This document shows positions 1 to 64,000 of a stretch of DNA of 64,000 nt, piece by piece. Where the stretch lies: NCBI GenBank assembly GCA_017431345.1, contig JAFRLH010000059.1:1-64000 (forward strand), written 5' to 3'. The number at the start of each line of letters is the position of its first letter. Within the stretch, counting starts at the first letter, position 1. The position numbers and the translations under genes are program-made. The DNA comes from Lachnospiraceae bacterium. GTDB lineage: Bacteria; Bacillota; Clostridia; Lachnospirales; Lachnospiraceae. A model generated the notes under the pieces. The model searched no databases. It was not told the DNA's origin and worked only from the letters and a program-made list of their open reading frames with translations.

Positions 1-318
1 AGTAACACCAGCACCATCAATACCATCAGCGATTGTTGTAGATGCCTCGTCGCCATCAGACTGCCATTTTGCCTGTGTCTGTTTAGGATGTACAGTTATA
101 GCTTCAGCCTGACCTTCTTCAGTGCCATCCCAGGTGAGGATAGCTGTCATCTGCTCGGCATATGCGCTGCGCAGATTTGCCTTATCTGTTGCCTCACGGC
201 TCTTTTCCAGCTGGCTTGTGAACACCGGAATTGCAATGGCTACCAGTACAGCGATGATCGCTACAACGATCAGCAGTTCAGCGAGTGTGAATCCCTTTTT
301 GTTTCTGATTCTTTCCAT
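1..318 (-). CDS. pilA: Major type IV pilin (PilA-like), partial
   Basis: The gene starts with ATG at 318 behind a strong GGAGGA site and leaves the window at position 1, so only the first 106 residues are visible. The protein begins MERIRNKKG followed by FTLAELLIVVAIIAVL. This is a class III prepilin signal: a short basic leader, cleavage after Gly, Phe at +1, Glu at +5 and a hydrophobic N-terminal helix. PilD would cut and N-methylate it before assembly into the fibre. It is the last gene of the T4P locus and has its own promoter and long leader, which suits a pilin needed in large amounts. Calling it the major pilin is inferred from position and promoter; it could be a minor one. Confidence 0.85.
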   Translation of the reverse strand, partial: MERIRNKKGFTLAELLIVVAIIAVLVAIAIPVFTSQLEKSREATDKANLRSAYAEQMTAILTWDGTEEGQAEAITVHPKQTQAKWQSDGDEASTTIADGIDGAGVT

Positions 319-474
319 TTTTTGTCCTCCTGTAATACATGTATTTTTATGGTTCCGGATGAAGCTCGGCCGAATGAACATCCGGACCCATCCAGGTTTT
401 ATTTTCTGGCTGCCGGGAACAGCCGGTTTCTTTTTTTCTCGGGGCTGTTTCCTTAACCTTATGCCCCTATTATA
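319..474 (-). promoter_or_regulatory. pilA promoter with structured leader
   Basis: An extended -10 (TGC then TATAAT, read on the minus strand at 469-474) lies between pilO and pilA. No good -35 is seen. The leader is about 145 nt. It contains a GGCTG/CAGCC hairpin and, close to the ribosome site, a stem of TCCGGATG with CATCCGGA (354-386). The layout suggests separate, strong pilA transcription and an mRNA-stabilising leader. It does not match a c-di-GMP riboswitch that I recognise. Confidence 0.6.
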
Positions 475-529
475 GCACCTCTACGTCCAACGAACCGTCA
501 TTTAAAAACATTTTTTCAAAAAAGTATAT

Positions 530-1126
530 TTATTCTGTGACATTTTTCGTCTTCGCGGCATCCTCCGGCAGTCCGGAATCCGGCGTGCCGCCGACCATAG
601 TCTCATAGAAGGTCGCCATCATTTTCGCCGTTGTCACACCGTCGTCAGCGATGGTACAGTTCACATCACCGATCAGACATCTGTACTCTCCGCTGCAGAG
701 CTTTGCCATGATGTCCTCTGCCGCGCGGTAGGTGGGTGTCTTGTACTGCAGGGTAAATGCCCTGCGGATCTGGTCTCCGTTCCTCGTCACTTCGGAAAAT
801 TCCACCGAATAATCGCCGGCTTCCGAAAGGATATCATTTAAGAACGCGACCTCTGCCTTACTGTTGTTATAGCTTTCCATCCTGGAGGCTTCCCCGGAAC
901 CGATCAGATCATCGACTTCGTTCTGCATCTTCTCCAGATTGGCGACGCGTGTCTGTACTGCCAGCAGTTCTGTCTCCAGCGACTGCTTTTCCGCTTCGGA
1001 GGAAGCGATCGAACTGCGCACATTCTGGTCCACCAGCTTGTAATAGACAAGACCGACCAGGATCAGCGCGAGGACCAGCAGGAGGATCTTCTCCGTTCTG
1101 GTGAAATTTCTGCTCATGATCTTCAC
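530..1126 (-). CDS. pilO: PilO-like type IV pilus inner-membrane protein
   Basis: A protein of 198 residues with a short basic cytoplasmic start, one membrane helix at about 13-30 (KILLLVLALILVGLVYY), a coiled coil at about 35-75 and a small extracytoplasmic domain. That is the PilO plan. PilO pairs with PilN to form the membrane scaffold that links PilM and the motor to the pilus base. I take GTG at 1126 as start: a GGAGG lies 9 nt upstream and the GTGA overlaps the pilN stop. ATG at 1117 is the alternative. Sequence similarity is low in this family, so the call rests on topology and on the pilM-pilN-pilO order. Confidence 0.8.
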   Translation of the reverse strand: MKIMSRNFTRTEKILLLVLALILVGLVYYKLVDQNVRSSIASSEAEKQSLETELLAVQTRVANLEKMQNEVDDLIGSGEASRMESYNNSKAEVAFLNDILSEAGDYSVEFSEVTRNGDQIRRAFTLQYKTPTYRAAEDIMAKLCSGEYRCLIGDVNCTIADDGVTTAKMMATFYETMVGGTPDSGLPEDAAKTKNVTE

Positions 1127-1833
1127 TGCGCCTCACCTCCTTCCGCCGTCTCCGGGCTGTCAGGCTGTTCCGCTGCCGCCGCGTCTCCGGCTTCCGTGTC
1201 CGGATACCGCAGATAGATCGTATACGCCGCTTCTACATCGGTGCGCACTTCGTTTTTCTCGCTCCGGTCCGCCGTTTTGATCACGCACTGATCAACGATC
1301 GGTTCCTGTTCCAGGACCTGCGAGAGCCTGTTGAGTTCTTTCAGGGAATGACCCTTCATATTCAGGGTCATGATATTCTCACTGACCGTCCAGCTCTTTA
1401 ACGTGAACCCTTCCTGCAGTGCTTTTTCTACAAGTGCCATCACTTCCACGCGGTCCACTCTCTCGAGTTCCTCAGGAGTCATGCCGGAATAAGTGTAGTG
1501 TGCGTATTTGTCTTCTACATCCGAATAGAAGGAAAGTCTTTCATAAGCTGCTTCCAGATCCGTTCTCATCTGATTCGCTTCCCCGGCTGCCCGGTTTGCC
1601 GCGATGAGCCGGTCGGCGACCGCGAACTTTCCGAACACTGCTGCCAGCAGACAGATCAGGATGATCGCGGGTATCGCGATCTGCGGTTTAATCTGCCGCT
1701 CATCTTTCAGAGCCAGATTGATGGTCGTCTTGTCAGGGAGCTTCCCTCTTGTCTTTCCACCGGACCTGCCGATCTCCATGGACAGCAGGCTTTTCTTTTC
1801 CGCTGCAGGTTTTCTGCTCTTTTTACCAGCCAC
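1123..1833 (-). CDS. pilN: PilN-like type IV pilus inner-membrane protein
   Basis: About 236 residues. The N-terminal 50 residues are basic and cytoplasmic, followed by one membrane helix (IAIPAIILICLLAAVFG), a coiled coil, a ferredoxin-like extracytoplasmic region and an acidic tail. In known T4P systems the PilN N-terminus binds a groove of PilM, and the outer domain dimerises with PilO. GTG at 1833 is preferred because AGGGAGGT lies 8 nt before it; an upstream GTG at 1854 has no ribosome site. The gene overlaps pilO by 4 nt and starts just inside the pilM end, so the three are translationally coupled. Confidence 0.8.
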   Translation of the reverse strand: MAGKKSRKPAAEKKSLLSMEIGRSGGKTRGKLPDKTTINLALKDERQIKPQIAIPAIILICLLAAVFGKFAVADRLIAANRAAGEANQMRTDLEAAYERLSFYSDVEDKYAHYTYSGMTPEELERVDRVEVMALVEKALQEGFTLKSWTVSENIMTLNMKGHSLKELNRLSQVLEQEPIVDQCVIKTADRSEKNEVRTDVEAAYTIYLRYPDTEAGDAAAAEQPDSPETAEGGEAQ

Positions 1834-1850
1834 TTGCTCTACCTCCCTGA

Positions 1851-2882
1851 TCACTCAAACGTAATGCCGATCGCCTGGACGAAGCTGTTGCATTCCGGGA
1901 TCGATGCGCCGCCCGGGACCAGCTCCGCCGCCGGATGAAGCTCCATATCGAGCATCTCGCCGATGGCATCCGTAAGGGGTCTGATCACTGCCCCGCCGCC
2001 GCAGAGCCAGAGGTCAGACAGTGTACTGTCGGGATTGCTGAAACGGTAGAAATTCATAGCCCTCATGAGCTCTACCGCGATGTTTTCGTACGCATTCAGA
2101 CATTCTTCCCGCTCGAGACAGTTCTCATAGTTGTTCATCAGGTAAGTATGGGCAAGGTGCACATCCACGCCGAAAGCATCCGAGATCACTTCATCCAGCG
2201 TAGAAAGCCCGATCTCCAGCACACGTGTTGCAACATGTCTGTCGCCCCGGAACATGTACAGGCGGATCGCTTCGTAACCGAGATCCAGGATCCCGAATTC
2301 ATCGGCCGTCTGATACAGTCTGTCCTTTCCTGCCCGGATCAGGGAAATGTAGGTGCAAAGCGCCGGGGCTGCGATTTTCATCCGCAGGCCTGCCTTCCGC
2401 AGGATCGCCTGCGCGTCCTCCAGCACTGAGCGCTGGGCGCCGACAGCCATCAGACTCATCTTCTTACCGGTGGTCTCCCCGGCTTCTGCCCCGGAAAACG
2501 CATCCTGCCCTGCTTCCTCTTCGTCCTTCAGCACCGCGTAATCGAACACATAGTCCCTGATCTCGCCGGTAATGTAGTCATTGAACTCGAACGGGAGATT
2601 ATAGACAAGCTGATCCACGGTCATCTGCGGCATGCTGACATTCTTCACATACACCGCTTCATTCGGCAGGACGACTGCCGCATAATTCGCTTTCAGCTTA
2701 TTGTCCTTCATCGTGGTCCGGATGAGCTCGCTCATCGTCTCCCTGGAAGTGATCCTTCCTTCCATCATCAGATTTTCGGGCATGGCTGCGGAAACGGTGC
2801 TGATCACCTCCCCGCCGGCAACCAATGCCAGTTTCAGCTGGTCATAGCCGATATCTATTCCGAGAATCGTTTTCTTAGCCAT
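1851..2882 (-). CDS. pilM: PilM, actin-like ATPase of the pilus platform
   Basis: A protein of 343 residues that begins MAKKTILGIDIGYDQLKLAL, the phosphate-1 loop of the actin/FtsA fold. Further actin-fold landmarks are GILDLGYEAIRLYMFRG near the middle and LWLCGGGAVIRPL near the C-terminus. PilM forms a cytoplasmic ring that bridges PilN to the PilC/ATPase motor. ATG at 2882 has AAGGGAG 7 nt upstream and is a better start than TTG at 2888. It follows pilD by 12 nt. The length matches the family. Confidence 0.88.
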   Translation of the reverse strand: MAKKTILGIDIGYDQLKLALVAGGEVISTVSAAMPENLMMEGRITSRETMSELIRTTMKDNKLKANYAAVVLPNEAVYVKNVSMPQMTVDQLVYNLPFEFNDYITGEIRDYVFDYAVLKDEEEAGQDAFSGAEAGETTGKKMSLMAVGAQRSVLEDAQAILRKAGLRMKIAAPALCTYISLIRAGKDRLYQTADEFGILDLGYEAIRLYMFRGDRHVATRVLEIGLSTLDEVISDAFGVDVHLAHTYLMNNYENCLEREECLNAYENIAVELMRAMNFYRFSNPDSTLSDLWLCGGGAVIRPLTDAIGEMLDMELHPAAELVPGGASIPECNSFVQAIGITFE

Positions 2883-2894
2883 TGTCAAACTCCC

Positions 2895-3686
2895 TTACAA
2901 CAGTCCCATATACCAGTTTATCAGCGGATCCCCGAACAACAGTACCAGCGCTGCGGCTCCGGCGATCCATGGACCAAACGGAAATGCTTTTCCTTCTCCC
3001 CCGTTCCCTGACCGCAGCTTTGCGTAGAGCAGGCCGGCAGCACAAGCCAGGATCAGAGTAAACAGCGTTCCTGCAGGTCCGAGATACAGTCCGATTACGA
3101 AGAACAGTTTTATGTCTCCTCCCCCGAGGGATTCTCTTCCGAGCATCTTATCGAGGATCAGGGAGACCAGCAGAAGTCCGCCTCCGCAGACAACTGCTGC
3201 TATAATACAGGGTACAGCGTCTCTGAAACCGTCAAACACGGCGAAAGATGTACCGAGCCAGGCAAGGATGGAAATGATATGACATCCGTCCGGGATCACC
3301 ATGTCTTCCAGGTCTGTCAGTGTAAGCAGAAACAGGCAGCAGAGGAAGATATAATTCCGCAGGCACAGGACCGTCAGATCAAATTTCAGCAGGCAGGCGA
3401 CAGAGACCGCCGCGAAGATCAGTTCGGTCAGCGGATACCGCGCCGGGATCTTCTCTCCGCAGTAGCGGCATTTGCCTTTCAGGAACAGCCAGCTGAAGAC
3501 CGGAATCAGATCCGGGGCGCCGAGCGCATGTCCGCACGTCGGGCAGTGACTCCTTCCGTTTAAAAAGGATTCCCCGTGCACGATACGCCAGGCCGCGCAG
3601 TTCAGGAAAGAACCGAGGCTGGCACCGAGCGCTGCGGCAAGAATCGTACAGTATATCAATAATGGTGTGTATTCGTAGATGGACAT
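2895..3686 (-). CDS. pilD: Prepilin peptidase / N-methyltransferase (A24A)
   Basis: A polytopic membrane protein of 263 residues. It has the cytoplasmic four-Cys motif (CPTCG ... CRYCG, about residues 48-80) that binds zinc in PilD, the first catalytic aspartate region (LTDLEDMVIPD) and the second one, GGGDIKLFF. It removes the leader of prepilins after Gly and methylates the new N-terminal residue. Its substrates are probably the pilins of this locus (around 318, 10,923 and 11,592). Start ATG at 3686 has GGGAGAGG upstream. Both active-site Asp residues and all four Cys are present, so it should be active. Confidence 0.93.
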   Translation of the reverse strand: MSIYEYTPLLIYCTILAAALGASLGSFLNCAAWRIVHGESFLNGRSHCPTCGHALGAPDLIPVFSWLFLKGKCRYCGEKIPARYPLTELIFAAVSVACLLKFDLTVLCLRNYIFLCCLFLLTLTDLEDMVIPDGCHIISILAWLGTSFAVFDGFRDAVPCIIAAVVCGGGLLLVSLILDKMLGRESLGGGDIKLFFVIGLYLGPAGTLFTLILACAAGLLYAKLRSGNGGEGKAFPFGPWIAGAAALVLLFGDPLINWYMGLL

Positions 3687-3719
3687 TACCTCTCCCGGCG
3701 CTGACGCGGTGCTTACCGG

Positions 3720-4439
3720 TTACTGATAAGCATCGCCGTCCCAGCCATCATTCGAGCGCCAGATGGCGCAGTAATTTTCATCGGCATAGACGAAATAACA
3801 TACCTCGCCGTTCTTTGCCGTACCCATCCCTTTCCGGGCTGTCTTTGCCGAGAATGTGAAATCCCCGGCCGTGCCGTAGTAACAGACAACGCCGTCATAG
3901 CCGTTTGTCGTCTTTGTGCCGCGGTGGATCATTTCCTCCACAGTCACATGCGTACAGACAAGTTTCCGGCCGTTGACTGTGATCTCCAGCGTTTCCGGAT
4001 CGTTCTTTCCGTCCGGGACTGTTTTCTTTCGTTTATCCTCCAGCTTCTGCAGCGCATAGGAAGCGTTCAGCCTGGTGCGTCTTCTGACATCCGGATCATG
4101 CAGGCCGCAGACTGGCTCGAAGATCCCGTTTTTATCCCTGATCAGATAAATGTTGCCATGCACCGGGCAGAGATCCTCTCTCGCGGGCATTACTTCCTCC
4201 AGCGCATCCCTGGCGTCCTGGATGCTTCCCTGCTCAAAGCTGTCCATATATTCTATGATCAGCCCGTCACCGGCGGATTTCATCGCCTGTTCGCAGCCGA
4301 TCCGCTCTGCGCGGTAACGGAACGCTTTCATGGCCGGGATGCCGATGATGAACAGCATGAGGCCGATCAGGATGAGGACAAGCACGACCGTCCGGTTCAC
4401 GGAACCGCGCGTACTGCTGTTATCGTTCATTTTCTGCAT
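3720..4439 (-). CDS. Pilin-like protein with CPxHG motif, no class III leader
   Basis: A protein of 239 residues with a 17-residue cytoplasmic start, one hydrophobic helix (VVLVLILIGLMLFIIGI) and a long polar domain. At about residues 90-115 it has CPVHGNIYLIRD followed by CGLHD. This resembles the CPxGGxY...CSxHG signature of many Firmicute pseudopilins. The Gly-Phe-Thr-Leu-x-Glu cleavage site is missing. It lies between pilC and pilD, 3 nt from pilC. It is probably a membrane-anchored pilin-like accessory or tip protein. I do not recognise a family, and its role is inferred from position. Confidence 0.6.
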   Translation of the reverse strand: MQKMNDNSSTRGSVNRTVVLVLILIGLMLFIIGIPAMKAFRYRAERIGCEQAMKSAGDGLIIEYMDSFEQGSIQDARDALEEVMPAREDLCPVHGNIYLIRDKNGIFEPVCGLHDPDVRRRTRLNASYALQKLEDKRKKTVPDGKNDPETLEITVNGRKLVCTHVTVEEMIHRGTKTTNGYDGVVCYYGTAGDFTFSAKTARKGMGTAKNGEVCYFVYADENYCAIWRSNDGWDGDAYQ

Positions 4440-4442
4440 TCC

Positions 4443-5663
4443 TTACATCCCGTTGTACATGCTGAACATCGCCAGATAGATCGCAACTACGATATATCCC
4501 GCGACGACGCCCATGAAGATCAGCGTCGCCGGCTCCAGTTTCGCAAGCGCGGCTGCTGTCGCCTGTTCCAGTTCCGAATCATAGTAAGCCGCCGTCATCT
4601 CCAGCGTGGATTCCAGTTCCCCGCTCTCCTCGCCGACCGCCGCCATATCATTCATGATCTCCGGGAGGCACGCCGCTTCCTTCAGGCTTCGGCCGAGCGT
4701 ATTGCCGACCTCCAGCTTGGAAGTGATCTTTCCTACTTCCGTACTGATGTAATAGTTGGTCATCGTACGCGAAGTGATCGTGACGGCTTTCGTCATCGGC
4801 AGACCGGCGCCAAGCATCATCGCCATCGTGTTCGTGAACTGGCTGGCGGCACTGAGGATATTGATATTCCCGAGCACCGGCAGTTTCAGCATCAGCTTTG
4901 CAAGCTTCAGCCTGCCTTCCTCCGTATTGCCGTACAGCTTCACGGCAATCACGACCGCCGCGATAATGCCTACAATGTAATACCAGCTGTTCCGGAAAAA
5001 GTTCGAGATGACGATCAACGACATCGTGATTGCCGGCAGTTCTGAGCCCTGTTCATCAAAGATCGCCGTAAAGGTCGGTACAACTTTGACCATCAGGACG
5101 ATGACCACCACAACTGCGAGCAAAAGTACGAACGTCGGATAGATCATGGCGCCGCGGACTTTTCCCTTCAGCTTCATCTGTTTTGTATAATGTTCGCTCA
5201 CTGATTCGAATGCCGTTTCCAGATTGCCGGCTTCCTCTCCGGCATGGATCGTCTCCAGGAACGTCAGCGGCAGGATCTTCTTCCCGCGTTCCGCGAAGCT
5301 GGCTGACAGCGACCGGCCGGCCTCCACGTCCTCCGCGACCTGTTCCAGGATGTTCTTCAGCGGCTTGTCGGACATTTTATCTCCGATCAGATGCACCGTC
5401 CTGGCGATCGGAATACCGGCTTTCAGGATGACGGCGAACTGGCTGCACATCAGCGTAAAGGCCTTGTCATTGAGCTTCTTTCCGCCGATATCCCCTGTCA
5501 GGAATTCCGCTGCTTTGCTCTTCGTGCCCGCCAGCTGCAGCTGCAGCACGATCGGATAGCTTTCCTTTAATCTGGAAGCTGCATCCATCTCGTTGAAGCC
5601 TTCGATCAGTCCGGAGACCCGTTTACCGTCTCTGGAAACAGCTGTATATTTGTATTTTTCCAT
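4443..5663 (-). CDS. pilC: PilC/GspF-type platform membrane protein
   Basis: A protein of 406 residues with the duplicated T2SS-F architecture. Two cytoplasmic helical domains (around residues 65-190 and 270-390) alternate with three membrane helices, the first being GAMIYPTFVLLLAVVVVIVLM. The motifs FAERG...PLTFLETIHAGEEAGNLE and, in the second half, GEESGELESTL are typical. PilC sits under the growing fibre and is turned by PilB or PilT to add or remove pilins. It follows pilT by 16 nt. Length and both halves are intact. Confidence 0.93.
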   Translation of the reverse strand: MEKYKYTAVSRDGKRVSGLIEGFNEMDAASRLKESYPIVLQLQLAGTKSKAAEFLTGDIGGKKLNDKAFTLMCSQFAVILKAGIPIARTVHLIGDKMSDKPLKNILEQVAEDVEAGRSLSASFAERGKKILPLTFLETIHAGEEAGNLETAFESVSEHYTKQMKLKGKVRGAMIYPTFVLLLAVVVVIVLMVKVVPTFTAIFDEQGSELPAITMSLIVISNFFRNSWYYIVGIIAAVVIAVKLYGNTEEGRLKLAKLMLKLPVLGNINILSAASQFTNTMAMMLGAGLPMTKAVTITSRTMTNYYISTEVGKITSKLEVGNTLGRSLKEAACLPEIMNDMAAVGEESGELESTLEMTAAYYDSELEQATAAALAKLEPATLIFMGVVAGYIVVAIYLAMFSMYNGM

Positions 5664-5679
5664 GCGAACAGCCCTTTCC

Positions 5680-6729
5680 TTACGCGTTCTTTCTTACATA
5701 CTCCTGCTCATGGGCATAATGCAGCGCATCTTCCTTTGAGATCAGCCGGCTGCGGACGAGCCGCACCAGCGCCTGATCCATCGTCTGTCCGCCGATCGCG
5801 GCACTGGTCGCGATGGCGTTCACGATCTGCGGCGTGTTGCCGTTGCGGATCAGGTTCCGGATGGCGTCCGTGACGACCATCATTTCACAGGCAAGCGCTC
5901 TCCCGCCGCCTCTCTTCGGGATCAGCTGCTGGGTAATGACCGCCTGCAGGCACATCGAAAGCTGCAGCCGGATCTGGGTCTGCATGCCCTCCGGGAATAC
6001 CTGCACGATACGGTCGACCGCATCAGAGGCGCTGCCGGTATGCAGCGTGCCAAAGACCAGATGGCCTGTCTCAGCGGCTGTGATCGCCGTCTCGATCGTC
6101 TCCCGGTCACGCATTTCACCGATCAGGATCACGTTCGGATCCTCTCGCAGGCTGGCGCGAAGCCCGGCCGCGAAGCTCATCGTATCCTTTCCGACTTCGC
6201 GCTGGTTGATCGCCGCCTTGTCCGGTACATAGATATATTCCACCGGATCCTCCAGCGTCACGATATGACAGCATTTCGTATGATTGATATGATCCAGGAT
6301 CGCCGCGAGCGTCGTCGATTTACCGGAACCGGTCTCACCGGTGATCAGCACAATGCCTTTGTGCAGATCCGGGAGCATCAGCGCTGCCGGGGGAAGCCCC
6401 AGCGTGTCCAGCTTCGGGATCCGGTCGGACAGGATACGCAGTGCGACCGAAGGCATGCCCTGCTGCCGGAAGATATGGATACGGCAGCGGTTCCCGGCGA
6501 AGGTCGCGGCGGAGTCCAGTTCTCCCGTGCGTTCATATTCCTGCCAGGCCGGCTCGGTGCCGGCAAGGGATTTCGCGTACTGAATGCAGTCATGGGCCGA
6601 AAGCGGCTCGTCTGACATGTTTTCCAGCATGCCGTTCCGACGGTATTTCGGCGGCAGATTGTAGATCAGATGAATGTCCGAGGCGCCGTCTCCGCGTGCC
6701 TGCAGGACGAGTTCTTCTATAGTAAGCAT
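5680..6729 (-). CDS. pilT: PilT retraction ATPase
   Basis: A protein of 349 residues with an N-terminal PAS-like domain and a C-terminal RecA-like domain. Visible motifs are Walker A GETGSGKSTT (about 127-136), the Asp box EDPNVILIGEMRD, Walker B and the His box GHLVFGTLHT. PilT is the hexameric motor that depolymerises the fibre, which gives twitching or DNA uptake. Its presence shows the pilus is built to retract. Start ATG at 6729 has AGGAG upstream. It lies after pilB, separated by a copy of the dispersed ~58 bp repeat. Confidence 0.93.
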   Translation of the reverse strand: MLTIEELVLQARGDGASDIHLIYNLPPKYRRNGMLENMSDEPLSAHDCIQYAKSLAGTEPAWQEYERTGELDSAATFAGNRCRIHIFRQQGMPSVALRILSDRIPKLDTLGLPPAALMLPDLHKGIVLITGETGSGKSTTLAAILDHINHTKCCHIVTLEDPVEYIYVPDKAAINQREVGKDTMSFAAGLRASLREDPNVILIGEMRDRETIETAITAAETGHLVFGTLHTGSASDAVDRIVQVFPEGMQTQIRLQLSMCLQAVITQQLIPKRGGGRALACEMMVVTDAIRNLIRNGNTPQIVNAIATSAAIGGQTMDQALVRLVRSRLISKEDALHYAHEQEYVRKNA

Positions 6730-6758
6730 ATCAATCTCCTGTGTGTATATCAGTTACA

Positions 6759-6814
6759 GTAAAACCGAAGACTTTACGGCGAGGATCCTTCGTCGCAGGC
6801 TCCTCTGGATGACA
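6759..6814 (+). repeat. Dispersed ~58 bp repeat, copy 1
   Basis: The unit runs from GTAAAACCG through the conserved core GGATCCTTCGTCGC to CTGGATGACA. It lies in the gap between pilB and pilT. The four other full copies are at 11,698, 12,189, 13,133 and 50,321. All four copies inside the pilus locus have the same orientation. Confidence 0.85.
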
Positions 6815-6836
6815 ACATCCCTGTCATGCTGACGTC

Positions 6837-8588
6837 TTAAATATCCTCATAGACGACACGCAGCACTTCCTCCGCTGTCGTCACGCCTTCCTCCACCAGC
6901 TTCAGCGCATTTTCCTTCAGGGACACGAATCCGCTCGACGGATCGGTCAGCATCGCCTCGATCGCTTCTCTTCCCTTCCGCGCAGCGATCATTCTCCTTA
7001 CCTTGATCCCCAGCGGGAAGATCTCGAATACGCCGGTCCTGCCGCGGTACCCTGTATCAAAGCATTCCGGGCATCCGCAGCCCTTGTAAAACACTCTGTC
7101 CGGTCTGTACGGAAGTCCCAGTTCATCCTGCTCTTCCTCATCCGGGGTATACGCCTGCTTGCAGTTCGGGCAGATCTTTCTCACCAGACGCTGGGAGAAC
7201 ACGCCCTTCAGCGCGCTGGCTACCAGATACGGCTCCACACCCATATCTGTCAGACGTTCGATCGTGCCGACCGCATCGCTTGTATGGATCGTTGACAGAA
7301 CTACATGGCCGGTAATGGCGGAACGCATTGCGATCTCTGCCGTCTCACCGTCACGGATCTCACCGATACCGATGATATCCGGGTCCTGACGCAGGATGGC
7401 GCGCAGGCCTTTCGCGAACGTCATGCCGGTCTTTTCATTGATCTGTACCTGGTTCACGCCGTCAATATTGTATTCCACCGGATCTTCCAGCGTGACCAGA
7501 TTCACGTCGCGCTTGTTCAGATCGTGGATCATCGAATACATCGTCGTGGACTTACCGCTTCCGGTAGGACCGACGATCAGAATCACGCCGCTCTTGATCC
7601 TGATCAGCTTCTCATATTTATGAATGTCGTCACCGCGCAGCCCGATGGAATCCCGGTTCAGGCGCATGCCGGATTTATCCAGAAGTCTGGCGACGATCTT
7701 CTCTCCGTAGACTGTCGGCAGGGTAGAGATACGGAGATCAATATCCTTGTCCCGCACTTTTACATTGAACCGGCCGTCCTGAGGCACACGGCGCTCCGTG
7801 ATGTCCATATTCGACATGACTTTGATACGCGAGATCACGGCAGCCTGCAGCTCCCGCGGTACGGTCAGGATATCCCGCAGCAATCCGTCGATTCTCATGC
7901 GGACGGAAAGCTCTTCCTCCCGCGGTTCCATATGGATATCGCTCGCGTGTTCCGTCACGGCACGCTCAATGATCGCGTTCACCAGACGGATCGCCGGCGC
8001 CTGGGCAGCGGATTCCTCTCCCACGATACTGGAAGTAAATGCTGCATCCGCCAGCTCGCCGGATCCCTCTCCGGAGAGCGCGGCTTCGCGCTTCATCTCT
8101 TCGATGGCTTTCGCTGCGCCTTCATTTCCGTACAGGATCTGGATCGCTCTTTCCACGGCTGATGACATCGCCACCATGGGAACGACTCTGCGGCGCACCG
8201 CTTTTCTCACTTCCTCGATCGCGTAGAAGTTCAGCGGATCGCTCATCGCCAGATACAGCTCATCCCGGAAAACGCGGACCGGAACGACCTGGTACTGCTT
8301 CGCGATATTCTTTGGAACGACCTGGGCCAGCTCCGTAGGAATATTGATCTTTCCGAGATCGACGAACTCGATGCCCAGCTGCATCTGCAGGGCTTCGATC
8401 AGATCGCTTTCCGTAATGATACCGTGATCCTGCAGGACCTCGCCGAGACGTTTTCCGGAACCTTTCTGAAGAGCCAATCCTTCTGCAAGCTGCTCTTCAT
8501 TGATCAGACCGGATGCAAGCAGGAGATCACCGAGACGCTGGGGTCTTCTGTTCTGTTTTTTTGAGGTTGTATTACTTGTCGGTGCCAA
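6837..8588 (-). CDS. pilB: PilB extension ATPase with MshEN c-di-GMP-binding type N-domain
   Basis: A protein of 583 residues. The N-terminus carries two successive RLGxxL...GxI/L...L..L..Q motifs (RLGDLLLASGLINEEQL and RLGEVLQDHGIITESDL), the signature of MshEN domains that bind cyclic di-GMP in other PilB/MshE proteins. The C-terminal half has Walker A GPTGSGKSTT, the Asp box RQDPDIIGIGEIRD, the His box GHVVLSTIHT and a four-Cys zinc site (CPNC ... CGCPEC). It powers pilin addition. The best start is TTG at 8588 with GAGGG upstream; no ATG lies nearby. Confidence 0.93.
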   Translation of the reverse strand: MAPTSNTTSKKQNRRPQRLGDLLLASGLINEEQLAEGLALQKGSGKRLGEVLQDHGIITESDLIEALQMQLGIEFVDLGKINIPTELAQVVPKNIAKQYQVVPVRVFRDELYLAMSDPLNFYAIEEVRKAVRRRVVPMVAMSSAVERAIQILYGNEGAAKAIEEMKREAALSGEGSGELADAAFTSSIVGEESAAQAPAIRLVNAIIERAVTEHASDIHMEPREEELSVRMRIDGLLRDILTVPRELQAAVISRIKVMSNMDITERRVPQDGRFNVKVRDKDIDLRISTLPTVYGEKIVARLLDKSGMRLNRDSIGLRGDDIHKYEKLIRIKSGVILIVGPTGSGKSTTMYSMIHDLNKRDVNLVTLEDPVEYNIDGVNQVQINEKTGMTFAKGLRAILRQDPDIIGIGEIRDGETAEIAMRSAITGHVVLSTIHTSDAVGTIERLTDMGVEPYLVASALKGVFSQRLVRKICPNCKQAYTPDEEEQDELGLPYRPDRVFYKGCGCPECFDTGYRGRTGVFEIFPLGIKVRRMIAARKGREAIEAMLTDPSSGFVSLKENALKLVEEGVTTAEEVLRVVYEDI

Positions 8589-8655
8589 TGCAGTGCCCTC
8601 GTTTCCTTCTGCAGCGCCAATGTCTGCCAGGCGGAAAGAACAGTGTTCTCTCCTT

Positions 8656-10923
8656 TTACTTCAGTGTATTCTCGAAGATGACCTCCGGTGCGGGCCAGTC
8701 TCCGTAATGCTTGCGAACATAATAATTGTCCGATAATTCATTATCATTGTCAAGAAGTCTGTAAACAGTTTCAAAATTATATTTTCCGCTATAATACTTG
8801 ACCAGTTCACTGTCATATGCGGAAGCATATTCCCAGGATGTGTTGGTGTAGGAGAATGCATTGTATTTCTCTGCATCTTCATCCAGTGCTTTCACCCCAT
8901 CTGCGCCGGGGCCTTTGTAAGTGATCGCGGTCACATTTCCGGCAGCATCCTTCTTCACGGTCTCATTGATGATGGAATAGTAATAATTATCCCCTTCAAG
9001 CGCAGGACTTCCATTGCCGATAAATGCATTGTCTCCCTCCCCGCTGACAAGACCTGTGCAATAACAATCTGTCAGCACGCCGGATGCGCTGCCGGCCAGA
9101 CCTCCTGCCGTGTTTCCTGAGACTGAAGCGGAGGAATAACTGGCAGTAATTGCTGTATTTCCGGCAGATCCGATCAGGCCGCCCGCGGTGCCGTTAGAGG
9201 AAGTGACGCTGAAAATGGCATCACCGCGTTCTCCGTCTTCTGCATGCTGATAATACTCTCCCTTGTCTGTGACACCAGCCGAATAGCATCCTGTTGCGCT
9301 GACATTGCCGGAAGCTGTACCGATCAGACCGCCGGCTGAATTCTTCCCGTTTACAGTCAGCGCTGCAGCAGAATATTTTATCGCTGCGGCTGAATCTGAG
9401 GTCCCGGTCATCAGACCGATGAGCCCGCCAGCATCTCCTGCCGATGCTGTTATCACAGGAACCGTCTTCTTCTCACTGTTCCTGGCAAGGACATTGGTCA
9501 CTTCCGTCCCGCTGATCTTCCCGGCCAGCGCGCCTGCACTTACCGTGCCTGTCACGTTAAAATCGATCAGCTCCAGATTCTTTACGCTGCTGCCGGCTTC
9601 CGTCAGTTCGCCGAACAGGCCGGCGCTCCCTGAATAGTCGACCTTGATATCCGAAATACTGTGGCTCTGTCCGTCATAGGATAATGCGTAATCCGGACTG
9701 AGAGGATAGAAACAACCGTCTTTCGTACCTGTTGTTTCTCCGCACTTCATGATCTTCACACTGTCGCTGCCGGTCGCATCCCTGATCGCTTCCGTGAACT
9801 GCGTCCAGCTCAGATCATCGGTCTGTACAGCCGCTTTTACTTCGAGTTTCGATACCATCACGCCTTCTGCCGCATGGGCTCCCAGTCCGGAGACCGCCTT
9901 ATCGAGATTCTCAAGGTGGCGGATATTGCTGATGCCGGCAGTATCCGGCACACCGTCGCCGTTCGCATCCGCGATGCTTCCGAACAGACTGTTGGTCACG
10001 GCTTCCGCGCTGTAGGCGACATTTGACAGTGCCTCGTTGCTGTAAGCCAGCGCTTTGATGACGATATCTTCACCGGGGATAAATCCGTTGTCCGTCACTG
10101 CTATGCCCATATCATCGAATGTCAGTTCCCGGAAATGGGTTCCCGCTGCAGTGATGTCATCCAGGATCACCGGGTCATCCGTATTCTGGATATTCAGATA
10201 ATGAGAAACACCGCTGGTGACGCCGGTAATGATCAGGCGCAGCTTCACACCGGGGTCTGTATTTGTATGTTTGATGTTCACATACAGGCGTTCGGCGTTC
10301 ATGACTTCGATCTCCGGCGGCGTGATGGTGATCGTAAGGAGTTCATCCGCTTCGGTACCGCCGTACCATCCGATCACGGACCGGTCCGTATAGGTTCTTC
10401 TGTCAGATTTATGCTTATTCCCGGTGACCGCCATAAGAGCGTCATACTCTGTGGTCGCCAGCGTGTGGTTAAATCTCGCGTGCGATCCGTGGATCGTAGT
10501 ATAGAACACATCCAGGACCAGCCCGCTGCTCTTCTGATACCGGATCAGATAGCTCCCGCCTGTCCTCACGGTCTCATCGATGGAAGCAAAGGGAAGCATC
10601 AGCGGGAATACTTTTTCACCGCCGCCTGACACAGTGCCTTCATTGACAACGTAATAATAGATATCGGACTTTTCCTCTTCCGGCGTTCCAAAGCCGTCAT
10701 TGCCGAGATATCCTTCTCCCTTTGCAGCAGTCAGGTTGTTCTGGGCGGCGACGAAAATTTCCTTTGCAATGCCGTCGCGTTCCAGCTGTGCCATGGAGCG
10801 CAGGTAATTCATGACCGCGATAAAGGAAACGCCCGCAAGGATAACGATGATCGCCACGACGATCAGCACCTCGGCCATTGTCATACCGCGTCTGTTTTTG
10901 ATTTTTCCAACAGATGAAATCAT
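8656..10923 (-). CDS. Very large prepilin with GLUG repeats
   Basis: A protein of 755 residues. The N-terminus has a class III prepilin signal: a basic leader, then RRG, MTMAEVLIVVAIIVILAG, with Glu at +5. Most pilins have 130-200 residues, so about 600 residues are extra. The C-terminal half has repeated AGGLIG.../AGGLAG units with short polar spacers (about residues 470-650), matching the GLUG motif of bacterial surface proteins. It is probably a minor pilin carrying an adhesive head, placed at the tip because bulky heads block packing in the shaft. Start ATG at 10,923 has CGGAG upstream. It is followed by pilB. Confidence 0.85.
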   Translation of the reverse strand: MISSVGKIKNRRGMTMAEVLIVVAIIVILAGVSFIAVMNYLRSMAQLERDGIAKEIFVAAQNNLTAAKGEGYLGNDGFGTPEEEKSDIYYYVVNEGTVSGGGEKVFPLMLPFASIDETVRTGGSYLIRYQKSSGLVLDVFYTTIHGSHARFNHTLATTEYDALMAVTGNKHKSDRRTYTDRSVIGWYGGTEADELLTITITPPEIEVMNAERLYVNIKHTNTDPGVKLRLIITGVTSGVSHYLNIQNTDDPVILDDITAAGTHFRELTFDDMGIAVTDNGFIPGEDIVIKALAYSNEALSNVAYSAEAVTNSLFGSIADANGDGVPDTAGISNIRHLENLDKAVSGLGAHAAEGVMVSKLEVKAAVQTDDLSWTQFTEAIRDATGSDSVKIMKCGETTGTKDGCFYPLSPDYALSYDGQSHSISDIKVDYSGSAGLFGELTEAGSSVKNLELIDFNVTGTVSAGALAGKISGTEVTNVLARNSEKKTVPVITASAGDAGGLIGLMTGTSDSAAAIKYSAAALTVNGKNSAGGLIGTASGNVSATGCYSAGVTDKGEYYQHAEDGERGDAIFSVTSSNGTAGGLIGSAGNTAITASYSSASVSGNTAGGLAGSASGVLTDCYCTGLVSGEGDNAFIGNGSPALEGDNYYYSIINETVKKDAAGNVTAITYKGPGADGVKALDEDAEKYNAFSYTNTSWEYASAYDSELVKYYSGKYNFETVYRLLDNDNELSDNYYVRKHYGDWPAPEVIFENTLK

Positions 10924-11010
10924 GCTTACGCTCCGTTCTTACTGTTCATTCTGATCTTATCGAAAAAGATTATTCTGCACCGTAAATCATTCCGTACAGC
11001 GTCTTTATTC

Positions 11011-11592
11011 TCATGAAATCACGCGAATCGACACAGTTGGTCTGGCAGTCAGCACAGCACCTGTCGATATCCTGATGACCTTAAGATTTGTAAAAGTGAT
11101 GATCCCGCTGTTTTCATCAAAGGAGACCTTATCATAAGTCACATAAAGGTCCGCTGTGGACGCTTCCTTTGAGATCAGCTGTCTGGATTCCGGCGCATTT
11201 GATTTTGGTTTGCCGTCCGGATCGATGTAGCGCTGCAGCATGACTGCAGGCTGCTCCCCCTCCGTATCTGTATAGATTTTTGAGAAAACGCCGGTCTGCC
11301 GGTTCAGATAAAGCAGTGTCTTTTCATTTGCATTTCCGCTGTTGTCTTTGTCATTCGCGATCTCTGCAGCGGTTCCGAGTTCGTTCCGCAAAGCCGTGAT
11401 GGTGGTCGAAAGCAGGACTTCGGCATTCGAAGCGATGACCACTTTTTCATAAGCGCTTCGGGCAGCCGGGATGCCGGCGACAACGATCGAGGATGCCATG
11501 AGCATGATCAGGATCGCAGTCAGGGCTTCCACAAGGGTGAAGCCGCGGCTGCCGCGTATTTTCTTTTTGATGGTACTGATCTGCTCTTTCAT
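11011..11592 (-). CDS. Minor prepilin (class III signal)
   Basis: A protein of 193 residues with a basic leader ending RGSRG, then FTLVEALTAILIMLMASSIV. Cleavage site, Glu at +5 and hydrophobic helix are all present. The globular part is Ala/Thr rich with no cysteines. It is probably a minor pilin or pseudopilin (GspH/PilV-like position) of the initiating complex. Start ATG at 11,592 follows CAGGAAG. It stands 87 nt before the 755-residue prepilin. Confidence 0.85.
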   Translation of the reverse strand: MKEQISTIKKKIRGSRGFTLVEALTAILIMLMASSIVVAGIPAARSAYEKVVIASNAEVLLSTTITALRNELGTAAEIANDKDNSGNANEKTLLYLNRQTGVFSKIYTDTEGEQPAVMLQRYIDPDGKPKSNAPESRQLISKEASTADLYVTYDKVSFDENSGIITFTNLKVIRISTGAVLTARPTVSIRVIS

Positions 11593-11697
11593 CGTTTCTT
11601 CCTGTCACCGGGTGGTAATGATTATATATGTGAAGCAGTGTGTCGGATTTTGTTTCAGTATTTACAAAGCAGTCTGTTGGATTCTTTTTCAGTGTCT

Positions 11698-11756
11698 GTA
11701 AAACCGCAGTCTTTACGGCGAGGATCCTTCGTCGCTGCAGCTCCTCAGGATGACAG
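11698..11756 (+). repeat. Dispersed ~58 bp repeat, copy 2
   Basis: This copy extends from GTAAAACCGCAGTC to CTCAGGATGACAG, in the gap between two minor pilin genes. It shares the GGATCCTTCGTCGC core with copies 1 and 3. Confidence 0.85.
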
Positions 11757-11776
11757 CGGATTGTGTCTGTACAGTC

Positions 11777-12169
11777 TCAATCCCCGGCATCCGGCTTATA
11801 CGAGTACACCGGATAACGGGTAAACTCTTCATTTCCATAATAAACAATAGTATACGTCTGCGCGTCCAATCCGCCGGAAACAGCTGTGATGGTGACCGTC
11901 CCTTCCGTTCCTGCTCCGGACATCTTTATCACGCCGTTTTCCTGTTCACTGGCAGCATAATAGCTGTCCATCTTCGTTCTGCTCTTCTCCACGAGATTCG
12001 CTGACGCGGTGATCGCGCCGGCCAGCATGGTCAGCGCCAGGGAGGAGATCAGAAGCGCAACGAGGGTCTCGGAGATCGTCTCGCCTTTATTGCTTTTCAG
12101 TTTTCCGGCTGCGGACTTCTTCTCATCCTGCATCATTTCCTGACTCATCCCTTTCTCTTTCATAATCAT
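11777..12169 (-). CDS. Minor pilin-like protein
   Basis: About 130 residues. After a basic stretch (KLKSNKG) comes ETISETLVALLISSLALTMLAGAI, a pilin-like helix with Glu at +5 but with Glu instead of Phe at +1. It is therefore a non-canonical but plausible PilD substrate. The rest is a short beta-rich domain. Several starts are possible: GTG at 12,181, ATG at 12,169 or ATG at 12,148; none has a clear ribosome site. It is flanked on both sides by copies of the dispersed repeat. Confidence 0.7.
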   Translation of the reverse strand: MIMKEKGMSQEMMQDEKKSAAGKLKSNKGETISETLVALLISSLALTMLAGAITASANLVEKSRTKMDSYYAASEQENGVIKMSGAGTEGTVTITAVSGGLDAQTYTIVYYGNEEFTRYPVYSYKPDAGD

Positions 12170-12188
12170 GCTGTATCTCACGGATCCG

Positions 12189-12247
12189 GTAAAACCGCAG
12201 TCTCTACGGCGTGGATCCTTCGTCGCTTTCGCTCCTCAGGATGACAG
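12189..12247 (+). repeat. Dispersed ~58 bp repeat, copy 3
   Basis: A full copy between two pilin-like genes. A partial copy of its right end (CTCCTCTGGATGACAG) follows directly at about 12,255-12,271, which points to repeated insertion or recombination at this gap. Confidence 0.85.
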
Positions 12248-12280
12248 CGGGGTGTCTCCTCTGGATGACAGACAAAGTCA

Positions 12281-13093
12281 TCATTTGACAATAGTCTCGA
12301 TTCCCGTCAGCTGCCAGGTCAGGGAGGTCACTTCCGTTGTCGTGACCGTCGTCGTGACATTGTAAGTCACTGTTCCGTCAGCTGCTGCGACAATATCTTC
12401 CCGCGGCCCGTCCACCGATCTGTTCCCTGTATCCGTATGTTTATCCGCCAGAAATGTCAGGCAGAGCGCATACTGTTTTCCTGTCTCCCCGGCATTCGAA
12501 ATGGTGAGAACGATATTGCCTGCTGCATCCACGGATTCTTCCATCACGGCAGCAAGCGGATCACTTTCACCGGAAGCCAGTGAGGATGAGAGTTTCAGTT
12601 CTTTTTCTTTCGCTTCATCCTTTTTCTGCAAATAGTACCAGGCAGCATCGTTCAGAATAGAAGCGGTACAGAGGGATTCGGCATATGTTGCATTCGTTCC
12701 ATCTCCGTCAATCTGGCTCCTTTCTGTCAGGTCAGCATCTGTAATGCCTGCTGCAGTCTTGTCCGCGACAAGATAGATCTTCGGAGTATCTTCTTTAACA
12801 GACCCGGCCTCCCCGGCAATACCGTCCGTATAGGGAGTTGTCTGCGTGCTTTCCGTTACTTTTACGATTGATACAATCTTACCGTCAAGCTGCTCTTTCA
12901 TCAGTTCCGCTGCGGACGTCACACTGTAATAACGCTGGTCATATTCCGCTGTTTTGCTCATGCGGCCGGACGCTGCGGTGGCAGCGGTCAGGACAACGGA
13001 GCTGACGACTGCGCAGATCAGGAAAAGGAGCAGTGCGAAGGTGATGGAGGCACCGGTCTCCTGACGGAGTTTATTCTTTATTAAATTGTGCAT
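12281..13093 (-). CDS. PilX-like pilus-associated membrane protein
   Basis: About 270 residues. The N-terminus (RQETGASITFALLLFLICAV) is one membrane helix without a prepilin cleavage site, then a Thr/Ser-rich extracellular domain with a run of valines and threonines near the C-terminus. Proteins with this TGASITFALLLFL start are found in T4P loci of Clostridia, in the position of PilX. Start ATG at 13,093 follows GGAGGTGGA. A longer reading frame exists upstream, but it translates the dispersed repeat. It is the second gene of the locus, after the giant adhesin. The exact role is unknown. Confidence 0.75.
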   Translation of the reverse strand: MHNLIKNKLRQETGASITFALLLFLICAVVSSVVLTAATAASGRMSKTAEYDQRYYSVTSAAELMKEQLDGKIVSIVKVTESTQTTPYTDGIAGEAGSVKEDTPKIYLVADKTAAGITDADLTERSQIDGDGTNATYAESLCTASILNDAAWYYLQKKDEAKEKELKLSSSLASGESDPLAAVMEESVDAAGNIVLTISNAGETGKQYALCLTFLADKHTDTGNRSVDGPREDIVAAADGTVTYNVTTTVTTTEVTSLTWQLTGIETIVK

Positions 13094-13132
13094 GCACTCC
13101 ACCTCCTTTCCTGTATATTCATACTCCTGCAG

Positions 13133-13191
13133 TAAAACCGCTGTCTTCACGCGGTGGATCCTTCGCCGCTTACGCTCCTCTGGATGACAGA
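13133..13191 (+). repeat. Dispersed ~58 bp repeat, copy 4
   Basis: A copy immediately 3' of the giant adhesin stop codon (31 bp away) and just before the next gene. Read on the other strand it can be translated as HPEERKRRRIHRV, which falsely lengthens the downstream ORF. Confidence 0.85.
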
Positions 13192-13221
13192 CAGACTGCT
13201 CTCCTGAGGACATTTTTACTT

Positions 13222-16200
13222 TCAGTCAATACCAGCCTTCGGGGAATCCTCCGACAGCTTCGCGCCGTTTTCATCCACCGTCAGCTCGAACCACTTCTTG
13301 CTGTCATCATAGCCTGCCGGCACACCTGTTTCATGGATATAGTAGGTGCCGAAAGGCAGTTCGCCGATCCAGAATGCACCGGCTGTGCCCGCTGTCTGAT
13401 CCTTCGCCAGCACGGATCTGTCATACCGAAGGATATCAAAGACCGCACCCGGCAGCGTTACAAATGTGCTGCTGGTCTTCCGCAGGATCGCTTTCCGCCT
13501 GATCTTAGAGATATTCAGAATACCGTAGGACGAAATATCAGGTACTTCCAGTGCCTTTCCGGTCTTCGTATCGAGCAGGAAGATGGCCGAATCCTTTTTG
13601 TCATCACCGGTTCCCGTCCGGGCTGTCATGATCTCTTCGGTGATATTCTCCAGAACACCGCTGCCGGCATCCTGCATCGCACCATCCCCTACAAGAACAA
13701 TATAAACATTTGGCACCGGCTTTCCGTCTGCTGTCATGGTAAGTGCATTCAGATAACCCTCTGGAGCCTTTTCTTTCATATAATAGACGCCGGCCGGAAT
13801 GCTTTCAAACAGCACCTGTCCTTTCTCAAGCGTTTCTCCTGTCTTGTCCTTAAATTGATCTGTACCGTCTGCGGACTCTGCCGAAGCAGGATTTCCACCC
13901 TGCATATATGCAGTATTGCACAGCGCATCCGTATACAGCGTAAATACTGCTCCCGCCATAGGATTGCCGAATCCGTCTGTCTTCCGGAACGAAATGTCAA
14001 ATCCGCCGGACCAGTATACGTACGCAGGCTTCTCTCCCGTACTGCCGCTCAGATAGGAATCCCCGCCGCAGTTCGTGACATCATCCGGCTGCGCATTCCG
14101 GAACGCCGCATAGGCAGCACCGTTCAGCTCGTCCGCAGTGATCCGTGCAAACGGCTTCATCATAGCGTAATGATTCAGATGTTCCGCGAACACCCAGACA
14201 GAACCGGCTTCAGCTGTCAGATCTCCGGTCAGGACGATCGAAGCAGGGGCTGTTCCCGTTTCTTCAATATAAATATCCTGACGGGGCTTTTCATAGGTCT
14301 TTCCGCCGTTCTTCTTTCCGATGTAAGTCTGATCCCGGAAGTTTCCGTTCAAAGCGGTAATATTTCCGCCGACATCCGTGCCTTTTCCGCCAAAGGAAGG
14401 ACTGCCCGAAAGTTCCAGCACAGCTCCGCTTGTCAGGAAAATGCCCGCGCCGTTTCCATCGCTCTCATTGCGGTTGATCGTACCGCCTGTCATAACAACC
14501 GTTCCGCCGGCTGCCGCATAAACCGCGCCGCCTCTGCCTTCTGTCTTCGCATTTTGCAGGACTGCTCCGGTCTGGATCGTCAGCTTCCCGTGATCCGGGA
14601 CAGTGACGATACCGCCGTCAGCATCTGTCGTATAGCTTCCCTTCACACCGTCCAGGATGATCTTTTCAAGTGTCAGATCCCCGGCTGCTGTAAACATGGA
14701 TCCGCCTGCAAAATCACGCCTGATCGTGGCTGTTGTACCGGTTCCCTGATAAGGGAATTTGTCCGCGGATACGGAAGCCGTTGTCAATGTGACAGCGCCT
14801 TTTACCGCTGCAGGCAGAACAGCTGCCTCCGTAAGAGAATACGAAGGAATGAGCATCTGGATCTGCACGCCGTTGCTGACAGCATAGCTTACACTCGTTA
14901 TTTCCTCTCCGTGATAGAAGGTTCCTTCAAGCGCCTTGAACGCGCCTTCTTCACCCGTCAGTTCAGTGTAAACAGCCGGCACATGATAATCTTTCCCTCC
15001 TGCTGTGATCTTTCTGTACAGGAGATTGCCTTCATGATCGGTGATCTTGCACACCGGCCGAATATTGGTAAATGTCACGGAAGAGGTGTACGGATCGATG
15101 TCCGTCCTTCCTTTGTTCTCACCGATCCTGCTTGTGATGACTTCAGCCGGCATCGCAGCGTATTTCTTTGCCTGCTCTCCGGTCAGATTCTCGATCACTT
15201 CATAGGTAAGGCCTTCAGACAGATTGACGCCTGTAATCGTCTTGCCTGCCTTCAGGGTAAAGGTCGCAGTGGCAGTGTCTATATTGTTGCTCGTAAATAC
15301 CATTTCACCATAATCGCCGGTCGTGCTGTCGATCTGGTAAGCATGCAGCTGACCGCTGACAGTCGCTCTTCCGCGGATATTTACGGTAAAGCTGAATTCC
15401 TCGTCCGGATCCGCCCGGTTCGACGCTCCGTCCACGACTTCCTTCGACACCTGCAGGGAGAAGATCTGGATCCAGTAAATCGTATTCGGATCGGGATTTT
15501 CGATGATCCCGCCCTTCAGACCGTTCCGGTCATTCACAAAGCTGTAGAAGTTGGTCGTGTTGTCTCCGGTCACGAATGTACCGAAATCCTTCCGTTCCGT
15601 ACCATGGTTGGTGTAAGCATTATTCGCGTCAGACACATAAACGCCGATATAGGCACCGGCAAACAGGCCGCCGTTGTTGGTATTGATGACCGCTTTGGTA
15701 TTCTGGTTCAGTTCCACATTGCAGGCGTTTCCGGGTGCTGAACTGACATCACAGGTATTGCCGGCAATATTGACTTTGCCGGAGAAATACAGCCGTGTAT
15801 CAGCGCCGCCGATGGCAATGCCGCCGCCGGTCTGTGCTGCATTATTCCCGGTAATGGAACCGCCGGACATCGTAAAGGTCTTGCCGTTGGCAATATAAAC
15901 ACCGCCGCCGGATCCGCCGGCCTCCCCGCCGCGGATGGTACCGCCGGACATCGTAAATCTTCCGTTGTTCTGATATACGCCGGCACCATTTGCAGTAGCG
16001 ATGCACTGATAGATATTTCCGGCTTCGATCTGCACTGAACCTGTATTTTCATAAACTGCGCCGCCGTTCGCTGCCTTGCAGTTCCGTATGACACCGCCCC
16101 GGATCACCAGGTTTCCGGCGTTCACCATTACGCCTCCGCCGTTCGCCGTCGTATCGGCATTCTGCAGGGTGCAGTTCTCACCGAGGATTACGGTATAAGC

Positions 16201-19200
16201 GTAAGAAGCCTGATTGATATACAGACAGCGCGAACTTCCGTTCGGCGTAATTCCGTTTTCGGATCCGCCGTCGATTACAATGTTCTCCAGCGTCAGATTG
16301 CCGAACACGTTCATCAGGGATCTGCCGGGAGCGACCTGGGATGTACGGGTGACCGTTGCCCGGGTGCCGGGTCCGACATAAGGATAGCCGTCTTTGTCAT
16401 CCTTGCCGGCCGTGGTAAAGATGACGTTCCGCCCGGGAACTTCCTTCACATTCATATCCGCACCGGTCTCATAGTCATCCAGCATCTTGATACAGTAGGT
16501 ACTGCCGGTATACAGTTCTCCGTCCTTCGTGTAAAGTGCGGGAGACTCCGTGCACAACATGTTGAAAGCAGCGACTGTACTATAGCTGCTGTAATTGTTG
16601 TTCCCGTCATTCCCGGTTCCCAGCCTGTCAAAGATCGCAGGTGCAGTGCCGTTCGCCTTCATATACAGAAGATTTCCCTCACCGTCCGTGATCTTCGCAA
16701 TCGGCGGTCCTGCCCAGATGATCTTCTTTCCAGCCGGATCCGTACGGTCGATGATGCCGTGCAGGGTACTCGCATCTGCTTTAAATACAGCGGAATCGTC
16801 GGAAAATCCGTCCGGATTTGCATACTGCGCATCGCCGAATACAGTTCCGACCTTATTCGCGTTTACGACATGGATCTCTCCGTCCAGATGACAGTAAACG
16901 TGGGTACTTGCAGCATTATTCTGCTGATTTGCTCCGGTGCCGCCATCCCACAGACGCAGGTTGGAAGCAACGCCGGCCGAGGTATGATTCTCCCTTACAT
17001 AGATCGTATCCCTTGTATCCGCATTGGCGTCGGAAGGACCAACAAAGAGGGTGCGCTCATTCGGCAAATAAACGCCGGCACAGTCCGCTGCTGTATTGGT
17101 CAGCAGCCGGTTTCCGGTAATTTCAGTACCATTCCGGAGCGTCAGCTGGGAGCGCGTATAGATTCCGCCGCCCTGATTTCCGGAAGTATTGTCGATGATC
17201 TTCGAGGAATCCACGATCAGGGAATACGCAGTGCCGTTCACAGGCGCAGTAATACCGCCGCCCTTTCCTTTGGCATTGTTTCCTCTGATCTCTGATCCCG
17301 TTACAGTGACCGTTTGGACGTTCGCGAACACACCGCCGCCGCCGCGCTCTGCACCGGTATTTGTATCGTTCGATGTATTGCCGCTGATGACGGCATTGGC
17401 AACGGTAAGCGCAGAACCGGCAGCATTGCGGTTCTGATAAATTCCGCCGCCGGACAGAGCAGCCGTACAATTCGAGACCTCTGCTGTACCGTCTTCAGAT
17501 GCCCGGAACACTACTGTCTTCGCAAGCGTATAAATACCGCCGCCGTTGCCGCCGGAAGTATTGCCATCCAGCGTACAGTTTTCCGCAGTCAGCTTCATAA
17601 CATCCCTTGTGGTGTCATCAGCAATTTCAAATGTAATGCCGCCGCCGTGGCTCCTGGCCGTATTGCCGGATATTGACGAATTTGTTATTTCCAGTTCCCG
17701 AACGCCCGCGAAGATGCCGCCGCCGCCCTGAACGGTATTCGTACCGGTACTATTTGCCGTATTGCCGTCGATATCGGTGTCACTGACCGTCAGTTTCGAA
17801 CCGGCAATATTCACCTTATGGAAAATACCGCCGCCGTTTGTCTTTGCCGTATTGTCCGATACAGAGGAGCGAACCTTATTGCCGTCCTCATCAGTCTTCG
17901 TATCGCTTGCGCTGATCGTGACAGTCTTCGCCATTGAGTAGATACCGCCGCCGTTTCCGTTCGAGGTATTGCCGTCTATCGTACTGCCTTTTACAGTCAG
18001 TACCAGCTTCGCGCGGTTCGTATCACTGTCGATATCAAACCAGACGCCGCCGCCGTTTCCGGAAGCATTATTCCTGGAAATATCGGAATCCGTGATCGTC
18101 AGGGAATCATAGCTGTAAGCATATATACCGCCGCCCTGGCTGGTGCACGTATTGTCCGTAATCTTTGTACCATCAACATTCACTGTCCTGGCATTCGTAT
18201 ATACGCCGCCGCCGTTCTTGCTGTTATTCTTCGTCTGGTTCCCGGTTATTACAGCATTCGTGATGCTCAAAGAACTGCCGTTCGCGTTTCTTGTCTGGAA
18301 GACCCCGCCGCCATCATTGCTGGAGGTACAGTTTTTCACCTCCGTATGAGCAGTTTCGCCGCTTTCAGCGTCCGTATAATCACCGATGATCAACTCCAGC
18401 GCTGCCGCGTAAATTCCACCGCCCTGGTTGGTCGCTGTACAGCGGTCAAATGAACAGCCGTAAATTTCTCCCTTTCTGGCATTCGTATTGGAAAGTGCAA
18501 TACCGCCGCCCTGGGCACCGGAAGTGTTGGTAAAGATACATCCGTTTACCGTCGTATTAACCGCCGTACTTCGGAAGCCGCCGCCGTTCTGCTTATAAGC
18601 CTGGCAGTCGTTGAATGTACATTTTGTCAGTGTGATCGAACAATTTGTATTCGCTGCCGGATTTGCGGAGTTCAGCGCATAGACATTGAAACCGCCGCCG
18701 TTTCGTTCCGTCGCGACACAATGTTCAAAGGTGCAGTCCGATACATTGATGGTCTTGGAGTCAAGCTCCAGACCGCCGGCCGCTTTGGCGCTGCAGTTTG
18801 TAAAGGAACATCCCGAAATGGTCGTCCAGGAATTGACATTGCTGTCCACCCTGTGGAACACAGCTCCTGCCTGGTCTCCGCCGTTGCAGTTCTCGAAGAC
18901 ACAATCTGTCATGATCAGTGTGTTTCCAAAGAAATGGATCGCACCGCCGCCGATTCGGTTGCCGGATGCCAGCGTGGAATTGCAGTTCGAGAAACGGCAG
19001 TTTGCTGCTGTCAGTTTGGAATTTGCCTTGCCCTGCGCACTGTTGTTCCAGTCATCAATGTATAAAGCGCCGCCGTTCTGGGCATAAACATTGACAAAAT
19101 CGACCGTGTCAAGCGCTACTTCAAAGAATGATAATCTGACTGCGCCTCCTGCACTGTTGCCGCGGACACTCTTGCCGTCTATGATCAGATTTGTAAGTGA

Positions 19201-22200
19201 AAACTTGCTGTTGACATTGCCGGTCTCAGACGTGATCATAGAGTTCGTGTTCTCCGAGTCACGGCTGATGATCGCCCGGTCGCCCTCACCGGTATAGGCA
19301 TACGTGACACCCGACTTCGCTGCCGTGGTCAGCGTTATATCATATCCCTGCGGAATCACGACTGCATCTGATGCCGGCAGCAGATAATCCGTCAGCATTT
19401 CGATGACAGCTGTCTTTGCGGTTTTGAGTGTATAAGGCGGGTTAGCTCCGGTCGTGTTTTTGATCGCCGTGATCGCATCACTGATCTTGCTGTAGGGATG
19501 CTCCTCCCCATCTGCGTCAACGACCTTGCAGATATACTTATCGTCACCGAAGATGATCTTATAGGTTCCGGAAGCATTCAGTGTCCTGCCGGTAAGCTGC
19601 GCAAATGCGCCGCCGGTAAGGGAAGCCGTCTCCTCAACAAGGCTGCCTGCTGCCCCGCGTCTGACCCGTACACTGGAATCCGTGCCGTCAAAGCTTCCGT
19701 CCAGTGTATAATTCATGTTCCGCCCGCCGGGGATCAGCAGGTTGACCGACTGTCCGGCTGCCAGCTGCAGATCCGCTGCAGATACAGGCAGCATGGCGTC
19801 CCGGATCGCGCCGTTCTTCGCAAAGACCATGCCGTATCCGGCTGTTGTTGCGCTGTTGATCACGCTTGTGTTGTTCACCTTCATATCGCTGATGGTCAGC
19901 GGCATATCGGTGTTGTTCTCGATCGAAATATACGCCGGTTCCGCATAGTAAATAATGATCTTTTTCTCTTCCAGATCAACGACGCTTCCGTCCCGCTTTG
20001 TCAGCTGCCACTTGGATTCCGCAGTATTCCAGGTGAGTGTTGTAACATAATCATCAAATGCGGCCGCACCTTCCCTGAATGCGCCGCCGTAGACAGCGGT
20101 CGCAGTCAATCCCAGGCTGTATTTTGTATTCAGCTCAGCCGCCAGGTCGGAAATCGCATCGTCATGAAACTCAGGATAATAACTGTTATTGGTATATTTG
20201 GAAGTACCGGTGACCGCAGGCGGAAATCCTCCGCTGTAGGAAGCAAGGTAGCGCACTTCCACTTTGATGGCGTTGCTCCAGTAAAGCTTCTTCGCCGCTG
20301 TATCGCTCTGTACGGTAAGTGCCGGGAACCGGTCGTTCGTGATCTTGTTCGCATTGGTATCGCTGGTATAGACCGCGAATCTGGCGCCGGGCACACTGCG
20401 CGTATTCACCACCGCGTCCGGTACATGGATGCCGATCGCCGCACTGCCGCCCAGCGTATCAATATTGATGACGGCATCGTCATCCTGATCCAGATAGACG
20501 TTGCTTGCAGCACCGTCCAGTGTGTTGCCGGTGATCCGGACGTTCCCGTTCAGGATCAGACGGGCCTCTGTGCTGCCCACGCCAACAGCACCGCCCGCAG
20601 AGGCAGTATTTCCGGTAATGCTTCCGTTATTGATGGTCGCATTTCCGATGTTGACAAAGACTGCTGCACCGTTTTCGGCGCTGTTCCCGGTCGCAGTAAC
20701 TGTATTCAAAGTGAGATTGCCGCTGTCCATGCAGACTGCGCCGCCGCGTCCGCTCTCCGCGCTGTTGTTTGCCAGGCTGCTGTCGGACAGGGAAGCAGTT
20801 CCGCTGCCAACATATACCGCGCCGCCGTCACTGTTTGCAGTATTTCCGTTCATGCTGCCGCCGGACACTGTCACATTGCCGCTGCGGGCATACAAAGCGC
20901 CGCCGTTCTCACCGGCAGTATTCTGATGCAGTAAAGCATTATTCAGGGTCACTGCACCCTTATCCGCATAGACTGCACCGCCGCTGCCGCCGGCTCTATT
21001 GTCCGTAACACCAGCGTCTGTGATGCTGACTGTACCTGTTCCGGTGCAGAACGCGCCGCCGTTGCCAGCCGTCGCAGTATTCCTTGCGATGGCAGGCGCA
21101 GTGCCGCCGGCAGGTGCCGATACGGTAATCGATCCGCTGACTGTGCAGACTGCGCCGCCGTCATTCTGTGCAGTATTGTTCGTAATGCTTCCGCCGGTTA
21201 CCGTTACATTGCCGCTGCCCGCATAGACTGCGCCGCCGTTTGTACCGGCCGTATTCCTCTGCAGGTTTCCGCCTGCGATTCTCACATTACCGCTGCCGGC
21301 ATAGACTGCGCCGCCGGCTCCTTCCGCCGCATTATTTTCTTCCATCGTTCCGGCTGTCACATCCACAGTGCCGGACGCGGAATAGACTGCGCCGCCGTTC
21401 TTCGCGGCATTTTCACTGATCACGGAATTACCGGATATCGAAACAGAAGCGCTTCCGGTATATACCGCACCGCCGTTTCCTGCTGCAGCAGTATTGCTCG
21501 TGATCGTTCCGCCGGTCACCGAAACAGAACCGGAACCGGTATAGATCGCGCCGCCGTCACCGACAGACGCCTGATTGTTCCTGATCTGCGGAGGCGCAAC
21601 GCCGTTTGTTTCCGAAATGCTGACCGTACCGGTCTGCACATAGACTGCACCGCCGTTTTTCGCCTTATTGTTTTCCAGGGCGGCATTCTGATTGATATTA
21701 ACTACTGCATTTTCCGCGTAGACCGCACCGCCGTTTCCTTTTTCCGCACTGTTGCCGGAGATACGCGAGGTACCGGAAAGACTGATGGTTCCTGCCGCTG
21801 CATAAATCGCGCCGCCGTTGTCTGTGAGTGCTTTATTATCCTGCAGCACTGCATTGCCGGTCACGGTAATGCTGCCGCTTCCGGTATAGTAAACCGCACC
21901 GCCGGATGCAGCCTGGCAGTCTCTGATCGTACCGCTGCTGATCGTCAGATCACCGCCGGAAGCATTCACTGCGCCGCCGTTTCCGGTATTTACTGCATTC
22001 CGGATAACGGTTCCTGCACCGATCGTCAGATCACCGGTACTTGAGATAACGGGAACAGACGCTTTCACAGAGGCGCCATCCAGAATCATATTCTTAAAAG
22101 TAAGTGCACCGCTGTTCGTGAACATCGGCGCATCAGCAAGCTCCTCTGTCCTGGTGATGACCGCCAGTGTGCCCGCGCCGGTAAATCCGTTCTCCGCAGT

Positions 22201-25200
22201 CGTCAACGTAATATCATACCCTGCAGGGATCTCCACTGTATCCGCAGCCGGCATCAGGTAATCCGCCAGCATTTCGATCTCGGCTGTACGGGACGTGATG
22301 TTGTCTTCCACATATTCCACAGCGCTGCGAAGCGTATAGAAAATGTGATCCGTCCCGTTATCATTGATCTTGCAAAGCTGTTTGGGGCTGTTGATCAGCT
22401 CCACTCTCGTTTCCGCGTTCAGCGCCAGCGAAACCTGCTGGTTGTCGATGACTTCCGCAGGGGTTGTCTGGCTGCCTGTGATGGAACCGGTCTTTGCGGT
22501 CAGATCATAGTTCTCGTTTTCAGACTCGGTGATCGTATAGTTTCCGCGGGGCATTCCCTTCAGGCGGATCCTGGTACCGTCCTCTACGGTAAACGTGATC
22601 GTACCGGGGTTCGTACCCTCTGCCGGCACGGCTTCCACGGATGCGTTTTCCGCGCCTTCCGCTTCATAGCTGTCTGCGGTGATCGACCCGGAACTGATCG
22701 TGACCGTATAGGAAGAATCCGCAAAGATCGCATTCTCCCCGCTTGCGGACATATCCACCGTCTTGCTGATCTGCAGATCATACCCTCTTTCAGTGTAGAC
22801 CGCGTAGATACACGGCGTATCTTCGACCGGCAGATTTCTCCAGCTTTCGCCGTCAAAACTGTACTGGAGCGCATTCTCCCGGACTCTCAGCTTCATGACG
22901 AGCTGATCGCTGATGCCGTCAAGTGCATCCAGTGTGTCTGCATCAAGATTTCCTGCGCCAAGGCGCGTATATTTCAGATACCGTTCATAGATCCCGTCAT
23001 CCAGGATCGGCGGCATACGGAAATTCTTTCCGGACTGGCTGATCGTAAAATCATTTCCGACAAGGGCGAACGGTTCCCGCTGTTTCACGGTCTTCCCGTT
23101 CAGCGTCAGGGAAGCATGATTATAAGTGACCGCTTCCGCAGCACCGATCTCCCCTGTCTGCGGATCAGGCAGGGAACCGGTGATGTCTGTCAGATTTCCG
23201 GCCGCATCCGCTTTTACATACCGGATCAAGGGCATAGGATAATACAGGTAGTAAAGCGTGTTTCCATCAAGCTCCCCTGCCGTATTTCCATCTGCATCTT
23301 TCAGAACAAGTTTGCAGAGATTACTGTCCGTTCGTTCGTAAGAAATGGAAGCAATATCCATGCCGGCAACCGTAACCGCGTCTCCGTTGTTCTCTGCGCC
23401 GGAACCATACAGAACGGTCCCGAACGAATACGTATCCGTATCTCCTGTAAAAATGGCGTCTTCCGGAAGCTTCTCCGTAAACACGGCGGACTCTCCGAGT
23501 GCAAGATCAAAGCTGTACGCGGTTTCTGCGCTGCTTCTCAGGGAATCCCGCCGGACGATGCCGCCGGTCATGCCATCGTGTTCCGCCATCGCAACATGGA
23601 CTTCCACCCTGAAGGCCTTATGGGTGTTTGTAAAGACCGTCTCCCGTACACCGCCGCTGCCGTCTGCCGTATAAGTGAACTGATACGGTTCGGCGTTCTG
23701 CAGGACACCGTCGATCTCTGTGGAGAATGCCGCGTCCGGAGTCTGGGTGATCGTGACCTTCTGGGCTGTCACTTCTGCAGTGACCGTGCGTGTCGCATCA
23801 TTTTCTCCCGCATCGATCGTTTCTGTTCTTCCGTAAAACAGAACAACGGAATCCGCCTCATTGTCTTTCAGCTGTACAGAATAACGGATGATCTCCACCG
23901 GTGTTTCTGTTGTCACCAAGGGATCCCCGTCATTGACCCACTCTCCGTCGGTCAATCTCTGTTTTTGCACGGAAGTCTCTTTCGTTTCGGCAACAACGTA
24001 CTCAAAAGCAAATGGCTTTTCCATCAGAGACGCATCGCCGACTGTTTCTTCGTTAAACGTAACGACTGTGGGCTTCTGCGTATAGTAAATCACATACAGC
24101 TCCGGATCATAGCCGCAGTTCGTCCATTCCAAACCGTCTTCGGAATATTCGAATCCCCGCCAGGTATTGCGGACCTGAAGCTGCGGAGATGCCTCCCCGG
24201 CGGAAGAAGCAGAGGTCAGCATATGCAGACCTTCCACACTGTTAAGCACGCTGCCGCCGATCCCGTAGGCATAGCAGGTAAAGCTGCTGCCTTCTACCCA
24301 GTCGAGCGGAGACGCCAGCTTTTCAGCCATGTTATAGGTTCCCAGCGCCGTGTCTGTTGCTGTCGGAGCGGTTCCGGCAGCACTCACATCGCTCAGCTGA
24401 TCATCCTCGTCAATGCTCTTATAGCCGATCGGAAGCGTCTTCTTATTAAAGTATACGAAGTAAACCTCCTTCCCGTCCGCCAATGCGGTATAGGAGGTCT
24501 CCCCTGCATATTTTACACAGACACGCTTTCTGATGCTGTCATATTTCACAGTTGTTACAGCATTGCTTTCGGAAATGCCTTCAAGTGAATCCGACACGGC
24601 AGCGAAAGCGAATTCGTAAACCGCAGGCGCAGTTACATGACTGACTGCTGTCAGTTCGGTTTCCTCTGTGTCGACAGTGATATCGTTGACTGCCCAGTCA
24701 TTGGTTTCCGCCAGGGTCTCCGCCGAAGCATCCACTGCGTGGACTTTCAGCGTGTTCGGTTCACTCCAGCACGCATAAAGATCCAGTGCACCGCTTACAG
24801 GCTGCGAAAAATCATATTCTGCGGATGCGGGCGTCGGATCCGGATCTGTTGTCCAGTACCGGAAGATCTTCCGGCCGGATCCGGTATACTCCGGAATATA
24901 CGCCGGTTCCGTGATTGCTGCACGGATATAAGCGGTCCCGGTATAGGTGTTTGTTTCTTCGTTATATGAATATTCGGGAGCATCCCAGGTGCCGCCCCAG
25001 TTTGCCTCTTCCTCTGTCAGATGATAAGTGACGGTCGTCCGCCATACAGCATACAGCGTCTTCGGCTCCTTGCTGTCAACAATGCACACGCTGCCGGGGG
25101 TTAACAGCTTTGCGTCCGGATCCTTCGGATCATAATTCTGCTGATCGCTCCAGCCGGCAAGGACCGCACCCTCTTTTGCAAAGCCCGTGCCGCTGCTCAA

Positions 25201-28200
25201 CCTGAATCTGGAATTATTGGGAAGACCGGAAACTGCTGCAGTTCCATTGTCAACAACACCGGAAGCCTCCGTTTCCTGCCCGGAGACATCGATCGAAAAT
25301 CCAAAATCAACATCACCGCTTCCAATCGTACCGCCGTTGGCGTCATAGATCACGGATGCTGTTTCCAGTCTGACATAGACTGCATCCAGCCAGATGATAT
25401 CCTTCCCGCCGGAACGCACTGCATCATCCGCGTGCAGCGTCATGCTCTTTCCGGGCAGGAAGATCCTGCCGCCGTCTTCGCCTCTGACCTTCCATCCGAT
25501 AAACGTATAGCTGTCTGCTTTAGCAGAACGTGACAGGACAACGTCGGAATTGTCTGCATATCCTTCCGGAAGCACCGCCTCTTTCGTACCGTCGTCCAGC
25601 CTGCCATCGCCGGCATCATAAGCCAGATAATACGTGCCGGCTTTCTTCCAGCGCAGTTTCAGATAAGTATCATGATCGACCTTTCTGCTGAAATCATAAG
25701 GAACTTCCGTTCCGTCCGCCAGCACCTCATACCATCCGGCATAAGTGTAGACGCCCGGTGCGTATTCAAAGGTGCTGTCTTCCGTCGCTTCACCGGGATC
25801 ACTGGTATACTTCGTCTCACGATCAGTCTCGCTGTGATCCCATTCGTTCCCGGTATAGCCATAGTAAGCACGGTCGTGTTTCACGTAATAATACGTTCCG
25901 GAGCTGGATTCGACATAATCACGGCTCACCTGCGTATACTCCTGCACGGTCTCGCCGTCCCAGGTCTCCCAGAACCAGGTTCCGCCGGTCCCGTTGAAGG
26001 TACCGTAATTCGGATCGATCTGCACCAGGTACCAGTCCGCGCTCCAGCCGGCATAGATCGTCAGATCGTTGTCCGGCATCACATCATAAAGCACTTTCTG
26101 TGCGCTTCCCGTAAAGGCATCATAAGATTCTCTGGTGAAGAAGACTCTGGTGGAACACGCCGGATCCGCATACCAGCCGCTGAAGGAATAGACCTTCTTT
26201 CCGGAAGCGCTCGTCACGGAAGAGACCGGATCTGCGGGGACATAGGTGCCGCCTTCATTTCCCGCAGTCAGGGAACGTTCGTACGGTACCTGGAACGATC
26301 CGTAATCTGTGCTGTCATCTGCAGAATCAGCAAATCGGAGTACATGAAAACTGGCGGAAGGATTATACGCTGTATCATCCCGGTCATAATAAACGTGCAG
26401 CACTGTTCCGCCGTTTTCATCGACGGAAGTGCTCTCCGAGCAGCCTGCATAAACAAAGCCTTCGTACGTTCTGGCTGTATACTCCTCGTCCACGGATACA
26501 ACAGTACCGGGAGCAGCGGTCTTTTCGATTCCTTCCGCAAAATCATACAGCTTTTCCGCCCCTGTACCGGAAGTCTTCTGTTTCCAGATAATGATCCTGT
26601 AAGGAACGCTGTGGTTTCCCCATTTTGCATAGAGCGTGGTATCCGCGCGGAGCATCAGCTTTCTTTCGGAGATATAAACGCCGCCGTCATCCGCATTGCT
26701 GACGAGCACACCGTCAGCACCGGTAATCTGTGAACCGTAATCTACAGTAACATCACTTCCGGAAGAAGACATCATTCCGGTATACCATCCCTGGAAGGTA
26801 TAACCGTCCCACTGCGGCACAGCCAGCGATTCCGGGCCGTCGCCTTCAAACCATTCCGCCGAAGGGATATAGGAGGCACCGGAACCGGCAGGGCCGGTAT
26901 AGAAGCTCAGACGGTGGACCGGTTTGTAAAGCGGATACAGATCGGTCTTTTCCGATACGGTGATACAGCCATTCTCATCCGGGACGATGGGATCAAGTTC
27001 ATTGCCCTGATCATCGGTCTCCGCACCGGGCACAGTGACTTTCGCATATGACCAGGCATAGAATGCCATCCTGCCTTCCCCGCTGCCGGCGTAAACAGTC
27101 TTTACATCATCGATCTTCACCAGTGCTGTCTTCGGATCTTCTTCCCCTGTCAGTTCCCCATACCTTGTGGCTGCCACGGGAAAAACGCCGGATGTGCTGT
27201 CATACTGATCGTGGAATACGACTTCGGCGTACTCCGTGTAAACCGCGTAAAGGTCGACAGCGCCGTCTTCCGTAATCGTAATATGATCAAAATCATACGG
27301 TTCCTCGGCAAGCGTATAGCCGCCGGTTCCGTCGGGATTGCCTTCATACCATCCTGCGAAGATCCGTGTATCTGTGGAAACAGGCTGCGGGACGATCAGT
27401 TCAGAGCCGTCCTTGACAGTCTGGGCATATACAGTATTACCGGCCGAATCCTTAAAGGCAAACTCCGTGTATCCGACTTCCTTATTCCAGACAAAAAACC
27501 TATAGGTGACCCTGTAATTCCCGCTTCCCTCTGCAGGATAAACAGCATATGCTTTTTTATTCTTTTTCACCGCGATTTCGGGAGGCTGCTCTGTAATCGT
27601 CTCTGCTGCAGCGGTTTCCGAATCTGCAGTATCAGCCGTTTCCCCGTCTGCGGTCTCTGTCTCTGATGATCCGGTGGCACCGGCTTCCATCGTCACCATT
27701 TCTTCTTCTGCAGACACAGTATCCCCGGCTTCCATCGTCACCGGTTCCTCTTCTGCAGACACGGCATCCCCGGCTTCCATCGTCACCGGTTCCTCTTCTG
27801 CAGATATAGCATCCCCGGCCTCTGTCATCTCCGGTTCCGTTTCTGTTTCTGCCGCTGCCTGCTCTTCTGCAGTCTCTTCCGCTGCCGCTTCCTCCGTCGG
27901 CTCTTCCTCTTCTGACGGCAGCTGTGCGGACACAACAAGATCCAGAGACGTTCCCTCCGCCTCTGTTTCAAACCAGATCGTATTGTCGGCGGTCGCGGTC
28001 AGACCGTTCTGATTTTCCCAGAACTGAACAAGATCATTTGTATTATACAAATAGGAAAGGCGGTCAGTGTCTGCACTGTCGTCTCTGTATACAACAGCGT
28101 CTGCGGCATACTGCCCGTTGTTCTGTGCGGCGCGTTCTTCATTTTCTTTGAAAGAATAGACCTGTACGGGGATATAGTCGTCGACGATCCTGCTGATCGT

Positions 28201-28989
28201 TTTTCCGGACAGTTCAATATCAAGGGTGCCTTCCGGAATATAAACGTTCCCACCCCCGTCGTAAAAGACAATGCTGATATAGAAAAGAGTCTGCTCCCGG
28301 AAAGTATTTCCTGCCGGGTCATCCGCAAATTCAATGATCTCCGCTTCCGCGGCAGCATCCGCCGGAAACAGGCCGCTCACCTTGACCGACAGCGGGATCT
28401 TCTTTCCGGTTTTTTCCTTCACCGGAACTTCTCTGTTATAGAGTGCCCACAGGAAACGGTCCGCATATGCAAAGACTGCGGTCTGTTTCTTCTTCTTGTA
28501 GAGCACTGTCCTGGAGAGATCTGCTTTTATGGTACGCAGCTCTACGGTGTTCTCCTGTACATCCTCCCCGTCTGATTCATCCCATTCTGTATCGGATTCG
28601 TCTTCGTCTGCATCGAAACTGTCTTCTGCAGGATCTGTTTCTGATCCGGCGCCCTCTTCGTCCGCCGGCGCGAATTCTGTTTCTTCTGCTGTGCTCCACG
28701 AATCGTTTTCTTCCGGAGCCTCCGTTTCGGGGACTGTTTCAGCCGGTGGTTCTTCCTCTGCCGCTTCGGTAACTTCCTCCTCCTGCTGCTCCTCCGGATC
28801 GGAATCGGCATCTTCGTCAGCATCCCCGGCTTCTTCTTCATTTTGTGCAGCAGCGTTCAGCGTTCCCGCCAGCTCTGCGGAGACACCATAAGAAGACGCG
28901 CTCTCCGCACGGGTATATGCGGGACCAGTCAGCGAGACCGCGAGAATAAATACCATAATGAAACTGAGCAGCCGTTTCCAGTGATCCAT
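13222..28989 (-). CDS. Giant secreted modular adhesin, 5255 aa
   Basis: An open frame of 15.8 kb. Residues 1-29 are a Sec signal peptide (LLSFIMVFILAVSLTGPAYT). The modules in order, with approximate residues, are: acidic Glu/Ser-rich linker 45-150 and 350-470; Listeria-Bacteroides (InlB B) repeats with FxGWY motifs 490-1410; FctA/SpaA-like beta domains 1640-2190; then four cassettes, each a cap domain followed by a right-handed beta-helix of GGAVY/GGGIY coils (2200-2860, 3150-4000, 4090-4470, 4645-4885). A FctA-like domain lies at 4507-4640 and two SpaA-like prealbumin domains at 4994-5100 and 5164-5250. The protein ends inside or just after the last SpaA fold, with no LPXTG and no membrane helix. 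No sortase gene is present. It leads the T4P locus, so it may be a pilus-associated adhesin. Function is inferred from the modules. Confidence 0.9.
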   Translation of the reverse strand: MDHWKRLLSFIMVFILAVSLTGPAYTRAESASSYGVSAELAGTLNAAAQNEEEAGDADEDADSDPEEQQEEEVTEAAEEEPPAETVPETEAPEENDSWSTAEETEFAPADEEGAGSETDPAEDSFDADEDESDTEWDESDGEDVQENTVELRTIKADLSRTVLYKKKKQTAVFAYADRFLWALYNREVPVKEKTGKKIPLSVKVSGLFPADAAAEAEIIEFADDPAGNTFREQTLFYISIVFYDGGGNVYIPEGTLDIELSGKTISRIVDDYIPVQVYSFKENEERAAQNNGQYAADAVVYRDDSADTDRLSYLYNTNDLVQFWENQNGLTATADNTIWFETEAEGTSLDLVVSAQLPSEEEEPTEEAAAEETAEEQAAAETETEPEMTEAGDAISAEEEPVTMEAGDAVSAEEEPVTMEAGDTVSAEEEMVTMEAGATGSSETETADGETADTADSETAAAETITEQPPEIAVKKNKKAYAVYPAEGSGNYRVTYRFFVWNKEVGYTEFAFKDSAGNTVYAQTVKDGSELIVPQPVSTDTRIFAGWYEGNPDGTGGYTLAEEPYDFDHITITEDGAVDLYAVYTEYAEVVFHDQYDSTSGVFPVAATRYGELTGEEDPKTALVKIDDVKTVYAGSGEGRMAFYAWSYAKVTVPGAETDDQGNELDPIVPDENGCITVSEKTDLYPLYKPVHRLSFYTGPAGSGASYIPSAEWFEGDGPESLAVPQWDGYTFQGWYTGMMSSSGSDVTVDYGSQITGADGVLVSNADDGGVYISERKLMLRADTTLYAKWGNHSVPYRIIIWKQKTSGTGAEKLYDFAEGIEKTAAPGTVVSVDEEYTARTYEGFVYAGCSESTSVDENGGTVLHVYYDRDDTAYNPSASFHVLRFADSADDSTDYGSFQVPYERSLTAGNEGGTYVPADPVSSVTSASGKKVYSFSGWYADPACSTRVFFTRESYDAFTGSAQKVLYDVMPDNDLTIYAGWSADWYLVQIDPNYGTFNGTGGTWFWETWDGETVQEYTQVSRDYVESSSGTYYYVKHDRAYYGYTGNEWDHSETDRETKYTSDPGEATEDSTFEYAPGVYTYAGWYEVLADGTEVPYDFSRKVDHDTYLKLRWKKAGTYYLAYDAGDGRLDDGTKEAVLPEGYADNSDVVLSRSAKADSYTFIGWKVRGEDGGRIFLPGKSMTLHADDAVRSGGKDIIWLDAVYVRLETASVIYDANGGTIGSGDVDFGFSIDVSGQETEASGVVDNGTAAVSGLPNNSRFRLSSGTGFAKEGAVLAGWSDQQNYDPKDPDAKLLTPGSVCIVDSKEPKTLYAVWRTTVTYHLTEEEANWGGTWDAPEYSYNEETNTYTGTAYIRAAITEPAYIPEYTGSGRKIFRYWTTDPDPTPASAEYDFSQPVSGALDLYACWSEPNTLKVHAVDASAETLAETNDWAVNDITVDTEETELTAVSHVTAPAVYEFAFAAVSDSLEGISESNAVTTVKYDSIRKRVCVKYAGETSYTALADGKEVYFVYFNKKTLPIGYKSIDEDDQLSDVSAAGTAPTATDTALGTYNMAEKLASPLDWVEGSSFTCYAYGIGGSVLNSVEGLHMLTSASSAGEASPQLQVRNTWRGFEYSEDGLEWTNCGYDPELYVIYYTQKPTVVTFNEETVGDASLMEKPFAFEYVVAETKETSVQKQRLTDGEWVNDGDPLVTTETPVEIIRYSVQLKDNEADSVVLFYGRTETIDAGENDATRTVTAEVTAQKVTITQTPDAAFSTEIDGVLQNAEPYQFTYTADGSGGVRETVFTNTHKAFRVEVHVAMAEHDGMTGGIVRRDSLRSSAETAYSFDLALGESAVFTEKLPEDAIFTGDTDTYSFGTVLYGSGAENNGDAVTVAGMDIASISYERTDSNLCKLVLKDADGNTAGELDGNTLYYLYYPMPLIRYVKADAAGNLTDITGSLPDPQTGEIGAAEAVTYNHASLTLNGKTVKQREPFALVGNDFTISQSGKNFRMPPILDDGIYERYLKYTRLGAGNLDADTLDALDGISDQLVMKLRVRENALQYSFDGESWRNLPVEDTPCIYAVYTERGYDLQISKTVDMSASGENAIFADSSYTVTISSGSITADSYEAEGAENASVEAVPAEGTNPGTITFTVEDGTRIRLKGMPRGNYTITESENENYDLTAKTGSITGSQTTPAEVIDNQQVSLALNAETRVELINSPKQLCKINDNGTDHIFYTLRSAVEYVEDNITSRTAEIEMLADYLMPAADTVEIPAGYDITLTTAENGFTGAGTLAVITRTEELADAPMFTNSGALTFKNMILDGASVKASVPVISSTGDLTIGAGTVIRNAVNTGNGGAVNASGGDLTISSGTIRDCQAASGGAVYYTGSGSITVTGNAVLQDNKALTDNGGAIYAAAGTISLSGTSRISGNSAEKGNGGAVYAENAVVNINQNAALENNKAKNGGAVYVQTGTVSISETNGVAPPQIRNNQASVGDGGAIYTGSGSVSVTGGTITSNTAAAGNGGAVYTGSASVSISGNSVISENAAKNGGAVYSASGTVDVTAGTMEENNAAEGAGGAVYAGSGNVRIAGGNLQRNTAGTNGGAVYAGSGNVTVTGGSITNNTAQNDGGAVCTVSGSITVSAPAGGTAPAIARNTATAGNGGAFCTGTGTVSITDAGVTDNRAGGSGGAVYADKGAVTLNNALLHQNTAGENGGALYARSGNVTVSGGSMNGNTANSDGGAVYVGSGTASLSDSSLANNSAESGRGGAVCMDSGNLTLNTVTATGNSAENGAAVFVNIGNATINNGSITGNTASAGGAVGVGSTEARLILNGNVRITGNTLDGAASNVYLDQDDDAVINIDTLGGSAAIGIHVPDAVVNTRSVPGARFAVYTSDTNANKITNDRFPALTVQSDTAAKKLYWSNAIKVEVRYLASYSGGFPPAVTGTSKYTNNSYYPEFHDDAISDLAAELNTKYSLGLTATAVYGGAFREGAAAFDDYVTTLTWNTAESKWQLTKRDGSVVDLEEKKIIIYYAEPAYISIENNTDMPLTISDMKVNNTSVINSATTAGYGMVFAKNGAIRDAMLPVSAADLQLAAGQSVNLLIPGGRNMNYTLDGSFDGTDSSVRVRRGAAGSLVEETASLTGGAFAQLTGRTLNASGTYKIIFGDDKYICKVVDADGEEHPYSKISDAITAIKNTTGANPPYTLKTAKTAVIEMLTDYLLPASDAVVIPQGYDITLTTAAKSGVTYAYTGEGDRAIISRDSENTNSMITSETGNVNSKFSLTNLIIDGKSVRGNSAGGAVRLSFFEVALDTVDFVNVYAQNGGALYIDDWNNSAQGKANSKLTAANCRFSNCNSTLASGNRIGGGAIHFFGNTLIMTDCVFENCNGGDQAGAVFHRVDSNVNSWTTISGCSFTNCSAKAAGGLELDSKTINVSDCTFEHCVATERNGGGFNVYALNSANPAANTNCSITLTKCTFNDCQAYKQNGGGFRSTAVNTTVNGCIFTNTSGAQGGGIALSNTNARKGEIYGCSFDRCTATNQGGGIYAAALELIIGDYTDAESGETAHTEVKNCTSSNDGGGVFQTRNANGSSLSITNAVITGNQTKNNSKNGGGVYTNARTVNVDGTKITDNTCTSQGGGIYAYSYDSLTITDSDISRNNASGNGGGVWFDIDSDTNRAKLVLTVKGSTIDGNTSNGNGGGIYSMAKTVTISASDTKTDEDGNKVRSSVSDNTAKTNGGGIFHKVNIAGSKLTVSDTDIDGNTANSTGTNTVQGGGGIFAGVRELEITNSSISGNTARSHGGGITFEIADDTTRDVMKLTAENCTLDGNTSGGNGGGIYTLAKTVVFRASEDGTAEVSNCTAALSGGGIYQNRNAAGSALTVANAVISGNTSNDTNTGAERGGGGVFANVQTVTVTGSEIRGNNAKGKGGGITAPVNGTAYSLIVDSSKIIDNTSGNQGGGIYTRSQLTLRNGTEITGNRLLTNTAADCAGVYLPNERTLFVGPSDANADTRDTIYVRENHTSAGVASNLRLWDGGTGANQQNNAASTHVYCHLDGEIHVVNANKVGTVFGDAQYANPDGFSDDSAVFKADASTLHGIIDRTDPAGKKIIWAGPPIAKITDGEGNLLYMKANGTAPAIFDRLGTGNDGNNNYSSYSTVAAFNMLCTESPALYTKDGELYTGSTYCIKMLDDYETGADMNVKEVPGRNVIFTTAGKDDKDGYPYVGPGTRATVTRTSQVAPGRSLMNVFGNLTLENIVIDGGSENGITPNGSSRCLYINQASYAYTVILGENCTLQNADTTANGGGVMVNAGNLVIRGGVIRNCKAANGGAVYENTGSVQIEAGNIYQCIATANGAGVYQNNGRFTMSGGTIRGGEAGGSGGGVYIANGKTFTMSGGSITGNNAAQTGGGIAIGGADTRLYFSGKVNIAGNTCDVSSAPGNACNVELNQNTKAVINTNNGGLFAGAYIGVYVSDANNAYTNHGTERKDFGTFVTGDNTTNFYSFVNDRNGLKGGIIENPDPNTIYWIQIFSLQVSKEVVDGASNRADPDEEFSFTVNIRGRATVSGQLHAYQIDSTTGDYGEMVFTSNNIDTATATFTLKAGKTITGVNLSEGLTYEVIENLTGEQAKKYAAMPAEVITSRIGENKGRTDIDPYTSSVTFTNIRPVCKITDHEGNLLYRKITAGGKDYHVPAVYTELTGEEGAFKALEGTFYHGEEITSVSYAVSNGVQIQMLIPSYSLTEAAVLPAAVKGAVTLTTASVSADKFPYQGTGTTATIRRDFAGGSMFTAAGDLTLEKIILDGVKGSYTTDADGGIVTVPDHGKLTIQTGAVLQNAKTEGRGGAVYAAAGGTVVMTGGTINRNESDGNGAGIFLTSGAVLELSGSPSFGGKGTDVGGNITALNGNFRDQTYIGKKNGGKTYEKPRQDIYIEETGTAPASIVLTGDLTAEAGSVWVFAEHLNHYAMMKPFARITADELNGAAYAAFRNAQPDDVTNCGGDSYLSGSTGEKPAYVYWSGGFDISFRKTDGFGNPMAGAVFTLYTDALCNTAYMQGGNPASAESADGTDQFKDKTGETLEKGQVLFESIPAGVYYMKEKAPEGYLNALTMTADGKPVPNVYIVLVGDGAMQDAGSGVLENITEEIMTARTGTGDDKKDSAIFLLDTKTGKALEVPDISSYGILNISKIRRKAILRKTSSTFVTLPGAVFDILRYDRSVLAKDQTAGTAGAFWIGELPFGTYYIHETGVPAGYDDSKKWFELTVDENGAKLSEDSPKAGID
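16990..19170 (-). repeat. Beta-helix repeat array 2 of the giant adhesin
   Basis: More than 20 coils marked by GGGIY/GGGVF-type motifs, with asparagine-rich turns (GNT, DNT). Coil lengths recur in a four-coil order: a short FQTRN/IYQNRN coil, a VYTNA/VFANV coil, an FDI/FEI long-loop coil and a YSMAK/YTLAK coil. This suggests growth by duplication of four-coil blocks. The DNA is still in frame throughout. Confidence 0.75.
20430..22070 (-). repeat. Beta-helix repeat array 1 of the giant adhesin
   Basis: About 18 coils of 24-35 residues, each with a GGAVY-type motif (variants GGAIY, GGAVC, GGAFC, GGALY, GAAVF) and an NTA/NKA turn. The pattern resembles the GGAI/FxxN repeats of chlamydial polymorphic membrane proteins, which fold as right-handed beta-helices. 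Confidence 0.8.
27683..27817 (-). repeat. 45 bp tandem repeat in the giant adhesin
   Basis: Three near-identical 45 bp units, the fourth degraded, encode EPVTMEAGDAVSAEE-type 15-residue units in the acidic linker. Units start at 27,683, 27,728 and 27,773. Such an in-frame repeat can change length by slippage, altering linker length without a frameshift. Confidence 0.85.
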
Positions 28990-29114
28990 ATATCCTGCCC
29001 TTTTCAGACCGGGAAAACCAGCCGGGATTTGTGATTAAAATAACTACCGTCTGTCTGCCTGAATTTTTCAGATGCACAAACAGACAGGCTCAAGCCCATC
29101 TTATGGGAAGTATA
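28990..29114 (-). promoter_or_regulatory. Promoter and leader of the giant adhesin / T4P locus
   Basis: An extended -10 (TGG then TATACT, at 29,109-29,114 on the minus strand) gives a leader of about 110 nt. The leader begins with a CCCAT/ATGGG hairpin and contains an outer CTGTCTG/CAGACAG stem around a CTGA/TCAG stem. The ribosome site (GCAGGA, 5 nt before ATG) is weak. The -35 is poor, so an activator or the extended -10 probably matters. No known riboswitch motif is seen. Confidence 0.55.
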
Positions 29115-29209
29115 CCACAATTATCTGAAAAATAAAAGTTATTTTCGACTATATATCACAACTTATCTGTCCTGTTTTCAGGGACAGATCGGAATCAGCG
29201 CCCCCGGAA

Positions 29210-29248
29210 GAAAAAAAAAGCAGATGACTTTTTGAAAAAGCCATCTGC
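29210..29248 (-). terminator. Intrinsic terminator of pheST
   Basis: A stem of GCAGATGgCTTTTT with AAAAAGtCATCTGC (29,220-29,248), followed on the minus strand by nine T (29,210-29,219). It lies 13 nt after pheT and separates it from the pilus locus. Confidence 0.85.
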
Positions 29249-29261
29249 CCATTGTTCGTTT

Positions 29262-31697
29262 TTACTGTCTCAGTTCAATATCCATCTTCTTCAGCGCGTT
29301 CAGGATCCTCTGCATTACCTCATTGATCTCATTTTCGGTAAGCGTATGATCTTTTGCCCTGAGCGTCAGGCTGTAAGCCATGGATTTAAATCCGGTCATG
29401 ATCTGGGCGCCTTCGTAAATATCGAAGAGAGAAACCTCTTCCAGCAGTGCGCCGCCCTTCTTCCCGATCACTTCCTCGATCTCACCGGCGGAGATCTGCT
29501 TGCTGACCAGCATAGAGATATCTCTTGTAACAGCCGGGAACTTCGCAATGCCGGTGTACTTTCTGTCGAATGTCGCAAGATCAACGACAGACGGAATGTC
29601 GATCACGGCGATCACGGTCTTCTCACCGATGCCGTAATTATCCATTACCTGGGGATGGAGTTCGCCCATGTATCCGATCTTTCTGCCGGCGTAGCAGATA
29701 TCCGCTTTTCTGCCGGGATGCAGATACGGTCTGTCAGTCTGCGGATCGTATTTGATCTTATCGCGCAGTCCGATGCGGTAGAAATACTCTTCTACAAAGC
29801 CCTTCATGGTGAAGAAATCGCCGTCTCCGTAGAAGCCCAGCACGAGCTGTGTTCTCTCATCCGGCAGCTCCGTGATCGGAAGCGCCTTCGGCAGATAGAT
29901 ATTCGCGATCTCATAAAGCGCGACATTTCTGTTCCTTCTGTTGTAGTTCGTTGCAAGCGATGTCAGCAGACCGTTCAGCGGCAGCGTTCTCATTATGCTG
30001 AAATCTTCACCGAGCGGATTGGCGATTGTGATCACCTTTCTCTCCGGCGCATCAGCAGGCAGAAGGAGCTTGTCGAATACCTTCGGGCTTTCGAAAGAAT
30101 ACGTCATCGCCTGGGAGAATCCGAAGAATTCCGCGGTATCTCTCGCAGCGTTTTCCACCCTGTGCTTGAAGGAGATCTTTCCTGTCGTGGCTTCTCCTCT
30201 GGGCAGTGTGACCGGGATCTTGTCGTAGCCGAAGAACCTCGCGACTTCTTCCGCGATATCGGCCTCCTGTTCCAGATCCTGACGGAAGCTGGGCGTCACC
30301 ACTTCCCTGTTCACGGCGTCGAATTCGAGTTCGAGCTTTTCAAACGTCCTGATCATATCCTCTTCCGGGATATCCGTTCCAAGGAAATTGTTGATCCATT
30401 CAGGTCTGAAAGGAATACGGTGTCCTTCCATGCGGCGGGGATATACATCCACCATACCGCCTACCACTTCGCCGCAGCCAAGCTCTTCGATCAGCTCGCA
30501 GGCGCGGTTGATGGCCGCCTCAGCGTTGTTCGGGTCAAGTCCCTTTTCGAACTTTCCGGATGCATCGGTACGCAGACCGAGTCTCTTTGCGGACAGACGG
30601 ATATTGGTGCCGTCGAAGCAGGCAGCCTCGAACAGGACTGTCTTTACATCGTCCGTGATCTTGGAATTCTCACCGCCCATGATGCCGGCAATGCCGACAG
30701 CCTTCTCGGCGTCATTGATCATCAGGACATCATGGTCGAGCTGTCTTTCCTGTCCGTCCAGCGTTACGAACGTATCACCGTCCGCCGCTCTCTTTACGAT
30801 GATCTCAGGACCGGCGATCGTGGAAAGATCGAACGCGTGCATGGGCTGTCCGTACTCTTCCATCACATAGTTCGTGATATCGACCAGGTTATTGATTGGA
30901 CGGATGCCCGCTGCAGCCAGCCGTCTCTGCATCCACTGCGGCGACGGTGCGATATTGATATTCTTTACAACTCTGGCGCAGTATCTTGCGCACAGATCCG
31001 TATCTTCGATCTTTACGGAAATATAATCGGAAGCCTTCTCCTCATTGCCGGACTTTTCTTCCTTCGGAGCGACAAAAGGCAGGTCAAATGTTGCTGCAGC
31101 TTCTCTTGCGATGCCGAGCACGCTGTAGCAGTCCACTCTGTTGGAGGTGATCTCGTATTCAAATACGACATCGTCCAGACCGAGCGCATGAACGGCGTCA
31201 TCACCGGGTTTCAGATCGTCTCTGTCAACGAAGAAATAGATCCCGTTCTCCGGCGCTTCCGGATACATATCGCGGGAGGAACCGAGCTCCTCGATGGAGC
31301 ACATCATGCCCTTTGACTCCACGCCGCGAAGCTTTCCGGCTTTGATCCGGATCCCGTCTTCGGGCATCGGGCCGCCGTCATGGCCGCCGGCAACTTTTCC
31401 GCCGTCCAGAACAACGGGAACAAGCAGGCCGACAGAATCAGCGGTCACATTCGGCGCGCCGGTCACGATCTGCACGGTCTCTTCGCCGACATTCACCTGG
31501 CACACGACCAGCTTGTCGGCATCCGGATGTCTCTCCACCGATTCGATGCGTCCGACTTTTATATTCTCAAGATTTTTATCCAGTGCGGTATAAAATTCAA
31601 CCTTCGTTCCGGAGAGCGTCATCGCGTCCGTGTATTCCTGCGGCGTCGCGTTAAGTCCCGGCACATAGGCCTTCAACCATGAATATGCTGTATTCAT
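29262..31697 (-). CDS. pheT: Phenylalanyl-tRNA synthetase beta subunit
   Basis: A protein of 811 residues, the usual length of the long bacterial beta chain. It has the N-terminal tRNA-binding (EMAP-like) domain (VGRIESVERHPDADKLVVCQV, about 45-65), B3/B4 and B5 domains, a catalytic-like core (TRDISMLV region) and the C-terminal ferredoxin-fold anticodon-binding domain. With PheS it forms an alpha2-beta2 enzyme that charges tRNA-Phe; beta binds tRNA and edits Tyr-tRNA-Phe. Start ATG at 31,697 has GAGGAGG upstream. It follows pheS by 14 nt. Confidence 0.97.
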   Translation of the reverse strand: MNTAYSWLKAYVPGLNATPQEYTDAMTLSGTKVEFYTALDKNLENIKVGRIESVERHPDADKLVVCQVNVGEETVQIVTGAPNVTADSVGLLVPVVLDGGKVAGGHDGGPMPEDGIRIKAGKLRGVESKGMMCSIEELGSSRDMYPEAPENGIYFFVDRDDLKPGDDAVHALGLDDVVFEYEITSNRVDCYSVLGIAREAAATFDLPFVAPKEEKSGNEEKASDYISVKIEDTDLCARYCARVVKNINIAPSPQWMQRRLAAAGIRPINNLVDITNYVMEEYGQPMHAFDLSTIAGPEIIVKRAADGDTFVTLDGQERQLDHDVLMINDAEKAVGIAGIMGGENSKITDDVKTVLFEAACFDGTNIRLSAKRLGLRTDASGKFEKGLDPNNAEAAINRACELIEELGCGEVVGGMVDVYPRRMEGHRIPFRPEWINNFLGTDIPEEDMIRTFEKLELEFDAVNREVVTPSFRQDLEQEADIAEEVARFFGYDKIPVTLPRGEATTGKISFKHRVENAARDTAEFFGFSQAMTYSFESPKVFDKLLLPADAPERKVITIANPLGEDFSIMRTLPLNGLLTSLATNYNRRNRNVALYEIANIYLPKALPITELPDERTQLVLGFYGDGDFFTMKGFVEEYFYRIGLRDKIKYDPQTDRPYLHPGRKADICYAGRKIGYMGELHPQVMDNYGIGEKTVIAVIDIPSVVDLATFDRKYTGIAKFPAVTRDISMLVSKQISAGEIEEVIGKKGGALLEEVSLFDIYEGAQIMTGFKSMAYSLTLRAKDHTLTENEINEVMQRILNALKKMDIELRQ

Positions 31698-31711
31698 ATA
31701 CTAAAACCTCC

Positions 31712-32731
31712 TCAGAACTGGTTCAGGAAACGGACATCGTTTTCATAAAGAAGACGCATGTCGTCGATCTCATACTTAAGAAGCGCGATCCTCTCAAGGC
31801 CGATGCCGAATGCAAATCCGGAATATACCTCGGGATCGATGCCGCTCATCTTAAGCACCTTCGGGTGAACCATGCCGCAGCCGAGGATCTCGATCCAGCC
31901 CTCGCCCTTGCACATACGGCATCCCTTGCCGCCGCACTTAAAGCACGTGATATCCATTTCCGCTGAAGGCTCGGTGAACGGGAAATGATGCGGACGGAAC
32001 TTGACTTTCGTCTCCGGTCCGAACATCTCTTTTGCGAACTCGGCAAGCGTTCCTTTCAGGTCTGCCAGTGTGATATTCTTATCGATGACCAGTCCCTCGA
32101 TCTGATGGAAGGAAGGGGAATGGGTGGCATCCACTTCATCCGCGCGGAATACTCTTCCGGGGGCAATGATACGGATCGGAGGCTTCTGCTTCTCCATGAC
32201 ACGCACCTGGACAGGAGATGTCTGGGTGCGGAGCAGGATGTCCTTCGTAATATAGAAGGTATCCTGTTCGTCCTTTGCCGGATGGTTCGCAGGAATGTTC
32301 AGCGCTTCAAAGTTATAATAATCCAGCTCGACTTCCGGGCCTTCCACGACTTCATAGCCCATTCCCACGAAGACTCTCTCGACTTCTTCCTGCGCGATGG
32401 TATTGGGATGACGGTGTCCTACCCGCATTTTCTTTGCCGGCAGCGTGACATCGATCGTCTCGGCAGCAAGCTGGGCTTCTCTCTGCTTTGCCGCGATCTG
32501 CTGTCTGATATCCTCAAGACGCTCTTCGATGACGGCTCTTGTATCATTCACCATCTGACCGACCTTCGGCCTGTCTTCTTTCGCAACGTCCTTCATGCTC
32601 TTGAGCACCTGGGTAAGCTCACCCTTCTTCCCGAGATACGCTACACGGATCTCATTCAGACGATCCAGGTTCTCGGCGCTTTCCATGCGCTCCATGGCTT
32701 CTTTCCTGATCTTCTCAAGTATATCCTTCAT
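31712..32731 (-). CDS. pheS: Phenylalanyl-tRNA synthetase alpha subunit
   Basis: A protein of 339 residues with an N-terminal coiled coil (about 1-85) that binds tRNA, and the class II catalytic core. Motif 2 is near [16 protein letters not shown] and motif 3 is [16 protein letters not shown] (about 306-321). It activates phenylalanine with ATP. Start ATG at 32,731 follows AGAGGG. It has its own promoter and heads the pheST operon. Confidence 0.97.
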
Positions 32732-32780
32732 AGATCCCTCTTTCCGCAGGTCCGCTTTCTCCGGACCGCTCTAAATCACG

Positions 32781-32809
32781 ATTGTAATTTTTTTGGCCCG
32801 ACTAGTCAA
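32781..32809 (-). promoter_or_regulatory. pheST promoter
   Basis: TTGACT (32,804-32,809), 17 bp spacer, TACAAT (32,781-32,786) on the minus strand, a near-consensus sigma-70/sigma-A promoter. The -35 overlaps the stop of the upstream regulator. The leader is only about 40 nt with one GGTCCG/CGGACC hairpin, so there is no room for a T-box, though many Firmicute pheST operons have one. Confidence 0.8.
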
Positions 32810-33134
32810 GTGCCCTGAGCAATATTCGGCTGATTCTTGCCTTGGTTCTTTCGTCAAGACCGTCATAATACGCTGCGATCTCCTCTGTTTCCAGCCTTAC
32901 CTCGTCTTCCGTATCCTTTATATCTGCTTCCAGCACTTCCGGTCCGACCCGGTAGATCCTGCACAGATCATCGATCCTTGACCGGTCCAGGCGCAGCTCC
33001 TTTCTGCTTTCATATCTGCACAGCGTGCTTTTGCTGACGCCCAGAAGGGCGGCGGCCTGCTGCAGGGATATTCCCATCTGCGTCCGCAGCGCATACAGCC
33101 TGGTGCCGTCAACGGTTCTTTTTTCTTCCCTCAT
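32802..33134 (-). CDS. XRE-family transcriptional regulator
   Basis: A protein of about 110 residues with an N-terminal helix-turn-helix: LRTQMGISLQQAAALLGVSKSTLCRYESR (residues 17-45), a typical Cro/C1 DNA-binding unit. A helical C-terminal part follows (EEIAAYYDGLDERTKARI). ATG at 33,134 is chosen because GGTGGG lies just upstream. A start at 33,152 would be almost leaderless given the -10 at 33,163. It may act on its own promoter or on pheS, whose promoter lies at its 3' end. The target is unknown. Confidence 0.85.
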   Translation of the reverse strand: MREEKRTVDGTRLYALRTQMGISLQQAAALLGVSKSTLCRYESRKELRLDRSRIDDLCRIYRVGPEVLEADIKDTEDEVRLETEEIAAYYDGLDERTKARISRILLRALD

Positions 33135-33162
33135 TTTCCCACCGTCCGTCATTTCTTACGGC

Positions 33163-33191
33163 ATTATAACAGAACGTTTTTTCCGTGAAAA
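33163..33191 (-). promoter_or_regulatory. Promoter of the XRE regulator
   Basis: TTTTCA (33,186-33,191), 17 bp spacer, perfect TATAAT (33,163-33,168) on the minus strand. It lies 20 bp 3' of the stop of the A24 peptidase-like gene. Confidence 0.65.
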
Positions 33192-33211
33192 GTACCGAAA
33201 ATGCAATTGTA

Positions 33212-33682
33212 CTATATTTTTAGACCATTTTTCATGAAGACTGAGACGAACAATGACAAAATCATGCCCGGACAGAGAAAAACAGCAGCCGGGATCTGCC
33301 GGCTGCCAGCAGCCGGGATCTGCCGGCTGCCGGCATGCTGTTTCCTTATATATAAACAGTATGCCAGGAGCAGGACCGCGGTACTGAGGAGCGCTGTTAT
33401 CATCTCATTCTCCTTCAGCAGGAACGCCTCCGCCGAAAAAAGCCTGACATCCCCGCCGCCCAGCGCCCTGCCTTCAGAGACGATATAGACAGCCAGGATC
33501 ACAGCAAATACTGCCAACGCTGTACCGGCGTCCCGGCAGAGCTCCTCTGTCCCTCTGTCCGGCCTCGTCAGTCCCAGAAAGAGCACGCCAAGAACGGATT
33601 TTCTGTCAATCTTTCTCCTCCTGCTGTCTGCCGCAGCCGTGTACAAAAGGACCGCGCAGGTGATGATCATCCATCCTGTCAT
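33212..33682 (-). CDS. Small A24-type (CpaA/TadV-like) prepilin peptidase homologue
   Basis: A protein of 156 residues with four or so membrane helices. It contains AAADSRRRKID near residue 18, matching the first Asp of A24 peptidases, and ALGGGDVRLFSAEA (about 90), matching the GxGD second active site. The four-Cys domain of PilD is absent, as in CpaA/TadV enzymes of Tad pili. No Tad gene is in the window. It may process other pilins or be an orphan. The start codon at 33,682 was not verified. A 24 bp direct repeat near the C-terminus duplicates GSRQIPAA. Confidence 0.7.
   Translation of the reverse strand: MTGWMIITCAVLLYTAAADSRRRKIDRKSVLGVLFLGLTRPDRGTEELCRDAGTALAVFAVILAVYIVSEGRALGGGDVRLFSAEAFLLKENEMITALLSTAVLLLAYCLYIRKQHAGSRQIPAAGSRQIPAAVFLCPGMILSLFVSVFMKNGLKI
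33284..33331 (-). repeat. 24 bp direct repeat in the A24-like gene
   Basis: Two perfect tandem copies of 24 bp, giving GSRQIPAA twice in a loop between helices. The copies are in frame. Confidence 0.9.
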
Positions 33683-33710
33683 TTCATGAACTCCTTCCCC
33701 GGATTTCCCG

Positions 33711-33755
33711 AAAAAAACACAGACGGCCCGGTGCTTATGTCCTGGTCATCTGTGT
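33711..33755 (-). terminator. Terminator after the GH25 gene
   Basis: An ACACAGA/TCTGTGT stem (33,717-33,755) with inner CC/GG pairs, followed on the minus strand by seven T. It is about 50 nt after the GH25 stop codon. Confidence 0.7.
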
Positions 33756-33802
33756 CAATGGCTGTATTCTGCAGGATACCGGCTGTACCGGCTGCTTCCT
33801 GC

Positions 33803-35764
33803 TTATTTCTTTCTTACGAGTCTGCCGCTTACATAACCTTTATAGGTCTTTCCTCCGACTTTCACCTTTACGCGATACCATGTCGTCCCTGCTTTATCTT
33901 TCGTCCGGTAATATGCTGTCATCGTCTTCTTTGCCGGGATCGTACAGAGTTTCCTGTATTTTGTACCGGCGTACTTCCTCAGCGTAACGGCTCCTGTCGA
34001 CGTATATTTTGCTTTTGTTTTCTTCGTCCCGAAAACACGGATCGACGAGTATTTTCCATAGTTGTCCCTTGCGTCCACATGACAGACGGCCCGTACCTTA
34101 TAGTAATACTCTGTGTATTTTTTCAGCCCTATATGTTTAAAGCTGCATTTTCCGGATACTTCTCCGGCTTTTTTATAGGTGCCGTTCGGCGCGTCAGAAG
34201 TCCAGATCTCATAGCCGTCAGCACCGCCCACAGCTTTCCATTTGATCGTGACAGACTTCGAAGCGCTCTTTTTCTTTTTCAGGTTCTTGACCTTGCCGAG
34301 CGCCACATCCGCGCATTTGGCGGAAACATATCCGGTAACGGTTTTCCCGTTTATTGTCGGTTTGACCTTAAACCAGGTAAGTCCCTCGTCATTCTCCGTT
34401 TCGGCATAGACCCTGAGTTTTGTACCGGCCTGTACAAAACCGAGCGTATCATGGCTTGTGCCGGCTTTCGTGCGGACATGCGCAGCCTGCGTAATTTTGA
34501 TCTTTTTGGTGCCGTTCGCCTTTGTAGACGCATAAGCGACTGCAGAAGCCGGGCCGGTCACAGCCTTTCCATCCTCGGAATACTTCGCTTTGATCCTGTA
34601 GAAATATTCCTTTCCGGCTTTCAGACCGGTGTCCTTATAGGATGTACCGGTCACCGACGCAATATTATAGAACGGTCCGTCAGCGGAACCGGAACGCTGG
34701 ACGGTGTATCCGGTCGCCGATGACACCGCTTTGAAGCTGAGCGACAGGGAAGAGGAGGATACCTGTTTTACCGAAAGCCCGGATACCTGTTTTGCTTCAT
34801 CCGAGGATTCGGTCAGGGAACCGGATGACTTCGGGCGGTAGTAGAAATTCATGTCCACGGTCGTGGAACAGCCGTCCACCTCTCCGCCGCTGGCATACTG
34901 CCAGATCAGGTATTTTCCGTTGTAGTAGGTATTCGTATTGTAACGCGCGAACCAGATATCACAGAGTTTTTCAAGTTCAGCCGCATTATAATGATCCCGC
35001 AGGCTGTAATATCCGCCATAGACCATCGGTGTATAGCCGGCGGCTTTGATCTTTTCGCAGAACGCCTTCGCCATCTTTGTATAAGTCGCCTTGCTCGGAT
35101 GGACAAGCGCCAGCCGTCCGCCCGGCGTCATTTCGGAGTCAAAGACCACTGGCATTTGGAGTTTCTTTCCGTCGAGCCCTGCTTCGTCAAGGAGCTTAAT
35201 TACATAATCTGCTTCCTTCTGCGCCTCCTTCACCGTGACTGACTGGGAGAAATAATAAATCCCCAGAGGAAGGCCGGCTTCCTGCACGCCCGCAAGATTC
35301 ATATCAAAGTTCTCATCCTTTGTCAGCCGCAGCTTTCCGGGTTTGGATTTCGTGATCCTGGGCTTCAGATCCGTATTCAGCCTGGAATAGCCGATCCGGA
35401 GCATCGTAAAGTCTATGCCGTCCGCTTTCACTTTTTTCCAGTCGACTTTTCCGTTATGTCTGGAAATGTCAATGCCGTTCAGGATCTCACAGTCCCGGAA
35501 TGCATCGGAATGCGTATATTTTTTCCCTGTGTATTTGTTCTTTTTCTTATCCGTAAAAGTACCGTCTGCGGAAACAGTACGTGTGGTCCCTGCGTTTCCG
35601 GATGCAGCCAGACTCTTTGCCTGATAATACCGCTTCACATAATCCGGATCATTCAGGTCTTCTTTCGTGGCCGCCTGCACATCCGCAGACAGAAGAACCG
35701 CCGCACAGACCGCAAGTACCGCAATGACATTTCTGCAGGAAAACAATGATCTCCCCAAAATCAT
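33803..35764 (-). CDS. Secreted GH25 lysozyme with FnIII and SH3 domains
   Basis: About 653 residues. A signal peptide (NVIAVLAVCAAVLLSADVQA) is followed by a linker and a GH25 domain at about 95-290: NGIDISRHNG..DW (first catalytic Asp), then FDSEM (Asp/Glu pair) and FARYNTNTY, YLIWQYAS, VDMNFYY. Next are two FnIII domains (about 325-415, 490-580), each followed by an SH3-like wall-binding domain. It should cut the muramic acid beta-1,4 bond in peptidoglycan. ATG at 35,764 is favoured since GAGAGG lies 9 nt before it; ATG at 35,773 would touch that motif. Confidence 0.9.
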   Translation of the reverse strand: MILGRSLFSCRNVIAVLAVCAAVLLSADVQAATKEDLNDPDYVKRYYQAKSLAASGNAGTTRTVSADGTFTDKKKNKYTGKKYTHSDAFRDCEILNGIDISRHNGKVDWKKVKADGIDFTMLRIGYSRLNTDLKPRITKSKPGKLRLTKDENFDMNLAGVQEAGLPLGIYYFSQSVTVKEAQKEADYVIKLLDEAGLDGKKLQMPVVFDSEMTPGGRLALVHPSKATYTKMAKAFCEKIKAAGYTPMVYGGYYSLRDHYNAAELEKLCDIWFARYNTNTYYNGKYLIWQYASGGEVDGCSTTVDMNFYYRPKSSGSLTESSDEAKQVSGLSVKQVSSSSLSLSFKAVSSATGYTVQRSGSADGPFYNIASVTGTSYKDTGLKAGKEYFYRIKAKYSEDGKAVTGPASAVAYASTKANGTKKIKITQAAHVRTKAGTSHDTLGFVQAGTKLRVYAETENDEGLTWFKVKPTINGKTVTGYVSAKCADVALGKVKNLKKKKSASKSVTIKWKAVGGADGYEIWTSDAPNGTYKKAGEVSGKCSFKHIGLKKYTEYYYKVRAVCHVDARDNYGKYSSIRVFGTKKTKAKYTSTGAVTLRKYAGTKYRKLCTIPAKKTMTAYYRTKDKAGTTWYRVKVKVGGKTYKGYVSGRLVRKK

Positions 35765-35835
35765 ATTTTTCATCCTCTCGCACTGCCTTTGAAAGGGCAG
35801 ATTTAAATGTTGCGCTTTTGTTACAAACTTATTAC

Positions 35836-35864
35836 AGTTTACGACATGCCCCTTGTTTTGTCAA
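35836..35864 (-). promoter_or_regulatory. Promoter of the GH25 gene
   Basis: A perfect -35 TTGACA (35,859-35,864), 17 bp spacer and -10 TAAACT (35,836-35,841) on the minus strand, about 70 nt before the start codon. Confidence 0.8.
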
Positions 35865-35923
35865 GCGCAGCGAAAAGATCAGGGGAGACAGAGGACCGTC
35901 CCCTGTCTCCCTGTCTCCCGGGT

Positions 35924-37102
35924 TCAGTGCTTCAGGAAGAGCCTTACCCCCTTCATCGCATGTTCCACCGGGAAAGGCATCAGTGCCTTTTTCGCGTTTT
36001 TCAGTTCTTCCCTGATCGGGATATGCTGCGGGCAGTGCTTCTCACAGGCCCCGCACTGAATGCATTTGCTGACATCGCTGTTGTCGCGCTTCATGCCGGT
36101 GATCTGCAGATATTCCAGCATGACCTGGGTCTTCGGTTCATAGGCGAGCTTGTTGTAGTTCAGGAATGTATTCGGGATATCGACGCCCTGCGGGCATGGC
36201 ATACAGTACGCGCAGCCGGTGCATCCTACTTTCACGGATTGATTGATCGCTTCCTTCACCTTTTCTATAAGGAAGAAGTCCCGCTTCGTGAATTCACCGG
36301 GCATTGCCTCAGACGCTACCCGGACATTCTCCGTCACCATCTCCATCGTGTTCATTCCGGAGAGCACGCAGGTCACTTCCGGCTGGTTGTAAAGCCAGCG
36401 GAAAGCCCATTCGGCGGGAGAACGTTTTACCGGATACGCTTCCATGAGCTTCTTCGCCCTGGGAGGCAGATATTTTACGAGCCGGCCCCCGCGGAGAGGC
36501 TCCATGATCACGACCGGGATGCCTTTTGCGGCCGCGTACTGCAGGCCTTCCTTCCCTGCCTGCGTATTTTCGTCCAGGTAATTATACTGGATCTGGCAGA
36601 AATCCCAGTCATAGGCATCGATCAGTGCCTTGAAAGTCGGCGTATCCCCGTGGAAGGAGAAACCGATATTCCGGATCTCACCGGACGCCTTCTTCCTGTC
36701 AATCCATTCCTTCATGCCAAATCCGGCAAGTTTGTCCCATGCAGCTGTATCCGGAAGCATATGCATGAGATACAGATCGATATGATCTGTTTTCAGGCGT
36801 TTTTTCTGTTCGTCGAAATACCTGTCGACTGCTTTCGGATTCTTGATGAGATAGTGCGGAAGCTTCGTCGCAATGTATACCTTGTCCCGGCACTGGTTGC
36901 GCTCCAGGATCGTCCCGAGCGCCTCCTCGCTTCCGGAATAGACATAAGCTGTATCGAGATAATTCACGCCGGCTTCGATCGCCGCCATGACCTCGCGTTC
37001 CGCCTTGTCAATGTCGATCCGGTTTCCCTTTTTGTCGAACCGCATGCATCCATAGCCGAGCACGGATACTTCCGTTCCGTCTTTCAGTTTTCTGTACTGC
37101 AT
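35924..37102 (-). CDS. Aldo/keto reductase with C-terminal 4Fe-4S domain
   Basis: A protein of 392 residues. The N-terminal TIM barrel has the AKR signature with the catalytic Tyr in LDTAYVYSGSE, Asp upstream, and Lys/His equivalents in IATKLPHY and LYLMHML. The C-terminus has a ferredoxin-like cluster pair, CTGCAYCMPCP and CIQCGACEKHCP, typical of anaerobe AKRs that may exchange electrons through Fe-S clusters. Its substrate is unknown. Start ATG at 37,102 follows GGGGTG. It is 46 nt after the permease-kinase gene and may share its transcript. Confidence 0.93.
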   Translation of the reverse strand: MQYRKLKDGTEVSVLGYGCMRFDKKGNRIDIDKAEREVMAAIEAGVNYLDTAYVYSGSEEALGTILERNQCRDKVYIATKLPHYLIKNPKAVDRYFDEQKKRLKTDHIDLYLMHMLPDTAAWDKLAGFGMKEWIDRKKASGEIRNIGFSFHGDTPTFKALIDAYDWDFCQIQYNYLDENTQAGKEGLQYAAAKGIPVVIMEPLRGGRLVKYLPPRAKKLMEAYPVKRSPAEWAFRWLYNQPEVTCVLSGMNTMEMVTENVRVASEAMPGEFTKRDFFLIEKVKEAINQSVKVGCTGCAYCMPCPQGVDIPNTFLNYNKLAYEPKTQVMLEYLQITGMKRDNSDVSKCIQCGACEKHCPQHIPIREELKNAKKALMPFPVEHAMKGVRLFLKH

Positions 37103-37148
37103 GTTTTCACCCCGCTTTTCCGAAGGCTGCTCTGCAGCCTTCCCTTTT

Positions 37149-39989
37149 TTATCTGTTATGATCCGTTTTCCCTGCTTTTTCCGCTTCCCACAGGACTTCA
37201 GTAAGCGTCTTCATCAGGATTCCTACATCCACCGGCTTTGCGATATGCCCCTGCATGCCGGCTTTTTCAGCTGCCTCCACATCTTCCTTGAAGGCATTGG
37301 CCGTCATGGCAAGGATCGGTATGCCCGCAAGCTGTCTGTCCGGCAGATTCCGGATGATCCGGGTCGCTTCATACCCATCCATGACCGGCATCTGGATATC
37401 CATCAGGATCGCATCATAGTATCCCGGCGCGGACGCCGCTACCATGTCTGCCGCGATCTTTCCGTTTTCGGCGGTCTCCGTCATAAATCCGGCCTGGGTC
37501 AGGATCATATTGGCGATCTCCATATTGATCATATTATCCTCTACGATCAGCAGGCGTTTCTTTGTAAAATCAATTTCCTTTTCTGCCGTATCGGTGCTGT
37601 CCGTCTCTTCCTCTTCGTTTGCCTGATCCACGATATCCGATTCCTCAGCCAGTCTCATCTTCAGCCGGATAATGATCTCCGTGCCGCTGCCCGGCGCAGT
37701 CAGGACCTCAATGGTACCGCCCATCAGATCCACGATGCTCTTGGTAATGGACATCCCGAGTCCCGTGCCTTCGATGCCGCTTACCGTGGAGGTGCGCTCC
37801 CTTTCAAAAGCATCGAACATCTTGTCCGCGAATTCCTTCGACATCCCGATCCCGGTATCCTGCACGCGGATCTCATAGGAACCGTAGCCGTTCTCCTCTG
37901 TGCCGGCCTGCCAGAGAGAAACGCTGATCCTTCCCCCTTCCGGTGTAAATTTAAAGGCATTGCTGATGACATTTAAGAGCACGCGGTTCAGGTTTTTCCG
38001 GTCGCACCAGACATATCTGTTCCGGATCTGGCCGGTATGCACCTGGAAATCCATATTCTTCTGACGCATCTGCTCTGAGAAAAGATCATAGATCCCGTCA
38101 AAGACCGCCGGAAGATCTGACGGAATATATTCCAGCTCGATCCGGCCGTTCTCTATACGGCTCATTTCCAGGACGTCGTTGATCAGTGCCAGAAGATGCT
38201 GTCCGGAGCTGTCAATCTTGTCCAGATAATCATGGACCTTCGTAAGATCGTTCTCCTTCCGCGCCAGATTGGTGTAACCGATAATCGCGTTCATTGGGGT
38301 ACGGATATCATGCGACATATTGAACAGGAACTGGCTCTTTGCCAGACTGCTCTCTACTGCATGGATCTTTTCCCGTTCCACAGCTTCATGCTTCTTTCTG
38401 ACAACATTCTGAACATACAGCATGACTGCCAGTCCGACGAAAATGATGATCAGCAGGATCACGCCGCCGTATGCAAGAGAGTTCCTTACCTCTTCCATGC
38501 TCCCGCCGGCTGCCAGCCGCTTCGCCATCCACAGAAGAGCGGAATAAACGAGCAGGGCGAAAAGCACTACGCCCGATGTCGACATGCCGCTGTACTCCGT
38601 CAGGGAGCTGCGCGTGACAGTTCTCCAGTAGAACACAAAGCCCAGCAGGCACCAGAAGGAAAGCAGCAGGAATGCTTCGCTTCCCATTGCTTCCATCGCC
38701 GACAGACGGGGTACGAGCTGCACGATCGCGAACAGGACGGAGATCAGTGTGCCGGCCATCCCGGTGATCATAATCTCTCTTTTTCCTTCAGCCATTGCGA
38801 TCTTATATGCAGCAGCGGAGGTATATCCGAATCCCACGATCGCGCCGAATGACGTCAGATCAACGAACCAGTTCAGCGTATTTCTGCCAAGCAGCGAAAG
38901 GAAGATGGAAAGGACCATTATGAAAAGAATGCTGTACGTTGTTTCCGAGAACTTCTCCGAAAGGATCCTGTCTTCCGCCATGGTCGAGAGGACTCTGGTG
39001 GACGCCCGGTAACCGCCGATGATTCCTGTCAGGATCGCTGCCACAGCCGTGACTGTCATCACGGCAAGCCCCGCCGTTCCCATGATGGAATGCGCGGCGT
39101 AGAAAGTAGGCACGGATGACACACCGTTCAGGGTGCCAAGCGCAGTGATATATTCCTGCCAGGAGGAAAAACCGTCCGGCCTCGACGACACGCTCACGAG
39201 CGCCATGGCGATATAGGCAAAAGCGGCTGCAATGATAGCGATGAAAAGGATCCGCCAGGACTTTTTTATAGGGAACTTAAAGTGTGCGGTATCAAAACAC
39301 GTGATCTCAAAGCCGACATAAGCCCAGGGGGCCAGAATGACCAGGCTGAATACGGCATATTCCCTGCTCACCGCTGACGTGCCGAACGAAGTCAGTGCGC
39401 CATTCCTGACAGCATCCGGAAGACAGAATACGGCAGTGACCAGGATTCCTGCAAAAAGAATCACCGCCAGTATGGTAAGCAGCTTCTGCAGGAAGGGCTT
39501 GGCGGCAACAAAAAGGACGCCCGTGCCGGCAAGCACAAGAACCGAGACGACCGTCTCGCCCATATAGATCGTGTTTCCCGCGATCGTGTAGTGAAAACCT
39601 GTACGTGCCGCGCTGCTGAAAAGGATACGAACAACAAAGAAAAGGGCTGTTCCGTTCAGGAAAACGATGGTCAGATAGGACAGGCACAGGAACCATGAAC
39701 TCAGGAATGCATGATCCCGGCCGAACGCTTCCTTTGTATACGAATAAACGCCTCCGGTGATCGAAGTCCTCCCCATCAGATAGGAAAAATTACGGGCGAT
39801 GACCAGCATGACCGCCATTCCGATCAGCATGGAGATGGCAGTGCCCGCAGGTCCGGCCACGGGAAGGAAGGTGTTCCCCGGCATGGCAAATACGCCCCAG
39901 CCGACCATGCAGCCGAAAGCCATGCCCCACACATCTATGGGAGACAGATATCTGTCCAGCTGTTTTATTTGATTACTGTTCGGATCCAT
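37149..39989 (-). CDS. APC-family permease fused to hybrid histidine kinase
   Basis: A protein of 946 residues. Residues 1-480 look like an amino acid/polyamine/cation (APC) transporter: GWGVFAMPGNTF near TM1, GGVYSYTKEAFGRDHAFLSSW and about 12 membrane helices. A last helix (about 505-530) leads to the HisKA domain, with phospho-acceptor His560 in MSHDIRTPMN, then the ATPase domain (N box NAFKFTPEGG, G1 DTGIGMS, G2 GTGLGMSI). A receiver domain follows with Asp864 in MDIQMPVMDG. The permease may sense or carry an amino acid and drive the kinase. CbrA is similar in plan but uses an SSS domain. No cognate regulator is adjacent. Confidence 0.88.
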   Translation of the reverse strand: MDPNSNQIKQLDRYLSPIDVWGMAFGCMVGWGVFAMPGNTFLPVAGPAGTAISMLIGMAVMLVIARNFSYLMGRTSITGGVYSYTKEAFGRDHAFLSSWFLCLSYLTIVFLNGTALFFVVRILFSSAARTGFHYTIAGNTIYMGETVVSVLVLAGTGVLFVAAKPFLQKLLTILAVILFAGILVTAVFCLPDAVRNGALTSFGTSAVSREYAVFSLVILAPWAYVGFEITCFDTAHFKFPIKKSWRILFIAIIAAAFAYIAMALVSVSSRPDGFSSWQEYITALGTLNGVSSVPTFYAAHSIMGTAGLAVMTVTAVAAILTGIIGGYRASTRVLSTMAEDRILSEKFSETTYSILFIMVLSIFLSLLGRNTLNWFVDLTSFGAIVGFGYTSAAAYKIAMAEGKREIMITGMAGTLISVLFAIVQLVPRLSAMEAMGSEAFLLLSFWCLLGFVFYWRTVTRSSLTEYSGMSTSGVVLFALLVYSALLWMAKRLAAGGSMEEVRNSLAYGGVILLIIIFVGLAVMLYVQNVVRKKHEAVEREKIHAVESSLAKSQFLFNMSHDIRTPMNAIIGYTNLARKENDLTKVHDYLDKIDSSGQHLLALINDVLEMSRIENGRIELEYIPSDLPAVFDGIYDLFSEQMRQKNMDFQVHTGQIRNRYVWCDRKNLNRVLLNVISNAFKFTPEGGRISVSLWQAGTEENGYGSYEIRVQDTGIGMSKEFADKMFDAFERERTSTVSGIEGTGLGMSITKSIVDLMGGTIEVLTAPGSGTEIIIRLKMRLAEESDIVDQANEEEETDSTDTAEKEIDFTKKRLLIVEDNMINMEIANMILTQAGFMTETAENGKIAADMVAASAPGYYDAILMDIQMPVMDGYEATRIIRNLPDRQLAGIPILAMTANAFKEDVEAAEKAGMQGHIAKPVDVGILMKTLTEVLWEAEKAGKTDHNR

Positions 39990-40059
39990 CGATTTTCTCC
40001 ACGAATTCTTTTGCAGCGCTTTTGGAGCGCTTCGATAAAAATTTCCTTCTTATTATGTC

Positions 40060-40160
40060 CAGTGTCCGGCGCCCCGGTATAAAAGCTGGTCTTTTCGTCC
40101 TGCGTCCGGCGCCCCGGAAACAGGAAATGCTTTACTTCGTCCAGCGTCCGGATGCGCCGC
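40060..40160. repeat. Degenerate 40 bp tandem copies around the methyltransferase 3' end
   Basis: GTCCGGCGCCCCGG occurs at about 40,064 and 40,103. A diverged relative (GTCCGGATGCGCCGCAC) forms the last codons of the methyltransferase. It looks like a small tandem duplication of the gene end that has drifted. Confidence 0.45.
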
Positions 40161-41004
40161 ACGGAAGCACCATGCCGGATGCCGTTACCGGCAGGCCGAT
40201 CTCATCCGCTGTGATCTTTCCCCCGTACTGCGGCTTCACTGTCAGTCCCAGCATATAGGACATTACAGACGGCGCCAGGCCGGTCGTATAGGAATTAATA
40301 AGGAAGAAAAGCGGATCATCCGACAGCAGTTCCGCGCAGGCCTGCACCAGAGGGAACAAGGCGTCCTCGATCTTCCACAGTTCGCCCTTCGGCCCGCGGC
40401 CGTAAGACGGCGGATCCATGATGATCGCGTCGTAATGATTTCCGCGCCGGCCTTCCCGCTCGACGAATTTCATGCAGTCGTCGACGATCCAGCGGATCGG
40501 TGCTTCTGCCAGACCGGAAGCTTTTGCATTTTCCTTTGCCCATGTCACCATGCCTTTGGAAGCATCGACATGGGTGACGGATGCGCCGGCTGCGGCTGCC
40601 GCCAATGTCGCTCCGCCGGTATACGCGAACAGGTTCAGCACCTTGACCGGTCTTCCGCTCCGGCTGATCAGATCATACATCCATTCCCAGTTCACTGCCT
40701 GCTCCGGAAATACGCCGGTATGCTTGAAAGTAAAGGGTTTCAGATTGAAATGAAGCTTCTTTTCCCGCAGGGGAAATGTGATCTCCCACTGCTCCGGCAG
40801 GTCGAAGAACTCCCAGGAGCCGCCGCCGGAGTGGCTGCGGTGGTAAATACCGTTCGGTTTTTTCCAGCCGCGGTTCTTCTTCGCAGAATGCCAGATCGCC
40901 TGGGGATCCGGGCGGATGAGGAGGTACTCTCCCCAGCGCTCCAGTTTTTCCTTATCGGAAGTATCTAAAATTTCATAGTCTTTCCAGTTTGATGCTGTCC
41001 ACAT
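40132..41004 (-). CDS. Class I SAM-dependent rRNA methyltransferase (RlmI/RlmK-like)
   Basis: A protein of 290 residues with a Rossmann methyltransferase domain: SAM motif I VLNLFAYTGGATLAAAAAGA (about 130-150), acidic loop HVDASKG, and catalytic motif DPPSYGRGPKG (about 198). The DPPSYGRG loop and the NLFAYTGG motif occur in RlmI and RlmK, which methylate 23S rRNA bases. It lacks their N-terminal PUA domain; its own N-terminal region (WHSAKKNRGWKK) is basic. Start ATG at 41,004 has AAAGGAAG upstream. The exact target is inferred. Confidence 0.85.
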   Translation of the reverse strand: MWTASNWKDYEILDTSDKEKLERWGEYLLIRPDPQAIWHSAKKNRGWKKPNGIYHRSHSGGGSWEFFDLPEQWEITFPLREKKLHFNLKPFTFKHTGVFPEQAVNWEWMYDLISRSGRPVKVLNLFAYTGGATLAAAAAGASVTHVDASKGMVTWAKENAKASGLAEAPIRWIVDDCMKFVEREGRRGNHYDAIIMDPPSYGRGPKGELWKIEDALFPLVQACAELLSDDPLFFLINSYTTGLAPSVMSYMLGLTVKPQYGGKITADEIGLPVTASGMVLPCGASGRWTK

Positions 41005-41336
41005 GTTTCTGCTTCCTTTCAGTTCCGCTCTATACGCCTTTTCATTCCGCCTCTGTTTTGTGCGGCAAACAGATGATTTTCAGGCAAAGATACCCTATCA
41101 GCATCACATTTTTCTTGCACCGTTTTATGATCGTCATTATTTTGTGCAATCTCCAATGATTTTTCTCGGACGGGTACCCTTTTTTCCGGCTTGCGGAGGA
41201 TTTTTCATTCATCAATGGGGTACCTGTTTGTCTGAAATCTTTGTTTATCGCACAAGTCGTAAAACCCTTTCTGGTTCTGTACGTGAAAATACCGGCATCG
41301 CCGCATGATTTACTCTCATACAACGCCTGCAGTGCT
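41005..41336. other. Intergenic stretch, nothing identified
   Basis: About 330 bp between the MATE gene and the methyltransferase gene, both minus strand. It is AT-richer than its surroundings. I see no RNA gene, no strong hairpin with a T tract and no convincing promoter. It should hold the methyltransferase promoter and the end of the MATE transcript. Confidence 0.5.
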
Positions 41337-42710
41337 TTATGCTTCCGTGTTTTTTTCTTCCTTCCACTTTCCGGACAGATAAAATGTTCCGCCGATCACG
41401 AACGGCATGAATCCGGCCAGCGCGTCCCCCATCCAGAATCCGAAGCAGTCCAGCTTCATCGCAAATCCAAGAAGCGCTGCCAGCCCGATGCGGCTGATCA
41501 CGCCGTCGATGATCGCAACTGCCAGATTCAGTTTTGATCTTCCCGATCCGTTGATCAGTGAAAATGCGACGCTCCTGGTAGATGCCCCATAGAAATTCAG
41601 GATGATCGGCAGCGTCAGCACGCCGGCCAGCGCGAGCACATCCGCTTCCTGTGTAAAGATGCCGTAGACTGCATTCGGCCACAAGAGCATGATCATCGTG
41701 AAGACCACTGATATCCCCGTTCCGATCACAAAGATCGTAAACAGGATCCGGTTCACGCGGTCGTATTTCCTTCCGCCGAGATTCTGGCCCGCCATTGTGC
41801 TGCCGGCTGCGGTAAACGACTGCGAAATGACGCCGCACATTGTATTGACTTTGTTGAAAATACCTGACAGCGCGGAATAGGTAACGTCAAAGATATTGAT
41901 CCAGGACATCAGGACGATCTTGGAAAAGCTGATCGCCGCGGACTGGATCGCCATCGGAATGCCCAGAGAAAGCAGTCTGGCAAACGCCTTCCCGTCTATC
42001 TTAAAACTTGTCAGCCTGAAATCAAAGCCGAAGCTTTCTTTTCTTCGGTACAGATAGATCAGCGCGAACAGGAAGCTCGTTCCCTGCCCGATCACCGTTG
42101 CCAGCGCCGCGCCGAACACCTCCAGCCCGACATATTTTACGAAGAGGATATCCAGCACCGTATTCAGGACGGAAGCGATCGCGATAAAGATGAACGGCCG
42201 TCTGCTGTCGCCCATCCCGCGCAGGATCGCGCTGACGATATTATAGCCATAAATGAATATCAGGCCGCAGGTGCAGGTGACCAGGTAATCCATGGCGAAC
42301 TTTTCAGCAGCAGCTGGTGTATTCAGCCAGGAGAGAATGCTGAACCGCAGCATATAACAGACCAGCGCGATCACCAGGGACGCCCCCAGCAGGAACGTGA
42401 ACATCGTTCCGATCGTCTTCCTTATTTCATCTCTTTTTCCTGCGCCGACGGCTCTCGCAATGATCACCTGGCCGGCAGAAGAAAAGCCCATCGCCACGAA
42501 CGTCAGCAGATGCAGGATATCCCCGCCGATCGAAACGGCGGACATGCCTGCCTTCCCTATATAATTGCCGACGATGACCATGTCGATCAGATTGTAAAAC
42601 GCCTGCAGCGCATTGGATACAAAAAGCGGGAACGCGAACCGGAGAAGCTGCGGCACGACCGGCCCCTCTGTCATGTCGCGGATCATCGTCCCCGTGGAAC
42701 TGCTGCTCAT
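41337..42710 (-). CDS. MATE-family multidrug efflux transporter
   Basis: A protein of 457 residues with 12 membrane helices in two six-helix halves and the MATE signatures FYNLIDMVIVGNYIGKAGMSAVS near TM1-2 and LGIPMAIQSAAISFSKIVL in the second half. Such proteins export cationic drugs or metabolites in exchange for Na+ or H+. Start ATG at 42,710 follows AAAGAGG. It is transcribed away from the lipoprotein gene at 42,947. The substrate is unknown. Confidence 0.93.
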   Translation of the reverse strand: MSSSSTGTMIRDMTEGPVVPQLLRFAFPLFVSNALQAFYNLIDMVIVGNYIGKAGMSAVSIGGDILHLLTFVAMGFSSAGQVIIARAVGAGKRDEIRKTIGTMFTFLLGASLVIALVCYMLRFSILSWLNTPAAAEKFAMDYLVTCTCGLIFIYGYNIVSAILRGMGDSRRPFIFIAIASVLNTVLDILFVKYVGLEVFGAALATVIGQGTSFLFALIYLYRRKESFGFDFRLTSFKIDGKAFARLLSLGIPMAIQSAAISFSKIVLMSWINIFDVTYSALSGIFNKVNTMCGVISQSFTAAGSTMAGQNLGGRKYDRVNRILFTIFVIGTGISVVFTMIMLLWPNAVYGIFTQEADVLALAGVLTLPIILNFYGASTRSVAFSLINGSGRSKLNLAVAIIDGVISRIGLAALLGFAMKLDCFGFWMGDALAGFMPFVIGGTFYLSGKWKEEKNTEA

Positions 42711-42946
42711 TATTGCTACCTCTTTCTCTACTTGTGGGTAATGATACCATCCGGCAGGTATTTCTTCAAGCTTCTTCTCTGCAGCGCAGCCGCCGGGGGA
42801 TTTTCATTTCCGGAACTTCCCGGATCTTTCGAAAAAAAGCGCTGTTTCCGATCCCATTTTTCATAAAGTATTAATCTACGCGTCAACAAAACTGCACAAT
42901 TTTGGTTTATACTATAGTCACACTTCTTAAAGAGAGGAATTACACA

Positions 42947-43789
42947 ATGAAAAAAATGAATGTTGCTATTCTTGCATTTGCTCTTTGCCTCGCGCTTGCC
43001 GGATGCACCGGCAGTCCGAAGCAGGAAGAAACGCTCAGTGAGAGCGAGCAGCAGGCAATCGGGGAAAGCCTCGCTGCGGAAATTGACCAGATGGTCGGTG
43101 ACATCACTGCTGCTGAGACCCCCGAAGGTTCGGAAGAGGGATCTGAAACGGCAGAGACCGAAGCGCCTGATACGGACTACGAGACTGATGCAGAAGAAGG
43201 CGATACTGCAGCTGCCGGGGCTGAAGCAGAGTCCATCAGCAATTCTCTGAGCGGCATGGATATCGCCGTTCCCCTGCCGCTCATGTATACCGGAGAAGAT
43301 CCTTATATGCAGACTGTTTTTGACTGGATGGAAAAAGAACCCGCCACCTGGTATGAAGACGGTGCGTATTTTATCCCGGCGCCGGTCATCTTCTATACCG
43401 ACGAGAGCGATCCGGCGGATATCCGGATCTTCGGCGATTTCCAGGTGTTTAAATATGATCTGGAGGGTGAGAACCTGCTGTGTAAGAGCGGCGGATCCCA
43501 TCCAGGCCTGCTTCACCTGAAAAAGTCGGAAGAAGCCGGCACCGGATATGAAGCGGTTTCCTTCGAAGCCGTAGCGGACGGAAGCGATATGGACGAGAGC
43601 ATGAAGGAGATCTTCGGCAAAGCACCTGCCGAAGCCGGAGACCTCACCGCACTGTTCAGTACCGCTCACGACGACGGCACCTATGAGAACGTGCGGAAGG
43701 AATATATCAAAATGTATGCCGACCAAGTACCGTTTACCATTACATCCTATCAGGATGAGGGCTGGGATCCGGTAATGATCGACGACTGA
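42947..43789 (+). CDS. Putative lipoprotein of unknown function
   Basis: 280 residues with a type II signal peptide and a lipobox LALAGC (MKKMNVAILAFALCLALAGC). An acidic Glu/Thr/Ala-rich linker follows (about 25-105), then a domain of about 170 residues with no family I recognise. ATG at 42,947 follows AGAGAGG; the upstream frame is not coding. It would be a surface lipoprotein, lipid-anchored on the membrane. It is divergent from the MATE gene and alone on its strand. The visible domain has a YEAVSFEAV/GDFQVFKYDL pattern that suggests a beta-rich fold. Confidence 0.8.
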   Translation: MKKMNVAILAFALCLALAGCTGSPKQEETLSESEQQAIGESLAAEIDQMVGDITAAETPEGSEEGSETAETEAPDTDYETDAEEGDTAAAGAEAESISNSLSGMDIAVPLPLMYTGEDPYMQTVFDWMEKEPATWYEDGAYFIPAPVIFYTDESDPADIRIFGDFQVFKYDLEGENLLCKSGGSHPGLLHLKKSEEAGTGYEAVSFEAVADGSDMDESMKEIFGKAPAEAGDLTALFSTAHDDGTYENVRKEYIKMYADQVPFTITSYQDEGWDPVMIDD

Positions 43790-43940
43790 CAGAACATTCA
43801 TCCCGAAAGAATATTTCTGTTTTAAGTTTATTTAAGTTCCATGGTTTATATTCCGGTCAGCAAAAGATAACAGATGTACTCTATTTATTCGATACAACAG
43901 AATGTTTAACAGATCAGAATGTCAGGAAAGGAGTCCGGAA

Positions 43941-44135
43941 ATGAAGAACAGCAGAATTACATTGAACAGGAACGAACGGCAGCAGCAGATCGCTATGTGC
44001 GCGAAGACTTTTTTCAATCTGGAGGGCAGAATGCCGGAGCCTGCGGAACTGGCATCCTGGCTGGATGAGAGCTGGCTGGGGGAGATCATGAATTATCTGG
44101 GAATGTACTTCGTGCCGGAAGTATTATGCGCATGA
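43941..44135 (+). CDS. Small protein, 64 aa, unknown
   Basis: Starts at ATG 43,941, behind AGGAAAGGAG. It contains LNRNERQQQIAMCAKTFF and MPEPAELASWLDESWLGEIM, two amphipathic helices that look like a small helical protein. The ARNER...MPEPAELA wording resembles the region-3-like helices of sigma factors (P-T-P-E-E-L-A). It is not homologous by eye to any complete family. It lies at the edge of the tRNA repeat region. Confidence 0.5.
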   Translation: MKNSRITLNRNERQQQIAMCAKTFFNLEGRMPEPAELASWLDESWLGEIMNYLGMYFVPEVLCA

Positions 44136-44143
44136 GGTGACCC

Positions 44144-44172
44144 GGTTCCTCCCTCGGCGTTCGAATCCCCTA
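44144..44172. repeat. Truncated copy of the 124 bp tRNA-linked unit (C)
   Basis: Only the right end (GGTTCCTCCCTCGGCG, then GAATCCCCTAT) of the unit seen in full at 44,222 and 44,383. Its left part is lost next to the small ORF. Confidence 0.75.
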
Positions 44173-44191
44173 TGTATTTTTATACATAAAA

Positions 44192-44213
44192 GGTCCACGG
44201 CATCCCGTGGACC
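44192..44213. terminator. Bidirectional hairpin in the repeat region
   Basis: GGTCCACGG and CCGTGGACC form a 9 bp stem with A and T runs on both sides. It differs from the CCGCGG hairpins of the other spacers. Confidence 0.6.
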
Positions 44214-44221
44214 TTTTTGTA

Positions 44222-44345
44222 TGGAGCATAGGGGATTCCCTCCGGCGGCTCTGCCGCCTTTCTGGCCGGCCTTCGGCGCACACGTGTCACTGGCACGTGC
44301 GCTTCCGTCGCCTTTGGCTCCTCCCTCGGCGTTCGAATCCCCTAT
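44222..44345. repeat. 124 bp tRNA-linked repeat unit B
   Basis: It starts with TGGAGCAT, identical to the 3' end of the tRNA-Ala gene read on this strand, and has inverted arms ATAGGGGATTC (44,228-44,238) and GAATCCCCTAT (44,335-44,345) around a GC-rich, hairpin-forming core. It is over 95% identical by eye to unit A. Confidence 0.85.
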
Positions 44346-44353
44346 AATCCACT

Positions 44354-44380
44354 AAAAAAACCGCGGAAATCCGCGGTTTT
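44354..44380. terminator. Hairpin between repeat units B and A
   Basis: Seven A, then CCGCGG AAAT CCGCGG, then four T. It functions in either direction by sequence. It is nearly a copy of the tRNA terminator at 44,513. Confidence 0.6.
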
Positions 44381-44382
44381 AG

Positions 44383-44506
44383 TGGAGCATAGGGGATTCC
44401 CTCCGGCGGCCCTGCCGCCTTTCCGGCCGGCCTTCGGCGCACACGTGTCACTGGCACGTGCGCTTCCGTCGCCTTCGGCTCCTCCCTCGGCGTTCGAATC
44501 CCCTAT
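44383..44506. repeat. 124 bp tRNA-linked repeat unit A
   Basis: The unit nearest the tRNA gene. It has the arms ATAGGGGATTC (44,389-44,399) and GAATCCCCTAT (44,496-44,506). The spacing between the starts of units B, A and the tRNA 3' end is 161-162 bp, so terminator and unit were duplicated together. Confidence 0.85.
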
Positions 44507-44512
44507 ATCCAC

Positions 44513-44542
44513 AAAAAAACCGCGGATAACCGCGGTTTTTTT
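44513..44542 (-). terminator. Terminator of tRNA-Ala
   Basis: CCGCGG ATAA CCGCGG (44,520-44,535) flanked by A7 and T7. It is three bases past the mature 3' end on the minus strand. Confidence 0.75.
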
Positions 44543-44544
44543 CG

Positions 44545-44617
44545 TGGAGCATAGGGGATTCGAACCCCTGGCCTCTTGACTGCCAGTCAAGCGCGATCCC
44601 AACTTCGCCAATGCCCC
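44545..44617 (-). tRNA. tRNA-Ala (anticodon GGC)
   Basis: 73 nt cloverleaf. Acceptor GGGGCAT pairs with ATGCTCC, with the G3-U70 pair that defines tRNA-Ala. D arm GCGA/TCGC with GG in the loop, anticodon stem CTTGA/TCAAG with loop CTGGCAG (anticodon GGC, reads GCC), T arm AGGGG TTCGAAT CCCCT. CCA is not encoded. Confidence 0.93.
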
Positions 44618-44628
44618 AAGCGAATGAG

Positions 44629-44657
44629 AGTATACCACACCGTCAGATTTAATGCAA
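44629..44657 (-). promoter_or_regulatory. Promoter of tRNA-Ala
   Basis: TTGCAT (44,652-44,657), 17 bp spacer, extended -10 TGG-TATACT (44,629-44,634), about 11 bp before the tRNA. Confidence 0.75.
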
Positions 44658-44694
44658 GGATTATTTTTGACGGCGTGGTTTTTGTTATCAGCAG

Positions 44695-45798
44695 TTATCC
44701 CAGCCTCGCCTTCAGCAGACGGATCTCTGTTTTTTTCATCCCGGCTTTCCGCAGATACTTTTCCGCACACTCGGAAAGACATTCTCCGTCACCGCTCTTC
44801 ATGCCCGTACCGAAAGCCCTGGCTAACGACGCTTCTATATTGCCGGCTGAGATCATCCTGTACTGATCACTTCCGGGCATGATGCCGTAATAATTCACAA
44901 AGGACAGCATGTAATCGGCAATGATCCCGTTAAGATCCGCGCCCATCAGGCTCTCCAGAATCGCCGCCGCAAATCCCGCGCGGTCTTTTCCTTCATTGCA
45001 GTGGATCAGATACGGCCCGTCATGGGAAGCCAGGAACCGGAATCCTTCCGCCAGCTTCTTTTGGAATTCCTCCGCGAAAAAATCCATGCCCATGTTCAGT
45101 GCTGCGATATCGCATTTTGCATAACCGGACAGCGAATAACCCTCATATCTTTTCATCCTCTCTTCCGAATCTGTAAGATTCAGCACAGTACGGATACCCG
45201 CACGTTTTAATGCCTCATCGGCTTCCTTATTCCTGTTCAGAGCCGGATTTACGGGCGAGGAAGACCGGAACAGGATTCCCGGCGCTATTCCGGCCGTCTC
45301 TATTTCACGGAAGTTGGCAAATTCCTCATCCGATAATGCCGCATAATCAGCTCTTTTATTTGTTCTTGTTCCGCCGGCCTGGTGCATCCTGTATTCGTCG
45401 ATGAACCCCTGCTTCTGTACTATGGACAGAGACACCGGTGCCTCGCAGTCGATCCCGTCTTCCCAGACAAGTTTATACCCTGTCTGCCTGCCGGTATCAA
45501 TGATACGGGCAATCTCCATTTCTGCAGCCATATTCCCGGCATTGACCGCCAGCACCACCCAGCCTTCTCCGCCTTCCGGATCGGTGAACAGACTGCAGAC
45601 CGGCTCCCCGCTGTCCGCATCGTTGTAGCAGGTACCGACAGGCATTTCCATTTCATGACTGCCAATCTTCACAAGAATGATATCAGCCGGTTCGAAACCT
45701 GCCTCCTGCAGTTTCTCCGGAGAAACCGTAAGGGTGATGTTCCCATATCTGCTGATTTCCCTTATTTTTGTAACGATTGCCGGATTTCTGTCTCTCAC
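44695..45798 (-). CDS. Tyrosine-protein phosphatase-like protein (Y_phosphatase3 type)
   Basis: A protein of 367 residues. The C-terminal two-thirds is a Cys-dependent phosphatase with the P-loop HCNEGKDRAG (about 265-274), with Cys, Arg and a Lys/Asp in the C-x5-R layout, and IRTVLNLTDSEERMKRY upstream. The N-terminal ~110 residues have the YGNITLTVS...DIILVKIGSH pattern, tentatively like the C-terminal domain of SAM-hydroxide adenosyltransferases. The start codon is GTG at 45,798 after GGAG. Such enzymes act on phosphotyrosine or phosphoinositides. It is located just upstream of, and opposite to, the transporter operon. Confidence 0.82.
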   Translation of the reverse strand: MRDRNPAIVTKIREISRYGNITLTVSPEKLQEAGFEPADIILVKIGSHEMEMPVGTCYNDADSGEPVCSLFTDPEGGEGWVVLAVNAGNMAAEMEIARIIDTGRQTGYKLVWEDGIDCEAPVSLSIVQKQGFIDEYRMHQAGGTRTNKRADYAALSDEEFANFREIETAGIAPGILFRSSSPVNPALNRNKEADEALKRAGIRTVLNLTDSEERMKRYEGYSLSGYAKCDIAALNMGMDFFAEEFQKKLAEGFRFLASHDGPYLIHCNEGKDRAGFAAAILESLMGADLNGIIADYMLSFVNYYGIMPGSDQYRMISAGNIEASLARAFGTGMKSGDGECLSECAEKYLRKAGMKKTEIRLLKARLG

Positions 45799-45832
45799 GC
45801 CTGACGTTCTCCATTTTTAATTTATATATTCT

Positions 45833-45908
45833 GAAATATTTATATGGAATTTATTTCTGGTTTCTGTTATTATATAACAGAAACAGGATTTTCTTAATAT
45901 AAATTAAG
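45833..45908. promoter_or_regulatory. Three palindromes upstream of the CitMHS transporter
   Basis: GAAATATT...TTATTTC (45,833-45,857, imperfect), TTTCTGTTA ttata TAACAGAAA (45,861-45,883, perfect 9 bp arms) and CTTAAT...ATTAAG (45,893-45,908). They lie 110-190 bp upstream of the transporter start, in an AT-rich gap between divergent genes. They could bind the response regulator encoded at 47,574. The link is inference. Confidence 0.5.
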
Positions 45909-46019
45909 ATATTCCGGAACATTTTTTAATGGCAGACCGCATTCTATTTAATTCCTGTATTATATTATTCTGATTGTGTAAATCAGGGCAGTCACTGTCC
46001 TTAAAGAGGAGGAGCAACA

Positions 46020-47423
46020 ATGAGTGAAACCATCGTTGGCATTCTGGGATTCATTACTATTATTGCAATAGTATACATGCTGTTCCAGAGCAAGACTCTT
46101 CCGAGTATCGCTTTCATCATCTTCCCTTCTATTCTCGCTGTTATCCTGATCGCAGGCGGATACTACGAGATCGAGCAGATCGGAAAGCTGATCAAAGGCG
46201 GTTTCGGAAGCACAGGACCTACCGCAGCACTGTTCGTTTTCAGCGTACTGTACTTCGGTATCATGGGTGATGTCGGATTGTTCGATGTCATCATCAATGC
46301 ACTTATGAAACTTGTGGGAGACAACGTCATCGGTGTTACACTCATGACAGCTGTCATCGCCCTGATCGCCCATCTGGACGGCGGCGGCGCATCCACATTC
46401 TGTATTCTGATCCCCGCAATGCTTCCTGTTTACCAGAAGATGCATATGCGCAAAACGACCATGCTGAGAATCGCTGTTCTTGCAATGGGTGTTCTGAACC
46501 TGATGCCCTGGGCAGGACCTACGATGCGTGCCGCATCCGTTCTCGGCGTAGAAGCCGGTCAGCTCTGGGGAACCCTGATTCCGATCCAGATCTTCGGTAT
46601 CGCGCTCTGCCTGGCACACGCCGTTCTCGCCGGCTTCCAGGAAAAAGCAAGAGGTGCAGGCCTTACCGGAAAACTTGCACAGACTGAAGGCGTCGTTGAA
46701 GTAGCTGCTGCTACTGCTGCTGCCCCGACAGAAACAAACGAACTTGCAAGACCGAAACTCTTCGTCTTCAACCTGCTTCTTACGATCGCTGTCATCGCAC
46801 TGCTGATCTGGGATCAGTTCCCGAGCTATGTTCCCTTCATGCTCGGCGTCGGCATCTCCATCATGGTCAACTATCCCGGTCAGAAAATGCAGAAGAAGAT
46901 CATCAACAGCCACGCCGGCCCTGCTCTGATGATGTGCTCCACACTGATGGGCGCTGCGGTGCTGATGGGTGTTCTTGTTTACGGTATTGATGTCGAAGGC
47001 GCTGCGGTCATCGCAAAGCCCGGCACAGAAATGGCTATCACCAGTGTTGTTACCTGCATGGCTGAGATCATCCAGATGGTACTGCCTCATGCACTCGGCA
47101 CACACCTTCCGATCGTTATCGGTATCCTGTCCGTACCGCTTGCCCTGGCATTCGATACAGACTCCTACTTCTATGGCATGCTGCCGATCATGATCGCTAT
47201 CGGCGCAAGCTTCGGCGTAGAGGCTCTTCCGATCGCGGTTGCCATGGTCGTCTGCAGAAACTGCGCGACATTCATCAGCCCGATGGTTCCCGCTACCCTG
47301 CTGGGTATCGGACTTGCGGATGTGGATATCAAGGATCATATCAAAGCAAGCTTCCTGTATGTATGGGCTTTCTCCATACTCTGCATGGTCGTTGCTGTGA
47401 TCCTGGGCATCATGCCGCTGTAA
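46020..47423 (+). CDS. CitMHS-family (citrate-type) transporter
   Basis: A protein of 467 residues with about 12 membrane helices and a large cytoplasmic loop after residue 205. The motif HLDGGGASTFCILIPAMLP (about 120) and the GP.AAL..F rich segment resemble the citrate-Mg2+:H+ symporters of the CitMHS family (TC 2.A.11). It probably imports a divalent-metal-complexed tricarboxylate or another carboxylate. Start ATG at 46,020 has GAGGAGG 7 nt upstream. A bidirectional terminator follows at 47,435. The exact substrate is unknown; the two-component system next to it is a likely sensor. Confidence 0.8.
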   Translation: MSETIVGILGFITIIAIVYMLFQSKTLPSIAFIIFPSILAVILIAGGYYEIEQIGKLIKGGFGSTGPTAALFVFSVLYFGIMGDVGLFDVIINALMKLVGDNVIGVTLMTAVIALIAHLDGGGASTFCILIPAMLPVYQKMHMRKTTMLRIAVLAMGVLNLMPWAGPTMRAASVLGVEAGQLWGTLIPIQIFGIALCLAHAVLAGFQEKARGAGLTGKLAQTEGVVEVAAATAAAPTETNELARPKLFVFNLLLTIAVIALLIWDQFPSYVPFMLGVGISIMVNYPGQKMQKKIINSHAGPALMMCSTLMGAAVLMGVLVYGIDVEGAAVIAKPGTEMAITSVVTCMAEIIQMVLPHALGTHLPIVIGILSVPLALAFDTDSYFYGMLPIMIAIGASFGVEALPIAVAMVVCRNCATFISPMVPATLLGIGLADVDIKDHIKASFLYVWAFSILCMVVAVILGIMPL

Positions 47424-47434
47424 TAAGAACGATA

Positions 47435-47460
47435 AAAAAGCCAGGTCCGCCTGGCTTTTT
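47435..47460. terminator. Bidirectional terminator after the transporter
   Basis: AAAAAGCCAGG tccg CCTGGCTTTTT, an 11 bp stem followed by T on both strands. It is 12 nt after the stop. Confidence 0.85.
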
Positions 47461-47541
47461 TGTATGCTCATTTACTGTCGTATAAGCCCGAATCGCTCCC
47501 CTGCCGTCTGCCGCATCGCGGGAGCTTGCTCTCTCTTTATC

Positions 47542-47592
47542 GTACAAGCTTATCGTTCCGCTGCCCCGGCAGCTTATACGATAAGCTTGTAC
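47542..47592. repeat. 14 bp-armed hairpin across the response regulator stop codon
   Basis: GTACAAGCTTATCG (47,542-47,555) and CGATAAGCTTGTAC (47,579-47,592) are perfect inverted arms. Between them is an inner GCTGC/GCAGC stem. The right arm includes the last codons of the response regulator gene. No T tract follows on the minus strand, so it may stabilise the mRNA end or act as a weak terminator. Confidence 0.7.
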
Positions 47593-48263
47593 CCCAGGCC
47601 CCACACCGTCACGATATGCACCGGATTGCGCGGATCAGCCTCGATCTTCCCGCGCAGATGATTGATATGCACGGTCACGCTGTTCTCATCGATCAGATCG
47701 TCATTCCACACCTGCCGGTACAACTGCTCTTTTGAAAACACCTGTCCCGGATGCTCCAGGAAGAACGCCATCAGCCTGGTCTCCTTGGAGGACAGCAGAA
47801 TCTCCTTCTCATTTTTAAACAGGCGCAAGGTATTCTTTTCAAACCGGAAAGGGCCCTGCATCAGATTGTTTCCGGAAGAAACTGCCATCTGCTCATTTCT
47901 GCGGATCAGCGCCTTCACTTTTGCACCGAGGATGATCGGATTGAACGGTTTCGTAACATAATCATCCGCGCCGAGTCCGAGACCATACAGCGCGTCATAA
48001 TCTTCGTTGCGCCCGCTCACAATGATGACCGGCGTGTTGTCCCCGCGGCCGCGGATCGTTTCCACCGCTTCGAACCCGTCCATCCCGTCCATATTGATGT
48101 CCATCAGGACGAGCGCGTATTTATTTTTCTTCAGCAGCCTAAGCGCCTCTTCCGCGCTGCCTGCAATATCCGTTTCCAGATCATTGCTACGCAGCACCTT
48201 CTTCAGAAGTCTCTGGATGCTGGGATCGTCATCCACGATCAGGACTGTATTTTTATTATCCAT
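47574..48263 (-). CDS. OmpR-family response regulator
   Basis: A protein of 229 residues. The receiver domain has Asp55 (MDINMDGMDG), with the acidic DDDPS loop at the N-terminus and Lys in VTKPFNP. The C-terminal winged helix has the VWNDDLIDENSVTVHINHLR-type recognition region. Start ATG at 48,263 follows AAAGAGGTGG; a longer upstream frame is not needed. It is divergent from the histidine kinase gene and probably controls the transporter. Promoters for both genes fit within the 190 bp between them. Confidence 0.93.
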   Translation of the reverse strand: MDNKNTVLIVDDDPSIQRLLKKVLRSNDLETDIAGSAEEALRLLKKNKYALVLMDINMDGMDGFEAVETIRGRGDNTPVIIVSGRNEDYDALYGLGLGADDYVTKPFNPIILGAKVKALIRRNEQMAVSSGNNLMQGPFRFEKNTLRLFKNEKEILLSSKETRLMAFFLEHPGQVFSKEQLYRQVWNDDLIDENSVTVHINHLRGKIEADPRNPVHIVTVWGLGYKLIV

Positions 48264-48452
48264 TGCCCACCTCTTTGCGCGATGTTCCCGCGCTTTAATA
48301 CTGTCTTTCTGCAGAATCATTTGCTGCAGACACGGACGACGGAACAAAAATATTCATATTCTGCTTGCCAACTGTCCCGGGAAAGTTTACCATCAACAGA
48401 GTACAACATGTAAAGTATATCCCGTTTTTCCGGAAATGTAAACGGAGGGAAG

Positions 48453-50258
48453 ATGAACGAAAGAACGAACCGAAAACGAAATGCTGCTTTCCTCATAGGA
48501 ATTCCTGCGCTGGCTCTGGCTGCGCTGCTGGCCTGCGGCGGGCTTGTTTATCTTTTCAGCAATTACCGGAATGTCCTGCTGAACAGCCAAAAGACACAGC
48601 TGATGAATATTTCCGAGAGTGTGGCGAACAGTCTCTCCGTCTATCTGGAAGACTATCAGCAGACTGTCAGATCGATCGTATCCCTTGATGCCTTCGCAGA
48701 AGCTGAACAGAAACTCGCCTTCAGGAACGAAGCGCCGTTATACGATATCATCGACCATGCAAGAAAAAGCCGCGGCGGAGAAGTGGTCTGCGCTGTATAT
48801 GAATCCGCTGCCGGCCAGACGCTTACAACCGGCACGGACAGTGCGTTCACGCTCCACCGCGAACTCGGAAGTGACGATGTTTTTGAGGATCTGCGTATTG
48901 AAAAGGATGTTGACGGCAGTTTCTGCTTCCGCGTCAGTGCCGCAACACAGTTCGGCGGATCGCTCTCGTTCTATCTCCCGCTTGAAAGCGTTTATGCAAA
49001 GACGGCGTCCTATATTCACATGGGGGAAGACGGTTATGTGATGATAAAGGATTCCGCCGGCATCATCCTTATGCATCCCGTCGCGGACCAGATCGGCATC
49101 GACGTCCTCGCGGACCGAAAGATCCGTCATCCGGATTTTGACTTTTCAGAGCTGGAAATACTGATAGAACATCAGCTGGAAGGCCGCTCCGACGCAGAGA
49201 TCTACCATTCCTACTGGTGGGCAGACGATCCGCCGACCAGAGTGACCAAGGTATCGGCTTATCTCCCCCTTTATCTCGGCCAGGATTTTCTGAGCATCAG
49301 CGCCGTCATGGATTATGAGGAGATTTCCAGACCGCTTGAAAGTATGGGCATCCGGATCCTGGCGCTCTCCATCCTCCTGGTTATCACTTTGCTGATCATC
49401 ATCCTTTCCCTGCGGAACGCGATCCTTCGCCAGCGTTCGATTGAAAGTGAGAATCTCAGTCTGAAGCAGATGAATGAAGAACTTGAACGGCTGAACCAGG
49501 AAGAGGAACGCATGGCCGAACAGCAGCGGCTGTCCCTGATCGGGACCATGACCAGCGGCATTGCGCATGAGTTCAACAATCTGCTGACGCCGATCATGGG
49601 CTATTCGGCAATGATCCTGGAGAGCATGGATGATTCCGATGAAAACAGGGAAGACATGCTGGAGATCTATGATTCCGCGGAAAAGGCCAAGGAGATCATC
49701 GACCAGATCTCCCAGTTCTCCGGCAAAAATGCGGAAAAAATGTTCTCCCCCGTGCATGCAGCGGAAGCAGTAAAGAAAGCGCTGACGATCACAGAGGCGG
49801 CTGCCCCGCGCAATGTCAGCATCAACAGTTCCTTTGACACCGAAAATGATCTGATCATGGGCAACTCGCTGAAGATCCGGCAGATGATCGTCAATCTTTG
49901 CAATAACGCGATTCATGCGATCGGAAGCGCTGACGGACAGATCAGCGTGACGGGCGATGTGATAGACGGATCTTCGATGAGCGAGCCGTTCTTCTCTGAC
50001 AAACAGGATATGCGCTTCTACCGGATCACGGTTTCCGATACCGGCTGCGGGATGAGCAAAGAAGTGCTGGACAACATTTTCGTGCCTTTTTATACGACAA
50101 AAAAGCCCGGCGAGGGCACCGGGCTTGGTCTTGCGATTGTGCAGCGGCTCGTCGAAGCGCACCGCGGATTTATCAAGGCGGAGAGCGCAGAGGGGAAGGG
50201 AACGACGTTCACGCTTTATCTTCCCTTGATGGAGAATGATAACATTCCGCAGAACTGA
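48453..50258 (+). CDS. Membrane-bound histidine kinase with extracytoplasmic sensor
   Basis: A protein of 601 residues. TM1 is at about 11-34 and TM2 at 300-322; the region between them (about 265 residues) is a Cache-like sensor domain outside the cell. A coiled coil at 330-362 leads to His372 (GIAHEFNNLLTPIMGYS). The N, G1 and G2 boxes of the ATPase domain follow (NLCNNAIHAIG, DTGCGMS, GTGLGLA). The H box with FNNLL resembles NtrB-type kinases. It most likely senses a ligand of the CitMHS transporter. The response regulator at 47,574 is the natural partner. Start ATG at 48,453 has CGGAGGG upstream. Confidence 0.92.
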   Translation: MNERTNRKRNAAFLIGIPALALAALLACGGLVYLFSNYRNVLLNSQKTQLMNISESVANSLSVYLEDYQQTVRSIVSLDAFAEAEQKLAFRNEAPLYDIIDHARKSRGGEVVCAVYESAAGQTLTTGTDSAFTLHRELGSDDVFEDLRIEKDVDGSFCFRVSAATQFGGSLSFYLPLESVYAKTASYIHMGEDGYVMIKDSAGIILMHPVADQIGIDVLADRKIRHPDFDFSELEILIEHQLEGRSDAEIYHSYWWADDPPTRVTKVSAYLPLYLGQDFLSISAVMDYEEISRPLESMGIRILALSILLVITLLIIILSLRNAILRQRSIESENLSLKQMNEELERLNQEEERMAEQQRLSLIGTMTSGIAHEFNNLLTPIMGYSAMILESMDDSDENREDMLEIYDSAEKAKEIIDQISQFSGKNAEKMFSPVHAAEAVKKALTITEAAAPRNVSINSSFDTENDLIMGNSLKIRQMIVNLCNNAIHAIGSADGQISVTGDVIDGSSMSEPFFSDKQDMRFYRITVSDTGCGMSKEVLDNIFVPFYTTKKPGEGTGLGLAIVQRLVEAHRGFIKAESAEGKGTTFTLYLPLMENDNIPQN

Positions 50259-50262
50259 AAAT

Positions 50263-50378
50263 GTCATCCTGAGCAAGCGCAGCGCGCCGAAGGATCCACC
50301 GCTTTCATTCCTAGGTTTTACTAAAACCGCAGGCTTTACAGCGTGGATCCTTCGTCGCTTTGCTCCTCTGGATGACAG
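50263..50378. repeat. Palindromic pair of the dispersed ~58 bp repeat
   Basis: A direct copy at 50,321-50,378 and an inverted copy at 50,263-50,321 meet head to head. Together they can fold into one long hairpin. It lies between the ends of two converging genes, where it could end both transcripts. Confidence 0.85.
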
Positions 50379-50382
50379 TGTT

Positions 50383-51945
50383 TTATTTATCCTCTTTTAC
50401 CGGTGACGTTTCTTCAGACTCCTTTTCAGGCGCCTCTTCTTCCTCCTCTTCCGGCGCAGGCCTCTCGCATCTTCCGAACAGGACCGTCATGGCAAACAGC
50501 TTCTCCGCCAGCTTCTCATCCGCTGCTCCCGGCAGCATCCGCCAGCGCCAGTTGCCTCCCGCAATCCCGGGAGAATTGATCCTGGCCTCGCTGCCAAGTT
50601 CCAGGTAATCCTGCATCTGCGTCACAAAAAGATCTGCCACGCTGCTCATACCGCCGCGGATCACGCCCCAGCTGAAGCCTTCTTCCCCGTTCAATCCGAG
50701 ATAGCATTTTGCTTTATTGACATCCGCTTCCAGCGCCTGCTCTTTCCAGCCGAGAAGCGTATCATTATCATGTGTGCCGATATAACAGACACAGTTATGC
50801 TCATACATATGAGGCAGATAAGAGCTTTCCTCTTTGGAATCAAATGCGAACTCGAGCACTTTCATGCCCGGGAATCCGGAGTCCTCCAGGAGTTCCACCA
50901 CATCCGGCGTCTGCACGCCGAGGTCCTCCGCGATGAACTGGATCTGCGGGAACCATCCCCGCAGGACGCCCACGAGCTTCATCCCCGGGCCTTTCTCCCA
51001 TTTTCCGGTTTTCGCGGTCTTTGCGCCGTACGGTACTGCCCAGTAAGAAGCCAGCCCTCTGAAATGATCGAACCGGATGGCGTCATACAGTTTGCTGGCG
51101 CCGTCGACCCTTCTGATCCACCAGCCGAAACCGTCTTTCTCCATCGCATCGTAATTGTACAGAGGATTTCCCCAGAGCTGTCCGTCCTCGGAAAAGTAAT
51201 CCGGCGGAACGCCCGCCACTTTGACCGGGTAATTCTCCTCGTCCAGCAGGAAGAACTGCGGTGCAGCCCATACCTCAGCAGAATCCAGCGCCATGTAGAG
51301 CGGCATGTCTCCGAAGATCTTTATGCCGGCTTCATGCGCATATGCTCTCAGCGCAGCCCACTGCTTAAAGAACAGGAACTGCATGAACACCTGCAGATCG
51401 ATCTCCTCTTTCAGCGCATTGCGGTACTTATGAAGTGCTGCCGGATCTCTCATTCTGAGCTTCTTATCCGGCCAGTCGAGCCAGCAGAGCATATCGAAAT
51501 GCTTTTTGCACGCCATATAAAGTGCATAGTCCTCAAGCCATCCTGCCTGCTCTTTCCGGAACGCGGCGATCCCGGTTTCATACTTTTTCATACCGCGCGC
51601 CGCTGCCGCCTCCAGCATTCTGTACCTGTTCTGATACAGGAGACCGTAATCCACACGTTCCGGATCATCTCCGAAATCATACGCTTCGATCTCTTCCGCT
51701 GTCAGCAGCCCGTCTTCCGCAAGCAGATCCGGATCGATAAAATACGGATTGCCCGCGAAGGTGGAGGGACTCTGGTACGGGGAATCTCCGAGGCTTGTAG
51801 GCCCGAGCGGCAGGATCTGCCACCATGTCTGACCGGCAGCCTTCAGGAAATCCACAAATTCATACGCCGCTTTTCCCAGCGTTCCAATGCCATATGGCGA
51901 CGGAAGCGAAAAGACCGGCATCAGTATACCACTGCTTCTTTTCAT
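50383..51945 (-). CDS. malQ: 4-alpha-glucanotransferase (amylomaltase), GH77
   Basis: A protein of 520 residues. Catalytic residues of GH77 are visible in DAIRFDHFRGL (nucleophile Asp), FIAEDLG (acid/base Glu) and GTHDNDTLLGW (stabilising Asp). It rearranges maltodextrins, releasing glucose and longer glucans. It has an acidic tail (PAPEEEEEEAPEKES...) that most family members lack. ATG at 51,945 has GAGGAGAAAGG upstream. It is the last gene of the maltodextrin operon, 25 nt after malG. Confidence 0.96.
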   Translation of the reverse strand: MKRSSGILMPVFSLPSPYGIGTLGKAAYEFVDFLKAAGQTWWQILPLGPTSLGDSPYQSPSTFAGNPYFIDPDLLAEDGLLTAEEIEAYDFGDDPERVDYGLLYQNRYRMLEAAAARGMKKYETGIAAFRKEQAGWLEDYALYMACKKHFDMLCWLDWPDKKLRMRDPAALHKYRNALKEEIDLQVFMQFLFFKQWAALRAYAHEAGIKIFGDMPLYMALDSAEVWAAPQFFLLDEENYPVKVAGVPPDYFSEDGQLWGNPLYNYDAMEKDGFGWWIRRVDGASKLYDAIRFDHFRGLASYWAVPYGAKTAKTGKWEKGPGMKLVGVLRGWFPQIQFIAEDLGVQTPDVVELLEDSGFPGMKVLEFAFDSKEESSYLPHMYEHNCVCYIGTHDNDTLLGWKEQALEADVNKAKCYLGLNGEEGFSWGVIRGGMSSVADLFVTQMQDYLELGSEARINSPGIAGGNWRWRMLPGAADEKLAEKLFAMTVLFGRCERPAPEEEEEEAPEKESEETSPVKEDK

Positions 51946-51970
51946 ACCTTTCTCCTCGAAGTCGCCTGTA

Positions 51971-52831
51971 TTATCCCTTTACAGCTCCTGCCGCGACACC
52001 CTTGATGATGTATTTCTGGCATGCCAGATAGAAAATGATGACAGGGATGATGGACAGCAGGATCAGGGCCATCGTGGCGCCCAGATCGACCGTTCCGTAA
52101 CTTCCCTTCAAATACTGAATGTGGATCGGGATCGTACGGTACTTATTGATATCCAGCACCAGCACAGGCAGCAGGTAGTCGTTCCATACCCACATGATCT
52201 CCAGGATGCCCACAGAGATCATGGTCGGGCGCAGCATCGGGAATACCACGGAGAAATAAGTCCTGATCGGACCGCAGCCGTCAATGGCAGCCGCCTCTTC
52301 GATCTCCAGCGGGATCGATTTTACGAATCCCACGAACATGAATATGGCAAGGCCCGCGCCAAAGCCCAGATACACGATCGGGATCGTCCAGGGCGTATTC
52401 AGATGGAGCTTGTCAGCTGTCTTTGACAGGGTATACATGACCATCTGGAAAGGGACGACCATGGAGAATACACAGAGGTAATAAATAATGCGGCAGAATG
52501 TCGAATCGACTCTCGCGATATACCAGGCCGCCATGGATGTGAACAGAATAATCAGTGCGGTGGAAGCCACCGTAATAAACACGCTGTAAAGCACACTGTT
52601 CATGAACGGATAGTTTCCGAAAGTCATTCCCTTGATGAAGTTCGACCATCCGGCAAAGCTTTCCTCTGTCGGCAGCGCGAACGTCTCGGTCTTGACGAAT
52701 GTATTCAGCTTAAATGAGTTCAGCACAACGCTGAATACAGGAAGCACGTAGATGATGCAGATGATCGTAAGCACCACGGACATGATGGTCTTGCGTCTTT
52801 TCTCTGCGGAAAGCGTATTCTTTTTATTCAT
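51971..52831 (-). CDS. malG: Carbohydrate ABC transporter permease (MalG-like)
   Basis: A protein of 286 residues with six membrane helices and the EAA motif (EIEEAAAIDGCGPIRTYFSVVFP, about 183-205) that docks to the ATPase. It pairs with the MalF-like protein to form the channel. The ATG overlaps the malF stop (TAATG). No ATPase gene lies nearby, so a shared MsmX-type ATPase is likely. The maltodextrin substrate is inferred from malQ. Confidence 0.93.
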   Translation of the reverse strand: MNKKNTLSAEKRRKTIMSVVLTIICIIYVLPVFSVVLNSFKLNTFVKTETFALPTEESFAGWSNFIKGMTFGNYPFMNSVLYSVFITVASTALIILFTSMAAWYIARVDSTFCRIIYYLCVFSMVVPFQMVMYTLSKTADKLHLNTPWTIPIVYLGFGAGLAIFMFVGFVKSIPLEIEEAAAIDGCGPIRTYFSVVFPMLRPTMISVGILEIMWVWNDYLLPVLVLDINKYRTIPIHIQYLKGSYGTVDLGATMALILLSIIPVIIFYLACQKYIIKGVAAGAVKG

Positions 52832-53739
52832 TACTGCTGCACCTCCCTCTGTCTGGTGAATCCGAGCTGCAGAAGTCCGAGACCGGCAACAAGGATGAAG
52901 AACAATACGGCTTTTGCCTGGGCAACGCCCTGGGACGCGCCGGACTGTCCGTAGAAGGTGTTGTAAATGTTAAGCGCAAGCATTTCCGTCTGTTTTACCG
53001 TCGATCCGTCAGGCATGATGGAGAACGGCTGACCGGCTGTCAGGGCCAGGTTCTGATCGAAAAGCTTGAATCCGTTCGTCAGTGACAGGAATGTGCAGAT
53101 GGTGATCGAAGGCATGACATTGGGGATTGTGACCTTGAAGAGCGTCTGCATCTTTGTCGCACCGTCGATCCTGGCTGCCTCGAGCATATCTTCAGGAACA
53201 GCCTGCAGTCCGGCGATGTAGATGATCATCATATAACCGATCTGCTGCCAGGCGATCAGGATGATCAATCCCCAGAAGCCGTATCTTGCGCTCAAGAGGA
53301 TCGATGTCCCGAAATGGGACAGGATGCCGTCAAAGATCATCGACCAGATATAGCCGAGAACGATACCGCCGATCAGGTTCGGCATAAAGAATACCGTCCG
53401 GAAGATATTGCTGCCTTTAAGTCCCTGGGTGAGCAGATAGGCTACGGTAAAGGCAAGGATATTGATGATCACCAGGCTGACGATCGCGAACATGGCCGAG
53501 AACCAGAACGAATGCCGGAAGCTCTGATCGCCGAGCGCTTTGATATAGTTCCCGAAACCGATGAGCTTTGCATCGGAAATCAGTTTGAATTTACAGAATG
53601 ACAGGTAGATTCCCTGAATGAACGGCCATACAAAGCCGATGGCAAAAGCTGCCGTTACAGGCCCCATGAAAAGCCATCCGAAGCGTCTTTTGGAGGCTCT
53701 TAAGGACTTGTTCCCGGCAAAGTCCCTCTTCTTCTTCAT
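52831..53739 (-). CDS. malF: Carbohydrate ABC transporter permease (MalF-like)
   Basis: A protein of 302 residues with six membrane helices and the EAA loop VPEDMLEAARIDGATKMQTLF (about 182-202). Its short N-terminal region is typical of Gram-positive MalF relatives that lack the large P2 loop. Start ATG at 53,739 follows AAAAGGAG. It couples the lipoprotein at 53,837 with the MalG-like subunit. Confidence 0.93.
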   Translation of the reverse strand: MKKKRDFAGNKSLRASKRRFGWLFMGPVTAAFAIGFVWPFIQGIYLSFCKFKLISDAKLIGFGNYIKALGDQSFRHSFWFSAMFAIVSLVIINILAFTVAYLLTQGLKGSNIFRTVFFMPNLIGGIVLGYIWSMIFDGILSHFGTSILLSARYGFWGLIILIAWQQIGYMMIIYIAGLQAVPEDMLEAARIDGATKMQTLFKVTIPNVMPSITICTFLSLTNGFKLFDQNLALTAGQPFSIMPDGSTVKQTEMLALNIYNTFYGQSGASQGVAQAKAVLFFILVAGLGLLQLGFTRQREVQQ

Positions 53740-53769
53740 TCTTTTCTCCTTTTCTCTTTTCCGAAAAAG

Positions 53770-53805
53770 AAGACGGGCAGGGCACGATATTGCCCTGCCC
53801 GTCTT
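53770..53805 (-). terminator. Strong hairpin between the binding protein and permease genes
   Basis: Perfect 15 bp stem (AAGACGGGCAGGGCA with TGCCCTGCCCGTCTT), loop of six, followed on the minus strand by CTTTTTC. It lies 32 nt after the binding protein stop. Such attenuating hairpins let the binding protein be made in excess over the permeases. Confidence 0.7.
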
Positions 53806-53836
53806 TCCTTGCGTATCTGATTTTCAGATCTGCGTA

Positions 53837-55231
53837 TTATTCGTTCGCAGCCTGATACTGGGTCGCCCATCCGTCTACGAATGCGGTCTTTACGATTGCC
53901 CAGTTTTCATCGGACTGATCTGCATTGTACTGGTTCAGCGCAGCGACCAGTGTTGCACGGTATTCGTCAACATTAGGCTGATAGTTTGTTGCCCAATCCA
54001 TTACATAGCAGCCGTCTGCGATATAATCAGCAGCATTCTTCAGGAATCCATTGGAGGATTCTGCAGCGCTCTTGTAAGGCATGATGCCGAAGGAATCAAC
54101 AAGCAGCTTGGAAGCGTCGGGATCGGTTACGCACCATACCAGGAAGTCCATGGAAGCTTTCTGATTCTCCTCAGAAGCCTTTGCGTTGATCGCCCAGCAG
54201 TTCTCAGTACCGCAGTTCAGTCCGGCTTTCTCTTCGCCTTCAACACCGCAGTAATAAGGGATCATGGTCGCGTTCGGAACAGTTTCGGAAACGGCCGGAT
54301 ACTCCCAGGAACCGTTTACGAAGAAGGCAGCCTTGGCATCCTTGAACTCAGCCTCAGCGTCATGTCCGCCGGTAGCGAGTTCGTTGGGAGCAACGGTGCT
54401 GTTGTTGATGCAGAGATCATAGAGATTCTTGAAGTTGTCCATGTAGGTTCCCTTCAGCTCTGCAGGGCACTCGGTCCAGCCGCCGTCATCGCGCTCTTCA
54501 TAGAAGTACTCAAGGTTTGCCATATGGCCGGTGAATCTCCAGCTGGAGCTGGAATCCATATCGCAGGCGGAGAAAGCATCAAATCCGAGCTCTCCGGCAC
54601 GTGCGTGGATGTCTTCTGCGACAGCTTTCAGTCCGTCAAAGTTCTTGATCTCATCCATGGTATGTCCGGCTGCTTCTACCAGATCAGGATTTGCGATGAT
54701 GCCGTAGCACTCGTAGCAGTATCCGATGGAAACAAGCTTGCCGCTCTCGTCATAGATGTTGTAAGCGTCTGTGTTCAGTTCCTGCTCGATCGGGGTTCCC
54801 TTAAGATCAAGGCAGTAATCCGTCCACTCTTTGGCGCCCGCAGCGTTTCCTACTACGAAGATCGTAGGAGGCTCAGACTTATCCATCTCGGAGTTCAGCG
54901 TCTGGCTGTAGGTTCCGGATGCAGCGGTAACGACCTTTACATCAACGCCGGTCTTCTCTTTGTACATGGCAGCGACCTGCTGCAGTACTTCATCAGACTC
55001 GGGCTTGAAGTTCAGCCAGTATACGGATCCGCTTCCTGCGGGTGCTTCCGCAGCAGCCTCTGCTGCTTCGGTCTCAGCGGGAGCAGCTTCTTCAGCGTCG
55101 CCGGCTTCTGCTGCAGCTTCTGTTTCTGCAGGTGCTTCGGTCTCAGCGGGAGCAGAGCTTCCGCAGGCAGCCATGGAAGCTGCCATGGCCAGCGCCAGGA
55201 TCAGAGCCAGAACTTTGTTCATTTTCTTCAT
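53837..55231 (-). CDS. ABC transporter solute-binding lipoprotein (MalE-like)
   Basis: A protein of 464 residues with signal peptide and lipobox SMAAC (MKKMNKVLALILALAMAASM). After an Ala/Glu-rich linker (about 27-75) comes the family 1 extracellular binding fold (SVYWLNFKPESDEVLQQVAAMYKEKTG). It carries carbohydrate to the MalFG pair. Start ATG at 55,231 has AAGGAGG 7 nt upstream; the longer frame from 55,279 has no signal peptide context. It lies 90 nt after the LacI gene and may be transcribed with it. Confidence 0.92.
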   Translation of the reverse strand: MKKMNKVLALILALAMAASMAACGSSAPAETEAPAETEAAAEAGDAEEAAPAETEAAEAAAEAPAGSGSVYWLNFKPESDEVLQQVAAMYKEKTGVDVKVVTAASGTYSQTLNSEMDKSEPPTIFVVGNAAGAKEWTDYCLDLKGTPIEQELNTDAYNIYDESGKLVSIGYCYECYGIIANPDLVEAAGHTMDEIKNFDGLKAVAEDIHARAGELGFDAFSACDMDSSSSWRFTGHMANLEYFYEERDDGGWTECPAELKGTYMDNFKNLYDLCINNSTVAPNELATGGHDAEAEFKDAKAAFFVNGSWEYPAVSETVPNATMIPYYCGVEGEEKAGLNCGTENCWAINAKASEENQKASMDFLVWCVTDPDASKLLVDSFGIMPYKSAAESSNGFLKNAADYIADGCYVMDWATNYQPNVDEYRATLVAALNQYNADQSDENWAIVKTAFVDGWATQYQAANE

Positions 55232-55321
55232 TATGGTATCCTCCTTGATAAATTTGCCTTCCGGCTTGTGTATTTTCATGCCTTGCGGCGTGAAATCTTT
55301 GTTTGGATCGGGACGCCCCGG

Positions 55322-56341
55322 TCAGTTCTTTTTCGGCGGAGCAACCGTCCCGCCTTCCCGCAGCGTGGTGTCATATCTGAGGTGTACATGCTTTCCGCCT
55401 TCTTCGATCACCGACACCAGCGTCCGGACTGCATCCCTGCCCATATCTTCCGTGGGCTGGATCAGTGTAGTCAGGGTCGGAATGGAGTAAAGCGACATAT
55501 CGATTCCATCGATCGAGATCACCGAACAGTCCTCCGGCACCCTGCGCCCTCTGTCGGAGAGTGCTTTCATGGCAGCCAGCGCGAGCGAGTCGGCGATCAC
55601 GAACAGGGCGGTAAAATCAGCGCCTCTGTCGATCAGCCGCAGTGTACCCTCGTACGCGGACCGCATATCGAAGAATTGTATCTCCTCCACAAGATCATAA
55701 TCCGGATTTATGCCGCTTGATTTCAGCGCTTCCAGATATCCCTTGTATCTGAGTTCACTGATCGAACGGTCACAGATCGAGTCCAGAATGATGGCGATCT
55801 TTTTATGCCCGTTTGCAATCAGATGATCCACTGCGCATTTCGCCACGTCCCTGTCATTCACCGATACCGACGAGAAAGAATCCTTGCCCAGGTTCCCGAA
55901 TGTATTTGTGAATGTACAGCAGACGAACGGGACATCCAGCGAAGCAACCTGTTCCGGAGAATAGTCATAGCAGCCGCCCATCAGGATCAGGCCTTTCAGC
56001 CTTTTTGATCTCGCCATTTCAGCGCCTGCCGTAAGTTCGTCTTCCCCGGATTTGATATGATTCAGAATGATACTGTATCCATGTTTTTCCGCTTCCGATT
56101 CCACAGCAGTGATAATGGATGCAAAGAACGGATTCCCCACGCCTCTTACTACTACCCCGATCGTGGAGGTCTGTGATTTTACCAGATCTCTTGCGCTGTT
56201 GTTCGGAATATAATGCAGTTCCTCGACCGCAGCCATTACCTTTTCCCTGACCGCTTTGCTTACGTCAGGATGATTGTTCAATACTCTTGAAACCGTGCTT
56301 ACGGAAACGCCGCATTTTGCGGCAACGTCCTTAATGGTCAT
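55322..56341 (-). CDS. LacI-family transcriptional regulator
   Basis: A protein of 339 residues. The N-terminal HTH (TIKDVAAKCGVSVSTVSRVLNN, 2-23) is followed by a hinge and a periplasmic-binding-like effector domain. ATG at 56,341 has GGGAGGG upstream and starts right at the HTH; an upstream frame adds 13 residues. It is expected to repress the binding protein, permease and malQ genes and its own, with a maltodextrin-like inducer. Three candidate operators precede it. Confidence 0.94.
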   Translation of the reverse strand: MTIKDVAAKCGVSVSTVSRVLNNHPDVSKAVREKVMAAVEELHYIPNNSARDLVKSQTSTIGVVVRGVGNPFFASIITAVESEAEKHGYSIILNHIKSGEDELTAGAEMARSKRLKGLILMGGCYDYSPEQVASLDVPFVCCTFTNTFGNLGKDSFSSVSVNDRDVAKCAVDHLIANGHKKIAIILDSICDRSISELRYKGYLEALKSSGINPDYDLVEEIQFFDMRSAYEGTLRLIDRGADFTALFVIADSLALAAMKALSDRGRRVPEDCSVISIDGIDMSLYSIPTLTTLIQPTEDMGRDAVRTLVSVIEEGGKHVHLRYDTTLREGGTVAPPKKN

Positions 56342-56388
56342 TGCGCCCTCCCGGCAGTTCCCCCTGTCTGCACTTTTCATTTCCGTTC

Positions 56389-56424
56389 GGAAACGTTGCC
56401 GGTATCGTTACCGGGAACGTTTCC
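56389..56424. promoter_or_regulatory. Three LacI-type operators
   Basis: GGAAACGTTGCC (56,389-56,400), CCGGTATCGTTACCGG (56,399-56,414) and GGGAACGTTTCC (56,413-56,424) are three overlapping or abutting CG-centred palindromes just upstream of the LacI start. This is the usual place for autoregulation in this family. Confidence 0.7.
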
Positions 56425-56507
56425 AGTAATCACAATTGCATTAAACCACGGATTTTATCGTTTGTCAATTGCAAATTTAATTTTTTCAACTATAATTTTT
56501 CATCCCC

Positions 56508-56766
56508 TGTGACCTGATATCGATATTCTTTTATTTCAGGTCATTTGTATGCCCGTTTTTACGCTTCCGGCAGGCAGTTTTAGTGACCTTTTCTGGCTTT
56601 CTTTCGTTTCAGGTCACTTTCCCATCCGTTTTCATCCCTCCGGCAGGCAGTTTCAGTGACCTGTTTTTGGTTTTCTTTCGTTTCAGGTCACTTTCCCATC
56701 CGTTTTCATCCCTCCGGCAGGCAGTTTCAGTGACCTGTTTTTGGCTTTCTTTCGTTTCAGGTCACT
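56508..56766. repeat. Tandem 74 bp units, each with an AGTGACCTG/CAGGTCACT hairpin
   Basis: Three copies of a 73-74 bp unit start with CGGCAGGCAG (56,568, 56,641, 56,715). Each has a 9 bp inverted pair around about 21 nt of T-rich loop. A fourth, diverged pair (TGACCT...AGGTCA) precedes them at about 56,508-56,542. No ORF runs through. The function is unknown. Confidence 0.8.
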
Positions 56767-57190
56767 CCGTTCACTCCAGGCAAGTTTGCTAATGAGATTT
56801 CGATTGCACAAACATACTGCAATGTGTTAAAGTTAAAAAGTTCCAAATAAACACAGAGGGATCCGGTACTCTGAAGCCATTTCCATCTCAGCACTTCTTC
56901 AGACAAGCAGCCGGGAAAAAGAATTCAGACTGAACCGGCTGATCGTATGCCCGCTGGCGCATCTGATCTTCTGACAGCCCATTGAGATTTGACAGTTCTT
57001 CCATGATACGAAATGTTTCGCATCTCTGTCGCGAACGCGGCGGAGATGCTTTTTCCATATAAGCGGAAACACACTGCATGTATTCAAATGTCTGTCCCGC
57101 TGCAGTCTCTCCGCCAGCTTTAATCTGTTTTTAATGTAGAAATAATATAATATAGAATCTCTTATTGGCGTTGTTTTTAAGGAGATAACC
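56767..57190 (+). promoter_or_regulatory. Upstream region and promoter of the second two-component system
   Basis: About 420 bp with no convincing gene. A perfect TATAAT (57,146-57,151) in an AT-rich run 40 bp before the GTG start is the likely -10; the -35 is poor. Short reading frames on the minus strand at 56,888-57,079 look non-coding. Confidence 0.45.
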
Positions 57191-57865
57191 GTGAGAATTT
57201 TGATCATAGAAGATGAACCGGATATGCGGCAGCTTCTGTCCGAGCGGATGCAGATGGAGCAGTTCATCACAGACAGCTGCAGTGATGGCCTTTCAGCATA
57301 CGAATATTTTAAAATGGTGGAATATGATGTGGTAATTATGGATGTCATGCTTCCCAGTATGGATGGCTTTACACTGCTGAAGAAGATCCGCCGGGAAGGC
57401 ATCACCACGCCGGTGCTGCTCCTGACTGCCATGTCAGAGCCGGATGATATCGTCCGGGGACTGGATGCGGGCGCTGACGATTATCTGATCAAGCCCTTTG
57501 ACTTCAATGTCCTTCTGGCGAGAATGCGGGCGCTCATGCGCAGATCCGTCGGTGTCCATGACGACATGTATACCTGCGGTGACCTCCGTTTATACGTAAA
57601 AGAACAAAAAGTATTCCGCGGAGCAGATGAGATCAGGCTTTCCGGCAAGGAATTCCAGATTCTGCTTTTTATGATCCGAAATCAGAATATCGTACTGACG
57701 CGGGACCAGATCCAGAGCAATGTCTGGAGCACGGACGGCGGCCGGGATTCCAATGTCGTGGATGTTTACATCCGTTATCTGCGCAGAAAGATCGATGACG
57801 ATTACGAGGTCAAGCTGATCCAGACGATCCGCGGCGTGGGGTACCGTTTGCTATGGACAGAATAA
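57191..57865 (+). CDS. OmpR-family response regulator
   Basis: A protein of 224 residues. The start is GTG at 57,191 with AAGGAGA upstream. Receiver Asp51 is in VIMDVMLPSMDG, with Lys in YLIKPFDF; the C-terminal winged helix contains VWSTDGGRDSNVVDVYIRYLR. It overlaps the histidine kinase gene by 13 nt, so they are co-translated. This arrangement is like the CpxR/ResD-type pairs. The target genes are not known. Confidence 0.95.
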   Translation: MRILIIEDEPDMRQLLSERMQMEQFITDSCSDGLSAYEYFKMVEYDVVIMDVMLPSMDGFTLLKKIRREGITTPVLLLTAMSEPDDIVRGLDAGADDYLIKPFDFNVLLARMRALMRRSVGVHDDMYTCGDLRLYVKEQKVFRGADEIRLSGKEFQILLFMIRNQNIVLTRDQIQSNVWSTDGGRDSNVVDVYIRYLRRKIDDDYEVKLIQTIRGVGYRLLWTE

Positions 57866-59241
57866 AGAAAAAATCGCTCAAAAATATTCTGGTCCGCTGG
57901 AATCTGATCTTTATCACCGTGACCGTCCTGACCTCCGTGATTTCGATCTCTTTCCTGACGCGCGACTCTGTTCACAATGTGGCGCTGCTGGACATTCAGT
58001 CCCTTTATTCAGATCTTCGGCGCTCTCTGGAAATAGAAGATGACCGGATCATCGTGACCGAAGAATTCGAAAATGATTTCGAGGGATTCTCTTTTGCCGT
58101 TTATGATTCTGATGGGCGCCTGATTCTGGGCGCGCCGCCGCAGGATTTTTCTCCGGACCAGTATCCGGTATCCGGGAACACAAGGATCACAAAAAGAGTG
58201 AAAATCGGCGGCTCATGGTTTTATCTGGCACTCGGAAAGACCATTGCCAGAGGAGATGACAAACAAAAAAAGCCTGTCCTTCTGATCTGCTTTATCGAAC
58301 AGCATATTGCCTACAGAGCCTACCGGCTGTTCCTGTTTTCCGTCATCGGACTGATCTTCGGAACAGCACTGCTCTATTTCCTGGTCGTCAGCAGCCTCAG
58401 CCGCCAGTTCTCCGGTTCACTGGAACATCTGATGACGCGTGTACGCCGGATCGGCAATTCTCTGGGCGAACCGCTCTCTCCGCCTGCAGAAGATACCATT
58501 TCCTTCCAGGAACTGGAGGAAATATCATCCGCCTATGATCGTGTCCTGCAGCAGATGAATCAGGTCCTGAAAAGAGAGCGGCAGTTCAATAATTACATTT
58601 CCCACGAGCTTCGGACCCCGATTGCCGTCATCAGTGCCCAATCCCAGCTGACGATGGAAATATTCCGTAACAATCCGGATATTCAGGACCATATGAAACG
58701 AATTCTGAAGCAGTGTGACCAGATGGGCGATCTTGTCAATTCACTGCTGGATCTGGCGCACCTGGAGTCCTCGGGACAGCAGCCGGAAGATCACGAAGTC
58801 GCGCTTCAGGATGTCGTCCTTGCCATCTGTGAACGGGAAGAAGAACTGGCAGGAAAAACACTTTTTGTGCTTCCGCTTTCCCCTGTCTCCATTTTTGCCA
58901 ATACAGATCTGATCTCCACGGTTGTACGCAATCTCATCTCAAATGCCGTAAAATACGGCGGCGGGAAGCCTGCAGAGGTATCGCTTGCACAGGAAGGCGC
59001 CCTTGCTGTACTGAAGATCCGGGATTATGGAAACGGCATTGCCGCGGAGGATCTTGAGAAGATCTTTGAACCGTTCTACCGCGCGGATCCTTCCCGATCC
59101 ACGGCAGGCACCGGTCTCGGGCTGACGCTTGCCAAGCGGATCACGGAATATTATCACGGCACCATCACGGTCAAAAGCAATCCCGGAGAGGGGAGTTGCT
59201 TCTGTCTCACATTTCCAGTCTATAACGAAACGGGTCTCTGA
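57853..59241 (+). CDS. Sensor histidine kinase (EnvZ/CpxA type)
   Basis: A protein of 462 residues. TM1 is near the start (WNLIFITVTVLTSVISISFL), followed by an extracytoplasmic sensor of about 135 residues, TM2 (LFLFSVIGLIFGTALLYFLVV) and HAMP-like linker. His251 is in YISHELRTPIAVIS. The ATPase boxes are NAVKYGGGK, DYGNGIA and GTGLGLTLAKR. It phosphorylates the response regulator encoded just upstream. The sensor domain is not one I recognise. Confidence 0.94.
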   Translation: MDRIKKKSLKNILVRWNLIFITVTVLTSVISISFLTRDSVHNVALLDIQSLYSDLRRSLEIEDDRIIVTEEFENDFEGFSFAVYDSDGRLILGAPPQDFSPDQYPVSGNTRITKRVKIGGSWFYLALGKTIARGDDKQKKPVLLICFIEQHIAYRAYRLFLFSVIGLIFGTALLYFLVVSSLSRQFSGSLEHLMTRVRRIGNSLGEPLSPPAEDTISFQELEEISSAYDRVLQQMNQVLKRERQFNNYISHELRTPIAVISAQSQLTMEIFRNNPDIQDHMKRILKQCDQMGDLVNSLLDLAHLESSGQQPEDHEVALQDVVLAICEREEELAGKTLFVLPLSPVSIFANTDLISTVVRNLISNAVKYGGGKPAEVSLAQEGALAVLKIRDYGNGIAAEDLEKIFEPFYRADPSRSTAGTGLGLTLAKRITEYYHGTITVKSNPGEGSCFCLTFPVYNETGL

Positions 59242-59254
59242 GCAGACCCGTTTT
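59229..59254 (+). terminator. Terminator of the two-component operon
   Basis: AACGGGTCT and AGACCCGTT stem with a six-base loop, then TT. It overlaps the last codons of the kinase gene. Confidence 0.7.
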
Positions 59255-59493
59255 AATATGCTTTTAATCTTGCCTGCATAAGATGGAACACGCTGCTGCC
59301 AGTCTTCTGTCAGGAAGGTTGTTTCCGGCTTTCAGAGCATATTCGCGGGGGGAGATGGCGCCGCCTCTATAGACGGGGGTACATTTTTCTCAGGGAGGTA
59401 ATTTCCCCCCTGCGTATGCTCCAGAGGATCGCAGACACGCACAGCAGCAGGACCGCCGGCGGCGGCCTTAAATGATACACCGGGAGAACAATC
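59255..59493 (+). promoter_or_regulatory. Leader of the sulfate activation operon
   Basis: About 240 nt without a recognisable gene. It has a GGGGG...CCCCC segment, a CTGCG/CGCAG hairpin and a possible 19-codon ORF at about 59,430. It may hold a structured 5' leader or regulator site; I cannot name a known riboswitch. Confidence 0.35.
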
Positions 59494-60387
59494 ATGGATC
59501 ATCTTGATAAACTTGAGGCAGAGGCAGTCTATATCATGCGCGAAGTCGCCGCGGAATGTGAAAAACCGGTCATGCTTTATTCCATCGGCAAAGACAGTTC
59601 CGTCATGCTGCATCTTGCGATGAAGGCGTTTTTCCCCGAAAAGCCGCCCTTTCCTTTTCTCCATGTCAATACCACCTGGAAATTCCACGAAATGATCGAA
59701 TTCCGGGATCGGCGAGCCCGGGAAACGGGCATCGAGCTGATCGAATACATCAACCATGAGGGTCTTGCACAGGGTGTTAATCCCTTTACATCCGGCGCCG
59801 CCTATACAGATATCATGAAGACCGAAGCACTGAAGCAGGCGCTTGATAAATACGGCTTTACCGCTGCTTTCGGCGGCGGCCGCAGAGACGAGGAGAAATC
59901 CAGGGCCAAAGAACGGATCTTCTCCTTTCGGGACGCGCATCATGCCTGGGATCCGAAGAACCAGCGTCCCGAGATGTGGAAGCTGTTCAACACACACATC
60001 TTTCCCGGAGAAAGCATCCGGGTCTTTCCTCTTTCCAACTGGACGGAACGGGATATCTGGCAATATATACGGCGGGAGAACATTCCGATCGTTTCTCTTT
60101 ATTACGCCAAAGAGCGGCCTGTCGTAGAGCGAAACGGTTCTCTGATCCTGGTGGACGATGACCGTCTTCCGCTGCAGCCCGGGGAAGTCCCGCTGATGAA
60201 GAAAGTCCGCTTCCGTACTCTTGGCTGCTACCCGCTGACAGGCGCGATGGAATCAGAAGCCGATACGCTGGATGCGATCGTGACGGAGACTCTGGGAGCC
60301 CTGGAATCAGAACGCACCAGCCGTGTGATCGATACGGACGGCGGCAGCGCCAGCATGGAAAAGAGAAAGCGGGAGGGATATTTCTGA
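59494..60387 (+). CDS. cysD: Sulfate adenylyltransferase subunit 2
   Basis: A protein of 297 residues of the PAPS-reductase-like PP-loop ATPase fold, with the P-loop [15 protein letters not shown] (about 29-43) and the C-terminal [21 protein letters not shown] region. With CysN it makes APS from sulfate and ATP. Start ATG at 59,494 has GGGAG upstream. Its stop overlaps the cysN start (TGATG). Confidence 0.95.
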
Positions 60388-62204
60388 TGCATCATCCTTT
60401 ATTGAAATTCATGACCTGCGGCAGCGTCGATGACGGAAAATCCACGCTGATCGGTCATATTTTATACCGGGCAAAACTTCTGTTCGCGGATCAGCAGCGC
60501 GCGCTGGAACTGGATTCAAAACTCGACGCCGCGGACGGCAGACTGGATTATTCCCTGCTTCTTGACGGACTGATGGCGGAACGGGAACAGGGCATCACCA
60601 TCGATGTGGCTTACCGGTACTTTACAACGGAAAAACGCAGTTTTATCGTCGCTGATACGCCCGGCCATGAAGAATATACCCGCAACATGGCTGTCGGCGC
60701 ATCCTTTGCGGATGCCGCTGTGATCCTGGTCGACGCATCCAAAGGGATCCTGATGCAGACCCGCAGGCATCTGCGCATTTGCATTCTGATGGGCATACGT
60801 ACATTTGCATTTGCCTTAAACAAGATGGATCTCGTTGATTACAGCGAAGCGGTGTACCAATCTGTCTGCAGCGATATCCATGAAATGATGCAGGAATTTC
60901 CCGGGGTCAGCTGTTCCGTCATCCCCGTTTCTGCAACGGATGGCGACAATATCGTGGATCCGTCAGACCGCATGCCCTGGTACAAAGACAGACCGCTCCT
61001 TTCCTGGCTGGAGGAAGTGATTATCGTTCCGCCGTCGGAAGATAAGGGGTTCGTCCTGCCCATCCAGCGTGTCTGCCGTCCGAATGCCGGCTTCCGCGGA
61101 TTTGCCGGAGAGATATCGATCGGTACTGTACAGGAAGGCGACAGGATCCGCGTATGGCCAAGCGGTGAAGAAGCCTGTATAAAGGAAATCTTCCGACTGG
61201 AAAAAAAAGTATCCTCTGCATCTGCCGGCGAACCCGTCACCCTTACGCTGGATACAGAGGTCGATATCTCTAGAGGCTGCGTCCTGACAAAGGATACACG
61301 TCTCGCACGCGGTACCAGTCTCGAGACACAGCTTCTCTGGATGGATGAATCCGCGCTCATTCCGGGAAGGAATTATTATCTGAAACTCGCGTCGCAGAAT
61401 GTTCCCGCCTTAATCAGCCACATCCGCTACAGAATTGACGTCAATACAGGCAGGCATGAGAGTGTGGACGAACTGAAGAAGAATGAACTGGCTGTATGTG
61501 ATCTTCTTACCGGCGCGCCGCTGGTATTCGACCGCTTCCGGAACAAACGCGAGATGGGATGTTTTATCCTCATCGACCGCGTGACCAACCATACCGCTGC
61601 ATGCGGTATCGTGCGCAGTGCCAGGACCGGCGAGCGGAATCTGACCTGGCAGGATCTGGATATCGACAGAAAGACCAGAGAGGCTTCCCTCGGACAGAAA
61701 GCGATGACGATCTGGTTTACCGGTCTGTCCGGTGCCGGAAAATCCGTGATCGCCAATGCACTCGAGATCCGGCTCCATACCATGGGAAAGCATACCATGC
61801 TTCTGGATGGAGACAACATCCGCATGGGTCTGAACCGGGATCTCGGTTTCTCGGAGACGGACCGTGAAGAAAACATCCGCCGGATCGCAGAGGTCGCCCA
61901 TCTGATGAACGAGGCCGGCATCATTGTGATCACCGCATTTATTTCCCCTTTAAGCAAGGACAGAAGGAATGTGAAAGGCATCATCGGCCGCGAGAATTTC
62001 CGGGAGATCTATCTGAATACACCGCTTGCAGAATGCGAACGCCGGGATGTGAAGGGCCTGTACAGAAAGGCCCGTGAAGGAGTGATTCCAGAATTTACCG
62101 GGATCAGCAGTCCGTACGAAGCGCCCCGCACAGCAGACCTGGTTTTCGACACGACCGGAAAGACGGTAGAAGAATGTGTGGATGCGATCCTGGAGGTCCT
62201 GTAA
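60387..62204 (+). CDS. cysNC: Bifunctional sulfate adenylyltransferase subunit 1 / APS kinase
   Basis: A protein of 605 residues. Residues 1-430 are the GTPase CysN: P-loop GSVDDGKSTL, G3 DTPGHEEYTRNMA, G4 NKMDLVD. Residues 435-605 are the APS kinase CysC: P-loop TGLSGAGKS and DGDNIRMGLNRDLGFS. The fused enzyme drives APS synthesis with GTP, then phosphorylates APS to PAPS. Fused CysNC is known in many bacteria. The ATG overlaps the cysD stop, and the next start overlaps its stop (TAATG). Confidence 0.95.
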   Translation: MHHPLLKFMTCGSVDDGKSTLIGHILYRAKLLFADQQRALELDSKLDAADGRLDYSLLLDGLMAEREQGITIDVAYRYFTTEKRSFIVADTPGHEEYTRNMAVGASFADAAVILVDASKGILMQTRRHLRICILMGIRTFAFALNKMDLVDYSEAVYQSVCSDIHEMMQEFPGVSCSVIPVSATDGDNIVDPSDRMPWYKDRPLLSWLEEVIIVPPSEDKGFVLPIQRVCRPNAGFRGFAGEISIGTVQEGDRIRVWPSGEEACIKEIFRLEKKVSSASAGEPVTLTLDTEVDISRGCVLTKDTRLARGTSLETQLLWMDESALIPGRNYYLKLASQNVPALISHIRYRIDVNTGRHESVDELKKNELAVCDLLTGAPLVFDRFRNKREMGCFILIDRVTNHTAACGIVRSARTGERNLTWQDLDIDRKTREASLGQKAMTIWFTGLSGAGKSVIANALEIRLHTMGKHTMLLDGDNIRMGLNRDLGFSETDREENIRRIAEVAHLMNEAGIIVITAFISPLSKDRRNVKGIIGRENFREIYLNTPLAECERRDVKGLYRKAREGVIPEFTGISSPYEAPRTADLVFDTTGKTVEECVDAILEVL

Positions 62205-63529
62205 TGAAACCGGAAAATGAACGAACTCTCGGAAGGCTTTTCCTGAAAATGGCGCTGATCGGCCTGGCCGGCTTCGGCGGCGGCAGCGCGCTGATTCCGT
62301 TGTTTGAAAAAGTGACCGCCGACGGGAGTCTCATCAGCAGAGAGGATCTTGACCGGGATATCATTGTAGCTAACATTACCCCCGGTGCCCTTCCGGTAGA
62401 GATCGCTTCCGGACTCGGGAAACAATTCCTGGGACGTCCCGGAATGGTCTGTGCAGCAGGCGCACTGACTCTGCCCGGTGTCCTTTTCACGATCCTGATC
62501 CTGGTCCTTTTCTCTGTAGTCCCTGAGAGTCTTCTGCTGCAGATCCGGTATCTGTCGCTTGGGGTGTCTGCCGGCATTATAGGCCTTCTGTTCCAGTATA
62601 TCGGAAGGGTATGGACCGATCCGAAGAACGGTAACCTGCGGACGCCTGTCATTGCGGTATCCCTGATCGTTTTTCTTCTGGCCTGCGGCAAAAATCTCCG
62701 GAAGCTTCTGCCGCTCCCCGGTGATCCGCTGTTTGCCTGGTCGACACTGAAGATCCTGATCACTGCCTTTATCGTGATCCTGCTGTACAGCCTGTTCCGA
62801 AGGATCCGTGAACACAGTGGAACAGAGAAGATCGCATTTTCCTTTTCCCTGCGTGATATGATCCTTGATCTTACAGCCTGGATGCTCTTCATGGTCTTTC
62901 TGTCTGTTCCTGCCTTCCTTGTGATGAAAGGGGGCTACCATTTTCAGGCCAGAGGTTTCATCTCCTCTCTCCTTTCCTTCGGCGGCGGGGATGCATTCCT
63001 GACGATCGCAGAGGGACTGTTCGTACAGACCGATATGGTTGCCGAGGATTATTTTTACTCCCAGCTAATTCCCGTCACGAACGTAATACCGGGATCTATC
63101 CTTTGCAAAATGCTGGCCGGATGCGGGTATTTCCTTGGATTCCATCAGCATGGCAGTATTCTGCAGGGAATCCTGATGGCAGTCAGCGGCGCTGCGGTCG
63201 GCATTGCCGCATCCGGCATGACATTTCATTTTGTCGATCATCTTTATGGTATGTTCTCCCACCTGCCGGTATTTACGGAGATCAGCCGCTGGATCCGGCC
63301 CATTATCGCGGGCTTGCTTTTCAATATCGCGCTGTCGCTGCTGACGTCAAACATCAACATGGCCGGTACGATCGGATGCTCTCGCGCTCCCTTGTGGCTG
63401 CTGTCAGCTACCCTGCCCATCCTCTATGTTTTTCTGGTCGGGAAGAAGCATCTGAGTACCGGAAAAACACTGGTGATCCTTGCATTGCTCGGCATCGCCG
63501 CAGGAAATCTTCTTGCCGCATCTGTCTGA
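62204..63529 (+). CDS. CHR-family (chromate-type) transporter
   Basis: A protein of about 441 residues with two homologous halves, each starting LF..KMALIGLAGFGGGSALIPLF and a second GGGDAFLTIAEGLF. This is the duplicated CHR family plan, ~10 membrane helices. Members move chromate, and some may move sulfate, in or out. ATG at 62,204 overlaps the cysNC stop, so it is part of the operon. Its position suggests a sulfate or sulfated-product transport role, which is inference. Confidence 0.82.
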   Translation: MKPENERTLGRLFLKMALIGLAGFGGGSALIPLFEKVTADGSLISREDLDRDIIVANITPGALPVEIASGLGKQFLGRPGMVCAAGALTLPGVLFTILILVLFSVVPESLLLQIRYLSLGVSAGIIGLLFQYIGRVWTDPKNGNLRTPVIAVSLIVFLLACGKNLRKLLPLPGDPLFAWSTLKILITAFIVILLYSLFRRIREHSGTEKIAFSFSLRDMILDLTAWMLFMVFLSVPAFLVMKGGYHFQARGFISSLLSFGGGDAFLTIAEGLFVQTDMVAEDYFYSQLIPVTNVIPGSILCKMLAGCGYFLGFHQHGSILQGILMAVSGAAVGIAASGMTFHFVDHLYGMFSHLPVFTEISRWIRPIIAGLLFNIALSLLTSNINMAGTIGCSRAPLWLLSATLPILYVFLVGKKHLSTGKTLVILALLGIAAGNLLAASV

Positions 63530-63545
63530 AGGAAGGAGACATTCT

Positions 63546-64000
63546 ATGAAACGAATCTATCTGCATATTGGTCTGATGAAGACCGGTTCTACGGCACTGC
63601 AGGAATTTCTTGCCGCCAACCGGACTGTTCTCGCGAAACAGAACTGTGCCTATCCTCTCATGCATATCGGACCAACCCATACCTACGATCTCCGCAATGC
63701 ACACTTCCTGATCTATGATTCGCCCTCGAACGATCCCGCAAGACGCAAAGCGGAGGAACTTCATATCCTGCAAAAAGGGATATCGATGCTCGAAAAAGCG
63801 TTTCAGGAAGCTGACACAGTGATTCTCAGCGATGAAAAGCTCTGGTATGCCCAGAACTGGCTTCGCTTCCGGCCAAGACTTATGAAAATACGGGAACAGT
63901 TCGGATGTGAGATCAAGGTGATCGTATATCTGCGGCGTCAGGATCAGTTCGTGGAATCCTACTGGAACCAGAAGGTCAAAGGAGCCAGCCGCTATACCAT
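63546..64000 (+). CDS. Sulfotransferase-like protein, partial
   Basis: The start ATG at 63,546 has GGAAGGAG upstream; the window ends after 151 codons. The N-terminus is IYLHIGLMKTGSTALQEFL, the 5'-phosphosulfate loop of PAPS-dependent sulfotransferases. Further in is VIVYLRRQDQFVESYW, matching the 3'-phosphate-binding Arg/Ser region. It would transfer sulfate from PAPS, made by the upstream genes, to a sugar, lipid or other acceptor. The acceptor is unknown. Confidence 0.8.
   Translation, partial: MKRIYLHIGLMKTGSTALQEFLAANRTVLAKQNCAYPLMHIGPTHTYDLRNAHFLIYDSPSNDPARRKAEELHILQKGISMLEKAFQEADTVILSDEKLWYAQNWLRFRPRLMKIREQFGCEIKVIVYLRRQDQFVESYWNQKVKGASRYT

Follow-up and report, generated by a model that had tools for sequence, protein, structure and literature searches.

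In a bacterium of the family Lachnospiraceae an open reading frame of 5,255 amino acids stands at the head of a set of type IV pilus genes, and its predicted product is a secreted protein that is not itself a pilin. The question is what such a protein does beside a pilus. A sequence-only reading of this DNA had suggested that the giant protein may be delivered by the pilus or may work with it. The window analysed (64,000 nucleotides) covers C65:1-64,000, the beginning of a contig of 127,706 bp. It belongs to an assembly of 3.27 Mb in 94 contigs (completeness 96.9, contamination 5.14), which is the query genome, G000, in the comparisons below. The observation is not a chance effect, because in four genomes besides the query homologues of the whole giant, from other assemblies, are neighbours of these minor pilins.

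The pilus locus and its boundaries

All genes of the locus are on the minus strand, in the order giant-p310-p134-p193-p755-pilB-pilT-pilC-u239-pilD-pilM-pilN-like-pilO-like-pilA. The giant open reading frame (13222-28989) has no internal stop and heads the locus, as had been described. The pilin genes p310, p134, p193 and p755 are followed by pilB (6837-8588, extension ATPase; Pfam T2SSE and MshEN), pilT (5680-6729, retraction ATPase; T2SSE) and pilC (4443-5663, platform protein; T2SSF). Farther downstream are pilD (2895-3686, prepilin peptidase; A24), pilM (1851-2888; PilM_2), a pilN-like gene (1123-1854; placed by position), a pilO-like gene (530-1126; T2SSM below the cut-off) and the major-pilin-like pilA (1-381; N_methyl over the cut-off). 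Pfam thus bears out the earlier naming of pilB, pilT, pilC, pilD and pilM, but pilD had been misplaced: it is at 3,686-2,895, while 4,439-3,720 is a separate gene of 239 aa (u239), which is kept in relatives and is pilin-like by eye. Pfam gives no match for p310, the pilN-like gene or u239. PilB, PilT, PilC, PilD, PilM, PilN, PilO and pilins are encoded together, as in a type IVa pilus locus, with pilN and pilO assigned by position or below the cut-off. The locus had been called complete; all components are present, but pilA is truncated where the contig begins. Outside a full pilus locus, single pilT-like or T2SSE-family genes are found in the query genome (C62) and in G003 (C22), where the gene lies about 7.5 kb downstream of a partial relative of the giant gene.

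The giant-pil unit is preceded by pheS-pheT, and an intrinsic terminator of pheT with 15 pairs (29,250-29,218, minus strand, pattern scan) forms its upstream boundary. A putative promoter of the unit on the same strand is an extended -10 element (TGG TATACT, with TATACT at 29,114-29,109), noted by inspection only; the pattern scan upstream of the giant lists a site at 29,148-29,120 instead. Position 29,114 of the sequence-only reading is the first base of this TATACT. The probable start of p310 is at 13,093 behind AGGAAAGGAGG, which is M41 of the listed open reading frame, and the giant-p310 gap is therefore 128 nt and not 8 nt. No terminator-like site is seen in this gap by the scan, and its folding is no better than that of shuffled sequence (z -0.70). 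A strong terminator and a separate promoter at 13,100-13,220 had been named as evidence that would speak against a link; neither a terminator-like nor a promoter-like site is seen there. One terminator-like and one promoter-like site of the same strand lie inside the giant 3′ end, and shuffled sequences give like numbers. The giant and the pilin genes may be co-transcribed.

Two other features were seen. An imperfect REP-like element of 30 bases is present in five copies (13157-13190, 12214-12246, 11723-11753, 6784-6812 and 50346-50376; up to 4 edits), all on the minus strand; four of the copies fall between genes of the pilus locus. In addition, pheT of two kinds, 78-79% and 45-50% identical to the window pheT, is found in 5 of 11 genomes of the genus.

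The giant protein and the minor pilins

The giant protein has the N-terminus MDHWKRLLSFIMVFILAVSLTGPAYTRAES, with no class III leader and no N_methyl match, and its description as a non-pilin stands. A Sec-type signal peptide is predicted at residues about 1-30 (28900-28989), by eye and from a hydrophobicity peak that begins at residue 7; the N-terminus is the single strongly hydrophobic segment of the protein. Residues about 31-470 (27580-28899) form a variable acidic region with 16-25% identity between homologues. Pfam (E 0.01, two overlapping pieces covering the whole protein) shows Listeria-Bacteroides (InlB-type) repeats, Chlamydia-PMP repeats, DUF7601 and SpaA. The InlB-type repeats span residues about 530-1410 (24760-27402, bounds by eye) and are followed by a region conserved among homologues (residues about 1411-2340; 21970-24759; model pLDDT 45, too low for use). 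PMP-like GGAVY...TGN repeats occur in two stretches (residues about 2341-2850 and 3300-4150), which with the region between them occupy 16540-21969 (Pfam and pattern, bounds by eye). DUF7601 is at residues 4511-4643 (15061-15459), and the best SpaA prealbumin-like domain is at residues 5169-5243 (13261-13485); a second SpaA stretch is matched by Pfam and is given here without coordinates. The protein had been described as a beta-helix protein, and the PMP-like repeats are taken as a beta-helix, but the InlB-type repeats, DUF7601 and SpaA make up other parts of it. Against solved structures the C-terminus gives collagen-adhesion-protein matches (best E 6.8e-6). The giant is probably an adhesin, i.e. 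a "sticky" protein.

Pfam N_methyl is over the cut-off on p755 and PilA and below it on p134 and p193. p134 (11777-12181, G|ETISE) has a weak resemblance to ComGE/XpsI and p193 (11011-11592) a weak resemblance to ComGF, both below curated cut-offs, and these two are regarded as minor pilins. p755 (8656-10923) is a modular pilin, by N_methyl and by its alignment to giant modular pilins of sister loci.

p310 (12281-13093) is a minor pilin without Glu5 (G|ASITF), and Glu5 is absent from p310 in all 17 homologues read (cleavage after Gly assumed). From its sequence start and position it appears GspK/PilX/ComGG-like. It resembles these cap pilins in the missing Glu5 and in being encoded with other minor pilins, but differs in that no family model matches it to any useful degree at the thresholds applied. 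Its predicted model (pLDDT 68.7) has a long N-terminal helix and beta strands. In the available text of PMC10191384, tip complexes are capped by a subunit lacking Glu5; that of PMC9934059 assigns the absence of Glu5 to K and to S. sanguinis PilA.

Related loci in other genomes

A search of 98 genomes (E 1e-15) with residues 1-2350 of the giant gives matches in G000 and G003; with the last 876 residues, G000 is matched and, weakly, G021. Among 299 genomes of the family, residues 831-2201 match G000 and G123 (53%), and G278 over the InlB repeats only; at most two candidates were scored per genome, and weak relatives may be missed. A contig scan with an alignment of the giant C-terminal region yields six loci in five genomes: G123, G347 (RUG103), G348 (RGIG3301, goat reticulum), G349 (RGIG5665, sheep duodenum; the same genes appear on two contigs) and G350 (RUG13855). 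By longest open reading frame these giants have 5,890 aa (G347), 4,945 aa (G348), 7,497 aa (G349) and 5,549 aa (G350); the G123 gene is interrupted by a contig break, with 2,666 and 1,443 aa at the two ends. The five whole-length homologues are 48-57% identical to the window giant, with chain lengths of 4,945-7,497 aa where complete. In G347 the stop of the giant falls within a Pro-Thr repeat; beyond it, a different frame contains a Pro-Thr repeat together with some 190 more residues (L126 15387-16313).

A search for the same gene order in other genomes had been proposed. G347 repeats the window order from giant to pilA (giant-p310-p134-p193-p755-pilB-pilT-pilC-u239-pilD-pilM-pilN-pilO-pilA), and the minor-pilin cassette adjoins the giant in four of the five further genomes. 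Thus the two adjoin in five of six genomes (G000, G123, G347, G348 and G349), with gaps of 55-128 nt except in G347 (0.9 kb). The order in G349 is giant-p310-p134-p193-p755. G123 has pilB-pilT-pilC-pilA-u239-pilD-pilM-pilN-pilO-giant and, after a contig break, giant-p310-p134-p193-p755. In G348 the giant is at the other side of the cassette (p310-p134-p193-p755-giant). Giants unlinked from pilus genes had been named as a finding that would speak against the association; this is seen in one of the six genomes, G350, where about 52 kb of one contig separate the giant from p310 and pilB-pilT-pilC are elsewhere, but G350 still has the pilus. A congener, G010 (PilB 94% identical; p755 of 766 aa), is left out of these counts since its contig ends about 45 nt before p310 and the giant slot is missing. 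G123 also carries a second p193-p755 pair (C41; L123 5540-12532); the copies have diverged and are perhaps alternative pilus tips.

The giants of G347 and G350 are 79% identical, against 73% for PilB, 47% for p755 and 45% for p310. Since these giants are more alike than the pilus genes of the same genomes, the giant gene has apparently been passed between lineages on its own, apart from the pilus genes. Both are pilus genomes despite this apparent exchange.

Within the sample searched, the giant is restricted to genomes with one pilus clade. This PilB clade (E <= 1e-180) is present in 14 of the 299 family genomes, and two of these 14, one of them the query, have the giant; no giant is found in the remaining 285 (the InlB-only match in G278 is not counted). 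The Fisher test gives p = 0.002, and 0.044 once the query genome is removed; relatedness is ignored and the value rests on one genome besides the query. Four genomes were found by means of the giant alone, and in each of them PilB is 68-82% identical to the window PilB; the chance of this is (14/299)^4, about 5e-6, assuming independence and the same background. Thus all six giant-bearing genomes have the same pilus clade.

None of the six giants shows a C-terminal hydrophobic segment or LPxTG, G123 being judged from the C-terminal part of its split gene. The maximum hydrophobicity over the last 150 residues is 0.79-1.16 in these, in contrast to 2.22 and 3.16 in G003 and G278, the unlinked partial relatives, which have a C-terminal hydrophobic segment and whose genes are away from full pilus loci. 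The G003 relative, from the same genus, has 2,468 aa, with an APTG motif and the C-terminal hydrophobic segment. Its alignment with the giant covers residues 831-2200 (35%), and the pattern shows no beta-helix repeats in it; it is therefore a partial relative and is not accepted as an orthologue.

The length of the p755-type pilin differs with the presence of the giant. In the six giant-bearing genomes it is 755, 782, 833, 731, 830 and 780 aa (797 aa for the second G123 copy). In ten giant-less sister loci it is 2,156 (G187), 2,555 (G177), 2,655 (G301), 2,219 (G075), 2,673 (G281), 4,537 (G036), 1,446 (G341), 855 (G210), 778 (G054) and 670 aa (G255). Seven of the ten thus have modular pilins of giant size (1,446-4,537 aa), and these match p755 at their start. 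The difference (731-833 aa in 6/6 against 670-4,537 aa) gives p = 0.016 in a one-sided rank test, and 0.0024 without G255, with relatedness ignored; G044, G101, G270 and G010 were left out, the gene or neighbourhood being not found or cut. Among the eight of the ten giant-less loci whose pilins were compared with p755, it aligns in seven with the N-terminal 389-709 residues and in G255 over two shorter stretches. The p755-type pilin is directly upstream of p310, i.e. in the slot of the giant, in five of the ten, and the G177 pilin holds an InlB-type repeat similar to that of the giant. A short pilin does not require a giant, because G054 and G210 have short pilins and no giant was found in them. 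In G255 (L163 8516-14640) the short pilin is followed by a Sec-type unanchored protein of 1,360 aa with InlB-type repeats and beta-helix similarity, possibly a second detached pilus payload.

Modular pilins of 4,537 aa (G036:C21), 3,025 aa (G025, L068 924-10001) and 2,156 aa (G187, L155 11064-17534) were noted. The most extreme case by number of extra domains named in the available text of PMC8179133 is a protein of 860 residues.

Known systems and the proposed role of the giant

The closest known parallel for the proposed working is PilC/PilY1, the non-pilin tip adhesin of diderm type IVa pili. As far as the available text of PMC8179133 and PMC13190605 goes, it shares with the giant a large non-pilin build, a variable N-terminus, encoding with minor pilins and lineages some of which probably moved horizontally. 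The giant likewise is a non-pilin with a Sec-type signal (by eye and hydrophobicity) beside minor pilins (linkage 5/6). It differs in its monoderm host, its size of 5-7.5 thousand residues and its InlB/beta-helix/SpaA build. No Pfam match to the PilY1 beta-propeller domain is found in the giant (E 0.01, the two overlapping pieces covering the protein), and for this reason membership of the PilY1 family is rejected. PilY1 caps a minor-pilin tip complex in the portions available of PMC7541494 and PMC10191384. PilC/PilY1 is absent from monoderms according to the accessible part of PMC9934059; homologues of Actinomycetota and Chloroflexota are listed in the PilY1.3/1.5/1.6 lineages in that of PMC13190605.

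Modular pilins such as S. sanguinis PilB and PilC (PMC8179133 and PMC9934059, available text) place an adhesive payload on minor pilins of a monoderm pilus, as is proposed for the window, and the sister loci with their giant modular pilins resemble this system. The window payload, in contrast, is not fused to a pilin and has a Sec-type signal in place of a class III leader. The giant is rejected as a modular pilin since it has no class III leader with a Glu5 pilin helix and no N_methyl match.

Sortase-anchored adhesins of monoderms also contain InlB, beta-helix and SpaA modules. The module kinds are like those of the giant, but an LPxTG-like motif with a C-terminal hydrophobic segment, as such adhesins have, is found in none of the six giants from pilus genomes. 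No earlier report of a pilus-linked giant was found in the part of the literature that the search covered.

A functional link between giant and pilus is supported, because the genes are linked in 5/6 genomes, the pilus clade is the same in 6/6, no anchor is found and p755 is short where the giant is present. To this extent the earlier suggestion of joint working holds; the giant may also be delivered by the pilus. Most simply the giant could be seen as a detached tip effector. It stands at about an even chance that it is a Sec-exported effector at the tip of a monoderm type IVa pilus, PilC/PilY1-like in working but unrelated. The giant would be exported by Sec and would fold outside the membrane into a long body of InlB-type, beta-helix and SpaA-type modules. 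Lacking an anchor, it would be held by docking on a minor-pilin complex of p310, p134, p193 and p755, with the Glu5-less p310 as cap. Assembly driven by PilB would push this complex and the giant through the wall, the giant would act as an adhesin at the pilus tip, and retraction by PilT would pull the bound target in. Points against this role are the 52 kb between giant and p310 in G350, the short pilins of G054 and G210, where no giant was found, and the additional frame behind the stop in G347.

The giant could instead be co-regulated with the pilus and physically separate from it, as a Sec-secreted matrix or surface adhesin that is made along with pili to serve one lifestyle, stays in place through non-covalent binding to the wall or to glycans and never comes into contact with the pilus. 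Ordinary surface adhesins also contain InlB, beta-helix and SpaA modules, the G350 giant is 52 kb away from p310, and the partial relative in G003 stands alone with its own C-terminal hydrophobic segment. Such a separate adhesin is nevertheless rather unlikely: in five of six genomes the giant adjoins the minor pilins, on either side, and not one fixed core gene, and its presence is inversely related to pilin length. It is improbable that the minor pilins and pilus work as a piston, like a type II pseudopilus, which threads the giant of roughly 0.5 MDa through the wall and then releases it. The lack of an anchor in the six giants would fit release, and PilY1.3 has been suggested as an analogue of T2SS substrates (PMC7541494, available text), but PilT adjoins PilB, as expected of a retracting pilus. 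Moreover, other giant secreted proteins pass monoderm walls without pili. The mere insertion of a giant gene near a pilus locus, to which the anomalous likeness of the G347 and G350 giants might point as a sign of gene moves, is already disfavoured and very improbable, since the giant adjoins this cassette again in genomes whose PilB is 68-82% identical to that of the window, and the four genomes found by the giant alone all carry the pilus.

Starting from the detached tip effector, a wider proposal is put forward tentatively. Monoderm gut bacteria may have evolved a non-pilin type IV pilus tip effector independently of PilC/PilY1. Perhaps a giant modular pilin was split in two: p755 would be what is left as a short pilin for docking, and the other part would have become an adhesin of 5-7.5 thousand residues, exported by Sec without an anchor and exchanged between lineages.

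Tip effectors that are not pilins have been described for diderm pili, and such a job is hardly known from single-membrane bacteria. The giant, a conserved secreted protein encoded next to minor pilins and lacking a recognisable anchor, makes a concrete candidate for a monoderm tip effector, and it suggests that a fused pilus effector and a detached one can take each other's place. Other gut bacteria show the pairing as well, which suggests that the pilus carries or exports the giant. The giant may help to explain how commensal Lachnospiraceae and bacteria of the ruminant gut grip fibre or mucus.
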